Part shown: piece by piece, positions 1 through 64,000 of the stretch
How positions within the stretch are numbered: position 1 is the first letter of the stretch
How the letters are laid out: each line of letters begins with the position of its first letter
Assembly (NCBI GenBank): GCA_964019135.1
Contig: OZ025258.1
Coordinates: 9,443,961-9,507,960, forward strand
Length of the DNA stretch: 64,000 bases
Direction: 5' to 3'
From: Arenicola marina
Taxonomy: Eukaryota; Annelida; Polychaeta; Arenicolidae
Notes under the pieces: model-generated
The model's database searches: none
What the model was told of the DNA's origin: nothing
The model's input: the letters and a program-made list of their open reading frames with translations, nothing else
Translations under genes and position numbers: made by a program

Positions 1-728
1 AAAGTAGGCTATGTTCAAGAATAGATTGTGGGCAAATGGCTGCAGGAAAGAGCTGGAAAGAGGGGACTTGGTGTTAAGACATATTTGAAGTGTACAGGCA
101 AACTTTGATTAGCCCCAAGATGTGGAACGCATAGGAGCGCAAAGCCTATGAATGAGGCCCCCATCCCTGAGCTGGTCGCCATCTTGCCTTCTTGTCCAAA
201 GTGTACCCTCCACCCCTCCCTAGTGGCCGAAATGTCCAGCAGCCAAAACATCCAGCGGCCCAAGCGGGCATACACCTAAGCCCCAACCCTCCTGGTGACT
301 GATGACAGTGGTGCATGTGAAGTTATTAACTGAGTCAGTACCTGACTAGAACTGAGAGTACTGGCGGCTGTATAGATATACTTAATGAGTAGGCAGGTAT
401 CTGCCTCAGATCCAACACCATCCAAACTTTTAGGTATCAGGCACCAGTTCCCATGCTTACCGACCGTGCAACATCATTGAAGATACTCAATGGATAATAT
501 CGTAAAATTTGTGTTTATTTGCTATTACATGAACCATCATTCTTAACCGTTACACATATGAGGCTTTGGCTTTACCCAGGTAAAACAGAAGAGATAGCAG
601 CTAATGCTATACTATACACTGATAGTGGCTACTAAGGTGGGTGAAAGGCTAGTGAAAATGTAAAAGCCAACAAAAACTAATGAACTGTAGTCTAACTGTT
701 ACTGATACTTTTCCTTTCTTTATTGCAG
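1..728. other. Intron or upstream flank of the VPS9 gene
   Basis: I see no exon here. The stretch ends in a polypyrimidine tract and TTGCAG just before 729, so it is probably intronic. The ATG-initiated ORF on the minus strand at 15-275 has no family features. Confidence 0.4.
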
Positions 729-3700
729 GAGACATTTCCAGCAACTTTTGAAGAAGCACAGCAGAAATGCCATGTGATATGTATCCCACAGGCTGCATCT
801 CTCAGAAATGTAGACATCGATCAGAAATTTATAGGTAAATAGTAAATATCTTAATGACTACATTCATCAAGTCTTCTCTGCTCCTCAGGGTTATCTGGTT
901 GTCTAGTCCTTCTTCCAGTTATGACCATTTGAAGAGAATTGATGAGAAAAATCTCAGAAAGGGTGACCTATGATGCAGTTATTGCCATATATGTTTATCC
1001 TATATTTTGATTTATCCTTATATGAACGTATTATGAAAAGCAAGATGTTTGATGTGGTTTTGACCAACCACTTGGAGTGGTTTTCACCATATCTGTAACA
1101 GGTTTTTGGTGTAATTTCTATGTTATATATCATTGAAGTACCCTGCTGATTCTTTTTGTTCCTTATAGATACCCATATTCTGCAGCCATCTCCATTTTTC
1201 AAAGGGTGAGTGTCATGTCGTGCTACCTTACTTCTATTTAGTAAATAGTATGGGAAACAGAAATTATTCTCTTTCAGAGGCTCTGATTTTCATAAAATTA
1301 TTACTACAAGCAAATGAACATTGGCCATTCATTCATTCAGTTCTCTGGTGCCATTATCACCCGATATGGTCATCCTAATTTACACATGTTCTTTCACAGA
1401 GAGTTCATCACTAGTGACGCGGATAGCAGCGGCAAAATACACATTGAGAACAATGTGATCGAGATTGGAGAAGGTTAGTTTTAGATTCCTCTACAGTACG
1501 GTGGTCCCTGAATTATACGACCAAAAAGACCCTATAATGAAGGGAAGTCGTATAATAAAGGGTTCTCCCTAGATAAGCTATCTAAGTTCAAGCATTATAA
1601 CATGCGAAAGTCGAACCATAAAAGATTGTTTGAATCTATGTTTTAGCACACTCAAACGATGTGGCGATGCTGATAACCAGATCTCCAGCTCTGTGTGGTT
1701 TAAATGGCTTGGCCTGCACCCTCCAGGCATTGTTGATTGATGCAATTAGTTAGACAACCCTACACATATCAGTTTTACACAAAGGTGTGAATAACAATGA
1801 TACACACTGTTGCACTAGCGTCTAAACAGCCAGTCAGCTTACACAAGTTGTTATTTGCTGAGGGCTAATCAGGTGCGACTTGACTGCCTAACAATGGCAT
1901 TGGATTATGTGCCGGTCGTATAACTGGCCCAAACATCTGTCGTAAGTCACTTTAGCGAGGGAGTCGCACAATAACTGGGCTCAAACATGTAAAGTGTCCC
2001 TACATGGCCAAAAACTCGTATAACAGCGTAAGTCCTATATAATGAAGGGAATGTATAATGCAGGGACTACTGTACCGGAATGTGTGGGTGAAATACCTGT
2101 GACAGATATGGTTAGAGAGTAAAGTATCGCTATTGATTGAGACTTAATTGATCTGGGTTAAATATTGTGTGGAGATGAATCGAGCTAGGGATCGGAATTA
2201 ACAATTGATCAAAATGACAGCGATCCTTTTTATATATAACTGCATATTTTAGTACATTTGTAACTCAATTATAAGATTAAGTAAAATACAGTTGTGCATT
2301 GCTTGATTACTGGATAAAGATTGTCAGAAACAGAGATTTATACATTTCCTGGAATTGTACGTGTCCCATGTTACCTTCTATTATGCACCAATAGCGAGGT
2401 CGCTCTTTCTGTCACTTTAGGATTAAGTGATAAGACAATTCAGAAGATTCTCGCGGAAGAAATTGGATACAATAAGGTACTATTATACAGTTGTTTTATG
2501 GCGGAACATGTAACGATAAACTACAATGTAGAAAATATAACTAAGATATTACATGTAACAATAAACTACAAAGTGGAAAATATTACTGAAACAGGTTCTT
2601 TAATGTGTATGTAACACTAGGAAGCTCTCTTTATTATGCTATCAAATATTTCTATTTTCAATTATTATATATGAATTAATGCTCCGTGGACGTTATATTA
2701 TGGAGTAACTTGACCGTTTTTACAGTCAATTTCTTGTTTTAAAGAACATTATACACTATTATAATGATAACGCTAAGTTTCTTTTTTTGCAGCAATCGAA
2801 GATGTTTAAAATCTACGTAGTCGAGAGACCTCTGTTTAGTCTTTCACACAACAATCGGGTACATTATTTTAATAATATATACACCTCAGACTGTATTTAC
2901 TACAAAACGTATAATTAATTCTTAAGCTCTTATGCATATACATGGAAATATGTATCTGGGCTCGCGCTAGGATATTTTTTTCATTAGCCAATTTGGCTAA
3001 TTCAGTGGAAAAACATTAGCCAAAATTAGCCAAATATTTGTTGAGGATTTTCTGGTTCCATTTGTTGAAAAAAACATGAATAAAAATGTGTTTGTAGTTG
3101 AAATTTTATATTCGCCATTTTGGCGAGTGTCCAGGAAGTTCTTATCGCCAAATCCCGAATTTTCTCGCCAAATGGCTATTGGCGAATGCTAACGCGAGCC
3201 CAGTGTATAAAGTAAAAATTGTGTAAAGTATAATGAATGAAATACCATGCTAAAAACCATATTAAAATTGTGCAGAACCAACAAAACCTATTTGGTGGTT
3301 CCTTCTTAAAGCTAAGCCAAGCTCAATTTGACTGCTTACTCTCTTCAGGCTATTTCTTAAGCAAGCTAAGCCTTTCATTTTCCGTCTTTGCGTCACTGTG
3401 CTATACTTACAATGGTTACAATATGATTGGCCTTGGCTATATTTACAATGATTAAAACATGATTGACCCTGGCCGTGTTTTCAGAGTGATAGCGAGGAGG
3501 TCCTGAGTGGGTCACGTGGTTTGGCGGATGTGGCCCACACGCCTGTCTCCTCATTTGTCGAGTAAGTAATACAAACTGTGAGATAAGATGAGACATCAAA
3601 GATGAGAAACTTGAAACAAAACCGAAGATTTAGCAGTTACATGTATAGGTTATTGCAGATGATCCACATCATTTGGAGTTGATATGGAGATAAGCTATTA

Positions 3701-6700
3701 ATTTATATGACGAAGTGAGCGGTATGATATTGAATATATGTGTAACGGTGATTGAAACTAGTTTCCGCTAGAGGGATCACCCCTTTTGGTCGTGGGTTCT
3801 CCCGCTAGAGATTAGACCGACCTCCACCGTTACATATGCTAGAATGCGATCTGTATGATCGTGTACGCTGTGAGTTAAGAGCAACGCCAAGAAAATAATT
3901 CTTAGTGATTTTTTTTCTTTGCAGGTGTATTAAATTCCTGGAACACTTCCAAGAGTGTGAGCGGGTAAGGGACTGATGCTGGTATAGCATTTTTTATTGG
4001 CGATATATGGTCAGTAAGAAAAACGCTGATGGCAATAATGACTAGACATGACCTGGACAATGTTTCGTACCATATATGTATTGATCTTTAACTGTTGTTT
4101 TGTTTAATAATTATGTTAGCTTCATTTATTATTCTTTCACATTAACCATGTTTATCCAGATGTTTCATTAATATGTTACAAATAGTGGTGTTCCTGTAAT
4201 ATTGTAAGTTTAGCCACAGTTTTTTGTGGCATGTGTTTAATGGTAATGCAGTCACACGTACCCTGCTGTGACGTGGTGTGACGTGTTTAATAGTAATGCA
4301 GTCACACGTACCCTGCTGTGACGTGGTGTGCTCACGTGTCTTCCAGGCGCTGCAGAGGGTGGAGGAGGAGACGAAGTTGTTCTGTGACAACTACATGATG
4401 GTTCACGGTTACCTTGATGACGCCAAGACTCAAGTACATCGGCTTTACCAAGAGTGCTGTAGGGTGAGTGTTGAACGCACGTTTTGTGCTAAGTAATTTC
4501 TATGTTATGTCATCACCATTCCTCAAGCTACTTATACCTCTGCAAGCGTATTTAGTCATCATGATGGCTTTAATGAGCTATGCAGCATTCTACAAAAAAT
4601 GGAACTGAAATATAGTTTAAAAAGTGGTGAAGTTTTATATCTTTTATCACGCCTTTTGGGGGCTTGTTTTTGCAGATCTTCCTGAACTCTCTGAATCCAA
4701 GTCTCAAATCTGACGTCAGAGTCAATAACAACGTCGCGCGCAGCATTGAAAGGTAAGCCACGGTCACGAGACGTCACAGCAGGCACTAAACACTGAGGGC
4801 AAGGGCGCAAACCCATCGACCTGCGTGACAACGAAACCAAAACGACACTGAAGGTGTGAGACCAGTGACCAACCTAACTCTTTGTGGATAATTTCGCTTT
4901 TATTCGAGACCGCGAAATTATATTCCGTTTTTTTTGTCAACATGTTTGACGCGTTCGCTGGGGTTGAGCCATGTTGAAAAAAAAAACGGAATATAATTTG
5001 CCTTTCAGAAAAGGTTATTCACACATTAAATTGAATAATTTTTAATAACTGCTCCTACCGGTAATCAGGGATCATGCTGTGGACTGTGTGACACAAGTAT
5101 AAGGTTGGTGATGGAGACATAATGTCTCTGTGGTGCAACCTTAAAATAAAATATTAATTTCGACTTGTCAAACGAACCACGTGGCTGTCCAGTTTCATTC
5201 TAGGACGCGTCCACCGGAAGTTGTTCCCCATCGTGTGTAAGGAGTGTAAGAACAAGGATCAGGCGCTGAACTCCAAGCTGCGGCAGCTGCGCCAGTGTCC
5301 GCCGTCCGTCCTCGGCATCAGGCGCGAACTGTGCTGCCCTCTGCCGTCGGCGGTATGTACCATATGGCTTCCGAGTGTTCTCTATGGGGAGCCTCCCTAG
5401 CTCAGTCAATAAGCAGGTTGAGCTGCAGATCTACAGGTCGTAGGTTCGAACCCTGGGCCCGTATTCATAATCCCCTCGTAAGGTATGCACGAAAAGTGTA
5501 TTTTAGCCTCACCAGCTCGTTGTGGTGGTGTTCACGATTAAGAAATCTTCTTCAATATGATTCTAGCACTTTCTTAATTTAAAAAAATCTCTTCTTGGGT
5601 GACTACTTATACATTTTGGACTTCATAATCGCTCGCCAAATCTTCCACTTAGCGCTAAGTCTAGTGACGTAGCCTGAGTGGCGATTATAAATACGGCCCC
5701 TGGAACCTGTACCTGGGGCAAGTTTCATTATCCCGCGAGGTTTTTTGACCCAATTTAGACTTCATGTGCACAAAAGTGACCCAAAACACCGATATATTTC
5801 AGTTCTGTTTGCTGCGTACATGCGTTAATTGATCAAATGTTGGGTTATATTATTGCGTATAAGGGTTCCTTTTGTGAAGAACGACCGACTGAATAAACGT
5901 CTGGCGCGCCGGTTGTGCAATTAAAATATTAAAATTATATTCAAAGCATTACCCGCCACATTAACTGTCTGCTTGAAATAGTTATTGTAGACCTGCAACA
6001 TCTGAGCTTGTCCGTATCGTTCCAGGTTGAAGAATTCTCTAAGCTTGATGGGTACCATACGCCACTGGAGAAAATGATGTGTTTAAAGGTGACAATGGTG
6101 AGTACTAGATTTCGAGAAATTCTATTGATGTAACCCGAACCATTCGTACTAAGCATATATCACTTTGTCGCAGTCGAATAGCATGTTCGTTCTCTGCTTG
6201 CATGTCCCATTTGGTCTCGCGTAGATATGTTGTATCTACGTCTTATGGGTGACCGATCTTTGGGGTATGTTAGCATATAAGCAGCGGATTGGGCCGATAT
6301 TACGGCCTGGTGAAGATTGTTCCAGTTATACATACATTCCAAAGGTCATGTCTCTGTTTGTCTTTCATTCTATAGGACAGAATAACATCGGAAATCAACG
6401 CCCATGTTATCGAGAAGTGTACAGAATCAGACAAAGGTGGGAGAAGGCGGTGGTCGCTGATCTAGGTCTTACCGTATAACTGCAATAAAATAATCTTGTG
6501 AAATATCATGTTTCATTCAACCCCATTTCCTTGTCCCCGTTGCCCCAGGTTGGTGCTCATGTGTGCTATAGTGGCACGAACTATTTTTGACGTAATCATC
6601 AATATGTGTCATTCGGTAAGTAATCACATTCCGTGTACATTAAATGACACAAATAGTTGTTTTTAGCAATGTCGATGATAACAGAGGTATTAGCTGGGTT

Positions 6701-9700
6701 ACGGCGTATATCAGGTCACATGACCTAGATCTGGTTTTACCTTCCAGAGTTACCCTGCCTCACCTCCGATGATTACATCCCACTCATTGTAAGTAATACC
6801 CAGATTTACCCCCACCGCACCCTATATATGATATATATATATATATACCCCAAGTATCTATTTCACGTCACCTTATATATTTCCTGATCGAAGCGTGGCT
6901 GATGTCAACCTGGTAGCAGACGCACTAACGTGAACTATTCCACTTCCGGTGACAGTTCGGACTTTATATACGATATACGAAAAGCGTCTTACATATAGAT
7001 GTTTATCTATTATTTACCTCATTATACTTCATCACGCAGACAGTTGATAACACGTGCAGCTGAAAACACACAATTATATTGCTTTTTTTTCTTCAAAATG
7101 TGACGTGTTTACTCAACTCATCCGTTTTGGACTCCTCCTCCACCCACCCTCCCCTGCCCGCCTCCCCTAACCTCCTCCCATGTCTGACTCCTCCTGCACC
7201 TCCCTCCCGCCCACCCTCCCCTACCCACCTACCCTACCCTCCTCCCATGTCTGACTCCTCCTGCACCTCCCTCTCTTCCACCCTCCCCTACCCACCTCCC
7301 CTACCCTCCTCCCATGTCTGACTCCTCCTGCCCCTCTCTCCCTCCCACCCTCCCCTACCCACCTACCCTACCCTCCTCCCATGTCTGACTCCTCCTGCAC
7401 CTCCCTCTCTCCCACCCTCCCCTGCCCGCCTCCCCTACCCTCTTCCCATGTCTGACTCCTCCTGCACCTCCCTCCCTCCCACCCTCCCCTACCCTCCTCC
7501 CATGTCTGACTCCTCCTGCCGCTCCCTCCCTCCCACCCTCCCCTACCCATCTATCCTACCCTCCTCCCATGTCTGACTCCTCCTGCACCTCCCTCCCTCC
7601 CACCCTCCCCTACCCACCTCCCCTACCCTCCTCCCATGTCTGACTCCTCCTGCACCTCCCTCCCTCCCACCCTCCCCTACCCACCTCCCCTACCCTCCTC
7701 CCATGTCTGACTCCTCCTGCACCTCCCTCCCTCCCACCCTCCCCTACCCACCTACTCTACCCTCCTCCCATGTCTGACTCCTCCTGCGCCTCCCTCCCTC
7801 CCACCCTCCCCTACCCACCTACTCTACCCTCCTCCCATGTCTGACTCCTCCTGCACCTCCCTCCCTCCCACCCTCCCCTACCCACCTACCCTCGTCTGGA
7901 TGCAGGTGTTGGTGCTGTCCCGGAGTGAGGCCGTCCACATACAGAGCAACATTCACTACATGGAGAACTTTCACTGGAGCACTCGCTCAACGGACGACCT
8001 CAAGTGAGGCTCCCTGTCTATTGTCATATCACACGTAGAGATGTCCTCACCCATCAACCGCCGATTATCTAACTCAGATGGTGTCTTGGTTGGCCTGATA
8101 TTGTTTACTTTATAATATACAATTTATTATTATTCATACAGTGGTTTTATTGCACTCCTTATCCGTAGTACCATGCTTACATGTTGTCTGATCAAATGGT
8201 TGAACCGTTTATTAGAAATGTGTCGTATATGATTTATGATTAATGTGATTTATGGGTTCAGACACTAGGGCTATTTTAGTATGTTATGATGAGTAACTTG
8301 CACGGTAGCCACTCTATTTTCTGCTGCTACAGCTACAGCATGGTGACAGTTGCACTGTATTCTATAGCCACTCTATTTCCTGCTGCTACAGCTACAGCAT
8401 GGTGACAGTTGCACTGTATACTATAGCCACTCTATTTCCGGCTGCTACAGCTACAGCATGGTGACAGTTGCACTGTATACTATAGCCACTCTATTTCCTG
8501 CTGCTACAGCTACAGCATGGTGACAGTTGCACTGTATACTATAGCCACTCTATTTCCGGCTGCTACAGCTACAGCATGGTGACAGTTGCACTGTATACTA
8601 TAGCCACTCTATTTCCTGCTGCTACAGCTACAGCATGGTGACAGTTGCACTGTATACTATAGCCACTCTATTTCCCGCTGCTACAGCTACACCATGGTGA
8701 CAGTTGCACTGTATACTATAGCCACTCTATTTCCGGCTGCTACAGCTACAGCTTGGTGACAGTTGCACTGTATACTATAGCCACTCTATTTCCTGCTGCT
8801 ACAGCTACAGCATGGTGACAGTTGCACTGTATACTATAGCTACTCTATTTCCCGCTGCTACAGCTACACCATGGTGACAGTTGCACTGTATACTATAGCC
8901 ACTCTATTTCCTGCTGCTACAGCTACAGCATGGTGACAGTTGCACTGTATACTATAGCCACTCTATTTCCGGCTGCTACAGCTACACCATGGTGACAGTT
9001 GCACTGTATACTATAGCCACTCTATTTCCGGCTGCTACAGCTACAGCATGGTGACAGTGCAGGCGGCCATTCAATACGTGATGAACACAGACGTTCGCAG
9101 ACTGGCGAAGGCGGGGGAGGATGTGAAGGACGCCGAGGCTATTGAGGTACGTGATGGAGTCAATGTATCCAATACATTATAAGGTTTTTCTATCTGTAAA
9201 AAAAAATGTAATTTTGCTTTGGGCACTGATGGATTATTACATGTAAAATATCTTACGATGATGGTGGTAACTGTTGTAATATAATGTATTGTGCCTGTTA
9301 ACGCCATCCCGCCTACAACTTTTTGCCCCGTCTAACTGATTCAGTATCCGAGCCAAGCAAAGCCTCGAGAGATGGTTCTTACTAAAAGCTGGATTTATCT
9401 TCTTGCAGAAGGACAACAGGATGCACCGTTCTCTGCACGCCGCTTCCGCCCACACGTCAGAAACATCCACTGGACGAGTAGACAGAGAACTAGAAAGGTA
9501 TCCTGTGATCGCGTCGCTTGCTTGTGGGTAAATAAATAAGACTTGATTAGGGATACAATAGGCGCTCTAGGGGAGGTTGGGGAGTTTTAAGAAGTATTGC
9601 TTGGCATGACGCAAACAGAAACTGGGTGTTTCCGTAGCGTTTCTAATATACGGACTTAAGATAGTATAGTTTCTTCCCGCGCGTTTGAAAGTGAAGTAAG

Positions 9701-10733
9701 TAGATCTATGAAATGCATCAACTTGTCTATATTTAAGCCCTTTGTACAGTCTTGTACTGCCAAGAGGCTCATTAACACGTATAATAATCAATGTCCATTC
9801 AAAGTTATTGTGTAATGTGTCGAAGTTCATTCTACATGATAATTCGAAATTTGTTGGATCGCGTATTATATTATTTTGCTTTTATGATTAACCTGTCAGC
9901 CATATTGTCTTCTTGTGCGCAGAATAACTAGAATATTGGACGCTCCAACCCGAGACTTCATAGACGCTAACCGAGCCTCCGGGATTCACAACACTAGAGG
10001 TGAGATGTCTGCGGTGTTCGGGGTCATAGCGCTAGAGGTCAACCGTCTGGCCCCGACATAATATTCAAAGGTAACATTAGCTTTCGGGGTCATAACGCCA
10101 GAGGTCAGACGTCAGGCAAACACCTCAAGACGTAGCTTCTTGATGTGTGATAAACTTACCTAGGCTTTCCAATCAAATTCCAATCTTTGTTTTTGTGTGA
10201 CATTCCTTCAGACGCTGGCATGTCAAGGTCATTCCATGCTGGCGATGGTCCTCAAGGTCAGAATAGAGGTCAAGAAGGCGCAGCTGCGGGACTTGGGTAA
10301 GTGAAAGACACTTCTGGCACCGAAAGAAAATGTTGCCATCGTAATGTTTGAGGGCGGCATTAAGTACTGTCGTCAATCTTAGCTGCTTGTGTTAATATAT
10401 GGTTCACATATTTATTTTTGTATGGCATAAGATCCCCGTTCAAAATTTATAAACTTATGTACATACTAAGGTATGTGTGAACGCTTTGGCACAGTATGTT
10501 CCTGGCTCAAGCGTAGCCCTGTAAACTCGCTCAAGTGAGTATGGTCCCTTCTCTGTTGATCAATTGTAAGTGACATTTTGGCCGGAAAATACATATGCAA
10601 CTTTAAAAGAAATATCTCTCGTCCCCCTCCTGCCAACTTATGTTGTATGTTACTTTTTGCCTTTCTTTGTAGAGCGTTCCTCTCTTCACTGCGGGATGAA
10701 CCTGCTCACTGCTCTCACGGCAAACAAACCTGA
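729..10733 (+). CDS. VPS9-domain Rab GEF, ANKRD27/VARP-like N-terminal half (5' end missing)
   Basis: Nineteen exons join in phase: 729-834, 1402-1473, 2328-2476, 2793-2858, 3485-3561, 3925-3964, 4347-4463, 4676-4752, 5193-5352, 6026-6097, 6376-6449, 6549-6615, 6750-6788, 7906-8003, 9041-9146, 9409-9497, 9923-9999, 10212-10296 and 10673-10733, giving 543 codons and a TGA stop. VPS9 domains activate Rab5-family GTPases on endosomes. The VPS9 core is visible as LVLMCAIVARTIF, then LTSDDYIPLIVLVLSR, then NIHYMENFHW, then YSMVTVQAAIQYV, matching the family pattern of an acidic DD, a hydrophobic helix and an N-x-x-Y-[IM]-x-x-F motif. The upstream part (CHVICIP, then IHIENNVIEIGE) resembles my memory of the ANKRD27 N-terminus. 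No ankyrin repeats follow, and the 3' exons are the least certain. The start codon lies left of the window. Expression and the exact 3' end are inferred. Confidence 0.75.
1499..2072. mobile_element. MITE, Tc1/pogo-like, TA flanked
   Basis: Terminal inverted repeats of about 20 bp (consensus CRGTRGTCCCTGMATTATAC) face each other at the two ends, and TA lies immediately outside each (1497-1498 and 2073-2074). The interior has subterminal copies of GTATAA/AATGAAGGGA motifs and no transposase. TA flanks fit the Tc1/mariner/pogo superfamily. It sits in a VPS9 gene intron. Confidence 0.65.
2328..2476 (+). CDS. VPS9 gene exon that resolves the reading phase
   Basis: The exon lies between TTGTCAG and AAG|GTACTA. 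Exon 1402-1473 leaves one base over and exon 2793-2858 needs none, and only this 149-bp exon (2+147) joins them. It encodes a hydrophobic stretch (VRVPCYLLLC) followed by SDKTIQKILAEEIGY. No stop occurs in this frame. The 5' splice site is a weak match. Confidence 0.65.
2956..3203. mobile_element. MITE with 15-bp TIRs and TGTAT target duplication
   Basis: The ends read CTGGGCTCGCGCTAG and, inverted, CTGGGCTCGCGTTAG. TGTAT directly flanks both ends (2951-2955 and 3204-3208). The 248-bp interior contains internal repeats of TTAGCCAAAT and TCGCCAAAT and no ORF. Confidence 0.7.
3741..3834. mobile_element. Short MITE with TGTAACGGTG ends
   Basis: TGTAACGGTG at the left is mirrored by CACCGTTACA at the right. 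TATG lies outside both ends. The interior GCTAGAGGGATCACCCCTT is shared with the element at about 39.7 kb, so they form a family. Confidence 0.6.
4228..4340. repeat. Two-copy duplication in front of a VPS9 gene acceptor
   Basis: A segment of about 57 bp containing TAATGCAGTCACACGTACCC and GCTGTGACGTGGTGTG occurs twice in tandem, ending just before the acceptor at 4346. It is a small version of the intronic arrays described elsewhere. Confidence 0.75.
4916..4998. repeat. Inverted repeat (hairpin)
   Basis: AATTATATTCCG followed by a T run is mirrored by an A run and CGGAATATAATT, with CAACATG/CATGTTG continuing the arms inward. It could be a MITE remnant; no target duplication was recognised. 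Confidence 0.55.
5193..5352 (+). CDS. VPS9 gene exon, upstream acceptor chosen
   Basis: Two AG dinucleotides are possible acceptors, at 5191-5192 and 5202-5203. Only the first is in phase with exon 4676-4752 (two bases left over) and keeps the frame open. It gives a basic, Cys-containing segment (VHRKLFPIVCKECKNKDQ) leading to the helical region before the VPS9 core. The donor is GCG|GTATGT. Confidence 0.7.
5387..5795 (+). mobile_element. tRNA-headed SINE, interrupted by a MITE
   Basis: The head (5387-5454) has pol III-type boxes: TAGCTCAGTC (A-like) and GGTTCGAACCC (B box). The tail (5701-5795), with ACCTGGGGCAAGTTTCAT, GACCCAATTTAGAC and GTGCACAAAAGTG, matches the body of the SINE at 27213-27405. 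The MITE at 5455-5700 separates head from tail. The element sits in a VPS9 gene intron. Confidence 0.7.
5455..5700. mobile_element. MITE nested in a SINE
   Basis: GGGCCCGTATTCATAATC at the left end is an imperfect inverted copy of GATTATAAATACGGCCCC at the right end (16 of 18 match). There is no ORF. It interrupts the SINE between its B box and body; CTGG may be the target duplication but cannot be separated from the ends. Confidence 0.65.
6376..6449 (+). CDS. VPS9 gene exon with ambiguous 5' splice site
   Basis: The acceptor TATAG is clear and the frame reads DRITSEINAHVIEKCTESDK. The nearest donor (after 6436) would shift the next exon into a stop. A donor 13 bases later (after 6449) or 16 bases later (after 6452) keeps phase and adds a few basic residues before LVLMCAIVARTIF. 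I chose 6449; RNA evidence would decide. Confidence 0.5.
7120..7895. repeat. 67-bp CT-rich minisatellite before a VPS9 exon acceptor
   Basis: About eleven copies, spaced 67 bp apart with one 54-bp spacing. Each has a branch-point-like CTGACT, a run of CCTCCC-type pyrimidines and TGCAC, where the true acceptor at 7905 has TGCAG. The array therefore resembles repeats of the branch-point and polypyrimidine segment of the intron. Long ORFs on either strand here are compositional. Confidence 0.85.
7906..8003 (+). CDS. VPS9 core exon
   Basis: This exon encodes VLVLSRSEAVHIQSNIHYM followed by ENFHWSTRSTDDL. It is the most diagnostic VPS9 segment (N-I-x-Y-M-x-x-F). The acceptor GATGCAG lies at the end of the CT-rich array, and the donor is CTCAA|GTGAGG. 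Confidence 0.8.
8303..9048. repeat. 59-bp minisatellite repeating a 3' splice site and exon start
   Basis: Thirteen occurrences of TACAGCATGGTGACAGT lie exactly 59 bp apart (8341 to 9049 for the TGGTGACAG core). The last is the real exon start at 9041. Each unit carries GCTGCTACAG, an acceptor, and the first exon codons. Confidence 0.95.
9041..9146 (+). CDS. VPS9 core exon whose acceptor lies in the last unit of a minisatellite
   Basis: The exon starts inside the last 59-bp repeat unit: TGCTACAG|CTACAGCATGG. It encodes NYSMVTVQAAIQYV (first codon split with the previous exon) and ends ATTGAG|GTACGT. The frame agrees with both neighbours. Every upstream unit carries the same acceptor and first exon bases. 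Confidence 0.8.
10000..10115. repeat. Decayed copies of an exon end and donor
   Basis: After the donor CACTAGAG|GTGAGATGTC come CGCTAGAGGTCAACCGTC and CGCCAGAGGTCAGACGTC at spacings of about 40-70 bp, each preceded by GGGGTCATA. These look like old tandem copies of the exon end plus donor. Confidence 0.5.
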
Positions 10734-12161
10734 CACAGCTTGCGCAGGCGCACTGTGTACTTGTTTCACGACAAGTTATTGCGACGTAGCTGGCCCCATT
10801 GATTGGCCATATCCTCAAACTTTTTTCTCATCCGTGTCACAATTTGTTGAGTGCCATTGTGAACTGATATCGTACGTGAAAAAAGTAGAATGTGTTACAC
10901 AGTCGTTTGTTTTGACATATTTGTACGCCGTTTCGTAGGTTTTAAGTCCCTCATAGTGCATGGGATTTTTGGACTTGTTTATGCTAGTAAGCCACACATT
11001 TTGAGTCATTGAGCTAGTGAACTGTGAAAGGAAATATGGGAGACTTAACGCAGACGGAGGTGGCTAAACCGTGGCTTGTGCCACTTTTCTGTTAAACCAC
11101 GTGAAATACTGTTTAATGCGTCTCGTCTCCTTTTCTGTTATGATGTGTATACTATGGGGGTGCTAGTCCAATATTTCCTGTTTGTGTAATGATGTGTACT
11201 TTATGGCAGAGCTAGTCCAATATTTTTTGTTTGTGTAATCATGTGGAATTCATGGGGGTGACTGCTTTCCTTGTTATTTCGCCTCTAAATCTGTCAGATC
11301 ATGTACGCAGTAAGGATATAATCTAACTCACGTGGCGGTCCATGTGCGTCCGGATATCAGATAGCTGCACAAATGTAATATCTATTATATGTGATTATAC
11401 TGCAAGGTGAAAGTTTCACTTCAGTACAGTAGTTATCCAACATTTAATAGACAATGTGGTATTTACAGCATTCAGCAATGTATTGTTGATAATTGGTTAT
11501 CATGTTAAAGTTACCAGTTAAAGTTCGTAGCCTTTACTCTATATCTTAAAGTGGTCAATCCTTTATCTTCGTCAATTAGTGTGAACAGCATGTTAAAGTA
11601 AGCACGATGTACGATCCACTTACTTGTCATTGTATAATGGCTTTGTACTAAGAAATGATCCCTATCTGGCTGATAGCTTTGTTCCCGGGGTTGATATTCA
11701 TGGTACTGAAAGTGGCTCTGGAGTGGTATTGAGACTGTCCTTGTGGCGTCACTGCGATGAGGGAGCGTTGTGGGGGTGGATCTTCATTGGGTCACGTGGT
11801 TCTATATCCTGATATCCTATTGGCTATTTATCGGCAATGGATAGCCACAGTGCGCGGGTAATTACGTAGATGTATAATCGGTAGGTCGTAGTATGCATTA
11901 CAGTTTGATCCAAATGATTACAATTCTGGCAATTGTTAATTATATTTAAAAAAAATCCTGTGTATCAGTCCATAATTAAACATTTTTAAATATAAATATA
12001 TTTAAATAGTATTATTGAACAATTCCCATATAATGATGCATGTAACCATGGATACATTATTCTGTCAGGCTCATCTGTCTCACGCGGCGCCAACCTGTTA
12101 ACCTCTGACCTTCAGATCGTAGCGTCTTCCCTGTAAGATGAAGCATTGCGGTAAGCCTTGT

Positions 12162-12290
12162 ACACGTGTCGGATGATGACGCCATCACGGGGAATCCCCT
12201 CCCCACGTGTCGGAAGATGACGCCATCACGGGGAATCCCCTCCCTCCGTGTCGGATGATGACGTCATCAGTGGGAATCCCCTCCCCCCGT
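12162..12290. repeat. Three 41-bp tandem units
   Basis: GTGTCGGATGATGACG followed by CATCACGGGGAATCCCCTCC repeats at 41-bp spacing. The third unit has mutated to contain TGACGTCA, a CRE-like palindrome. Confidence 0.85.
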
Positions 12291-13870
12291 GAATGCCATA
12301 GTGGCATGGCGTATTTTGTTAATTAAGTGTGTGGCGATCTTTCGTCGAATGCTACGTGATAGCCTCTCTTTGTGCTTTGTATTATCCTTTTTTTATCCTG
12401 CGTTTCTTATTTTTGACAATTTACACAATTGTGTTAGACGCGTTGAACATTCGTCCAAATGTCCGTGCCTATTATACAGGCAACCATTACAACAAGCAGA
12501 TCATTCCAACTGTTGTATATACCAACTGATTTAGCATCTCACGATTCCCACTCGTGGTAATTATAAGGTAGTATGCGACTTTTAGCCTGGTCGTCTTACA
12601 ACACTGGGACAGCGGTTCACTCAGTGCATGGTTCACTTCTCGTACCGCAGAACATGACATATTATACTGAATTTCTAATTCTACTATAAGTGAAATATCG
12701 TGCTATGGAATAGGGAGAATAAGCCTAGCTAAGAATCGTACCCTCATATAATCACCATGTAATAGAGAGTCATTATGTTTCTTATCTTATGTATCAACCT
12801 TAATAGTGATTGCTACGAAATAAAATACTCATTTTTTGCTTGGCAACCAGAAAAAGTTTCTTTACTTTTATGACTCAATGGTCTGATGGATACCCCTAGC
12901 CCCTCCACCGACAATTAAATCCCTTCTTGGGAGCCATGAATTGTTCGTTAAAGAGAATTTATAAAACTAAACTTATGCTTGAACAAGTTGTTGATAATGT
13001 ACACTCCAATGTACTGAGCTTCAGAGGAGCCCCAGCAAACTTCCGTAGTACATGCAATAAAGTCCTGTAAAGTGAACCTGTATCCCGACCTAACCTGACA
13101 CGAATAATATAAACAGTCATTAACCTTTAACGTGCTTTTCTGCCGGGTCTTTGTTTCCCGTTTGATGCAATATCACTGGTTACCATGGTTTATTGACCCG
13201 CGTCATCGGTGAAAAGGGCAACGACGACGCCTGATCAGAAATCGATCACCCCGTGCAGACCTGCCTTCGCCCGTGGCTATGCGCTACCCATGTTGATTGG
13301 TTTATTGATTATATTCCCACTTTTCACGAGCGGTTGACGTGAAACGTAGCATTGTCCCCAGCCAGCTCGCAGACACCCCCCCCCCCCCCACGTCTGACAG
13401 CCTATATAGCCTGTAACAGAGGCTGCTCCTATGATGTTATGATATAGAATACTAGCCAATCTATGGGGGTTTTTTTTCGAGTTTGACCGACTACTGGGAA
13501 ATGTTATCGCCTGAAGCAGTAACGTTGATGCACGCCGCCTGCTACAGCTGTGGACGGACATTTTATAATGGGCGACGTGCTCTAGGCTGGGGGGCGGTGA
13601 ACATATATAAATATATTCATGGCTGCGTCCTCCCTGACTGGTCGCTTGGTGAACTCCGCTGAGGCGCCCTTGAGGCTTGAGACTTTCTGGTGATTGTCAG
13701 TTTCGATGGCCGAGGAATATCGGGTTTCGACTCGATTGGCAGATGACATGTTGGCCCCGATGGCCGTTATTGGCTTGGCTCATGGCGCCGGCTTGCATGT
13801 TTACCTTGTGTCAGTTAGGTTTCTGGCATTCAAATAGGCGGATTAGGCATGCAGAACACCTTCCAGTACT

Positions 13871-14010
13871 CTGAGAGGTGGCTCAGGATGCTTTAAGCAC
13901 TTATTTTGGTTCTGAGAGGTGGTTCAGGACGCTTTAAGCACTTATTTTGGTTCTGAGAGGTGGCTCAGGACGCTTTAAGCACTTATTTTGGTTCTGAGAG
14001 GTGGAATACA
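13871..14010. repeat. 41-bp tandem repeat, about 3.3 copies
   Basis: CTGAGAGGTGGCTCAGGA followed by CGCTTTAAGCACTTATTTTG recurs at 13871, 13912, 13953 and 13994. Part of the unit (CAGGACGCTTTAA) also occurs in the tail of the SINEs near 46.5 kb. Confidence 0.85.
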
Positions 14011-14107
14011 AGTGGTACGCATCACACTCTTCCAGGTGAGGTTGAGGGGTTTTATAAATGTAAGGGTCACTAAAAGGGGCCTGAAGGGGTGGGGGGTGGG
14101 GGTGGGG

Positions 14108-14370
14108 GCAGGGGCGGATTCAGACTTTAGAGGGTGGGGAGGCTTGAATTTCGCGATTACAGGGCATACTACAGGGGCGAATCCACACTTTAGGGGGTGG
14201 GGGGCAGGGGCGGATCTAGGAATTTGCCAAGGGGGGGGGGGTTGCTCTCTAAAAACTTGCGACCGGGGGGTGGGGGGGGGGGCTAAGCCTGTCGGTGGGG
14301 GGGCTTCTGCGGCTTCAGCAGGGAGTGGGGGGCTATAGCCGCAGTAGCCCCCCCGCTGGATCCGCCACTG
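14108..14370. mobile_element. G-rich element with GGCGGATC-type ends
   Basis: CAGGGGCGGATCTAGG at 14205 faces CTGGATCCGCCACTG ending at 14370. Partial copies of the left end lie at 14108 and 14172, suggesting nesting or tandem duplication. Non-coding, with long G runs. The same family occurs at 20.7, 21.9, 27.7 and 28.9 kb. The ends resemble hAT-type termini, but I see no clear 8-bp target duplication. Confidence 0.5.
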
Positions 14371-15846
14371 GGGGGGGGGGGGGCGAGGCGAAATTCTCAG
14401 TGTTGAATATCGTTTTAACAAAAATCTAAAATGCCATTATCTTTGTCTATGTCGCTTTCTCAGATCCTCAATGTCGGAATTTGGAGGTCAATGTCGACTG
14501 TCGATTTTTCAAATATGCTTTTGTCACGTGTCGCAATTTAAGCTACCCCTTACATCCAGACAACTACTAGACAAACCTGACCAACACAGAAAAACTGGGG
14601 TGTGCAGGGTGTGTCTTGAAAATGGTATTCAAACATTATCACCCTTACATTGTTAGTAGTTGAATAATAACTATGATGAGTCATTTTGATGTAGCGGTCG
14701 CTTCCATTACGGCACAGAAGCAAAACCCCATGATATATAATTACAGGCCAGTTTCTGGGGGGGAATTCGTAACATTAATATAATTTATCCATTGAAGAGT
14801 AAATCTTGAATATATATAAAAGCAATAGGGATACATGGCTCGCTATTTGGCAAGCAATCCTAAGTCAATTTCACATATGAGCATTTTCCACGCCTCAACT
14901 CTCAACAAGCAAAGATGTATTTTCGCGCCAAGTGACGAAGAAACAGCTCTGGGTTAATTTGTTGATCGCGCGTATATATATCTAGACACCTGAATGATTT
15001 TTCTAAATATTCGACTGAATTTTAATTTGAAAACTTATATACGCAGTATGTGTTGAATTTATTGCACGGAATAGCATTATAAGCCGCGATATTTTTTAAC
15101 CCATTTTTAACCTAAATAATGTACTTTGCGTACAACTTACCAGCTCTTCAAGCACTAACCTAAATGTACGTCACGGAACGTCGAATGTTCGCCTCTTTCG
15201 TCGTATGAATCGTCGGAATAACGATAAATACTGGTCCAGAATAAAACCAACAGGTATATTGTTTTGATATATTGCGATTCATGAAAGGATTCAGTCTTAA
15301 ATGTCTCTTTGGAAAGAGAAGCTGGAACCAGTCGTACGCTATTCGTCGCCTCGTGCCCGTCACACATCGATGCAAATACCAGGATGGCTAAAATACGGCA
15401 ATATCTATTGTTACAACCATCAAGGAGTTGCTCGGATCCAATAAAGCCTCTGGTTAATTGTTCCATGTCAGAAAGAACACAGGAAAACCTTGTTTTTGTT
15501 ATTTATATCTACACAGGTAAGCTTGAACTGACGCTGTACGTGACACTGAAACAGCTGCCGCGTTGATTAAATGTCACCGCAAGTTAGGCAAATACATCGT
15601 TGAGCCGTCAATCGAAATTGTGTACAGTAGACAGGAGGACGAACTATATCGGTGAGGAATTTCGATTTATCTGTGAAAGGATGTAGCGCACGTGAATTAA
15701 AGCTCGCACTTTACCTTGATCGAGGGAATCATATATTTAAAAACTCCTTACTAAATAATTACATAAGCTCTATTTTGTAACCAAATAAGCTACCACTGAC
15801 CACCGAGGTGACGCGGTTTAAACACTTTGGAATGCTTCCAGTTTAT

Positions 15847-15854
15847 TGACGTCA
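15847..15854. promoter_or_regulatory. CRE-like palindrome upstream of the sulfotransferase ATG
   Basis: A perfect TGACGTCA lies 23 bp before the initiator ATG at 15878. CREB/ATF proteins bind this sequence in animals. It may lie in the 5' UTR rather than the promoter; function is inferred from sequence alone. Confidence 0.3.
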
Positions 15855-15877
15855 ATGCACCCATACGCTACGTAACC

Positions 15878-18800
15878 ATGGTGACGCGATGGGGTCACCC
15901 CAAGTCGCTGGTGATGGCGGCGACCGTCCTTGTGTTGGCACCCTGGCTGCTGGTGCTGCTGCACCCCCTGGGAGTCCTGATCGGCAGTCTCCAGCACGCC
16001 ACAGTACACACGTACCTGGTGGAGGTCGACGGGAGCTACGTGTTTGTCAGCACGGCCAGTCCACTCAGTCCTTCGACAGGTACGTGTTTGTCATCACCGC
16101 CAGTCCACTTAGTCCTTCGACAGGTACGTGTTCGTCAGCACGGCCAGTCCACTCAGTCCTTCGACAGGTACGTGTTCGTCAGCACGGCCAGTCCACTCAG
16201 TCCTTCGACAGGTACGTGTTTGTCACCACCGCCAGTCCACTCAGTCCTTCGACAGGTACGTGTTCGTCAGCACGGCCAGTCCACTCAGTCCTTCGACAGG
16301 TACGTATTTGTCACCACCGCCAGTCCACTCAGTCCTTCGACAGGTACGTGTTTGTCACCACCGCCAGGCCGCTCAGTCCTTCGATAGGTACGTGTTTGTC
16401 ACCACCGCCAGTCCACTCAGTCCTTCGACAGGTACGTGTTTGTCACCACCGCCAGTCCACTCAGTCCTGCGACAGGTACCTGTTTGTCACCACCGCCAGT
16501 CCACTCAGTCCTTCGACAGGTACGTGTTTGTCACCACCGCCAGTCCACTCAGTCCTTCGACAGGTACGTGTTCGTCATCACCGCCAGGCCGCTCAGTCCT
16601 TCGACAGGTACGTGTTTGTCACCACCGCCAGTCCACTCAGTCCTTCGACAGGTACGTGTTTGTCATCACCGCCAGTCCACTCAGTCCTTCGACAGATACG
16701 TGTTTGTCACCACCGCCAGTCCACTCAGTCCTTCGACAAGTACGTGTTTGTCACCACCGACAGTCCACTCAGTCCTTCGACAGGTACGTGTTTGTCACCA
16801 CCGCCAGTCCACTCAGTCCTTCGACAGGTACGTGTTTGTCACCACCGCCAGTCCACTCAGTCCTTCGACAGGTACGTGTTTGTCACCACCGCCAGTCCAC
16901 TCAGTCCTTCGACAGGTACATGTTTGTCACCACCGCCAGTCCACTCAGGCCTTCGACAGGTACGTGTTTGTCACCACCGCCAGTCCACTCAGTCCTTCGA
17001 CAGGTACGTGTTTGTCACCACCGTCAGTCCACTTAGTCCTTCGACAGGTATGTGTTTGTCACCACTGCCAGTTCACTCAGTCCTTCGACAGGTACGTGTT
17101 TGTCACCACCGCTAGTCCACTCAGTCCTTCGACAGGTACGTGTTTGTCACCCCCGCCAGTCCACTCAGTCCTTCGACAAGTACGTGTTTGTCACCACCGC
17201 CAGTCCACTTAGTCCTTCGACAAGTACGTGTTTGTCACCACCGCCGGTCCACCCAGTCCTTCGACAGGTGCGTGTTTGTCACCACCGCCAGTCCACTCAG
17301 TCCTTCGACAGGTACGTGTTTGTCACCACCGCCAGTCCACTCAGTCCTTCGGCAGGTACGTGTTTGTCACCACCGCCAGTCCACTCAGTCCTTCGACAGG
17401 TACGTGTTTGTCACCACCGCCAGTCCACTCAGTCCTTCGACAAGTACGTGTTTGTCACCACCGACAGTCCACTCAGTCCTTCGACAGGTACGTGTTTGTC
17501 ACCACCGCCAGTCCACTCAGTCCTTCGACAGGTACGTGTTTGTCACCACCGCCAGTCCACTCAGTCCTTCGACAGGTACGTGTTTGTCACCACCGCCAGT
17601 CCACTCAGTCCTTCGACAAGTACGTGTTTGTCACCACCGCCAGTCCACTCAGTCCTTCGACAGGTACGTGTTTGTCACCACCGCCTGTCCACTCAGTCCT
17701 TCGACAGGTACGTGTTTGTCACCACCGCCAGTCCACTCAGTCCTTCGACAAGTACGTGTTTGTCACCACCGCCAGTCCACTCAGTCCTTCGACAGGTACG
17801 TGTTTGTCACCACCACCAGGCCGCTCAGTCCTTCGACAGGTACCTGTTTGTCACCACCACCAGGCCACTCAGTCCTTCGACAGGTACGTGTTTGTCACCA
17901 CCGCCAGTCCACTCAGTCCTTCGACAGGTACGTGTTTGTCACCACCGCCAGTCCACTCAGTCCTTCGACAGGTACGTGTTTGTCACCACCGCCAGTCCAC
18001 TCAGTCCTTCGACAGGTACGTGATGCGCTGACGCTGCAAGCCATCATAAGGAGACTGGGGGAGAAATTTGTAATTGTATGATATAGTATAACTATATCAT
18101 TAAATATAATTATATTAAGATATTTTATCATATGATATAAGTATATAATATAAATCCTAATAATATTGAAGTAAATAAAAAACTGAAAAAGGCAAGCAAT
18201 ACGAACTGACATGCATACTTATGTTACGTATGTTAGCTCATTGTGAATATTCATTTTCTTAATAGACTCAAACGAGGCTCGTGTGGCTCACGCCAGACAC
18301 GCATGCGCGGAGACCAGATATGACGTGGGTACCGGTCTGAACGATAGTCGCGCCACGTCGCGCCTCCTAGTGGACGACGCCCACCGCCTGCTGTACTGCG
18401 TCATCCCCAAGGCTGGGTGCACCACCATGAAGGGGGTCCTAGTGCAGGGGGCCGGCGGCGGGGGCTTCGATGTGACCACCTTAAACAGCTTCAACAAGAC
18501 CACTGCCAGGCAGATCCACGCCATGCCGGCGAAAGTGGGCCTCCGTTACCTCAATAGGTTCTCGGCGAAAGGTCGCTACGAGCGGTTGAAGTGGTACACC
18601 AAGCTGGTGGTGGTGCGTCACCCGTTCAGTCGGCTGTTCTCGGCCTACAATGATAAGATGGCCCACGGCCATCTGTCGCACCCGGAGTTCTACCGAGACG
18701 TCGTGCGCAGGTATTTCCCATCCGGCGTGGACGCTAGGGGAAAACTCTCGCTCACATTCAAACAGTTTCTCTACCTCATCGCCAAGGAGTACAGAACGGG

Positions 18801-19089
18801 GTTGTTCGTGAACCGCCACTGGATGACCTACGAACAGCTGTGTCACCCCTGTGTCGTCCAGTACGACAGCGTCATCCGACTGGAGACCATCCACCAAGAC
18901 TTCGCACGGCTCGCCCCGCAGCTCAATATGACGTCATCGCAACTGCCACGGCTCAACTCGTATGATGAGGCAGAGGGCGGGGAACACACGGAAAACTACC
19001 AGGACCACATGGCAGGGGTCAACCCCAAAGTCATCAAACGCCTCCGCCAAATCTATAAAGCGGATTTCGACGTATTTGGATACGATTAA
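15878..19089 (+). CDS. HNK-1/CHST-type carbohydrate sulfotransferase (type II Golgi membrane protein)
   Basis: Exon 1 (15878-16079) starts at ACCATGG, a strong Kozak context, and ends one base into a codon. Exon 2 (18266-19089) starts AATAG|ACTCAAACG and needs exactly one base, so the first donor joins in frame and yields 341 aa, a typical size for CHST8-14 proteins. Residues about 12-35 form a hydrophobic signal anchor (VMAATVLVLAPWLLVLL). CVIPKAGCTTMK (about residues 112-123) is the 5'-phosphosulfate-binding loop and VVVRHPFSRLFSAYNDKM (about 182-199) the 3'-phosphate-binding motif for PAPS. HWMTYEQLCHPCVVQYD and the end KADFDVFGYD are also family features. The enzyme should transfer sulfate from PAPS to a glycan in the Golgi lumen; the acceptor sugar cannot be told. 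The intron is almost wholly a 44-bp array. It is convergent with the SLC13 gene. Confidence 0.93.
16080..18016. repeat. 44-bp minisatellite repeating the exon 1 end and 5' splice site
   Basis: The last 44 bp of exon 1 plus its donor (CCTTCGACAG|GTACGTG) recur from the real donor at 16080 to 18016, that is 1936 bp or 44 intervals of 44 bp with no net indel. Every unit keeps GTACGTG or a near variant. The unit has no stop in any forward frame, so ORFs of 186-408 aa run through all three frames; they are artefacts unless downstream donors are used. Confidence 0.97.
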
Positions 19090-19415
19090 TAGTTTGTAGC
19101 GCTGCTGAGTGACTTCATTTAGTGCCGATGTCCGTAGAATCACGTGACATTTCATTTATAAAATAAACTTAGGTAAGGTATCTCAGAGTAATTGAGTATT
19201 CATTGTAGGACCCTAAAGTTCATATTGAGAATGGCGGGACAAAAGATGCGCGAATATTACCGCGGCGTGTCCGGACATATCGAGGGTTCTTCATGACACA
19301 AAAGTCTCACAGTTAATGACGGACGCCATATGGGGGGTTCGTCATGATCACCATTCCAGGTCATATATTGCATTTATGGACAAATCGAAGTTAATACAGG
19401 ATTTTATTGCGATAT

Positions 19416-19451
<36 letters not shown>

Positions 19452-20684
19452 CTTAATGACGTACCCATACAATATGGTGTATGTTCAATTAAATAATCAG
19501 TGCGACTATAAAACGTACGAAGCACTTTAACTATTTCTACGCATGCGCGGTGTTGATTTGGTGCCAAGTCAACCGGGCTAGACATGTCCCTGAGAAATAG
19601 TGGGTGCCTTTACTATGGCTGGACGAGGGAACCCGGCGGTACACCGGTGACGTCATAGGCTACCAGCCGGCGGGATACCTATGGAATGGACATGAAGGAA
19701 TGAAGCGTGCTTTTCGCCTCTCCAATTGCACATCTCGCTCCATTTTGCGCTCCATTTCTGAAAGAGTCGCTGTCGTGCATTCCCCAAATAAACCACTATA
19801 CGCTATCGCGTCTCGTGCTTTATTTTGGCGAATGCACTCCAGCTCGTTCTTTAACTAGTACATAGTATGCGCCATGTTGGATCCATCGATACTATGCGCC
19901 ATGTTGGATCCAGCGATAGTATGCGCCATGCTAAGTTAGAAATATTCGGAATGTCCTAGCGATATGTAATGCGTGCGCACGTCCCAGCTCACAATGAAAT
20001 AAAAGCTGAGGATCGACGCGTATGAGAACGTGATAAGTATATACTGGGTGCACCAACGAAATGCCCCAACTCACTTTTTAAAATAGACCTTTTCATCTAT
20101 ATCATTTTTGCAGTCATTTGGTCTGTAATTACCGCATTTAATGTAATTAGCACATTTAATATGCAAGGAATCATTCGGTGTCTCAAAATCATCACGTTCG
20201 ATACCTTTGATACCGATAAACGTTAATCTGAGCTAGCATTTCCCTTATCCTATTTATTGGGATTAAATGCGATGAGTGTAATGCGAGTCATATGTGAGCT
20301 ATACACATTCAACGGCATACGCGATATGAACATTAACACGGATGTTTCCTTTGACCCGACGGCTCGGGATGGCATAATCTGGACATTAATATTGCTTGTA
20401 AACCTATAGAAAGGATTAGGAGTTCGTGTATAATTACATCCATAGTGTATTTTGCATTAAAAGCACGATAAGTTTTCACCCCCACCCCACCCCGAAAATA
20501 CGACCACACGCAAAAAAGGTGGCAGATGTAACGAAATCCAACAAAGCTAGATCATTCACAACTCTAAAATATTTCTTTTTTTCTTGTATATATATACATA
20601 TATATTTTATTGTCTGTTTAAAAAAAAAACCCACATACATGCAATATATATAGAATATATCTGTGTCATCGGCGTATTGTGCCA
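19090..20684. other. Non-coding part of duplication copy A
   Basis: No gene seen. It includes the sulfotransferase 3' UTR, a (TA)n microsatellite at about 19419-19447 and three copies of a 27-bp motif (CGCCATGTTGGATCC) at 19862-19932 that are greatly amplified in copy B. Confidence 0.6.
19162..19167 (+). terminator. Polyadenylation signal of the sulfotransferase, copy A
   Basis: AATAAA lies 73 bp after the TAA stop. The same signal is conserved in copy B at 24053. Confidence 0.6.
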
Positions 20685-21033
20685 GCAGTGGCGGATCTAG
20701 GGGGGGGTAGGGGGGTTGCACCCCCCCCCTTGGGAACCAGAACATACAACATACGACTGTTAAAGTCGGGTCCTCCAAGCCCAGTCCCCCCCCCCCCGGT
20801 TACAAGTCTTCAGAGGAGCCCCCCCCCCGGTCGCAAGTTTTCAGAGAAAGAGCAACATGCCCCCCTTGGGAACATGAACATACACTGTTAAAATCGGGTT
20901 ATCCGACGAGAACGCCCTCCCTCCGCCCCCCCTCCCACCCCCCGGTCGCAAATTTTTCAGAGAGCACACCCCTCGGTCGAAAGTTTTCAGACAGCACCCC
21001 CCCCTCCTTGGCAAATTCCTAGATCCGCCCCTG
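20685..21033. mobile_element. GGCGGATCTAG-ended element, copy A1
   Basis: CAGTGGCGGATCTAGG at the left faces CTAGATCCGCCCCTG at the right. The interior is rich in C runs and repeats of CGGTCGCAAGTTTTCAGA. It was duplicated to 27688-28041 with the segment. No ORF of note. Confidence 0.6.
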
Positions 21034-21909
21034 ACCAGTTTAAGTTCCACCCCCCCGTGATAGTTATTCCTTTTATTATTGTCAAACAGCAAAGCCATTA
21101 TGCAAAACACCTATAGATTAGTTTAGCACTGTCACTAAACAAGATTTTTTATTTTAGTTCAGGCTGTTGTTAGGAGTGGCACACCTCGAGTTTCTCTCGT
21201 CTACGATGAATTAAAAAGGACAACTCTTAGTATACATATAAAGGGCGGATACAGGTTAAAAATTAGAGATTACCCGATTCACAGTTATTTAATATTAAAA
21301 TTCCTAGTTCACCTTGATTACGACGGTCGGCTAATACCCCCTTCCCAGTTCACGAAGAATTAATTGCCTCCTTCCCAGTTCACGGCGAAATGAAAAACCC
21401 ATTCCCATTCCCGAGGAACGGAAATACCCCTTGTCACCCCCCCCCCACACACACACACACAACCATTATTACGAGCTAGCGAAACTTGGACTAACCGTCC
21501 AATGCCACAATATGCGTTTATGAGCAAATGGACACCGTTCCTTCCTCTTTTCCTTCATTCACTGTGTTTATAACAATATAACATTTTCTATGTCTGTTTG
21601 ATGTTACGAATTTACGAGTTGTATAATGTTGGAAAAAGAAGAACATTATCCTATTTATATTTTGCAAACATTAGTCATCCCAGTCGGCTCTGAAATCAGC
21701 TTCAGTACAAACTCCGCGACCCAAAAGCAGGCTCAAAGTTTACAAAGTGCAGTATTGTACAGCTGTGACACACTGATGAGGTTTACATGGCTTTCTCCTG
21801 CTTGTTACTTTTTCTTTTTAGTTTATCCGACATTGTTGAATTCATATGAAAGTTATCATTACAGCCACATACAAACAGGCGAATCATCGGGGTCACATGA
21901 ATTAAAGCT

Positions 21910-22250
21910 CAGGGGCGGATCTAGGTGGGGGGTGGGGGGGTTAGGGGGGTTGCATCCCCCACTCTTGGGAAATTGAACATACACTGTAAGTCGGGCTTGC
22001 CAACAAAATACATAAGAAGGAGGCATTGTGTAGATGCAACCCAAAGGCGGATCCAAGTGGTGGGTTGTTTAAGGGGATCTTAAGGACTGTTAAAGTCGAT
22101 TTTTTTTCCACCCCGCCCCCCGGGTTGTAAAAAATTGGTGGACACCAGCGGTCATTTTCAGGACCCCCCCCCCTCCGTTTTTTTTTAGAGCCCCCATCCC
22201 CCCGGTCCCCCCCCCCTCACCTATTTGCCAAAATCATAGATCCGCCCCTG
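21910..22250. mobile_element. GGCGGATCTAG-ended element, copy A2
   Basis: CAGGGGCGGATCTAGG at the left faces ATAGATCCGCCCCTG at the right, as in the other family members. It is duplicated at 28919-29259. Non-coding. Confidence 0.6.
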
Positions 22251-22548
22251 AATCTTTCCATTAGTCGAACAATCACAGAATATGATCAAGCAATTATCTC
22301 CAGATCACAACTGTGGGTAGCACCACAATCCACGGTACTACGAGAAAAGTGTTGTAAATTGTAAGCCAAACACAAATCGACGTCATGGCCAATTATATGA
22401 GAGTCTATCTCCAGCTATGTTGTCGACATCATGAACAATTATATGAGAGTCTATCTCCATGTAAGTTGTCGACGTTATGGCCCATTATGGGAATCTATCC
22501 ATAGTTATGTTATGGACGTCAAGAACAATTATGTGATTCTGTCTCCAG

Positions 22549-22671
22549 CTATGTTGTCGAAGTCATGTTCTGCAAAGGTACATCCAGATCGTAATATACG
22601 TTGGCCCACAGGTTCGTTGCCAAGGTAACAATGCCGACGCACAAGAAGTTGAGAATGAAGCCACCTTTTAT
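22549..22671 (-). pseudogene. SLC13: Duplicate last exon of the SLC13 gene (distal copy)
   Basis: This 123-bp exon encodes the last transmembrane helix, [20 protein letters not shown], and a C-terminal tail with an NMT sequon before TAG. It appears identical to the exon at 29558-29680. It keeps its acceptor (GTTACAG|ATAAAAGG) and 12 or so array units, but the next upstream exon of the gene is 13.7 kb away, beyond the proximal copy. It may be an unused duplicate or an alternative last exon. Confidence 0.8.
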
Positions 22672-22679
22672 CTGTAACG

Positions 22680-23013
22680 AAACCATATCAATGATCACCC
22701 TCTATTCATACCATATCAATGGTCACCCTCTATTGTTACCACACCAATGATCACCCTCTATTCTTACCATATCAATGGTCACCCTCTATTGTTACCACAC
22801 CAATGATCACCCTCTATTTTTACCATATCAGTGATCGCCCTCTATTATTACCATATCAATGATCACCCTTTATTCTTTCCATACCAATGATCACCCTCTA
22901 TTCTTACCACATCAATGATCACTCTCTATTCTTAACATATCAATGATCACCCTCTATGCTTACCATATAAATGATGACCCTCTATTCTTAACATATCAAT
23001 GATCACCCTCTAT
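22680..23013. repeat. 28-bp array, truncated copy A
   Basis: About twelve units of ATCAATGATCACCCTCTATT plus CTTACCAT, ending abruptly at the duplication junction (23010-23017), where sequence equivalent to 18121 begins. Confidence 0.92.
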
Positions 23014-23156
23014 TATTATTTTATCATATGATATAAGCATATAATATAAAATAATATTGAAGTAAATAAAAAACTGAAAAAGGCAAGCAATACGAACTGA
23101 CATGCATACTTATGTTACGTATGTTAGCTCATTGTGAATATTCATTTTCTTAATAG

Positions 23157-23980
23157 ACTCAAACGAGGCTCGTGTGGCTCACGCCAGACACGCATGCGCA
23201 GAGACCAGATATGACGTGGGTACCGGTCTGAACGATAGTCGCGCCACGTCGCGCCTCCTAGTGGACGACGCCCACCGCCTGCTGTACTGCGTCATCCCCA
23301 AGGCTGGGTGCACCACCATGAAGGGGGTCCTAGTGCAGGGTGCCGGCGGCGGGGGCTTCGATGTGACCACCCTAAACAGCTTCAACAAGACCACTGCCAG
23401 GCAGATCCACGCCATGCCGGCGAAAGTGGGCCTCCGTTACCTCAATAGGTTCTCGGCGAAAGGTCGCTACGAGCGGTTGAAGTGGTACACCAAGCTGGTG
23501 GTGGTGCGTCACCCGTTCAGTCGGCTGTTCTCGGCCTACAATGATAAGATGGCCCACGGCCATCTGTCGCACCCGGAGTTCTACCGAGACGTCGTGCGCA
23601 GGTATTTCCCATCCGGCGTGGACGCTAGGGGAAAACTCTCGCTCACATTCAAACAGTTTCTCTACCTCATCGCCAAGGAGTACAGAACGGGGTTGTTCGT
23701 GAACCGCCACTGGATGACCTACGAACAGCTGTGTCACCCCTGTGTCGTCCAGTACGACAGCGTCATCCGACTGGAGACCATCCACCAAGACTTCGCACGG
23801 CTCGCCCCGCAGCTCAATATGACGTCATCGCAACTGCCACGGCTCAACTCGTATGATGAGGCAGAGGGCGGGGAACACACGGAAAACTACCAGGTCCACA
23901 TGGCAGGGGTCAACCCCAAAGTCATCAAACGCCTCCGCCAAATCTATAAAGCGGACTTCGACGTATTTGGATACGATTAA
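23157..23980 (+). CDS. Second copy of the sulfotransferase catalytic exon
   Basis: This exon has the same acceptor (AATAG|ACTCAAACG), frame and length as exon 2 at 18266-19089. The 268-residue segment from the GTG at 23174 differs at one residue (Asp to Val at segment position 241, after ENYQ). PAPS-binding motifs are intact. No copy of exon 1 precedes it; what lies upstream is the tail of the 28-bp array. It could be read as an alternative terminal exon by skipping the first copy, or be silent. Poly(A) signal AATAAA at 24053. Confidence 0.85.
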
Positions 23981-24052
23981 TAGTTTGTAGCGCTGCTGAG
24001 TGACTTCATTTAGTGCCGATGTCCGTAGAATCACGTGACATTTCATCTATAA

Positions 24053-24058
24053 AATAAA
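24053..24058 (+). terminator. Polyadenylation signal, sulfotransferase exon copy B
   Basis: AATAAA lies 73 bp after the TAA stop of the duplicate exon, as in copy A. Confidence 0.55.
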
Positions 24059-25365
24059 CTTAGGTAAGGTATCTCAGAGTAATAGAGTATTCATTGTAGG
24101 ACGCTAAAGTTCATAATGAGAATGGCGGGACAAAAGATGCGCGTATATTACCGCGGCGTGTCCGGACATATCGAGGGTTCTTCATGACACAAAAGTCTCA
24201 CAGTTAATGACGGACGCCATATGGGGGGTTCGTCATGATCACCATTCCAGGTCATATATTGCATTTATGGACAAATCGAAGTTAATACAGGATTTTATTG
24301 CGATATCTCATATATATATATATATATATTCATTTAATGACGTACCCATACAATATGGTGTATGTTCAATTAAATAATCAGTGCGACTATAAAACGTACG
24401 AAGCACTTTAACTATTCCTACGCATGCGCGGTGTTGATTTGGTGCCAAGTCAACCGGGCTAGACATGTCCCTGAGAAATAGTGGGTGCCTTTACTATGGC
24501 TGGACGAGGGAACCCGGCGGTACACCGGTGACGTCATAGGCTACCAGCCGGCCGGATACCTATGGAATGGACATGAAGGAATGAAGCGTGCTTTTCGCCT
24601 CTCCAATTGCACATCTCGCTCCATTTTGCGCTCCATTTCTGAAAGAGTCGCTGTCGTGCATTCCCCAAATAAACCACTCGACGCTATCGCGTCTCGTGCT
24701 TTATTTTGGCGAATGCACTCCAGCTCGTTCTTTAACTAGTACATAGTATGCGCCATGTTGGATCCATCGATACTATGCGCCATGTTGGATCCAGCGATAG
24801 TATGCGCCATGCTAAGTTAGAAATATTCGGAATGTCCTAGCGATATGTAATGCGTGCGCACGTCCCAGCTCACAATGAAATAAAAGCTGAGGATCGACGC
24901 GTATGAGAACGTGATAAGTATATACTGGGTGCACCAACGAAATGCCCCAAGTCACTTTTTAAAATAGACCTTTTCATCTATATCATTTTTGCAGTCATTT
25001 GGTCTGTAATTACCGCATTTAATGTAATTAGCACATTTAATATGTAAGGAGTCATTCGGTGTCTCAAAATCATCACGTTCGATACCTTTGATACCGATAA
25101 ACATCTCGCTCCATTTTGCGCTCCATTTCTGAAAGAGTCCGCCACTTTCTCCCAAGTAACAAAGGTGTAGTGGCCTACCTGGGTCAATGCTTTGCATGAA
25201 TGTTCTTTCATGCTTTGACGGTTAATTATGAGAAACATTTCCACCCGATTGATTATCTGCCTTGACGAGGTCCTCCATGCCTATAGCCATTATGACTGTG
25301 CAACTCTAGCCACGCACAAGTCACGCAAGTGGCGACGCGACACTGATGCACTCCGTGGAGCCGCC

Positions 25366-25950
25366 ATGTGGGATCCATCGATAGTATGCGCCATGTTGGA
25401 TCCAGCGATAGTATGCGCCATGTTGGATCCATCGATAGTATGCGCCATGTTGGATCCATCGATAGTATGCGCCATGTTGGATCCAGCGATAGTATGCGCC
25501 ATGTTGGATCCAGCGATAGTATGCGCCATGTTGGATCCAGCGATAGTATGCGCCATGTTGGATCCATCGATAGTATGCGCCATGCTGGATCCATCGATAG
25601 TATGCGCCATGTTGGATCCAGCGATAGTATGCGCCATGTTGGATCCAGCGATAGTATGCGCCATGTTGGATCCAGCGATAGTATGCGCCATGCTGGATCC
25701 ATCGATAGTATGCGCCATGTTGGATCCAGCGATAGTATGCGCCATGTTGGATCCATCGATAGTATGCGCCATGTTGGATCCAGCGATAGTATGCGCCATG
25801 TTGGATCCAGCGATAGTATGCGCCATGTTGGATCCATCGATAGTATGCGCCATGTTGGATCCAGCGATAGTATGCGCCATGTTGGATCCAGCGATAGTAT
25901 GCGCCATGTTGGATCCATCGATAGTATGCGCCATGTTGGATCCATCGTTA
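25366..25950. repeat. 27-bp minisatellite (GGATCCA-CGATAGTATG)
   Basis: About 22 units of CCATGTTGGATCCA[T/G]CGATAGTATGCG. The 27-bp length leaves several frames open on both strands (for example a nonapeptide MLDPSIVCA repeat), which are not genes. Copy A has only three units at the matching place. Two unit types (TCG and GCG after GGATCCA) are interspersed. Confidence 0.95.
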
Positions 25951-26586
25951 AAAAATTGTGTGACGTCACGCCTTTGTCTTAAGTGTTCATTATCTTGAAG
26001 AATGGATCGAAAAACCGTGTTGTATTAACGTAAGTGTGCGTTATTCAAATAAAGAACGGTAAAACAGTGCTTTATTTTAATAATGAACGGAAAAACTGTG
26101 CATTATCTAGATAAAGAACAGTTGTTAATATTGACTCGTCAAGTGTCACGGTATAATCAGTCGAGCTGAGCTGAGCGGAGCCGAGTTGGTTGGTATTGAC
26201 AGAACTTGCCAATTTCAAGACAAACAATGGAATGCATAAGTCATTGTTAAGCACCAAAGGGGCAAGGGTTACATCAGAAATCTCAAAATATATGGAAATT
26301 CCACAGTTATCAATTGCATACATTTCTCAATATATCCGTCATATCGCTTTTCAGGGGGCGATGTTTTCACGAAACTAAGAAGCAATGACTTCCAAAATGT
26401 CTACTTCATCCACGCCTTCCCACCCCTACCCTCCCCCCTGGGGCTTCACAATGACGAACCGTTGTTTCCACAATGTGCCTCATGTATTCGTCGGGCAGTG
26501 CAATTGAAACATTAGTCAATTCCTGTGTCCAAACGTGAGCACATGTCATGCCTTGTTATAACAATTTTATAAGTACGTTAAAGAAC
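25951..26586. other. Unique stretch inside copy B
   Basis: No gene seen and no counterpart in copy A. It begins with three diverged units containing AACG[GT]AAA[AC]C and AATAAAGAAC. Confidence 0.4.
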
Positions 26587-27212
26587 TCGCTATCGTGCAT
26601 TCCCCAAATAAACCACTCGACGCTATCGCGTCTCGTGCTTTATTTTGGCGAATGCACTCCAGCTCGTTCTTTAACTAGTACATACATAGTATGCACCATG
26701 TTGGATCCAGCGATAGTATGCGCCATGCTAAGTTAGAAATATTCGGAATGTCCTAGCGATATGTAATGCGTGCGCACGTCCCAGCTCACAATGAAATAAA
26801 AGCTGAGGATCGACGCGTATGAGAACGTGATAAGTATGTACTGGGTGCACCAACGAAATGCCCCAAGTCACTTTTTAAAATAGACCTTTTCATCTATATC
26901 ATTTTTGCAGTCATTTGGTCTGTAATTACCGCATTTAATGTAATTAGCACATTTAATATGTAAGGAGTCATTCGGTGTCTCAAAATCATCACGTTCGATA
27001 CCTGTGATACCGATAAACGTTAATCTGAGCTAGCATTTCCCTTATCCTATTTATTGGGATTAAATGCGATGAGTGTAATGCGAGTCATATGTGAGCTATA
27101 CACATTCAACGGCATACGCGATATGAACATTAACACGGATGTTTCCTTTGACCCGACGGATCGGGATGGCATAATCTGGACATTAATATTGCTTGTAAAC
27201 CTATAGAAAGGA

Positions 27213-27405
27213 CATGACATGACATGTTGGTGTTTTAGGCCACTTTTGTGCACATACAGGCTAAATTGGGCCAAGGAACCACCCGGGACGATGAAGGATG
27301 AAGGAATGAAACATGCCCCAGATTAGGTGCCCGAGCCCGGATTCGAACCCAGGACCTATTGATCTGCGGTCTAGTGCGCTAACCACTACACCAGGGAGGC
27401 CCCCT
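27213..27405 (-). mobile_element. tRNA-headed SINE with 12-bp target duplication
   Basis: On the minus strand it starts GGCCTCCCTGGTGTAGTGG with A box TAGTGGTTAGC and B box GGTTCGAATCC, and ends in a CATGT repeat tail. CTATAGAAAGGA flanks both sides (27201-27212 and 27406-27417) and is single in copy A at about 20404. The same family as 5387-5795. Confidence 0.92.
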
Positions 27406-27687
27406 CTATAGAAAGGATTAGGAGTTCGTGTATAATTACATCCATATCGTATTTTGCATTAAAAGCACGATAAGTTTTCACCCCCACCCCACCCCGAAAA
27501 TACGACCACACGCAAAAAAGGTGGCAGATGTAACGAAATCCAACAAAGCTAGATCATTCACAACTCTAGAATATTTCTTTTTTTCTTGTATATATATACA
27601 TATATATTTTATTGTCTGTTTAAAAAAAAAACCCACATACATGCAATATATATAGAATATATCTGTGTCATCGGCGTATTGTGCCAG

Positions 27688-28041
27688 CAGTGGCGGATCT
27701 AGGGGGGGGGGTAGGGGGGTTGCACCCCCCCCCCCCCCTTGGGAACCAGAACATACAACATACGACTGTTAAAGTCGGGTCCTCCAAGCCCAGTGCCCCC
27801 CCCCCGGTTACAAGTCTTCAGAGGAGCCCCCCCCCCGGTCGCAAGTTTTCAGAGAAAGAGCAACATCCCCCCTTGGGAACATGAACATACACTGTTAAAA
27901 TCGGGTTATCCGACGAGAACGCCCTCCCTCCGCCCCCCCCCTTCACCCCCCGGTCGCAAATTTTTCAGAGCGCACACCCCTCGGTCGAAAGTTTTCAGAC
28001 AGCACCCCCCCCTCCTTGGCAAATTCCTAGATCCGCCCCTG
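27688..28041. mobile_element. GGCGGATCTAG-ended element, copy B1
   Basis: Duplicate of 20685-21033, differing mainly in the lengths of C and G runs. Confidence 0.6.
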
Positions 28042-28918
28042 ACCAGTTTAAGTTCCACCCCCCCGTGATAGTTATTCCTTTTATTATTGTCAAACAGCAA
28101 AGCCATTATGCAAAGCACCTATAGATTAGTTTAGCACTGTCACTAAACAAGATTTTTTATTTTAGTTCAGGCTGTTGTTAGGAGTGGCACACCTCGAGTT
28201 TCTCTCGTCTACGATGAATTAAAAAGGACAACTCTTAGTATACATATAAAGGGCGGATACAGGTTAAAAATTAGCGATTACCCGATTCACAGTTATTTAA
28301 TATTAAAATTCCTAGTTCACCTTGATTACGACGGTCGGCTAATACCCCCTTCCCAGTTCACGAAGAATTAATTGCCTCCTTCCCAGTTCACGGCGAAATG
28401 AAAAACCCATTCCCATTCCCGAGGAACGGAAATACCCCTTGTCACCCCCCCCCCCCCTCACACACACACAACCATTATTACGAGCTAGCGAAACTTGGAC
28501 TAACCGTCCAATGCCACAATATTCGTTTATGAGCAAATGGACACCGTTCCTTCCTCTTTTCCTTCATTCACTGTGTTTATAACAATGTAACATTTTCTAT
28601 GTCTGTTTGATGTTACGAATTTACGAGTTGTATAATGTTGGAAAAAGAAGAACATTATCCTATTTATATTTTGCAAACATTAGTCATCCCAGTCGGCTCT
28701 GAAATCAGCTTCAGTACAAACTCCGCGACCCAAAAGCAGGCTCAAAGTTTACAAAGTGCAGTATTGTACAGCTGTGACACACTGATGAGGTTTACATGGC
28801 TTTCTCCTGCTTGTTACTTTTTCTTTTTAGTTTACTCGACATTGTTGAATTCATATGAAAGTTATCATTACAGCCACATACAAACAGGCGAATCATCGGG
28901 GTCACATGAATTAAAGCT

Positions 28919-29259
28919 CAGGGGCGGATCTAGGTGGGGGGTGGGGGGGTTAGGGGGGTTGCAACCCCCACTCTTGGGAAATTGAACATACACTGTAAGT
29001 CGGGCTTGCCAACAAAATACATAAGAAGGAAGCATTGTGTAGATGCAACCCAAAGGCGGATCCAAGTGGTGGGTTGTTTAAGGGGATCTTAAGGACTGTT
29101 AAAGTCGATTTTTTTCTACCCCGCCCCCCGGGTTGTAAAAAATTGGTGGACACCAGCGGTCATTTTCAGGACCCCCCCCCCTCCGTTTTTTTTTAGAGCC
29201 CCCATCCCCCCGGTCCCCCCCCCCCTCACCTATTTGCCAAAATCATAGATCCGCCCCTG
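28919..29259. mobile_element. GGCGGATCTAG-ended element, copy B2
   Basis: Duplicate of 21910-22250, with the same CAGGGGCGGATCTAGG start and ATCCGCCCCTG end. Confidence 0.6.
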
Positions 29260-29557
29260 AATCTTTCCATTAGTCGAACAATCACAGAATATGATCAAGC
29301 AATTATCTCCAGATCACAACTGTGGGTAGCACCACAATCCACGGTACTACGAGAAAAGTGTTGTAAATTGTAAGCCAAACACAAAACGACGTCATGGCCA
29401 ATTATATGAGAGTCTATCTCCAGCTATGTTGTCGACATCATGAACAATTATATGAGAGTCTATCTCCATGTAAGTTGTCGACGTTATGGCCCATTATGGG
29501 AATCTATCCCCAGTTATGTTATGGACGTCAAGAACAATTATGTGATTCTGTCTCCAG

Positions 29558-32500
29558 CTATGTTGTCGAAGTCATGTTCTGCAAAGGTACATCCAGATCG
29601 TAATATACGTTGGCCCACAGGTTCGTTGCCAAGGTAACAATGCCGACGCACAAGAAGTTGAGAATGAAGCCACCTTTTATCTGTAACGAAACCATATCAA
29701 TGATCACCCTCTATTCATACCATATCAATGGTCACCCTCTATTGTTACCACACCAATGATCACCCTCTATTCTTACCATATCAATGGTCACCCTCTATTG
29801 TTACCACACCAATGATCACCCTCTATTTTTACCATATCAGTGATCGCCCTCTATTATTACCATATCAATGATCACCCTTTATTCTTACCATACCAATGAT
29901 CACCCTCTATTCTTACCACATCAATGATCACTCTCTATTCTTAACATATCAATGATCACCCTCTATGCTTACCATATAAATGATGACTCTCTATTCTTAC
30001 CACACCAATGATCACCCTCTATTCTTAACATATTAATGATAACCCTCTATGCTTACCATATAAATGATCACCTTCTATTCTTACTATGTCAATGAACACC
30101 CTCTATTTTTACCATAATCAATGATCACCCTCTATTTTTACCACACCAATGATCACCCGCTATTCTTACCATGTCAATGATCCCCCTCTATTCTTACCAT
30201 ATCAATGATCACCCTCTATTTTTACCCCACCAAGGATCACCCTCTCTTTTTACCATATCAATGATCGCCCTCTATTATTACCATACCAATGATCACCCTC
30301 TATTCTTACCACATCAATGATCACCCTCTATTCTCAACATATCAATGATCACCCTCTATGCTTACCATATAAATGATCACCCTCTATTTTTACCACACCA
30401 ATGATCACCCTCTATTCTTAACATATCAATGATAACCCTCTATGCTTACCATATAAATGATCACCCTATATTCTTACTATGTCAATGAACACCCTCTATT
30501 TTTACCATAATCAATGATCACCCTCTATTTTTACCACACCAATGATCACCCTCTATTCTTAACATATCAATGATAACCCTCTATGCTTACCATATAAATG
30601 ATCACCCTCTATTCTTACCACACCAATGATCACCCTCTATTCTTAAAATATCAATGATCACCCTCTATGCATACCATATAAATGATCACCCTATATTCTT
30701 ACTATGTAAAATGAACACCCTCTATTTTTACCATAATCAATGATCACCCTCTATTCTTACCACACCAATGATCACCCTCTATTCTTAACATATCAATGAT
30801 CACCCTCTATTATTACCATATCAATGATCACCCTCTATGCTTACCATGTCAATGATAACCCTCTATGCTTACCATATAAATGATCACCCTCTATTCTTAC
30901 TATGTCAATGAACACCCTCTATTCTTACCACACCAATGATCACCCGCTATTCTTACCATATCAATGAGCACCCTTTATTCTAACCATATCAATGATCACC
31001 CTCTATTTTTACCACACCAATGATCACCCTCTATTCTTACCACACCAATGATCACCCTCTATTCTTACCATACCAATGATCACCCTCTATTCTTACCACA
31101 TCAATGATCACTCTCTATTCTGAACATATCAATGATCACCCTCTATGCTTACCATATAAATGATCACCCTCTATTCTTACCACACCAATGATCACCCTCT
31201 ATTCTTAACATATCAATGATAACCCTCTATGCTTACCATATAAATGATCACCCTCTATTCTTACTATGTCAATGAACACCCTCTATTTTTACCATAATCA
31301 ATGATCACCCTCTATTTTTACCACACCAATGATCACCCGCTATTCTTACCATGTCAATGATCCTCCTCTATTCTTACCATGTCAATGATCACCCTCTATT
31401 TTTACCACACCAATGATCACCCTCTATTTTTACCATATCAATGATCGCCCTCTATTATTACCATACCAATGATCACCCTCTATTCTTACCACATCAATGA
31501 TCACCCTCTATTCTTAACATATCAATGATCACCCTTCTTTACTTACCATATAAATGATCACCCTCTATTCTTACCACACCAATGATCACCCTCTATTCTT
31601 AACACATGAATGATCCCCCTCTATGCTTACCATATAAATGATCACCCTATATTCTTACTATGTCAATGAACATCCTCTATTTTTACCATAATCAATGATC
31701 ACCCTCTATTTTTACCACACCAATGATCACCCTCTATTCTTAACATATCAATGATAACCCTCTATGCTTGCCATATAAATGATCACTCTCTATTCTTACC
31801 ACACCAATGATCACCCTCTATTCTTAGCATATCAATGATCACCCTCTATGCTTACCATATAAATGATCACCCTATATTCTTACTATGTCAATGAACACCC
31901 TCTATTATTACCATATCAATGATCACCCTCTATGCTTACCATGTCAATGATAACCCTCTATGCTTACCATATAAATGATCACCCTCTATTCTTACCATAT
32001 CAATGATGACCCTCTATTCTTACCCTATCAATGGTCACCCTCTATTCTTTCCACACCAATGATCAACCTCTATTCTTACCATATCAATGATCACCCTCTA
32101 TTCTTACTATATCAATGGTCACCCTCTATTCTTACCATATCCCCCTCTATTCTTACCATGCCAATGATCACCCTCTACACATACCATGTCAATGATCACC
32201 CTCTATTGTTACCATGTCAATGATCACCCTCTATTCTTACCACATCAATGATTACCCTCTATTCTTACCATATCAATGATCACCCTCCACACATACCATG
32301 TCAATGATCACCCTCTGTTCTTTCCATATCAATGATCACCCACTATTCTTACCATGTCAGTGATCACCCTCTATTCTTACTACACCAATGATCACCCTCT
32401 ATTCTTACCATATCAATGATCATCCTCTATTCATACTCTATCAATGATCACCCTCTATTCCTACCATATCAATGATCACCCTCTATTCTTACCATGTGAA

Positions 32501-35500
32501 TGATCCCCCTCTATTCTTAACATATTAATGATCACCCTCTATTCTTACCATATAAATGATCACCCTATATTCTTACCATATCAATGATCACCCTCTATTC
32601 TTACCATCTGAATGATCCCGCTCTATTTTGACCATGACAATGATCACTCTCTACACATACCATGTCAATGATCACCCTCTATTTTTACCATGTCAATGAT
32701 CACCCTCTATTTGTACCATATCAATGATCACCCTCTATTCTTACCATTGGAATGGTCACCCTCCATTCTTACCAAACCAATGATCACCCTCTATTCTTAC
32801 CATAACAATGGACACCCTGTATTCTTACCATATCCCCCTCCGATCTTACCATATCAATGATCACCCTCTATTCTTACCATATCAATGATCACCCTCTATT
32901 CTTACCATATCAATGATCACCCTCTATTCTTACCATATCAATGATCTCTCTCTATTCTTACCCCACCAATGATTACCCTCTATTCTTACCATATCAATGA
33001 TCACCCTCTATTTTTACTATGCCAATGATCACCCTCTATTCTTACCATATCAATGATCACCCACTATTCTTACCATATCAATGATCACTCTCTATTTTTA
33101 CCGTGCCAATGATCACCCTCTATTCTCTATTCTTACCATGTCAGTGATCACCCTCTATTCTTACCATATCAATGATCACCCTCTATTTTTACCATGCCAA
33201 TGATCACCCTCTATTCTTACCATATCAATGATCACCCTCTATTTTTACTATGTCAATGATCACCCTCTATTCTTACCACACCAATGATCACCCTCTATTC
33301 TTACCATACCAATGATCACCCTCTATTCTTACCACATCAGTGATCACTCTCTATTCTTAACATATCAATGATCACCCTCTATACTTACCATATAAATGAT
33401 CACCCTCTATTCTTACCACACCAATGATCACCCGCTATTCTTAACATATGAATGATCCCCCTCTATGCTTACCATATAAATGATCACCCTATATTCTTAC
33501 TATGCCAATGAACACCCTCTATTTTTACCATAATCAATGATCACCCTCTATTTTTACCACACCAATGATCACCCTCTATTCTTAACATATCAATGATAAC
33601 CCTCTATGCTTGCCATATAAATGATCACCCTCTATTCTTACCACATCAGTGATCACTCTCTATTCTTAACATATCAATGATCACCCTCTATACTTACCAT
33701 ATAAATGATCACCCTCTATTCTTACCACACCAATGATCACCCGCTATTCTTAACATATGAATGATCCCCCTCTATGCTTACCATATAAATGATCACCCTA
33801 TATTCTTACTATGCCAATGAACACCCTCTATTTTTACCATAATCAATGATCACCCTCTATTTTTACCACACCAATGATCACCCTCTATTCTTAACATATC
33901 AATGATCACCCTCTATGCTTACCATATAAATGATCACCCTATATTCTTACTATGTCAATGAACACTCTATTTTTACCATAATCAATGATCACCCTCTATT
34001 TTTACCACACCAATGATCACCCTCTATGCTTACCATATAAATGATCACCCTCCATTCTTATTATGTCAATGAACACCCTCTATTCTTACCACACCAATGA
34101 CCACCCTTTACTCTTACCATATCAATGAGCACCCTCTATTCTTACCATATCAATGATCACCCTTTATTCTTACCATATCAATGAGCACCCTCTATTCTTA
34201 CCCTATCAATGGTCACCCTCTATTCTTACCACACCAATGATCACCCTCTATTCTTACCATATCCCCCTCTATTCTTACCATATCCCCTTCTATTCTTACC
34301 ATGCCAATGATCACCCTCTACACATACCATGTCAATGATCACCCTCTATTCTTACCATAATCAATGATCACCCTCTATTGTTACCATTTCAATGATCACC
34401 CTCTACACATACCATGTCAATGATCACCCTCTATTCTTACCATGTCAATGATCACCCTCTATTTTTACCATGCCAATGATCACCCTCTATTCTTACCATA
34501 TCAATGATCACCCACTATTCTTAACATGTCAGTGATCACCCTCTATTCTTACTACACCAATGATCACCCTCTATTCTTACCATATCAATGATCATCCTCT
34601 ATTCTTACTATATCAATGATCACCCTCTATTCTTACCATATCAATGATCACCCTCTATTCTTACCATATCAATGATCACCCTCTATTCTTACCATGTGAA
34701 TGACCCCCCTCTATTCTTAACATATCAATGATCACCCTCTATGCTTACCATATAAATGATCACCCTATATTCTTACCATATCAATGATCACCCTCTCTTC
34801 TTACCATCTGAATGATCCCCCTCTATTTTGACCATGTCAATGATCACTCTCTACACATACCATGTCAATGATCACCCTCTATTTGTACCATATCAATGAT
34901 CACCCTCTATTCTTACCATATGAATGGTCACCCTCTATTCTTACCACACCAATGATCACCCTCTATTCTTACCATATCAATGGTCACCCTGTATTCTTAC
35001 CATATCAATGGTCACCCTGTATTCTTACCATATCCCCCTCTATTCTTACCATGTCAATGATCACCCTCTATTTGTACCATATCAATGATCACCCTCTATT
35101 CTTACCATATGAATGGTCACCCTCTATTCTTACCACACCAATGATCACCCTCTATTCTTACCATATCAATGGTCACCCTGTATTCTTACCATATCCCCCT
35201 CTATTCTTACCATATCAATGATCACCCTCTATTCTTACCATATCAATGATCACCCTCTATTCTTACCATATCAATGATCACCCTCTATTCTTACCATATC
35301 AATGATCACTCTCTATTCTTACCACACCAATGATTACCCTCTATTCTTACCATGTCAATGATCACCCTCTATTTTTACCATGCCAATGATCACCCTCTAT
35401 TCTTACCATATCAATGATCACCCACTATTCTTACCATATCAATGATCACCCTCTATTTTTATCATGCCAATGATCACCCTCTATTCTTACCATATCAATG

Positions 35501-38500
35501 ATCACCTACTATTCTTACCATGTCAGTGATCACCCTCTATTCTTACTATATCAATGATCACCCTCTATGTTTACCATGCCAATGATCACCCTCTATTCTT
35601 ACCATATCAATGATCGCCCTCTATTCTTACCACACCAATGATCACTCTCTATTCTTACCACACCAATGATTATCCTCTATTCTTACCATATCAATGATCA
35701 CCCTCTATTCTTACCATATTAATGATCACCCTCTATTCTTACCATATCAATGATCACCCTCTATTCTTACCAAACCAATGATCATTCTCTATTCTTACCA
35801 TGTCAATGATGCCCCTCTTTTCTTACCATGTCAATGATCACCCTCAATTATTACCATATCCCCCTCTCTTCTTACAATGTCAATGATCACCCTCTATTCT
35901 TACCATATCAATGATCATCCTATATGTTCACCACATCAATGATAACCCTCTATTCTTACCATGTCAATGATCACCCTCAATTATTACCATATGCCCCTCT
36001 ATTCTTACAATGTCAATGATAACCCTCTATTCTTACCATATCAATGATCACCCTCTATTCTTACCATATCAATGATCATCCTATATGTTCACCACATCAA
36101 TGATAACCCACTATTCTTACCATGTCAATGATCACCCTCAATTATTACCATATGCCCCTCTATTCTTACCATGTCAGTGATAACCCTCTATTCTTACAAT
36201 GTCAATGATCACCCTCTATTCTTACCATATCAATGATCATCCTATATGTTCACCACATCAATGATAACCCTCTATTCTTACCATGTCAATGATCACCCTC
36301 AATTATTACCATATGCCCCTCTATTCTTACCATGTCAATGATCACCCTCTATTCTTACCTTATCAATGATCACCCTATATTTTTACCATATGAATGATAA
36401 CTCTCTATGCTTACCATGTCAATTATCCGCAGTCGACCAAAGGAGAAAACAATGGCGTTAGGCGGCGTTGCCACGGGCAACATGAATGCGAATGACGTGG
36501 CGATGGCCGCTGGTATCATCAAGAACAAAGGACTTTTACCAATGCTCTGAGACTGAAAAACAAAAAAAACAAATGGCTAATGACATAAACACGAAAAACG
36601 CGATGGCGTTGCCATTGTAGACTGCAGGTCATGAAGCGAATGACCGCCTTCTATTAGTGTTCGATTCTCTATCGGTAACTGGACCATGCATGTCTGAAAC
36701 TCTTGTTTAGTATCACCCAAACCATGATTTGCAAACAATCGAGGTCTTGGTGAATATTGAATATTGGTGAATATTGATTGACTCCCACGGAGGTCATGAC
36801 TGACTTACCAGGCAGGCCATGATTGACTCACCAGGGAGGCCATGATTTACTAACCAGGGAGGCCATGATTGACTCACCAGGGAGGCCATGATTTACTAAC
36901 CAGGGAGGCCATGATTGACTCACCAGAGAGGCCATGATTGACCAAACAAGGAGGCCATGATTGACTCACAATCGAGCGTATGATTGACTCACCAGGAAGG
37001 TTACGATTGACTCACCGGGGAGGCCATGATTGCCTCAGCAGGGAGGTCATGATGCACTCACTAAGAGACCATGATTGAATCGCTAGGGAGGTCATGATTG
37101 ACTCGCCAGGGAGGCCATGTTTTACTCACCAGGGAAGCCATGATTGACTCACCAGGGAAGCCATAATTGACTCCCCAGGGAGGCTATGATTGACTCACCA
37201 GGGAGGCCATAATTCGCTGATGAATCACTGACCAAGAAGGCCATGATTGACTAACCGGGAAGGTCATGATTCTACTCCCCGGAAAGACCATGATTCGCTC
37301 ACCAGGGAGGCCATGGTGGACTCACAAAGGAGGCCATGATTGACTCACCAGGGAGGTCATGATTAATTCACTAGAGAGGTCATAATTTACTGATGAGTCA
37401 CTGAACAAGGAGGCCATGATTGACTCACCATGGAGGCCATGATTGACTCACCAGAGAGGCCATGATTGGCTAACCAGGAAGCTCATACTTGACTCACCAG
37501 GGAGGCCATGATTGGCTAACCAGGAAGCTCATACTTGACTCACCAGGGAGGCCATAATTGACTCACCAGGGAGGCTATGATTGACTCACCATGGAGGCCA
37601 TGATTGACTCACCATGGAGGCCATGATTGACTCACCAGGGAGGCTATGATTGACTCACCATGGAGGCCATGATTGACTCACCAGGGAGGCTATGATTGAC
37701 TCACCATGGAGGCCATGATTGACTCACCAGGGAGGACATGATGGGCATCAGGATGGTGCAGGTGGCTGAGTTGCTGGTGATCTCGGTGAGGAAGGCGACG
37801 AGCAGACAGATCATGGCGACCAGGCCCCACTGGTTCCAGCCCCGGAACACGACCAGCTGCTGGGCGATCCACGCCGACAACCCGGACTTCTGGCAGGGAC
37901 GAGACACACTCTCGTCAATACGACAGCTATAATCACGATCTATACTTGTCATTCCCTTATAAAATGATAGCCATCTTCCATCAGATAGTCATATTTGTTT
38001 CGCAGGGGGAACATATATAGGGTGCATGTCTTGATCAAATTAAAATACTCGAGCTGACAACTGATAGTTATATTTGCTTCATAATATATGTTCTGATATT
38101 GGAATTAAAAATTGAAGAAGTGTGGAGTTAAATTTTGAACAATTTTTTTAGTCATGGTTGAGGATAGAATGATTTCCTTACATTGCTGCCGGCCGCCAGG
38201 GCGAACCCGCCACCTAGCAGGAGAATGATACCCCAGGGCAGCTTCTTCAGTATAGTCTTCCAGTCCAACAGCGTGTCTGCTTGCTCTGGGTAAAACACGT
38301 TACAGTTAAACCATACGTGGCATCATACTGCTGTGATAGCTTATATCCTGTAGACAGTTCGGCAATTGAAGGGAATGTCGCAGAGCATACTCACTGCCGG
38401 GGGTTCTGTCGAGATTTCGGCCTTTCAAGGGGAATATTACACAGAATACTCACAGCGGGTGTCCTGTCGAAAGTTCGGCAATTCGCAGGGAATGACACAC

Positions 38501-41500
38501 ACGATACTCACTACGGGTGTCCTGTCGACAGTTCGGCAATTCGAAGGGAATGGCACACAGGATGAGGACTATTAGGATCACGGCCACCGCGTCAGTCACG
38601 AAACTGAAAACACACAGATAAATTATTAACCACTTATTGTAATTTTAAATATTTCTGTTATCCTTGTAAAAGCGGTAAAATTGTTGTCTTAGCAGCTTTA
38701 ACTGTGACTGACCCGGTCTGGAAGGGATCACCCGCCGCCCAGCCACGGAGAAAACTCGGCGTCCGGAAGAACCACAGCGACACCAGGGCGACGAAGGTCA
38801 AGGTCATCATGATTTCGGCAAAGCTGGGACGAAGGAATAACAACATTTATGCGACACATCTACGCGAAGGAACCTCTGACAGAAGAACGTATGTCTGCAA
38901 TTAACGCGTTAATTAGTCTAAAAAAGACTTTCGGTAGCATGTGTCGGTCACAGATAGGCTTATTAAGTCATAAGCGCAAATGCCGCGAAACAGTTCTCAG
39001 TACTTAAACCAAAACAAATGCTGCAAATCCATCCAAACAACCAACCACCCGACCAAGCAAGACAACTTATTGGCAAAGTGTCACTATCTTCACAGCAAAA
39101 ATAAGTGGTGAATGCATTACCTCCAGCGCCCAAGAGCGCTCTTTTCTCTATTGATGATTACTTGCGCGGCCCTCTCCCCGTCCGTGTCCTCGCCGCAACA
39201 CCGGAACGCCCTAGGAGGAACGCGACGCTCAAACATTGTCACATAGGAAGGAAAAAGCGAAGGGCATGGTGATTAATGGCGGTTTTTATATATAACTGTA
39301 GAGAGATATTGCGGAGATATAGTGTGGTTTATATACTGTGGTGATATATTGTTGTGATATATTGTGGCGATATAGTGGGGTGATATATTGTTGTGATATA
39401 TTGTGGCGATATAGTGGGGTGATATATAATGGAGATATAGTGTGGTAATATAGTGGAGTGATATATTGTGGCGATATAGTGTGGTAATATATAGTGGAGA
39501 TATAATGTGGTGATATATTGTTGTGATATATTGTAGAGATATAATATGGTGATATATTGTTGTGATATAGTGTATAAATATATTGTGGTGATATATTGTT
39601 GTGATGTATTGTAGAGATAAAGTGTAGTGATATATAATGGTGATATATTGTTGTGGTATATTGTAGAGATATATTCTGGTGATATATTGTTGTGATATGT
39701 AGCAATGAGACAAACCATTCCTACTAGCCTCGGCTAGAGGGATCACCCCTTAAGCCGAAGAGGTAGAGTGGTTGACTTGAGATCGGGAGATCGTGAGTTC
39801 CACTCCCGGTGGGGACCAAACCGGCCCCCGCCGTAACAATATATTGTAGAGACATAGTGTTGTGATATAGTGTGGAGATATAATGTGGTGATATATCGGG
39901 GTGATATATTGTAGAGATATAGTATGGTGAGGTACTGTGGAGATGTAGTTTGGAGATATAGTATGGTGATATAGTATGGAAATATAGTGTGATATATCGT
40001 GGAAATATAGTGTGGTGATATATAGTAGAGATATAGTGTGGTGAGATATCGTGGAAATATAGTGTGGTGATATATAGTAGAGATATAGTGTGGTGAGATA
40101 TTGTGGAAATACCGTGTGGAGATATAGTGTGATGATATATTGTGGGGATATAGTGTGGTGATATAGTGTAGTGATATTTTGTGATTTTGTGAGACATTGC
40201 GAACGATATAATATGCCTAAGTATAATACGATACTTAGATAAGGGCACTAAATTGTAACAACCTTAAATATCAACATCAGACATTTCTTATGTAAGAAGT
40301 ACAATTAATCTTTAAAAAAATGAAATTCGTATGCTCGGGTCACGTAGTCGGAGATCACCTTGGGCCTGCGAAGAAGAGGACGAGCCAGATCCACACGACG
40401 ATGAGGCTAAGTGCTGAGACAGGCGCGCCCACCACCATCCAAGAGGCGAAGGTGATCGGGGACTCCACGTAGCCCTGCTGGATCCAGACCCTGGCGACAG
40501 GAAGGCAATATGTCCAGAGGTCTACATTATACCTAGGATAATGGTTCTAAGGTGATGGGGGACTCCACCTAGCCCCGCTCGGCCCAGTACCGTGCGACAG
40601 GAAGGCAATATACCCAGACGTCTACATTCTACCTAGCGTAAAGGTTCTAAGGTGATGGGGGACTTGTCCTAAAAACCTCCTATAAACAAACAAATGCTGC
40701 TGGAAACCAAAGAAAGATTAATTTAGTTATTTTAATAGATATATATATACATATATATTATTATAAGTAATGTAAGTTATATTAAATGTGCCATTGCTAT
40801 TGGGACTGACTCGTCGGCGGCCCCCTTGAGGATGGCGTTGGGGGGTGTCCCGGTCAGGGTGGCGATCCCCCCACAGTTGGCGGCGTAGGCCACGGACAGG
40901 CTCATGCCCTTCCCGAACCGGAGGAATCTGGAGTCGGACTGACCCCCATCGGGATCCCGGGCGGACGTCCTGGGAGAGTCCGGATCATCTGGCGCGTCAT
41001 CCTGAGTCTCTGTCGGCGCCTCTCTGGATCAAAGATAGTCCGTGTTCGTCATATTTACTGTAGCAAAGAACTGGAGTCACACACAGGATCTATTGCCATT
41101 GCGACACACGAAGGAGATGTTTTCACGCGGCAATCTATTGCTGTTGCGACACACGAAGGAGATGTTTTCACGCGGCAATCTATTGTTGTTGCGACACACG
41201 AAGGAGATGTTTTCACGCGGCAATCTATTGCTGTTGCGACACACGAAAGAGATGTTTTCACGCGTATGGAGGGCTGTACAGTGTATGATGGCTTTCCAGT
41301 GTGTGGAGGGCTGTACGGTGTGTAGAGGGCTGTACAATGTATGGAGGGCTGTACAGTGTGTGGAGGGCAGTACAGTGTGTGCAGGGCTGCACAGTGTGTA
41401 CAGGGTTGTACAGTGTGTGGAGGGCTGTACAGTGTATGGAGGGCTGTACAGTGTATGTAGGGCTTACAGTCTGTGGAGGGCTGTACAGTGTGAGGATGGT

Positions 41501-44500
41501 TGTACAGTGTATGGAGGGCTGTACAGTGTGTGGATGGTTGTACAGTGTGTGGCGTGCTGTACAGTGTGTGGCGGGCTGTACAGTGTGTGGAGGGCTGTGC
41601 AGTGTATGGAGGGCTGTGCAGTGTATGGAGGGCTGTACAGTGTGTGGAGGGCTGTACAGTGTGTGGATGGTTGTACAGTGTGTGGAGGGCTGTACAGTGT
41701 GTGGAGGGTTGTACAGTGTGAGAGGCTTGTACAGTGTATGGAGGGCTGTACAGTGTGTTGAGGGCTGTACAGTGTGTGGAGGTTGTACAGTGTGTGGAGG
41801 ATAGTACAGTGTGTGGAGGGTTGTACAGTGTGTGAAGGGTTGTACAGTGTGTTGATGGTTGTACCGTGTATGGAGGGCTGTACAGTATGTGCAGGGCTGT
41901 AAAGTGTATGGAGGGCTGTACAATGTGTGGCGGGCTGTACAGTTTATAGAGGGCTGTACAATGTGCGGAGGGCTGTACAGTATATGGAGGGTTGTACAGT
42001 GTCTGGAGGGCTGTACAGTGTGTGAAGGGATGTACAGTGTGTGGAGGGCTGTACAATGTGTGGCGGGCTGTACAGTTTATAGAGGGCTGTACAGTGTGTG
42101 GAGGGCTGTACAATGTGGGAAGGGCTGTACAGTGTGTGGAGGGCTGTACAGTGTATGGAGGGCTGTACAGTGTGTGGAGGGTTGTACAGTGTGTGAAGGG
42201 CTGTACAGTGTGTGGAGGGCTGTAAAGTGTGTGGAGGGCTATACAGTGTGTGGCGGGCTGTACAGTGTGTGGAGGGTTGTACAGTGTGTGGCGGGCTGTA
42301 CAGTGTGTGGCGGGCTGTACAGTGCGTGGAGGGCTGTACAGTGTGTGGAGAGCTGTACAGTTTATGGAGGGCGGTACAGTGTGTGGAGGGCTGTAGAGTG
42401 TGGGGAGGGCTGTACAGTGTGGGGAGGGCTGTACAGTGTGTCGAGGGCTGTACAGTGTGTCGAGGGTTGTACAGTGTGTCGAGGGCTGTACAGTGTGTCG
42501 AGGGCTGTACAGTGTATGGAGGGCTGGAGGGCTGTACAGTGTGTGGAGGGTTGCACAATATGCTAAGAGGGCTGTTCCGTTCTAAGACGGCTGTATAGCT
42601 TTGGCTGGCCGTGGAGTGTGGGTCGCAGTGTTGAGGGAGGCGGGAACTGAGATGGGGGCGGGGGGGGGGGGGTGAGAAACATACCCTAGGTCCACCATAT
42701 TGATATCTTGCTTCTCGGAGACTGTATCCTCCTTCGTGACCTCATCGAATGCCTCATTTTCATACACGACGACACCATTGTGGTCCGGTGGCGGCACTGC
42801 GAAACAACCGATGGGTAGTGCAGTGACATCATTCAGGCAATACGTACTCGGTAGGTGCATTATCGGAAACCCATACGAAATTTCGAACGGAAAGGCAACA
42901 CACTCGTGTCGGTTCTCATTAATTTAAAAAACATTGCCGTTTTGATTTCACATTTTGCACGAAGAAAAAGGTGTCTAAATTGCGTGAGGATTAAGCTCTT
43001 TTTAGAGTAAGAAAGATCAGTGACTAGTTCCGCTGTTCGCCGCATGGCGGTTCGTGTACCTGATTGACGTGCCACTTCGAGGCTCTGGAGCACCGCCTCC
43101 ATGATAGGAAGCATCATGGCCGTGGTGGCCGTGTTACTGATCCACATGGACAGGAACCACGTGGGCAACATGAAGCCAAGCATCAACCTGTCAATGATAA
43201 CCACATTACAACAACCACGTGCCAATGGGTAACATGAACCCCAGCATTAACATGTCAACAATAAACACATTAAAAACAAATACGTGGGTAAAATGACCTC
43301 CAGCATTAACCTGTCAACAATAAACACATTACAACAACCACGTGGGTAAAATGAACCCCGGTATCAACTTGCTCTACATTGACATTGAGGGGCTTTTAGG
43401 ATGTGTGGGTCACAGTTATTCACATTGGGCAGGCCACAGTTATTCATTTTGTACAAGTCACAGTTATTCGCATCAAACAAGTCACAGTTCACATTAGGCA
43501 AGTCACAGTTTTTCACATTGGACAGTTTTTTGGGCTGTCTACAGTTATTTACAATGGGCAGGCTACAGTTCTTCACATCTAGCCAGTCACAGTTATTCTC
43601 TGTGGACAAGCCACAGTTATTCTCATTGGGCAAGTCAGTTATTCAAATTGGACAAGTCACAGTTATGCACATTGGACAAGGCACAGTTATTGGACAGGCC
43701 ACAGTTATTCGCATTGGACAAACCACAGTTATTCTTATATGACAATTGACGGTCATGCACCTTGTACAAGTCACAGTTATTCACATTAGGCAAGTCACAG
43801 TTTTTTACATTTTACATGCCTCAGTTATTCACCTTGGACAAGTCACAGTTATTCACATTGGACCGCCCACAGCTTTTTTACGTGAAACAGGCCACAGTTA
43901 CTTTAATTGGGCAAGTCACCGTTATTCAAATTGGTCGTCACAGTTATTCTCATTGGACAAGTCACAGTTATTACATTGAATATGTCACAGTTATTCACAT
44001 CGAACAAGTCACACTTTTTCACATTGAACAAGTCACAGTTATTCACATTGGACAAGTCACAGTTATTACATTGAATAAGTCACAGTTATTCACATGGAAC
44101 AAGTCACACTTTTTCACATTGAACAAGTGACAGTTATTCACGTTGGACAAACCACAATTATTCTCATATGACAAGTCACGGTTATTCGCCTTGTACAAGT
44201 CACAGTTATTCACATCTAACACGTCACTCTTATTTACATTGGGCAAATCACAGTTATTCACCTTGGGCAAGTCGCAGTTATTTACATTGGACACGTCACA
44301 GTTATTTACATTGGGCAAGTCACAGTTACTCACATCGAACAAGTCACAGTTATTCACATTGGACAACCCACAGTTATTCGGGCTGTTCATAGTTATTCCC
44401 CTCACACCGGCCACAGTGCTCCATGTTATATTGCAGGACGCCGCAGTGTTACTCCATGCCACTACTCACAGCGCGGGTTTGGTGCCGACGACAGAGAGGA

Positions 44501-47500
44501 CACCCAGCGCTATTCGCCGGTGGAGATTGCACTTCTCGACCGCCAGCGCCACCATGAGGCCGCCAGTGAACATCATCGTCGTGTCCTGTTAAAACAAACC
44601 ACGAGGGTAAGCTTGTGCCGCCGCTCATACTCATAAACCAGGGGTGCGTTCCGTATGGCCGTCGACCGCGATCGACCTTCTTGCGGAACGACAATAAATA
44701 AGGATTTGAAATTGGCGGATTTGTCAAGAACGCGTACAATTTTGAACCGAAAGTGGGGTATCATTCGCCGCGATCAAGAGCAGCCCCGCATAATAATAAT
44801 AAACTCTTGACGACGATTCTTCTCAAATATTCTGCTATTTGAAAGGTAGGAAAATTATTTAGTGGATATCCCCGCAACAAATTAATAGTTCGATGAGACC
44901 AATGTCGTTACATAGGGCTATACAGTTCTCGCGATCGGGCTGCGAGACTTCAGTTTGGGGACAAACAAACACACGTGCTCCATGTTGAAGTATAGGCAGC
45001 TATAAGTCAATTTCTTTCCAGGTTTATTCTAAAGACTATGAGTACCATTTCACTAAACATGGCTATGGGAGATATACGTTAAAATATTTGGAGGCAATGA
45101 AGCGCAGAACTTTGGGAATATACAAGGAAAAATCCGTCTTCAAAACACTCGAAAGCTAAAAATAACGTTCTTAATTTAGCCCTGCACCCGGGCTTCCGCA
45201 AGTTCACCAAACAGCGAGTGACGTCACAGGGTTTCGCGTGCCTCCGCGGTAACAAAAATGGCGAGAGCAAGTGATCGACTTAACCATTCCGCTGTCATGC
45301 AGTGCATGGAGTAACAACACACGGGTGTGTCATTAAACCACATGGTAAAGATAAAATAAGACCAGTTGGATGTTTTCGTATCACTTTTGGATCACGAAAA
45401 GACCAAGTTTCATCATTTTTGTAAGTTTTCTGTTTGAAGCGTTGCGCCAACGTTGTCACCGGGGAGAATCCGTGTGACGTCATAATGCCTCGTTTTCGTA
45501 GGAAATGCAAAAAAACGTTATTTTCTCAATCGCATTGTCCCGTCGTAACAAATATTCGTCATTGTGATGGCGCAAACGAATACAAAATATGTCATCTGTC
45601 CGTTTTGTGAAGCTATATTTCTTAAATATTTTTAATCATAGCGCTAGGTCTTCCGCAATATACCCACCCCTCGGCGCCTGGCTTTTGCGCAGGTAGTCTG
45701 GTTCCCAGTCTCTCTCTTTGCGTAGGATACACGTCACGCCTACATCACAGATAGTCAGGATACCAGTGTGCGCAGGGATTCTAAACTCGTTCCGAACACG
45801 TGCTTCGTTTGTTTCTCCCCAAAATGAGTAAACCGGAAGTCTAAGAGAACCAGACTTTATAGCCTTATAGCGAGTTCCGAGTGACCAAAAATGTTCGCGG
45901 CGGTCGATCGAGATGCGGAACTCGGCCCAGGCTGACCACGAACATTACATAGTTTAAGAGAGGGTCACATTTCTTTGGGAGGTGATATTGGACCTGAACT
46001 TTTCTAATTTATAATGATATATAATAGTGTTCTTAAGCCAATAAAATTCAGAACGATGTTCATCCATTTACATCTACATGTATATACATTTCTTAGTTAT
46101 TAAAAATACATGATTAATGATTTGGCTGTATAAGATCTTGCATTCACTCAATATACATGAGCGCAGATCCACCGGCAAAGATCTATTGCATAACTCATTC
46201 GACCACATTACTAAAAGAGACACCAAAGGTTTTATATGCCGGCTGCTAAACAACGATCTATAGTTTCTAGTTCGCTTCCGCAACAATCGCATCGATCATT
46301 GGTTTTCAAATTACATTTATAAATTAACATGGTCCCATACACTGAACGTTATGATAGCATTGCAGATGGCGACCACTTCGCATCGAGCGTGTTTGTGTTT
46401 GGCGAGTTGTGCCCCCCGCCGTCCCCTCACTGCTTCCCATTGTGTTGTTCCTGTTGTTGATAACGTTCTCCACTGGCCCACTAGGAAGGTTGGTTGGTTG
46501 TATATTCAGGACGCTTTAACCACATTTGGTCATATCGCGTCAATGGGAGAAGGAAGAGAGAGTGGAGCCATGTCCCCGGGGGTAACCCCCAACTCTTTGC
46601 AAAGAACGACATGGGATCTTCTTCCTGCGACCACACAGAGAGGGCGACAGCGGGGCTTCAACCATCGACCCACGTACCGTGAGGCTCTCAGGTGACCAGA
46701 GCACTCAAGGCGAGCGCTCTAACCCACTGAGCTATCGGCCCGCCCCCACTAGTTGGTTGGTTGGTTGGTTATTCAGGACGCTTTAACTACTTTTGGTCAT
46801 ATCGCGTCAATGGGAGAAGGAGGAGAGAGTGGAGCCATGTCCCCGGGGGTAACCCTCTACTCTTTACGAACCGCCCCTTCTAGTAAGGTCCGGGCTGTGA
46901 AACGCTCATCGAGACCATCGGTGGTTAAGTGACTGTTATTACTCACCATACTTCTTTTTACATAGGATCAAATGAAAATATAAGCGAAGCTCAGGAGCGC
47001 ATCGTAAAGGCAGATCTACAGTAGTGAAAATGGTCATACATTACTCAACGGTACAGAGCTATTTTTTGTTAGAAAGGAGGACATGTTTATCGCACATTTT
47101 TTTATCGATTTTACAAATGCCTTCGTGTGTATCTCTGTGGTAAGGAGCTTAAATCTAGGTGCATATGGTAATGGGGGAGGTTTGCCGAATTCCGTATACC
47201 ACATAGTACAGAGCTGCCCTCTGCTCACTGAGCAATTCAAAATCACCCACGCGTGGGGGGCAGACTTTTGTCGTTGTTAACCATTACGGAACTCGGCGCC
47301 AAAAAGGAAATTGCGATACTCCCCCATTGTATTGCAAACTTATGCTCGATAAATCCTAGGTTGAAGTTGTGCGTTAAAACCCACGAAGGTTTGTCGTGTT
47401 ACTGCCATTGTTAGGCAGGTGCAGAACACGGAAGTTAGTCTTTTTTTCTTTGCGCTATATATATAAACGAATTAGATTGGCTGGTTGTATAATCAGGACG

Positions 47501-50500
47501 CGTTAAACAATTCTGGTCATATCGCGTCAACGGGAGTAAGAGGGGAGAGTGAAGCCATGTCCCCGGTTGGCCAGTAGGGGGTTACGATGCCACCGTAACC
47601 CCCTACTCTTTGCGAAGAAAGACATGAGGTGTTTATTTTGCGACCACACAGACATGGCCACCGCGGGGCGCGAACCATCGATCCACGTGGCGTTAGGCTC
47701 TCAGGTGGCCAGATCACTCAATGCGAGCGCTCTAGCCCGCTATATAAACCAATTAGAAGATACATATATAAGCGAGACCATTAAGTGTAACTTTAAAGGG
47801 ATGACGGGGGATAGGTGAAACTTGAACATTTTTAGAGCGACTGCAACTCTCTACATGCAATATCGAGTTAAAAGCCATATGACAAAAATCATTTTCGTCA
47901 TATGGAATCTTGTGATGATGGTTATTTTCCTGGGATTCATCTCGGGGTGTTTCTTTTCATGTATGTATGTATATTTTAATGATACTGTCCGTAGATTGCA
48001 GACACAGTTGGACGAACGATGACATTTGTGCAAAGTTTATGGATTACGTATCAACTTAAGGCAAAACAAAGATTGTTGTATTTAAACATTGCGGACGCCT
48101 TCTCAAATGAACGGTGGTGCATTGATGGTCAGCAGATAGAAGTAGTCTCTGTCTACAAAACCTTAGGATTATTCTTTTCCCCTTCGCTTAGTTTGTCAAG
48201 GGCACTTAATAAACTGGTACCACATAAATATAAGGAGGGCGAAACCTATTATTGCTGTGCCAATTATCTTGTGTGATAGCGAAAACTGGGGTTATGAATA
48301 CAGAAATCAGATGGACATTTTGCTGGTAAATTACTTCGAACTCACAATAGACCGATCCAGGCTGTCAATCATTAACTGACGTCACTGCTGCTTTATCCAA
48401 TCATGTGGTGCAAAAAGGCCTTCCATGTGCGTTAGGTCGAACAAACAAGTCGGACAAACAATGCAGCATGTTAATTTGTTGTCATTTTCAGAGATGTGTA
48501 CTTCTCACTTGTACCTACCATCCGCTATGATTGTCAATGTTATACTCACGACTAAAGAAAAAGGACTGGGCTTAAGGTCGGAGTGTGGATTGGTCTATTA
48601 AATGTGGACGCAAGCAGGTAAGCGTTTATGACATGACGCGAAGAGATAAATTTTGGCTGCAGTTCTTAGTTCCTAGAGTACGTCGTTTTTGCATGAGTCA
48701 ATGCAATTTGAGTGATGCAACTATTTTTCTCTGAATTTAAGCCATGGTTATCGGATATCCCTTCACAAAATTGAAGCCACTTGGTTTTAAATATATCAAA
48801 ATTGTCATCATATGTGAATTACAAATCACCCGAAAGGTATCGTAAGCTCCTAGAGGGATTCGTAAATTTCGTAAGTATTTTTAGTTCGGCCTCGCAAACA
48901 AAATGAAATTGTTTATATCCATCGTGTGTACCCAAGAGGATTTTATGTTTTCATTGAACGCCCCACAATTGAAAAAAATATTTCATAAAAGGATGTGGGT
49001 GAAATATATATATCTGGTTGGGTACATAAGATCTTGGACAAATGTCACCCATGAGCCCCTGAAGTGACTACGTTAGGTTTGCCTTGACTGACAGCTAGGA
49101 GATCCCTGCTACATTGCTGCTAATGTGGCACGCATTATTTAGTGTGTGCTAGACGCCACATCCACGGAGTGCATGCCGTCTGCCACTCGTTGTTCAGTCA
49201 CGCTTCAGTGGTAAGGGTTCGGCCTACATTGATGCGTGGGGACCGAAGAGATATGTCTCCATTACTATGTTTACCATTACTTAGAGAGCTACTTGCGTAA
49301 GAAGGTCATATGTCTCAGCCCTCGTCAGTGCACGTGCCATAAGTAAATACCGAGATCGGTACTCAACAGATTCAGCCACCAAAATGATCGTATGTGTAAC
49401 CATTCGACGATATCAACAAGAAACGTTTTTTTCGTTTTGCCGTTCTTTTGCATAGTCAAAACAAATCTGCCATTATCTTAATAGAACAATGCAAAGAAAC
49501 GTGCATATATCTCATCGTCGTGTTTGTATACAGTTGCCAATCGGGGACTTAAAATTACGATTTTGCTTAATTTATTTTTTTAAAGCTATTCGAACAGTTG
49601 TTTCTGACCCAAGTCACGCCATGATCTACAATTAGTACATTTAAGGCTTGATTAGTGCAATATTTATTTATTCTTAACATTTATAGTTATCACTACACTT
49701 TATTGCACGGAGCCTGCTGAGCATCTCTAAAATGGTGTAATAAACCGGGTAACTAAATCATATCTGTGACGTAGTTCACACCGCTTGCAACTTACGGTCA
49801 GCTGTCAAGCAAAGCGTATCCTGCTAGGCCGCCATGCTTACCATTACATTGTTAAGCCAGTATTACAGTTGGCTAAATGTGAATGCTAATCTTTCATATG
49901 CAGATTTTTTTCTACTTAGCGGAAACATTTGTTCGGGTAGCTTTTAGCAATAACGAAATCTTCCCACATCTTTTCAAAACTACCCTGGGATGAATGGAAC
50001 GAGTTAGTTTAAAACTACAAAAAATGAGTCAGACAAAGCTATTTCTATGAACCTCTCTATCCACCGCTAGTATGTTTATATTACCCATTAATCAAAATAT
50101 TTACTATTTTAGTATTAATTATTCAATAAATATAACATACCAATTGTGATTTTGGGGCTACTCACATTGAGATAGCTGTTCATCACCTCCTTGGCAGGGA
50201 GGATCCCCAGCATTGGGAAGAGAACGATGGGCAGCAGTGACGTCATCTCGATGGCCATCGCCTCCGTGCACCAATAGATAGCCATCAGCAACATGACGTA
50301 AGCACACTTAAATTCCTGGATAATAAGAAAGGCACACAGGAATCAGTGACGCCCCTCGATGGTCATAGCTTCTGTTCACCAGTAAATAACTATGAACAGC
50401 ATGATGAAAGCACATTGGAATCCCTATATGACCAGAATGGTGCTCAGACATCAGTGACGTCATCTCAATGACATTGGCCTCTCTGCACCGGTAAATAACT

Positions 50501-51063
50501 ATGAACAGCATGACGTAAGCACATTGTGTATGATTAGAAAGGTGCACATGAATCAGTGACGAGGCACACGCCTTTTAACCTGCACATAAAACGTAGAACT
50601 ACGGCACAAAACATGACATCATTTAGCTTGTCATTGTTTGTATAAGTGCGAGGAGAAATCGACATTCCTATTCTTCATATCCCCATGTAACGTGAAAGCG
50701 AATTATTCATCTATTTTACTTAAATTTTCAGACAACTTGTCTTTAAATTAAAATTGATGTTTAAATATTTAAATGTACGCTTGGCAGTGTATTTTATAAA
50801 AAAGTCTGCTTCAAAGTAGTCCATAACATTTACATATTTTCATATTATATGGAAATTAATGCTGCATGGTTTGGCATGAATATTTTGTAATAACTAAGCC
50901 CATAACTGAAGTGTTACGTCAGTGTGACGTCACAGAGGTCACTGACCTGGCCCTCGACAAGGAGAGGGATGGGCAGGAGCACCAGCGGGGTCAGGTAGAT
51001 GACCATCAGACGCCAGTAGCGACACAGCGGGAAGCACCTCGGAGAGATTGCGCAACATGCCAT
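29558..51063 (-). CDS. SLC13: SLC13-family sodium/anion cotransporter (14 exons, complete)
   Basis: Minus-strand exons in order: 51063-50947, 50315-50166, 44585-44470, 43187-43060, 42796-42685, 41023-40811, 40490-40359, 39210-39121, 38823-38713, 38603-38512, 38285-38182, 37889-37728, 36552-36415, 29680-29558. All phases agree; total 595 aa plus TAG, typical for SLC13. Members move sulfate or di/tricarboxylates with Na+ across the plasma membrane. Visible landmarks: [13 protein letters not shown] (TM1), [56 protein letters not shown] (first SNT motif), [51 protein letters not shown] (second motif, here SNS), [17 protein letters not shown], and an external NMT glycosylation sequon near the C-terminus. 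The start is the first ATG of the exon leading into TM1. Substrate (sulfate or citrate/succinate) cannot be decided. Most introns contain minisatellites. Confidence 0.95.
29681..36414. repeat. 28-bp minisatellite filling the last SLC13 intron
   Basis: About 240 units of ATCAATGATCACCCTCTATT plus CTTACCAT. On the gene (minus) strand each unit reads ATTGATATGGTAAGAATAG, nearly the exon 13 end and donor (ATTGACATGGTAAGCATAG). Higher-order blocks are visible, for example a block of about 320 bp near 33345 that recurs near 33650. Short ORFs rich in '[13 protein letters not shown]'-like repeats are artefacts. Confidence 0.97.
36415..36552 (-). CDS. SLC13: SLC13 exon 13 ([12 protein letters not shown] signature)
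   Basis: A phase 0-0 exon encoding [18 protein letters not shown] then [19 protein letters not shown]. It ends ATTGACATG|GTAAGCATAG; this junction is the seed of the 28-bp array. Confidence 0.93.
36775..37727. repeat. 23-bp minisatellite from the SLC13 exon 12 donor
   Basis: About 40 units of GAGGCCATGATTGACTCACC plus AGG. On the gene strand this reads CCTGGTGAGTCAATCATGGC, identical to the real exon end and donor at 37728. The same repeat occurs in the paralogue at 55880-56378. Confidence 0.96.
37728..37889 (-). CDS. SLC13: SLC13 exon 12 (second SNT-type motif)
   Basis: A phase 0-0 exon of 54 codons carrying [11 protein letters not shown] and [17 protein letters not shown]. The donor TCCCTG|GTGAGTCAATCATG is the seed of the 23-bp array that fills the intron. 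Confidence 0.93.
38349..38511. repeat. Three decayed copies of the SLC13 exon 10 end and donor
   Basis: Units of roughly 50-60 bp contain TGTCGACAGTTCGGCAATT-like sequence, GGGAATG, and ATACTCAC (the donor on the minus strand). They abut the true exon 10 end at 38512. Confidence 0.8.
39290..40195. repeat. AT-rich array of about 15-bp units in SLC13 intron 7
   Basis: GATATATTGTTGTGATATAG-type units with GATATAGTGTGGT variants, interrupted by the element at 39700-39838. Several ORFs rich in [12 protein letters not shown] on the minus strand are repeat artefacts. Confidence 0.9.
39700..39838. mobile_element. tRNA-like SINE/MITE inside the AT-rich array
   Basis: It contains CGGCTAGAGGGATCACCCCT, shared with 3741-3834, and a tRNA-like part (AGAGGTAGAGTGGTTGAC, then GTGAGTTCCACTCCCGG). 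It ends CCGCCGTAACA, matching the TGTAACGG ends of the smaller relative. The left edge is unclear. Confidence 0.5.
40500..40672. repeat. Decayed copies of the SLC13 exon 7 start and acceptor
   Basis: TCTAAGGTGATGGGGGACTC and GTGCGACAGGAAGGCAATAT at 40545-40610, then a partial third copy, mirror the real exon 7 start with its acceptor (CTGGCGACAGGAAGGCAATA). The spacing is about 105 bp. Confidence 0.8.
41070..41262. repeat. 45-bp repeat, four copies, beside SLC13 exon 6
   Basis: TGCGACACACGAAGGAGATG then TTTTCACGCGGCAATCTATT recurs at 45-bp spacing within intron 5, next to the exon 6 acceptor but without copying it. Confidence 0.9.
41262..42560. repeat. 19-bp minisatellite in SLC13 intron 5
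   Basis: About 68 units of CTGTACAGTGTGTGGAGGG. On the gene strand the unit contains ACTGTACAG, an acceptor-like CAG, but it does not match the flanking exons. ORFs rich in [20 protein letters not shown] repeats on both strands are artefacts. Confidence 0.95.
43060..43187 (-). CDS. SLC13: SLC13 exon 4 (first SNT substrate motif)
   Basis: This exon encodes [16 protein letters not shown] then [20 protein letters not shown] residues coordinate substrate and Na+ in the family structures. The acceptor is ATTGACAG|GTTGATGC; three imperfect copies of this junction precede it in the intron. The decayed paralogue at 57200-57329 has the same exon. Confidence 0.93.
43188..43375. repeat. Three imperfect copies of the SLC13 exon 4 start and acceptor
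   Basis: Units of about 58 bp contain CACGTGGGTAA, CCCCAGCAT[TC]AAC and CTGTCAACAATAAACACATT. Reversed, this is acceptor TTGACAG followed by the exon 4 start. The paralogue intron has about 27 copies of the same unit. Confidence 0.9.
43390..44400. repeat. 24-bp minisatellite in SLC13 intron 3
   Basis: About 40 degenerate units of ACATTGGACAAGTCACAGTT plus ATTC. I see no match to the flanking splice junctions, unlike most other arrays here. Confidence 0.92.
46485..46744 (-). mobile_element. tRNA-headed SINE with AACC tail, copy 1
   Basis: The minus strand starts GGGCGGGCCGATAGCTCAGT (A-box-like TAGCTCAGTGG), has a B-box-like GATGGTTGAAGCCCC and ends in an AACC tail. CCCACTAG flanks both ends (46477-46484 and 46745-46752). 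It lies in SLC13 intron 2. Confidence 0.85.
46753..46880 (-). mobile_element. SINE, truncated copy 2
   Basis: Only the tail half of the same SINE is present (TTCAGGACGCTTTAACTAC, then CATGTCCCCGGGGGTAACC), directly abutting copy 1. The 5' head is missing, as in a typical 5'-truncated insertion. Confidence 0.75.
47476..47742 (-). mobile_element. SINE, copy 3
   Basis: Same family: CAGGACGCGTTAAAC, CATGTCCCCGGT, TGCGAAGAAAGACATGAG and GCGAGCGCTCTAGCCCGC. It is flanked by near-identical TATATAAACGAATTAGA and TATATAAACCAATTAGA, the probable target duplication. Confidence 0.8.
48019..48273 (+). mobile_element. LINE reverse-transcriptase fragment (tentative)
   Basis: The frame reads [20 protein letters not shown] then [17 protein letters not shown]. 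This resembles the conserved 'W..(D/N)G..IE.V..YKYLG..F' stretch C-terminal to the catalytic domain in non-LTR retrotransposons. No RT catalytic motif is present, so it is a remnant. Confidence 0.5.
50320..50565. repeat. Two decayed copies of the SLC13 exon 2 start and acceptor
   Basis: CCAGTAAATAACTATGAACA and CAGCATGACGTAAGCACA with CAGTGACGTCATCTCAATG echo the first part of exon 2 and its flank. The copies lie immediately upstream of the real acceptor (50316-50318) on the gene strand. Confidence 0.8.
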
Positions 51064-51959
51064 GATTAGATCTCTGGGAGGTGTATCCGAAGTCCCGACA
51101 GATCCCGATTAACCTTTGACAATCGCTAATTCACAATATATAGCAATAGGTCAGGTGTAGTTTATCCTGATGTTTGAACTAACTGACGATGATGCGGGTA
51201 CGTGGGTCCACGCACTGACAGCAGCTCACGACAAGCTATTGGACGGTATAAGTACTTCCAACAGTCACTGAGGCGACACCAAGAGGCGCAGTGCAAAATA
51301 TCGTTAAAGTCTCCACCTAGGCAGACGCCGTATGCCTACCCCCTCACTCTGTTTTCTCATGCACCTCCTGTTTTTTATGAGGCATGGGGACGGCATTCAG
51401 AGCACACAGTGTGTCACCGGGTAAGAGCCGTCCTGTAGATGGCACACGTGGTGGGCCTACCGTCTCTTGGAGAATTCGTGTTGTACATTTACGGGTTGAT
51501 GTTGTCGCGAGTACGGCTCTAGGTCGGTTGTGTATGAGGCGGCATACGACCATTTGGCATGTTTTACAGATAGTAATATTGTTGTATATATTGCGATCAT
51601 ATTGTTGCATATATTGCGATAATATTGTTGTAAGCTTATATATTTTCATAATATTGTTGTAAGCTTATATATTTCCATAATATTGTTGTAAGCTTATATA
51701 TTTCGATAATACTGATGTATATATTGCGATAGTATTGTTGCAATTAATGCGATAATATTGTTGTAACCTTATATATTTCCATAATATTGTTGTATATATT
51801 GCGACAGTATTGCTAGTACATTGTTGCGTTGGGATATTCTCTCACAGAATTGGTACTCCAGTATGTGTGACAATACAAAGCTGGCACCTGAATATTGCCT
51901 CCATAAAACTCTTTGAAACCCAGAGCGCTACCTAACACTCATACGATTTAAACGTTTGC

Positions 51960-52283
51960 GTACCGTGTACAGCAGATTCCGACGCGCGAACCATAACTTG
52001 ATGATCAAAAAAGGTCGACATTTAAATGTACCCTTGCAAGAGGCTATGATGCATACATTGTCAACGCGTCGGGATGGATGAAGTCGAGTCACAAGCCGAC
52101 TTTTTGTCAAAGTGCGCCTTCTGTGACGACATCCGTGAGATCTACATAAAGAACTACTATTATACGTACCCAACTATGTCTAAATTTGTAGAGCTGATGT
52201 CCACAAACAACGAGCAAATATTGTTTAATTTATGTAAATTTGTTAGCTTGAATCTCCAAAGGATAAATCAGAGAGGTTATTGA
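51960..52283 (+). mobile_element. LINE polymerase C-terminal fragment, frameshifted
   Basis: One frame reads LMIKKGRHLNVPLQEAMM; after a frame change another reads ADFLSKCAFCDDIREIYIKN and then SKFVELMSTNNEQILFNLCKF. The order (I-x-K-G-R-x-x-N-V-P, Cys residues, D-I-R-x-x-Y-I, KF-x-x-LM) fits the C-terminal zinc-knuckle region of CR1/Jockey-like retrotransposons. It is broken by a stop and frameshift. Confidence 0.6.
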
Positions 52284-52959
52284 AGTTCCCCACACTTTTC
52301 AAATCGCCTGAATGTACTGTCATGAATGTGTTTTTATTTTTTGTTTCTGTACCTTGGCTGGAGTAGGGCCTATAGTACGAAAAAATATTACCTTAAGAGA
52401 GCGTGCACTACATTACGAAAGACGCCCTGTTGCGTCGCTTCATGGGAATTAATAGACCATAACATTATAATGACGGATGATTTGCCGTCATATATTAGTA
52501 TGTCCGTTTGTCTCCGTTGGCGTGTGTGTCTGTCTGTCTGTTCGCTCTCTGTAGTTCGCAAAACAAAACATTTCGTCGTATAACTTTACCCATCGAGAGG
52601 TATCTGATATAGCTCGGTCAAGGTCACAGGAATTTTCCCTTAAACATTGGAAGATAGAAGCAATAATCGAGGAAATGATTAATACAGCGACAGTTTTGGG
52701 CTAAACGCTTTGACAAAAATAAACATATTCAGGGGGTTCTGGCAGTGTGCCAATTTGCATCGAAATCGAATAATAATTTTGGTCGGAAAAAATTATCAAA
52801 CTTTAACATGGAACCGTTAACATGGGACTGTATGAGGCAATACAGTGGATGCCACAGCAGGCTCTGCTCACCGTACGCACTCAGCCGTGTCGCAATTCAG
52901 GAGGTCCATTGCGTGTTGTGGAGTATCGCTCAAATCGCTCAAATCCGTGAGTGTGGATC

Positions 52960-53255
52960 GGGATCTGAGGGGTCGAGTCTGGGTCTAAGGGATCAAAGCT
53001 GGATCTGAAGGGTCAAATATATATCTAAGCGGTCAATCAGGATCTGAGGGGTCAAATCTGGATCTGAGAGGTCAATCTGGATCCGAGGGGTCAAATCTGA
53101 ATCTAAGGCGTCAAATCTGGATCTGAGAGGTCAATCTGAATTCGAGGGGTCAAATCTGGATCTAAGGGGCCAAAATCTGGATCTGACGAGTCAAATCTGG
53201 ATCTGACGAGTCAAATCTGGATCTGACGAATCAAATCTGGATCTGAGGGATCCAT
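52960..53255. repeat. About 20-bp tandem repeat (GGATCTGAGGGGTCAAATCT)
   Basis: About 14 imperfect units of GGATCTGAGGGGTCAAATCT with TCTAAGG variants; no adjacent exon is recognised. Confidence 0.85.
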
Positions 53256-55156
53256 CCGGTGTGGGGTGTGTGTGTGGTCCGACAATCCATGATCCTTCTT
53301 CGGCCGCCAGTCAACATCGGCATTTCGGAGGTTACTCGAGTTAATTGCGGCAATTGGTGTGTCATTTTTATGTTCCTGACAATCAATCCCGTGATCCACC
53401 CTCGGCAGCCGGCTTGTGAACAAAAATCATTATGTGACGCAGACGGCACGGACTTCCTGTAACTCTTCGCTCCGAAATAATGTGATTTGTTTTTGACGTG
53501 ACAAGGTTAATTGTTAAGGTCAATGTCATTGTAGTGGAATCAAGAAATAGCTCCAGATTTTAACATTTTCGTCATCCTCTCCCTACGGGTGACGCGGTCT
53601 CGTTAGTTTAGGAATCAGAGGTAATATGATTGAGTCTCGTGAGGCGAGACGCGCCGACAGAGACATAGAGCGTGAAGTACCTTCTGGGTCACCAACAAAA
53701 CAACCTGCTTAACGGGAATAAATGACAGTAAAAAAAAACATCACCCAGCGAGGCGGCCGCAATACTAATACATCCGTGTCGGGACCCCAGTCTGCCCACA
53801 GCAATGTATTAATTACCCCTCCCGGACATCAGTCATCACGCAATGTTCAGAACCTCGTCAGCTAATGTAAAGAAACCTCCAGGGCAGGTAGCAGGCGATG
53901 TTTTATCAGTAGGTAAACGAGCAAAGGCTTGTGTATGTAGGTTTAGATGTAATCTTTGTAGGATGTGGAAAGGGCCACACCACCCAGGCCTCGACAATAA
54001 CATGGAAAATTGTCCACATTCTTATGTTTTATATCTTTTTATTGAATAAATTCTTCCTTGGCCTTGTTGAATTGTTTGAACAACGTACTCTGTGCGCCAA
54101 TATTAACTGAAAAGAACCTTGTAGAAATGTTCATTATTTTTTTGCTTATTTCGTGAGAAAGAGTGCGAAGCGGTGTAAGATAAATAAAACCCTTGCGGAA
54201 TATGTCGGCGGTTAATAGTGAATAGTGTGTTGATATCCATTATTGCTTTCATACAAATTTGAGATAATATTTGTTTTTATCTGTTGATACACTGGAATCA
54301 ATCGTAGCAAGACGATGAACTAGGTTGATGTCATTATCCAACAAGGCTGCAATCAAGCAACAAATGTAGCGCGTGTGATAACATGTGCTTCATTGCTTTA
54401 TTCCCTTTATAAGACAACGTGCCGGTATATTAAAGACAACATATATCTGCAAATATCACATCATGATAATGAATTCCCAGGTTTAAAAACAGAAACGATG
54501 TGGGCATATTTATTTCTAATATCTTCATTAAGTGAAATATTTCTGGTTGAAATAGAATTATATTCACCACATTGTTTGCTTTCTCTCATAAAATATAGAA
54601 ACGCTGAAACAAATTCGTTGTCTAATAATTACTGCACTATACAAAGATGTTACATAACATTTAACGCTACATTGTTGAAATAAAACGGATTGGTTGTTAT
54701 CATGTATGTGTGTGTATTATGTAGAATGTAGAAGTTAAAGACGATCTGTCCTCACGTCATCATTTCTGTAATTGTATAGTGCGACAACAACCAACTGAAA
54801 ATATTAATGTTTAACACGTCTGTTTATATGAGCACATTGTATATAAACCTGTAGATAACAATACAACATTTGAACGTCATTTGTTATTATTTGGGTGAAT
54901 AAATGTTATATTCATCAACTTTAATAACAAGCGCATAGGGAACCCGCGTTGTTTTAACAAACTTGAACTAAATTCGTAAGGGAATCAGCCTGTTTTGGGT
55001 CATATCCCCTGAAGGTCATCGCTCACGGACTCAAGGTCGTGACGTTGCTTCCCCAAGGAATGACGTCAAAGTCGTAGAAGGCGTCTGCCCACGTGTTGGT
55101 TGCTATGGTGACGATGACCACGTACAGGAAATTAAGGAAGAAACCGCCCATGATCT

Positions 55157-55204
55157 GCATATATACACACTGCATATATACACACTGCATATATACACAC
55201 TGCA
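55157..55204. repeat. 15-bp repeat of an acceptor
   Basis: TATATACACACTGCA occurs about three times immediately before the exon 14-like acceptor. On the gene strand each unit ends TATATATGCAG, the same as the true acceptor. Confidence 0.85.
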
Positions 55205-55879
55205 TGTTTGAGGTTCGACAATTTGAACTATTTTTAACATGAAGGAGTACGTTATGCCTGGGTTCGTCCTTCGCAATGCAAGCATGTTACTAGACCTAGG
55301 GTTTGGAATATTTGTCATCAGATACAATTGTATTGTTTCTAAATAATATTTCATGGTAGGTGCGTCTGTTTTATATATATTAGGACATTGTTGCCTATTT
55401 GACTCGACATTAAAATAAATAGTTACATATAATAGCAATTTAATTTATCCACAATGTTATATGTCAATGACCTTTGGAATATTAACATTACAATGATGTG
55501 TTGAATAATCATCTTACCATGTCTTGAATCCTTACAGCCATTTCCATAGTGTTTTGAATATTCATCTTACCATATCTACAACGTGAATCCGCCCATAGGA
55601 TAAGGCAATCGCTTTTGAGAAACAATGGGCTGTTACCCATGCTCAGCGACTGGCGAGCAAACAGTACCGGATGTTAGGCGTGCCATGGAATTATTATACT
55701 AATGCAAACACACTATAAATAACGACCGCAGGGTGAATTTAATTCTGAAAATACACAGGTTATTTTGGAGCCTAAATTACGAATGTGAATGAAATAAAAT
55801 AAAGGCATTCCAAAGTTGCACCACTGATACAATATATATCATGTATTAATATGACACAATGAGATAATATTAGTGGACA

Positions 55880-56378
55880 CCGACAGAGAGGCCATGACCA
55901 TTCAATGACCAGGGAGGCCATGATTCAATGAGCAGGGAGGCTATGGTTCACTGACCAGGGAGGTCATGATTCACTGGCCAAGGAGGTCATGATTTACTGA
56001 CCAGTGAGGCCATGATTCACTGGCCAAGATTCATTAACCAAGAGGTCATTATTCACTGACCAAGCAAGCCATGATTGACTGGCCAGGCAGGCCATGATTG
56101 ACTCATCAGGGGTACCATGCTTGACTCATCAGGGAGGCCATGATTGACTCAGCAGGGAGGCCATGATTGACTCACAAGAGAGGCCATAATTGACTCACCA
56201 GGGAAGTCATGATTGACTCACCAGGGAGGCCATTATTCTCTTACAAAGGAGGTCACGATTGACCCACAAGGGAGCGCCTGATTGACTCACTTGGGAGGCC
56301 ATGATTGATCAGTGTAGCCATGATTCCCTTACAAAGGAGGCCATGATTGACTCACCAGGGAGGCCATGACTGACTCAC
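55880..56378. repeat. 23-bp minisatellite, paralogous to 36775-37727
   Basis: About 21 units of GAGGCCATGATTGACTCACC plus AGG, more divergent than in the intact gene, abutting the truncated exon 12-like piece. Confidence 0.93.
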
Positions 56379-57029
56379 TAGAGCTGCTCGGCCATCCACG
56401 CCGGCAACCCGGACTTCTGGCAGGGACGAGACACACTCTCTTCGGGACCACCGCACAAACAATAGTCGCTTAAAGTATCATGCAGTTAACTGGTCGTTGG
56501 CTTCTGGTTCTTCAGTAATTCCCGGGTAATTACTGATATATAAAACACTTTGTGCGCGTTTGTTATTACAGTAACCCACTTTAGACATACACGTTGCAAA
56601 ATTACAGCAGTAGACTTTAGTTTAAGACATCGATCTAGTAAAACCTGTGTGGGAAACTTGTGAATTCGTGATATCGGATTATTATTTGGAGCATTTGTTG
56701 TGGAACTTTGTAGAACTGTTCTGCTATATTCAAGGTTCATGGACATTGCGTTTTAAAAGATTTAATCAAAGAATTAATTAAAGATTGGTATAATCTTTAT
56801 TTTTAAACGCTTACCGCCACTTACCATTTCATATTTAATGTAATGCGCAATACCACCCAAGTTGGATGTTTGATATCATTTTCATGTTACCTGATAAAGC
56901 TCTGCTGACTCACATCGCTGCCGGCGGCCAGGGCGAACCCGCCCCTAGCAGGAGAATGATACCCCATGGCAGCTTGGTGCGCACGGTGTCCCAGTCGAGC
57001 AGGGTGTCGGCTCGCTCTGGGTAAAACAC

Positions 57030-57112
57030 GTAACCCACACACACAGTCAGCGTGGTGCGCACGGTGTCCCAGTCGAGCAGGGTGTCAGCTCGCTCTGAGT
57101 AACACACGTCAC
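57030..57112. repeat. Tandem partial copy of the exon 11-like acceptor and start
   Basis: GTGGTGCGCACGGTGTCCCA then GTCGAGCAGGGTGTCAGCTC plus a CTGAGTAACACACG acceptor region repeats the sequence at 56971-57030. Confidence 0.85.
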
Positions 57113-57329
57113 AGTAAGAAGAGATGAGATAACGAAATGCATGCCACGTTATATAATCTTTGGTGACCGACGCAAGTGGTTCGGTGGACGATGTTGTACT
57201 TTTTTCTGTCGCGCTTCCTCCAGACTGCAGAGTATTACTTCCGTGATTTGTAGCATTAAGGCTGTAGTCGCCGTGTTACTGATCCACATGGACAGGAACC
57301 ACGTGAGTAACATGAACCCCAGCATCAAC

Positions 57330-58895
57330 CTGTCAACAATAAACACATTACAACAACCACGTGGGTAACATAAACACCAGCATCAACCTGTCAACAATAA
57401 GCACATTACAACAACCACGTGGGTAACATAAACACCAGCATCAACCTGTCAACAATAAACACATTACAACAACCACGTGGGTAACATAAACACCAGCATC
57501 AACCTGTCAACAATAAACACATTACAACAACCACGTGGGTAACATAAACACCAGCATCAACCTGTCAACAATAAACACATTACAACAACCACGTGGGTAA
57601 CATGAACACCAGCATCAACCTGTCAACAATAAACACATTACAACAACGACGTGGATAACATAAACACCAGCATCAACCTGTCAACAATAAACACATTACA
57701 ACAACCACGTGGGTAACATAAACCCCAGCATCAACCTGTCAACAATAAACACATTACAACAACCACGTGGGTAACATAAACACCAGCATCAACCTGTCAA
57801 CAATAAACACATTACAACAACCACGTGGGTAACATAAACACCAGCATCAACCTGTCAACAATAAACACATTACAACAACCACGTGGGTAACATAAACACC
57901 AGCATCAACCTGTCAACAATAAACACATTGCAACAACCACGTGGGTAACATAAACCCCAGCATCAACCTGTCAACAATAAACACATTACAACAACGACGT
58001 GGATAACATAAACACCAGCATCAACCTGTCAACAATAAACACATTACAACAACCACGTGGGTAACATAAACCCCAGCATCAACCTGTCAACAATAAACAC
58101 ATTACAACAACCACGTGGGTAACATAAACACCAGCATCAACCTGTCAACAATAAACACATTACAACAACCACGTGGGTAACATAAACACCAGCATCAACC
58201 TGTCAACAATAAACACATTGCAACAACCACGTGGGTAACATAAACACCAGCATCAACCTGTCAACAATAAACACATTACAACAACCACGTGGGTGACATA
58301 AACCCTAGCATCAACCTGTCAACAATAAACATATTACAACAACAACGTGGGTAACATAAACACCAGCATCAACCTGTCAACAATAAACACATTACAACAA
58401 CCACGTGGGTAACATAAACACCAGCATCAACCTGTCAACAATAAACACATTACAACAACCACGTGGGTAACATAAACACCAGCATCAACCTGTCAACAAT
58501 AAACACATTGCAACAACCACGTGGGTAACATAAACACCAGCATCAACCTGTCAACAATAAACACATTATAACAACCACGTGGGTGACATAAACCCTAGCA
58601 TCAACCTGTCAACAATAAACACATTACAACAACCACGTGGGTAACATAAACCCCAGCATCAACCTGTCAACAATAAACACATTACAACAACCACGTGGGT
58701 GACATAAACCCTAGCATCAACCTGTCAACAATAAACATATTACAACAACAACGTGGGCAACATGAACCTCAGCATCAACCTGTCAACATTAAAAACATTA
58801 CAACAACCACGTGGGCAATATCAACCCCAGCATCAACCTGTCAACAATAAATACATTACAGAAACCACGTGGGTAACATAAACCCCAGCACAAGA
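57330..58895. repeat. 58-bp minisatellite from the SLC13 exon 4 acceptor
   Basis: About 27 units of ACAACCACGTGGGTAACATA, ACACCAGCATCAACCTGTCA and ACAATAAACACATT. On the gene strand each has TTGTTGACAG|GTTGATGCTG, the acceptor and exon start of the adjacent exon 4-like piece. Unit variants recur in runs, indicating multi-unit duplication. Confidence 0.97.
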
Positions 58896-58974
58896 ATCGA
58901 GGTTTCATGGGTTTTAATGTCAGCCTTTAAATAAAAAAGAACTATCAACACGTATCATCGTTCATGTTGGACTT

Positions 58975-61900
58975 GACGATGTCCCAATGTGACGATGTCT
59001 CAATGTGACGATGTCTCAATGTGACGATGTCTCAAGTGACGATGTCAAATGTGACGATGTCTCAATGTGACGATGTCCCAATGTGACGATGTCCCAATGT
59101 GACGATGTTCCAATGTGACGATGTCTCAAGTGACGATGTCAAATGTGACGATGTCTCAATGTGACGATGTCCCAATGTGACAATGTCTCAATGTGACGAT
59201 GTCTCAGTGAGACAATGTCCCAATCTGAAGATGTCCCAATGTGACAATGCCCCAATGAGACGATATCTCAATGTGACGATGTCCCAATGTGATAATGTCT
59301 CAATGTGACGATGTCTCAATGTGACGATGTCCCAATGTGACAATGTCTCAATGTGACGATGTCTCAGTGAGACAATGTCCCAATCTGAAGATGTCCCAAT
59401 GTGACGATGTCCCAATGTGACGATATCTCAATGTGACAATGTCTCAATGTGACGATATCTCAATGTGACAATGTCCCAATGTGACAATGTGTCAGTGTGA
59501 CGATGTCCCAATGTGACAATGTGTCAATGTGACGATGTCCCAATGTGACGATGTCCCAATGTCTCAATGTGACGATATCTCAATGTGACGATGTCCCAAT
59601 GTGACCATGTCCCAATGTAACGATGTCCCAATGTGACAATGTCTCAATGTGACGATATCTCAATGTGACGATGTCCCAATGTGACAATGTCCCAATGTGA
59701 CAATGTCTCAATGTGACGATATCTCAATGTGACGATGTCCCAATGTGACGATGTCCCAATGTGACGATGTCCCAATGTGACGATGTTCCAATGCGACAAT
59801 GTCTTAATGTGTTGATATCTCAATGTGACGATGTCCCAATGTGACGATGTCACAATGTGACAATGTCTCAATGTGACAATGTCTCAATGTGACGATATCT
59901 CAATGTGACGATGTCCCAATGTGACGATATCTCCATGTGACAATGTCTCAATGTGACAATGTGTCAATGTGACGATGTCCCAATGTGACGATGTCCCAAT
60001 GTGACAATGTCCCAATGTGACGATGTCTCAGTGAGGCAATGTCCCAATCTGAAGATGTCCCAATGTGACAATGTCTCAATGTGACGATGTCTCAATGTGA
60101 CGATGTCCCAATGTGACGATGTCCCAATGTGACGATGTCTCAATGTGACAATGTCTCAATGTGACGATATCTCAATGTGACGATGTCCCAATGTGACCAT
60201 GTCTCAATGTGACGATGTCCCAATGTGACGATGTCTCAATGTGACAATGTCTCAATGTGACGATATCTCAATGTGACGATGTCCCAATGTGACGATGTGC
60301 CAATGTGACGATTTCTCAATGTGACGATGTCCCAATGTGACCATGTCCCAATGTGACGATGTCCCAATGTGACAATGTCTCAATGTGACGATATCTCAAT
60401 GTGACGATGTCCCAATGTGACAATGTCCCAATGTGACAATGTCTCAATGTGACGATATCTCAATGTGACGATGTCCCAATGTGACGATGTCCCAATGTGA
60501 CGATGTCCCAATGTGACGATGTTCCAATGCGACAATGTCTCAATGTGTTGATATCTCAATGTGACGATGTCCCAATGTGACGATATCACAATGTGACAAT
60601 GTCTCAATGTGACAATGTCTCAATGTGACGATATCTCAATGTGACGATGTCCCAATGTGACGATATCTCAATGTGACAATGTCTCAATGTGACAATGTGA
60701 CGATGTCCCAATGTGACGATGTCCCAATGTGACGATGTCCCAATGTGACAATGTCCCAATGTGACGATGTCTCAGTGAGGCAATGTCCCAATCTGAAGAT
60801 GTCCCAATGTGACAATGTCTCAATGTGACGATGTCTCAATGTGACGATGTCCCAATGTGACGATGTCCCAATGTGACGATGTCTCAATGTGACAATGTCT
60901 CAATGTGACGATATCTCAATGTGACGATGTCCCAATGTGACCATGTCTCAATGTGACGATGTCCCAATGTGACGATGTCTCAATGTGACAATGTCTCAAT
61001 GTGACGATATCTCAATGTGACGATGTCCCAATGTGACGATGTGCCAATGTGACGATTTCTCAATGTGACGATGTCCCAATGTGACCATGTCCCAATGTAA
61101 CGATGTCCCAATGTGACAATGTCTCAATGTGACGATATCTCAATGTGACGATGTCCCAATGTGACAATGTCCCAATGTGACAATGTCTCAATGTGACGAT
61201 ATCTCAATGTGACGATGTCCCAATGTGACGATGTCCCAATGTGACGATGTCCCAATGTGACGATGTTCCAATGCGACAATGTCTCAATGTGTTGATATCT
61301 CAATGTGACGATGTCCCAATGTGACGATATCACAATGTGACAATGTCTCAATGTGACAATGTCTCAATGTGACGATATCTCAATGTGACGATGTCCCAAT
61401 GTGACGATATCTCAATGTGACAATGTCTCAATGTGACAATGTGTCAATGTGACGATGTCCCAATGTGACGATGTCCCAATGTGACAATGTCCCAATGTGA
61501 CGATGTCTCAGTGAGGCAATGTCCCAATCTGAAGATGTCCCAATGTGACAATGTCTCAATGTGACGATGTCACAATGTGACGATGTCCCAATGTGACGAT
61601 GTCCCAATGTGACGATGTCTCAATGTGACGATGTCTCAATGTGACAATGTCTCAATGTGACGATATCTCAATGTGACGATGTCCCAATGTGACGATGTGC
61701 CAATGTGACGATTTCTCAATGTGACGATGTCCCAATGTGACGATGTCTCAATGTGACGATATCTCAATGTGACGATGTCCTAATGTGACAATGTCCCAAT
61801 GTGACGATATCTCAATGTGACGATGTCCCATTGTGACAATGTCTCAATGTGACGATATCTCAATGTGACGATGTCCTAATGTGACAATGTCCCAATGTGA

Positions 61901-61985
61901 CGATATCTCAATGTGACGATGTCCCATTGTGACAATGTCTCAATGTGACAATGTCCCAATGTAACAATGACTCAATGTGACTATG
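58975..61985. repeat. 17-bp minisatellite with higher-order repeats of about 740 bp
   Basis: About 175 units of CAATGTGACGATGTCCC and variants (ATGTCTC, ATATCTC). Variant strings recur at 59644, 60380 and 61124 (spacings 736 and 744 bp), defining a higher-order repeat. ORFs of 67-75 aa on the minus strand are artefacts. Confidence 0.95.
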
Positions 61986-64000
61986 GGACGAATACTATCC
62001 TCTACGGATGCGCCATTGACTTTAAATCGACCCGTGATGGTACAACGGGGCACCTCAAGATGTCAACAATATGATTCTATGGCCTGCTGTATATATTAGT
62101 CAAATGGCGTGGAGTTTTCTGTCGACAGTCTATATGCAGAGACGGGAGTTACAGACAGAGGTGTGGCGATGCACTGTATCGCCGACTTTATGCGGGTCGC
62201 CGTGCAGTGTTTTGTCCCAGCGTTGACTAAACCTCACCACTATTTACATCTTACCTAGCCATTTCACGGACCGTGCTGGGGGAGATAAACACCTAGTGCC
62301 AGGTCTGTATGTCCATGGCACACTGTCAATCACGTCCCCGCGGTCGCCTTATACGCTAGTACAGGACCCGTATGGGGACAACATTGGCAGACGCTCAAAA
62401 TTGTCAGTCACAACAACTTGTGACCATGGACCACCTCCCCCGACCTATTCTACCCATCGACAATCTACATATTGCTAGCCAGCATTTTATTGATCTTGTG
62501 TCGATGCATCTTTTGAGCGACAAAGACCTGGCATGTTGACATTATAATGTCGCACGGTCATGTACCCCCCCTCCCCCCACTCCGTCCCTTTTGAAACAAA
62601 GGCACCGCAACGAGTTGTAATTGTAATGGGGGTCATCAAGTGGGGGATGGGTCTCTATGGTGAATGGAGAGCGAAACGCAGTCTCGTTCAAAGGAAATAG
62701 AGAATGAATGTCTGCTGCCCACTTTGTTCTAAGAGGGACCTGGAAGGGCTAAATGGCGACACGCGACACAGGCATACTTGAAAAATCGACATTCGACATT
62801 GATACACAAATTCCGACACTGAGAATCTGAAAAAGCGACATCGACACATTTTGTTGTTGTTTTAACGTAATAAGAAAAATCGACATTCGACACTGCGAAT
62901 TGTGAAAAATCGACACTGGACCCCACCTTTCCAGACCCCTGTGGCTGTGGCCCTACACAACTTAGACTCAACCTAGAGATGCCAGCTCGAAGGACGCCTA
63001 CGGGTGCACTAGTCGATGTGTCGGGACATGACGGCTGACGGATGGGGGAGTGAGGACTCCAAACAAGTAGGATCTATGTCATTATTGACACAGAGGGTCA
63101 AGGCCCGAAGACCTGTCTCCATGAGACCCCACTAGGTGGCAGCCCTTTACTCGTCGAGAACTCTTGTGGCGGATTTCCCGAACGCAGTTAACCGTCTACG
63201 GGGCTTAGTCAGATAGTTACCTTATAGAGGATAGGCGATTCTAGCCGACTAAGCCCTGTAGCCGGCGGGGGGGCACTGATATAAGAATCTGGTGGCGGGA
63301 GAGGGAGGGGTGGGGGGGGGTCCGCGGGTGCCCCTTGATGCTTAAGCCGACACTTGCGATGAAAAAGATACGCTATAGAGCGAATATTTGAAAACTTGCG
63401 ACCCGAGGTGGGGGGGAGGGGGGGCTCTGAAAATGTGCGATCGTAGAGAGGTTGCCACGAAAAAATACCCCTACCGGATTTTGGCCGTAAAGCGCCCCTA
63501 CGGACGGGAATTGGGGCGGTGGAAAAGGGGGAGCTTTACTCCGAAACCCCTCCGCCCACAGCAATGTATTTTTGTATTTACAGGCAGGCATAATATAGGC
63601 ATTGCCAGATAGTGTGATCTACAGTCACGGAGAAATTAAACATAGAATTCAAATTAAACTGCCGTCGCTTCTGCCGAAATACTTACCTTTTTATTAATGT
63701 CGTCTTAAATCATAGGTTAAGCCACATCTCCGCCGAAGGAAATAGTTCTCACAAGCGACACCAAATTATTCTGGTCAAGAACACATATACTTCTGGATTC
63801 GACAATCGGGTCGCTTGCTGATATAGATGGGGGGGGGGGGGATACCTTTTCCGATCTCCGCGATGGGTATCCAGGAATTCTTGGAGATTTGCGATAAACT
63901 GTTGACAAATTGTTGTTATCCGTTATCCGTACAATTCTTCGTTCAACGCGAAGACCCTTTGCCTAATTACCGCGATCCGTTACAGCAGTCCGAATTCCTC
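61986..64000. other. Right flank without recognisable genes
   Basis: No exon-like segment is supported. There are G-run stretches near 63300-63430 containing AAAACTTGCGACC, shared with the GGCGGATCTAG elements, and several ATCGACATTCGACA-like short repeats at 62750-62920. Confidence 0.4.

Follow-up and report, generated by a model that had tools for sequence, protein, structure and literature searches.

Minisatellites that copy splice junctions look common in the genes of an annelid

Background

Minisatellites with repeat units that cross an exon-intron boundary are known from amphioxus, where they are termed mirages and have been described in Adh3, in the globin genes BflGb6 and BflGb9, and in TnC and PGBD5 (PMC3087553, PMC3902484). 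As described in these reports, they occur as donor and acceptor types, have units of 10-160 bp and retain an AG or GT in many, but not all, copies, features shared with the arrays documented here. BflGb6 has 6 and 3 units in two haplotypes. The reported mirages are from cephalochordates, whereas the genome investigated here is that of an annelid, and they were described in single genes whereas the arrays here are present at 24 of 203 sampled junctions and reach 6.7 kb and 242 copies. Mirages as a kind of repeat are already known; the novelty here is in the host phylum, in how dense the arrays are and in how large they become. Among the best matches listed for open-licence PubMed Central, none describes mirages outside the cephalochordates or a genome-scale count. 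The 'Mirage' of PMC7960049 is the name of a transposon and has an unrelated meaning.

Three further systems have partial similarities. Human genes within segmental duplications also have minisatellites at exon-intron boundaries, with units longer than those of other repeats, but the 27 intron modifications reported are in recent paralogues and are tied to new or alternative introns, whereas the genes here are ordinary conserved genes (PMC2812944). In plants and green algae, as here, repeat density climbs towards intron ends; the units are 1-50 bp and the analysis, in the passages concerned, is without junction-spanning units (PMC3887541). The metallothionein gene of an earthworm, also an annelid, has intronic minisatellites and duplications of the fourth exon that are absent from the transcript, but the passages describing them contain neither a junction-spanning unit nor a genome-wide count, unlike the arrays here (PMC12783039).

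Results and discussion

Arrays that contain splice junctions in three genes

Tandem Repeats Finder (TRF) returned 64 rows for the window, the whole stretch of 64,000 nucleotides analysed, that merged into 39 arrays with periods of at least 10. Gene models were built by hand and then tested. The model of SLC13-A, a minus-strand gene, comprises 13 exons (e1 to e13) from 51063 down to 36415; all 13 exon phases fit and the model reads open with no stop, although the final exon, after e13, was not found in the hand modelling. The predicted protein matches the structure of human SLC13A2 (8w6c; E 1.6e-127, residues 13-555), has a Na_sulph_symp domain, and contains no residues encoded by the repeats when aligned with human SLC13A2. 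Its junctions, and the arrays on them, are as follows (a slash marks the exon edge).

36415..36552, minus: SLC13-A exon 13, donor GACATG/GTAAGC
29691..36427, minus: array on the exon 13 donor, 28 bp x 242, 6.7 kb, 13 exonic bases
37728..37889, minus: SLC13-A exon 12, donor TCCTCCCTG/GTGAGTC
36775..37742, minus: array on the exon 12 donor, 23 bp x 42, 15 exonic bases
38512..38603, minus: SLC13-A exon 10, donor ACCCGTA/GTGAGT
38346..38560, minus: array on the exon 10 donor, 58 bp x 3.7, 52 exonic bases
40359..40490, minus: SLC13-A exon 7
40449..40664, minus: array on the exon 7 acceptor, 100 bp x 2.2, 42 exonic bases
43060..43187, minus: SLC13-A exon 4, acceptor ATTGACAG/GTTGATGC
43162..43344, minus: array on the exon 4 acceptor, 58/59 bp x 3, 28 exonic bases
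50166..50315, minus: SLC13-A exon 2
50346..50555, minus: exon 2 acceptor region repeated upstream in two decayed copies, each 74% identical (81 and 114 columns)

Two genes on the plus strand have one such array each. A VPS9 domain is present in the first model, which extends as far as exon v9, with later exons outside the model. Exons v3 and v4 join out of frame, perhaps because the model lacks an exon between them, which leaves the array junction at v9 unaffected. The second gene encodes a Sulfotransfer_2 domain; its exon 1 is not conserved, and the donor of this exon is predicted from reading frame and splice signal rather than from homology.

3925-9146, plus: VPS9-domain gene
9041..9146, plus: VPS9-domain exon v9, acceptor CTGCTACAG/CTACAGC
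8306..9058, plus: array on the v9 acceptor, 59 bp x 12.8, 18 exonic bases
15878-19089, plus: sulfotransferase gene
15878..16079, plus: sulfotransferase exon 1, donor TTCGACAG/GTACGTG
16037..18022, plus: array on the exon 1 donor, 44 bp x 45, 43 exonic bases
18266..19089, plus: sulfotransferase exon 2, Sulfotransfer_2

Modelled exon edges thus fall inside seven of the 39 arrays, each of which takes in between 13 and 52 bases of exon, where 1.5 arrays would be expected (p 0.0006). They bear out the central claim of the initial annotation, that many intron minisatellites have arisen by tandem expansion of a splice junction, in three unrelated genes, with donors at e10, e12, e13 and sulfotransferase exon 1 and acceptors at e4, e7 and v9. 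That annotation also listed the acceptor of SLC13-A exon 2. Two copies of this region are indeed present upstream, with similarity far above shuffled controls, but they are decayed and are not a TRF array. As such a decayed mirage escapes TRF, counts based on TRF are lower bounds.

Not every array close to an exon is of this kind. Arrays beside e3, e5 and e6 of SLC13-A and beside v2 of the VPS9-domain gene were rejected as mirages, their junction echoes being not above shuffles, as was a 67 bp array at 7143-7892, within the range given in the initial annotation, that ends 14 bp before exon v8 and has no echo of the v8 junction above shuffles. In one array, that of the sulfotransferase gene, inspection by eye revealed microhomology at the unit ends, the six-base word TACGTG being present at both bounds, in the exon and in the donor.

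A partial SLC13 paralogue

At 55.5-57.3 kb there is a broken, partial copy of an SLC13 gene in which exons 5-10 are absent and exon 12 is cut. This paralogue was excluded from the junction counts. Four repeats are associated with it.

57297..58890, minus: array on the paralogue exon 4 acceptor, 58 bp x 27.5, with a unit in common with SLC13-A exon 4
56960..57140, minus: two-copy acceptor duplication at paralogue exon 11, 92% over 65 bp
55900..56378, minus: 23 bp donor-type array with a unit in common with SLC13-A exon 12, the paralogue's own exon 12 being cut short
55500..55600, minus: second donor-like copy at paralogue exon 13, 16 bases, 94%

The exon 4 unit is present in 3 copies in SLC13-A and 27.5 in the paralogue, a comparison between paralogues on one allele, as all ten matches in the genome are within the locus studied. 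The donor-like copy at paralogue exon 13 scores 27, with shuffled sequences reaching 19 at most. Acceptor arrays had been proposed for paralogue exons 4, 11 and 14; the first two are confirmed, as the long array and the two-copy duplication, respectively, but what is presumably meant by 'exon 14', this copy at exon 13, is of donor type, with a 16-base match.

The host is an annelid

The genome from which the window comes has 867 Mb in 762 contigs. Contig C14 of this genome has a match (E 1.6e-20) to the Pfam profile Eryth_link_C, the linker domain of annelid erythrocruorins. A muscle myosin gene on contig C4 has four tandem exon versions over switch-1 and four near profile positions 590-640. 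One of the myosin exons is nearest to structure entries that are presumably from squid and scallop, and another to one presumably from squid and then to entries presumably from vertebrates. According to Kollmar and Hatje, annelids and molluscs have myosin exon clusters of such a type (PMC3912159). They also cover echinoderms and a hemichordate, with one myosin cluster located elsewhere in the gene, and amphioxus is untreated in the passages concerned. By our own matching to that study, the C4 clusters read as being of the annelid/mollusc type. The GFP family, known in amphioxus, has no match in the genome, weak evidence given that a control also had no match. Amphioxus as the host is ruled out by the Eryth_link_C match and the myosin exon clusters, and argued against weakly by the absence of GFP. 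The initial annotation had pointed to the amphioxus mirages, and the literature cited above bears this out, but the animal here is an annelid.

Junction-spanning arrays in genes not chosen for repeats

Two additional samples were assembled. A Pfam profile search for myosin exons gave 77 matches (50 within the stretches used and 27, unused, outside), and 5 of their 100 edges were dropped for want of an acceptable splice signal, leaving 95 junctions. The random sample consisted of twenty 10 kb stretches of contig C11 at 2 Mb spacing, with the stretch at 9 Mb omitted. These twenty stretches are 34% array, so arrays are common on that contig. The five with recognised exons were annotated, the other 15 remaining unannotated, and contain genes for a dynein heavy chain, LIS1, TYW1, a C2-domain protein and an ASC channel. 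Exon peptides were picked by eye as members of known families, with a subsequent check in Pfam, the C2-domain gene being confirmed for its C2 part only; 5 of 68 edges were dropped (one stretch edge, two gene ends and two unclear acceptors), leaving 63 junctions. All junctions in the window and 13 others (5 myosin, 8 random-stretch) were assigned or discarded manually by someone who could see the arrays, the splice-site weights were consensus values, and the L013 exon was noticed partly because an open frame extends through its own array. A further two arrays, which take in 3 and 4 bases of exon, were left out of the junction-spanning class. AMP-binding matches, which appear to be single-exon, were left unused, and 133 kinesin exon matches in the genome are outside the junction counts.

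The comparison most directly suggested by the initial annotation, arrays at junctions against their coverage of introns, reveals no excess: 26 of 203 junctions (13%) are inside arrays, as against 29.9% of non-exonic bases. We judge raw coverage to be an unfair null because growth adds array length without adding junctions. As growth adds copies inside an array, a junction can be present in an array only when it was already part of the founding duplication. For the founder null, each array was therefore collapsed to one unit and a unit of that length was placed evenly on the collapsed non-exonic sequence. The case for enrichment rests wholly on this null, and the raw-coverage result stands against it.

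Evaluated in this way, 7 of 14 arrays within the gene bodies of the window span a junction where 1.56 would be expected (p 0.0002; 45 junctions), as do 10 of 50 in the myosin sample (3.9 expected, p 0.0025) and 7 of 31 in the random stretches (1.25 expected, p 0.0001). The last are at a LIS1 donor, a dynein donor and acceptor, two TYW1 acceptors, an ASC channel acceptor and the donor of the C2-domain gene, this one with only 5 exonic bases. Pooled, 24 of 95 arrays span a junction compared with 6.7 expected, a number reached in 0 of 1,000,000 simulations, and founding events are ~3.6 times commoner at junctions than under the founder null (2.3- to 5.6-fold by subset). Arrays that span splice junctions, at 12% or about one in eight of the junctions sampled, thus look common in the genes of this annelid and recur in genes that were not picked for repeats. 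In all 24, 15 at donors and 9 at acceptors, the unit crosses the exon-intron boundary and carries 5-58 exonic bases, so that, as in amphioxus mirages, both donors and acceptors are affected.

Spanning arrays are not distinguishable from the others by divergence (match 87.5 vs 88%, p 0.56) and so are not visibly older, although homogenisation can hide age. They do have longer units, 60.5 bp as against 24 bp; size-biased sampling predicts 41 bp (95% range 28.5-49), less than is observed.

Origin and growth of the arrays

The arrays are probably mirage minisatellites that begin as duplications near exons, nearly neutral when a junction is copied, and then expand, with founding enriched near exon edges. 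A short tandem duplication (about 20-130 bp) close to an exon edge would copy the splice junction and some of the exon. If the exon-proximal splice site were the one used, as coding homology suggests, the messenger would be unchanged and the duplication therefore close to neutral. Slippage or unequal exchange could then extend the row of copies intron-wards and homogenise it, with coding selection still acting on the copy next to the exon. By the founder null, the founding duplications are enriched near exon edges, most steeply within about 25-100 bp, the enrichment presumably arising at birth rather than through survival, and their breakpoints are not fixed at the splice signal.

The positions of the arrays are consistent with such a gradient. 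Founding density is 4.2/kb for spanning arrays and, for 67 of the 71 non-spanning arrays, 3.3/kb at 0-25 bp from a junction, 1.3-1.6 at 25-100 bp, ~0.6 at 100-400 bp and 0.2-0.5 beyond. A search of the 24 spanning arrays for a breakpoint fixed at the splice signal found none. The exonic fraction of the unit ranges from 0.07 to 0.98, a spread that could not be told from a uniform one (KS p 0.30, n=24), and as the junction can be anywhere within the unit, the splice signal does not determine where founding duplications break. The suggestion in the initial annotation of a mechanism that starts at splice junctions therefore holds insofar as founding is enriched there, but not as regards the splice signal, to which founding is not tied and whose donor motifs are not specially kept (see below).

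Both the steepness of the gradient within 25-100 bp and the junction excess in all three samples would also be expected if initiation were coupled to splicing or transcription, with the junction itself being a hot spot for breakage or slippage, for example by way of R-loops or of a nucleosome boundary that coincides with the exon edge. Breakpoints that are not fixed, with the junction anywhere in the unit, argue against this, and we consider it unlikely. The broader proposal, that splice junctions are birth hot spots for minisatellites through transcription- or splicing-coupled duplication in at least two distant phyla, and that much of intron length in this annelid consists of copied junctions, is one that we offer tentatively. 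If founding is truly concentrated at junctions, splicing or transcription leaves a measurable mutational mark on gene structure.

In a genome this rich in minisatellites, arrays might originate evenly and catch junctions simply by target size. The 34% array content of the contig stretches and the low raw coverage of junctions are as this would predict, but it is improbable given the founder null and given that, even in introns seen whole and with a collapsed length of ≤400 bp, 9 of 22 arrays span a junction where 3.96 would be expected (2.3-fold). In longer whole-seen introns (>400 bp collapsed) the numbers are 5 of 31 and 1.76 (2.8-fold). That the excess is smaller in both of these classes than overall is what would be seen if arrays near exons persist, since deletions would also hit the exon, while arrays in mid-intron are lost or diluted by insertions, and later insertions may indeed have diluted introns and so inflated the junction excess. 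As the main source of the excess, such survival bias is also improbable, as it is at odds with spanning arrays being not visibly older, with the above caveat as to homogenisation.

There is little to indicate that selection maintains the arrays, as spare splice sites or as repeated exonic enhancers that improve splicing. GT is kept in 213 of 241 counted copies of the e13 donor array, and in 32 of 40 of the e12 array, and the AG is fixed in every copy of two acceptor arrays (13/13 and 28/28; the mean over the whole unit is 0.97 in each). Donor motifs, however, are conserved neither better nor worse than the other unit positions across the intronic copies in three arrays (e13, 0.905 vs 0.914; e12, 0.904 vs 0.881; sulfotransferase, 0.978 vs 0.972). 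As donor motifs wear like the rest of the unit and the acceptor AG is fixed, selection on the decoys is not visible at donors and is at most weak at the two acceptors, where the fixed AG may reflect weak selection on the copies. Selection as the reason for the arrays is accordingly very unlikely. That they are birth marks of introns gained by tandem duplication of exon sequence (the Rogers model) is scarcely credible, even though the units contain splice signals and exonic sequence, as this model expects the repeat at both intron ends and each of the 24 spanning arrays overlaps only one known junction, the other intron end being outside the view for 7 of them (six that reach a stretch end, and the exon after e13).

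Consequences for introns and gene models

With near-exon duplication followed by expansion as the preferred reading, junction arrays provide a route for introns to grow without protein change, the introns filling with duplicate splice sites. They may also lead to errors in the gene models of such genomes. The coding site ends the row of copies in an acceptor array and begins it in a donor array. In the intron after SLC13-A e13, ~240 donor copies with exon attached are about 91% alike, and so many near-equal donors in one intron constitute natural material on site choice by the spliceosome.

Unit length of junction-spanning arrays

Across the window and the fetched stretches, arrays whose unit spans an exon-intron boundary and contains exonic bases have longer units than other arrays, and this surplus exceeds that predicted from size-biased sampling. 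On contig C11 of the A. marina assembly, three of the 20 10 kb stretches consist entirely, or nearly so, of tandem array.

Array-filled 10 kb stretches of contig C11
L026, unit 83 bp
L027, unit 56 bp
L028, unit 210 bp

Partial and repeated genes in the window

The SLC13 partial paralogue (55500-57330) lacks exons 5-10 and has a truncated exon 12 and still carries such boundary-spanning (mirage) arrays. A 16 bp x 189 array (58974-61985) starts 83 bp past its exon 4 array. Sulfotransferase exon 2 and the stretch downstream are present twice in tandem, which may reflect a real duplication or an assembly effect; no exon 1 lies ahead of the second copy, which comes after a piece of the 28 bp array known from the exon 13 donor of SLC13-A.

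18247-22567, first sulfotransferase copy
22682-23018, array piece between them, 12 copies of the 28 bp SLC13 unit
23138-29576, second sulfotransferase copy

Myosin and kinesin matches

Elsewhere in the genome, a muscle myosin gene (C4:367768-384767) has two motor-domain exons, each in four tandem versions, that look like clusters of mutually exclusive exons. Open frames 1007 to 1760 codons long enclose several short myosin exons, suggesting that the adjoining introns consist of stop-free repeats. On contigs C390, C504 and C536 the kinesin matches pass through multiple TAG and TAA codons, a pattern that a ciliate-like contaminant would be expected to show.
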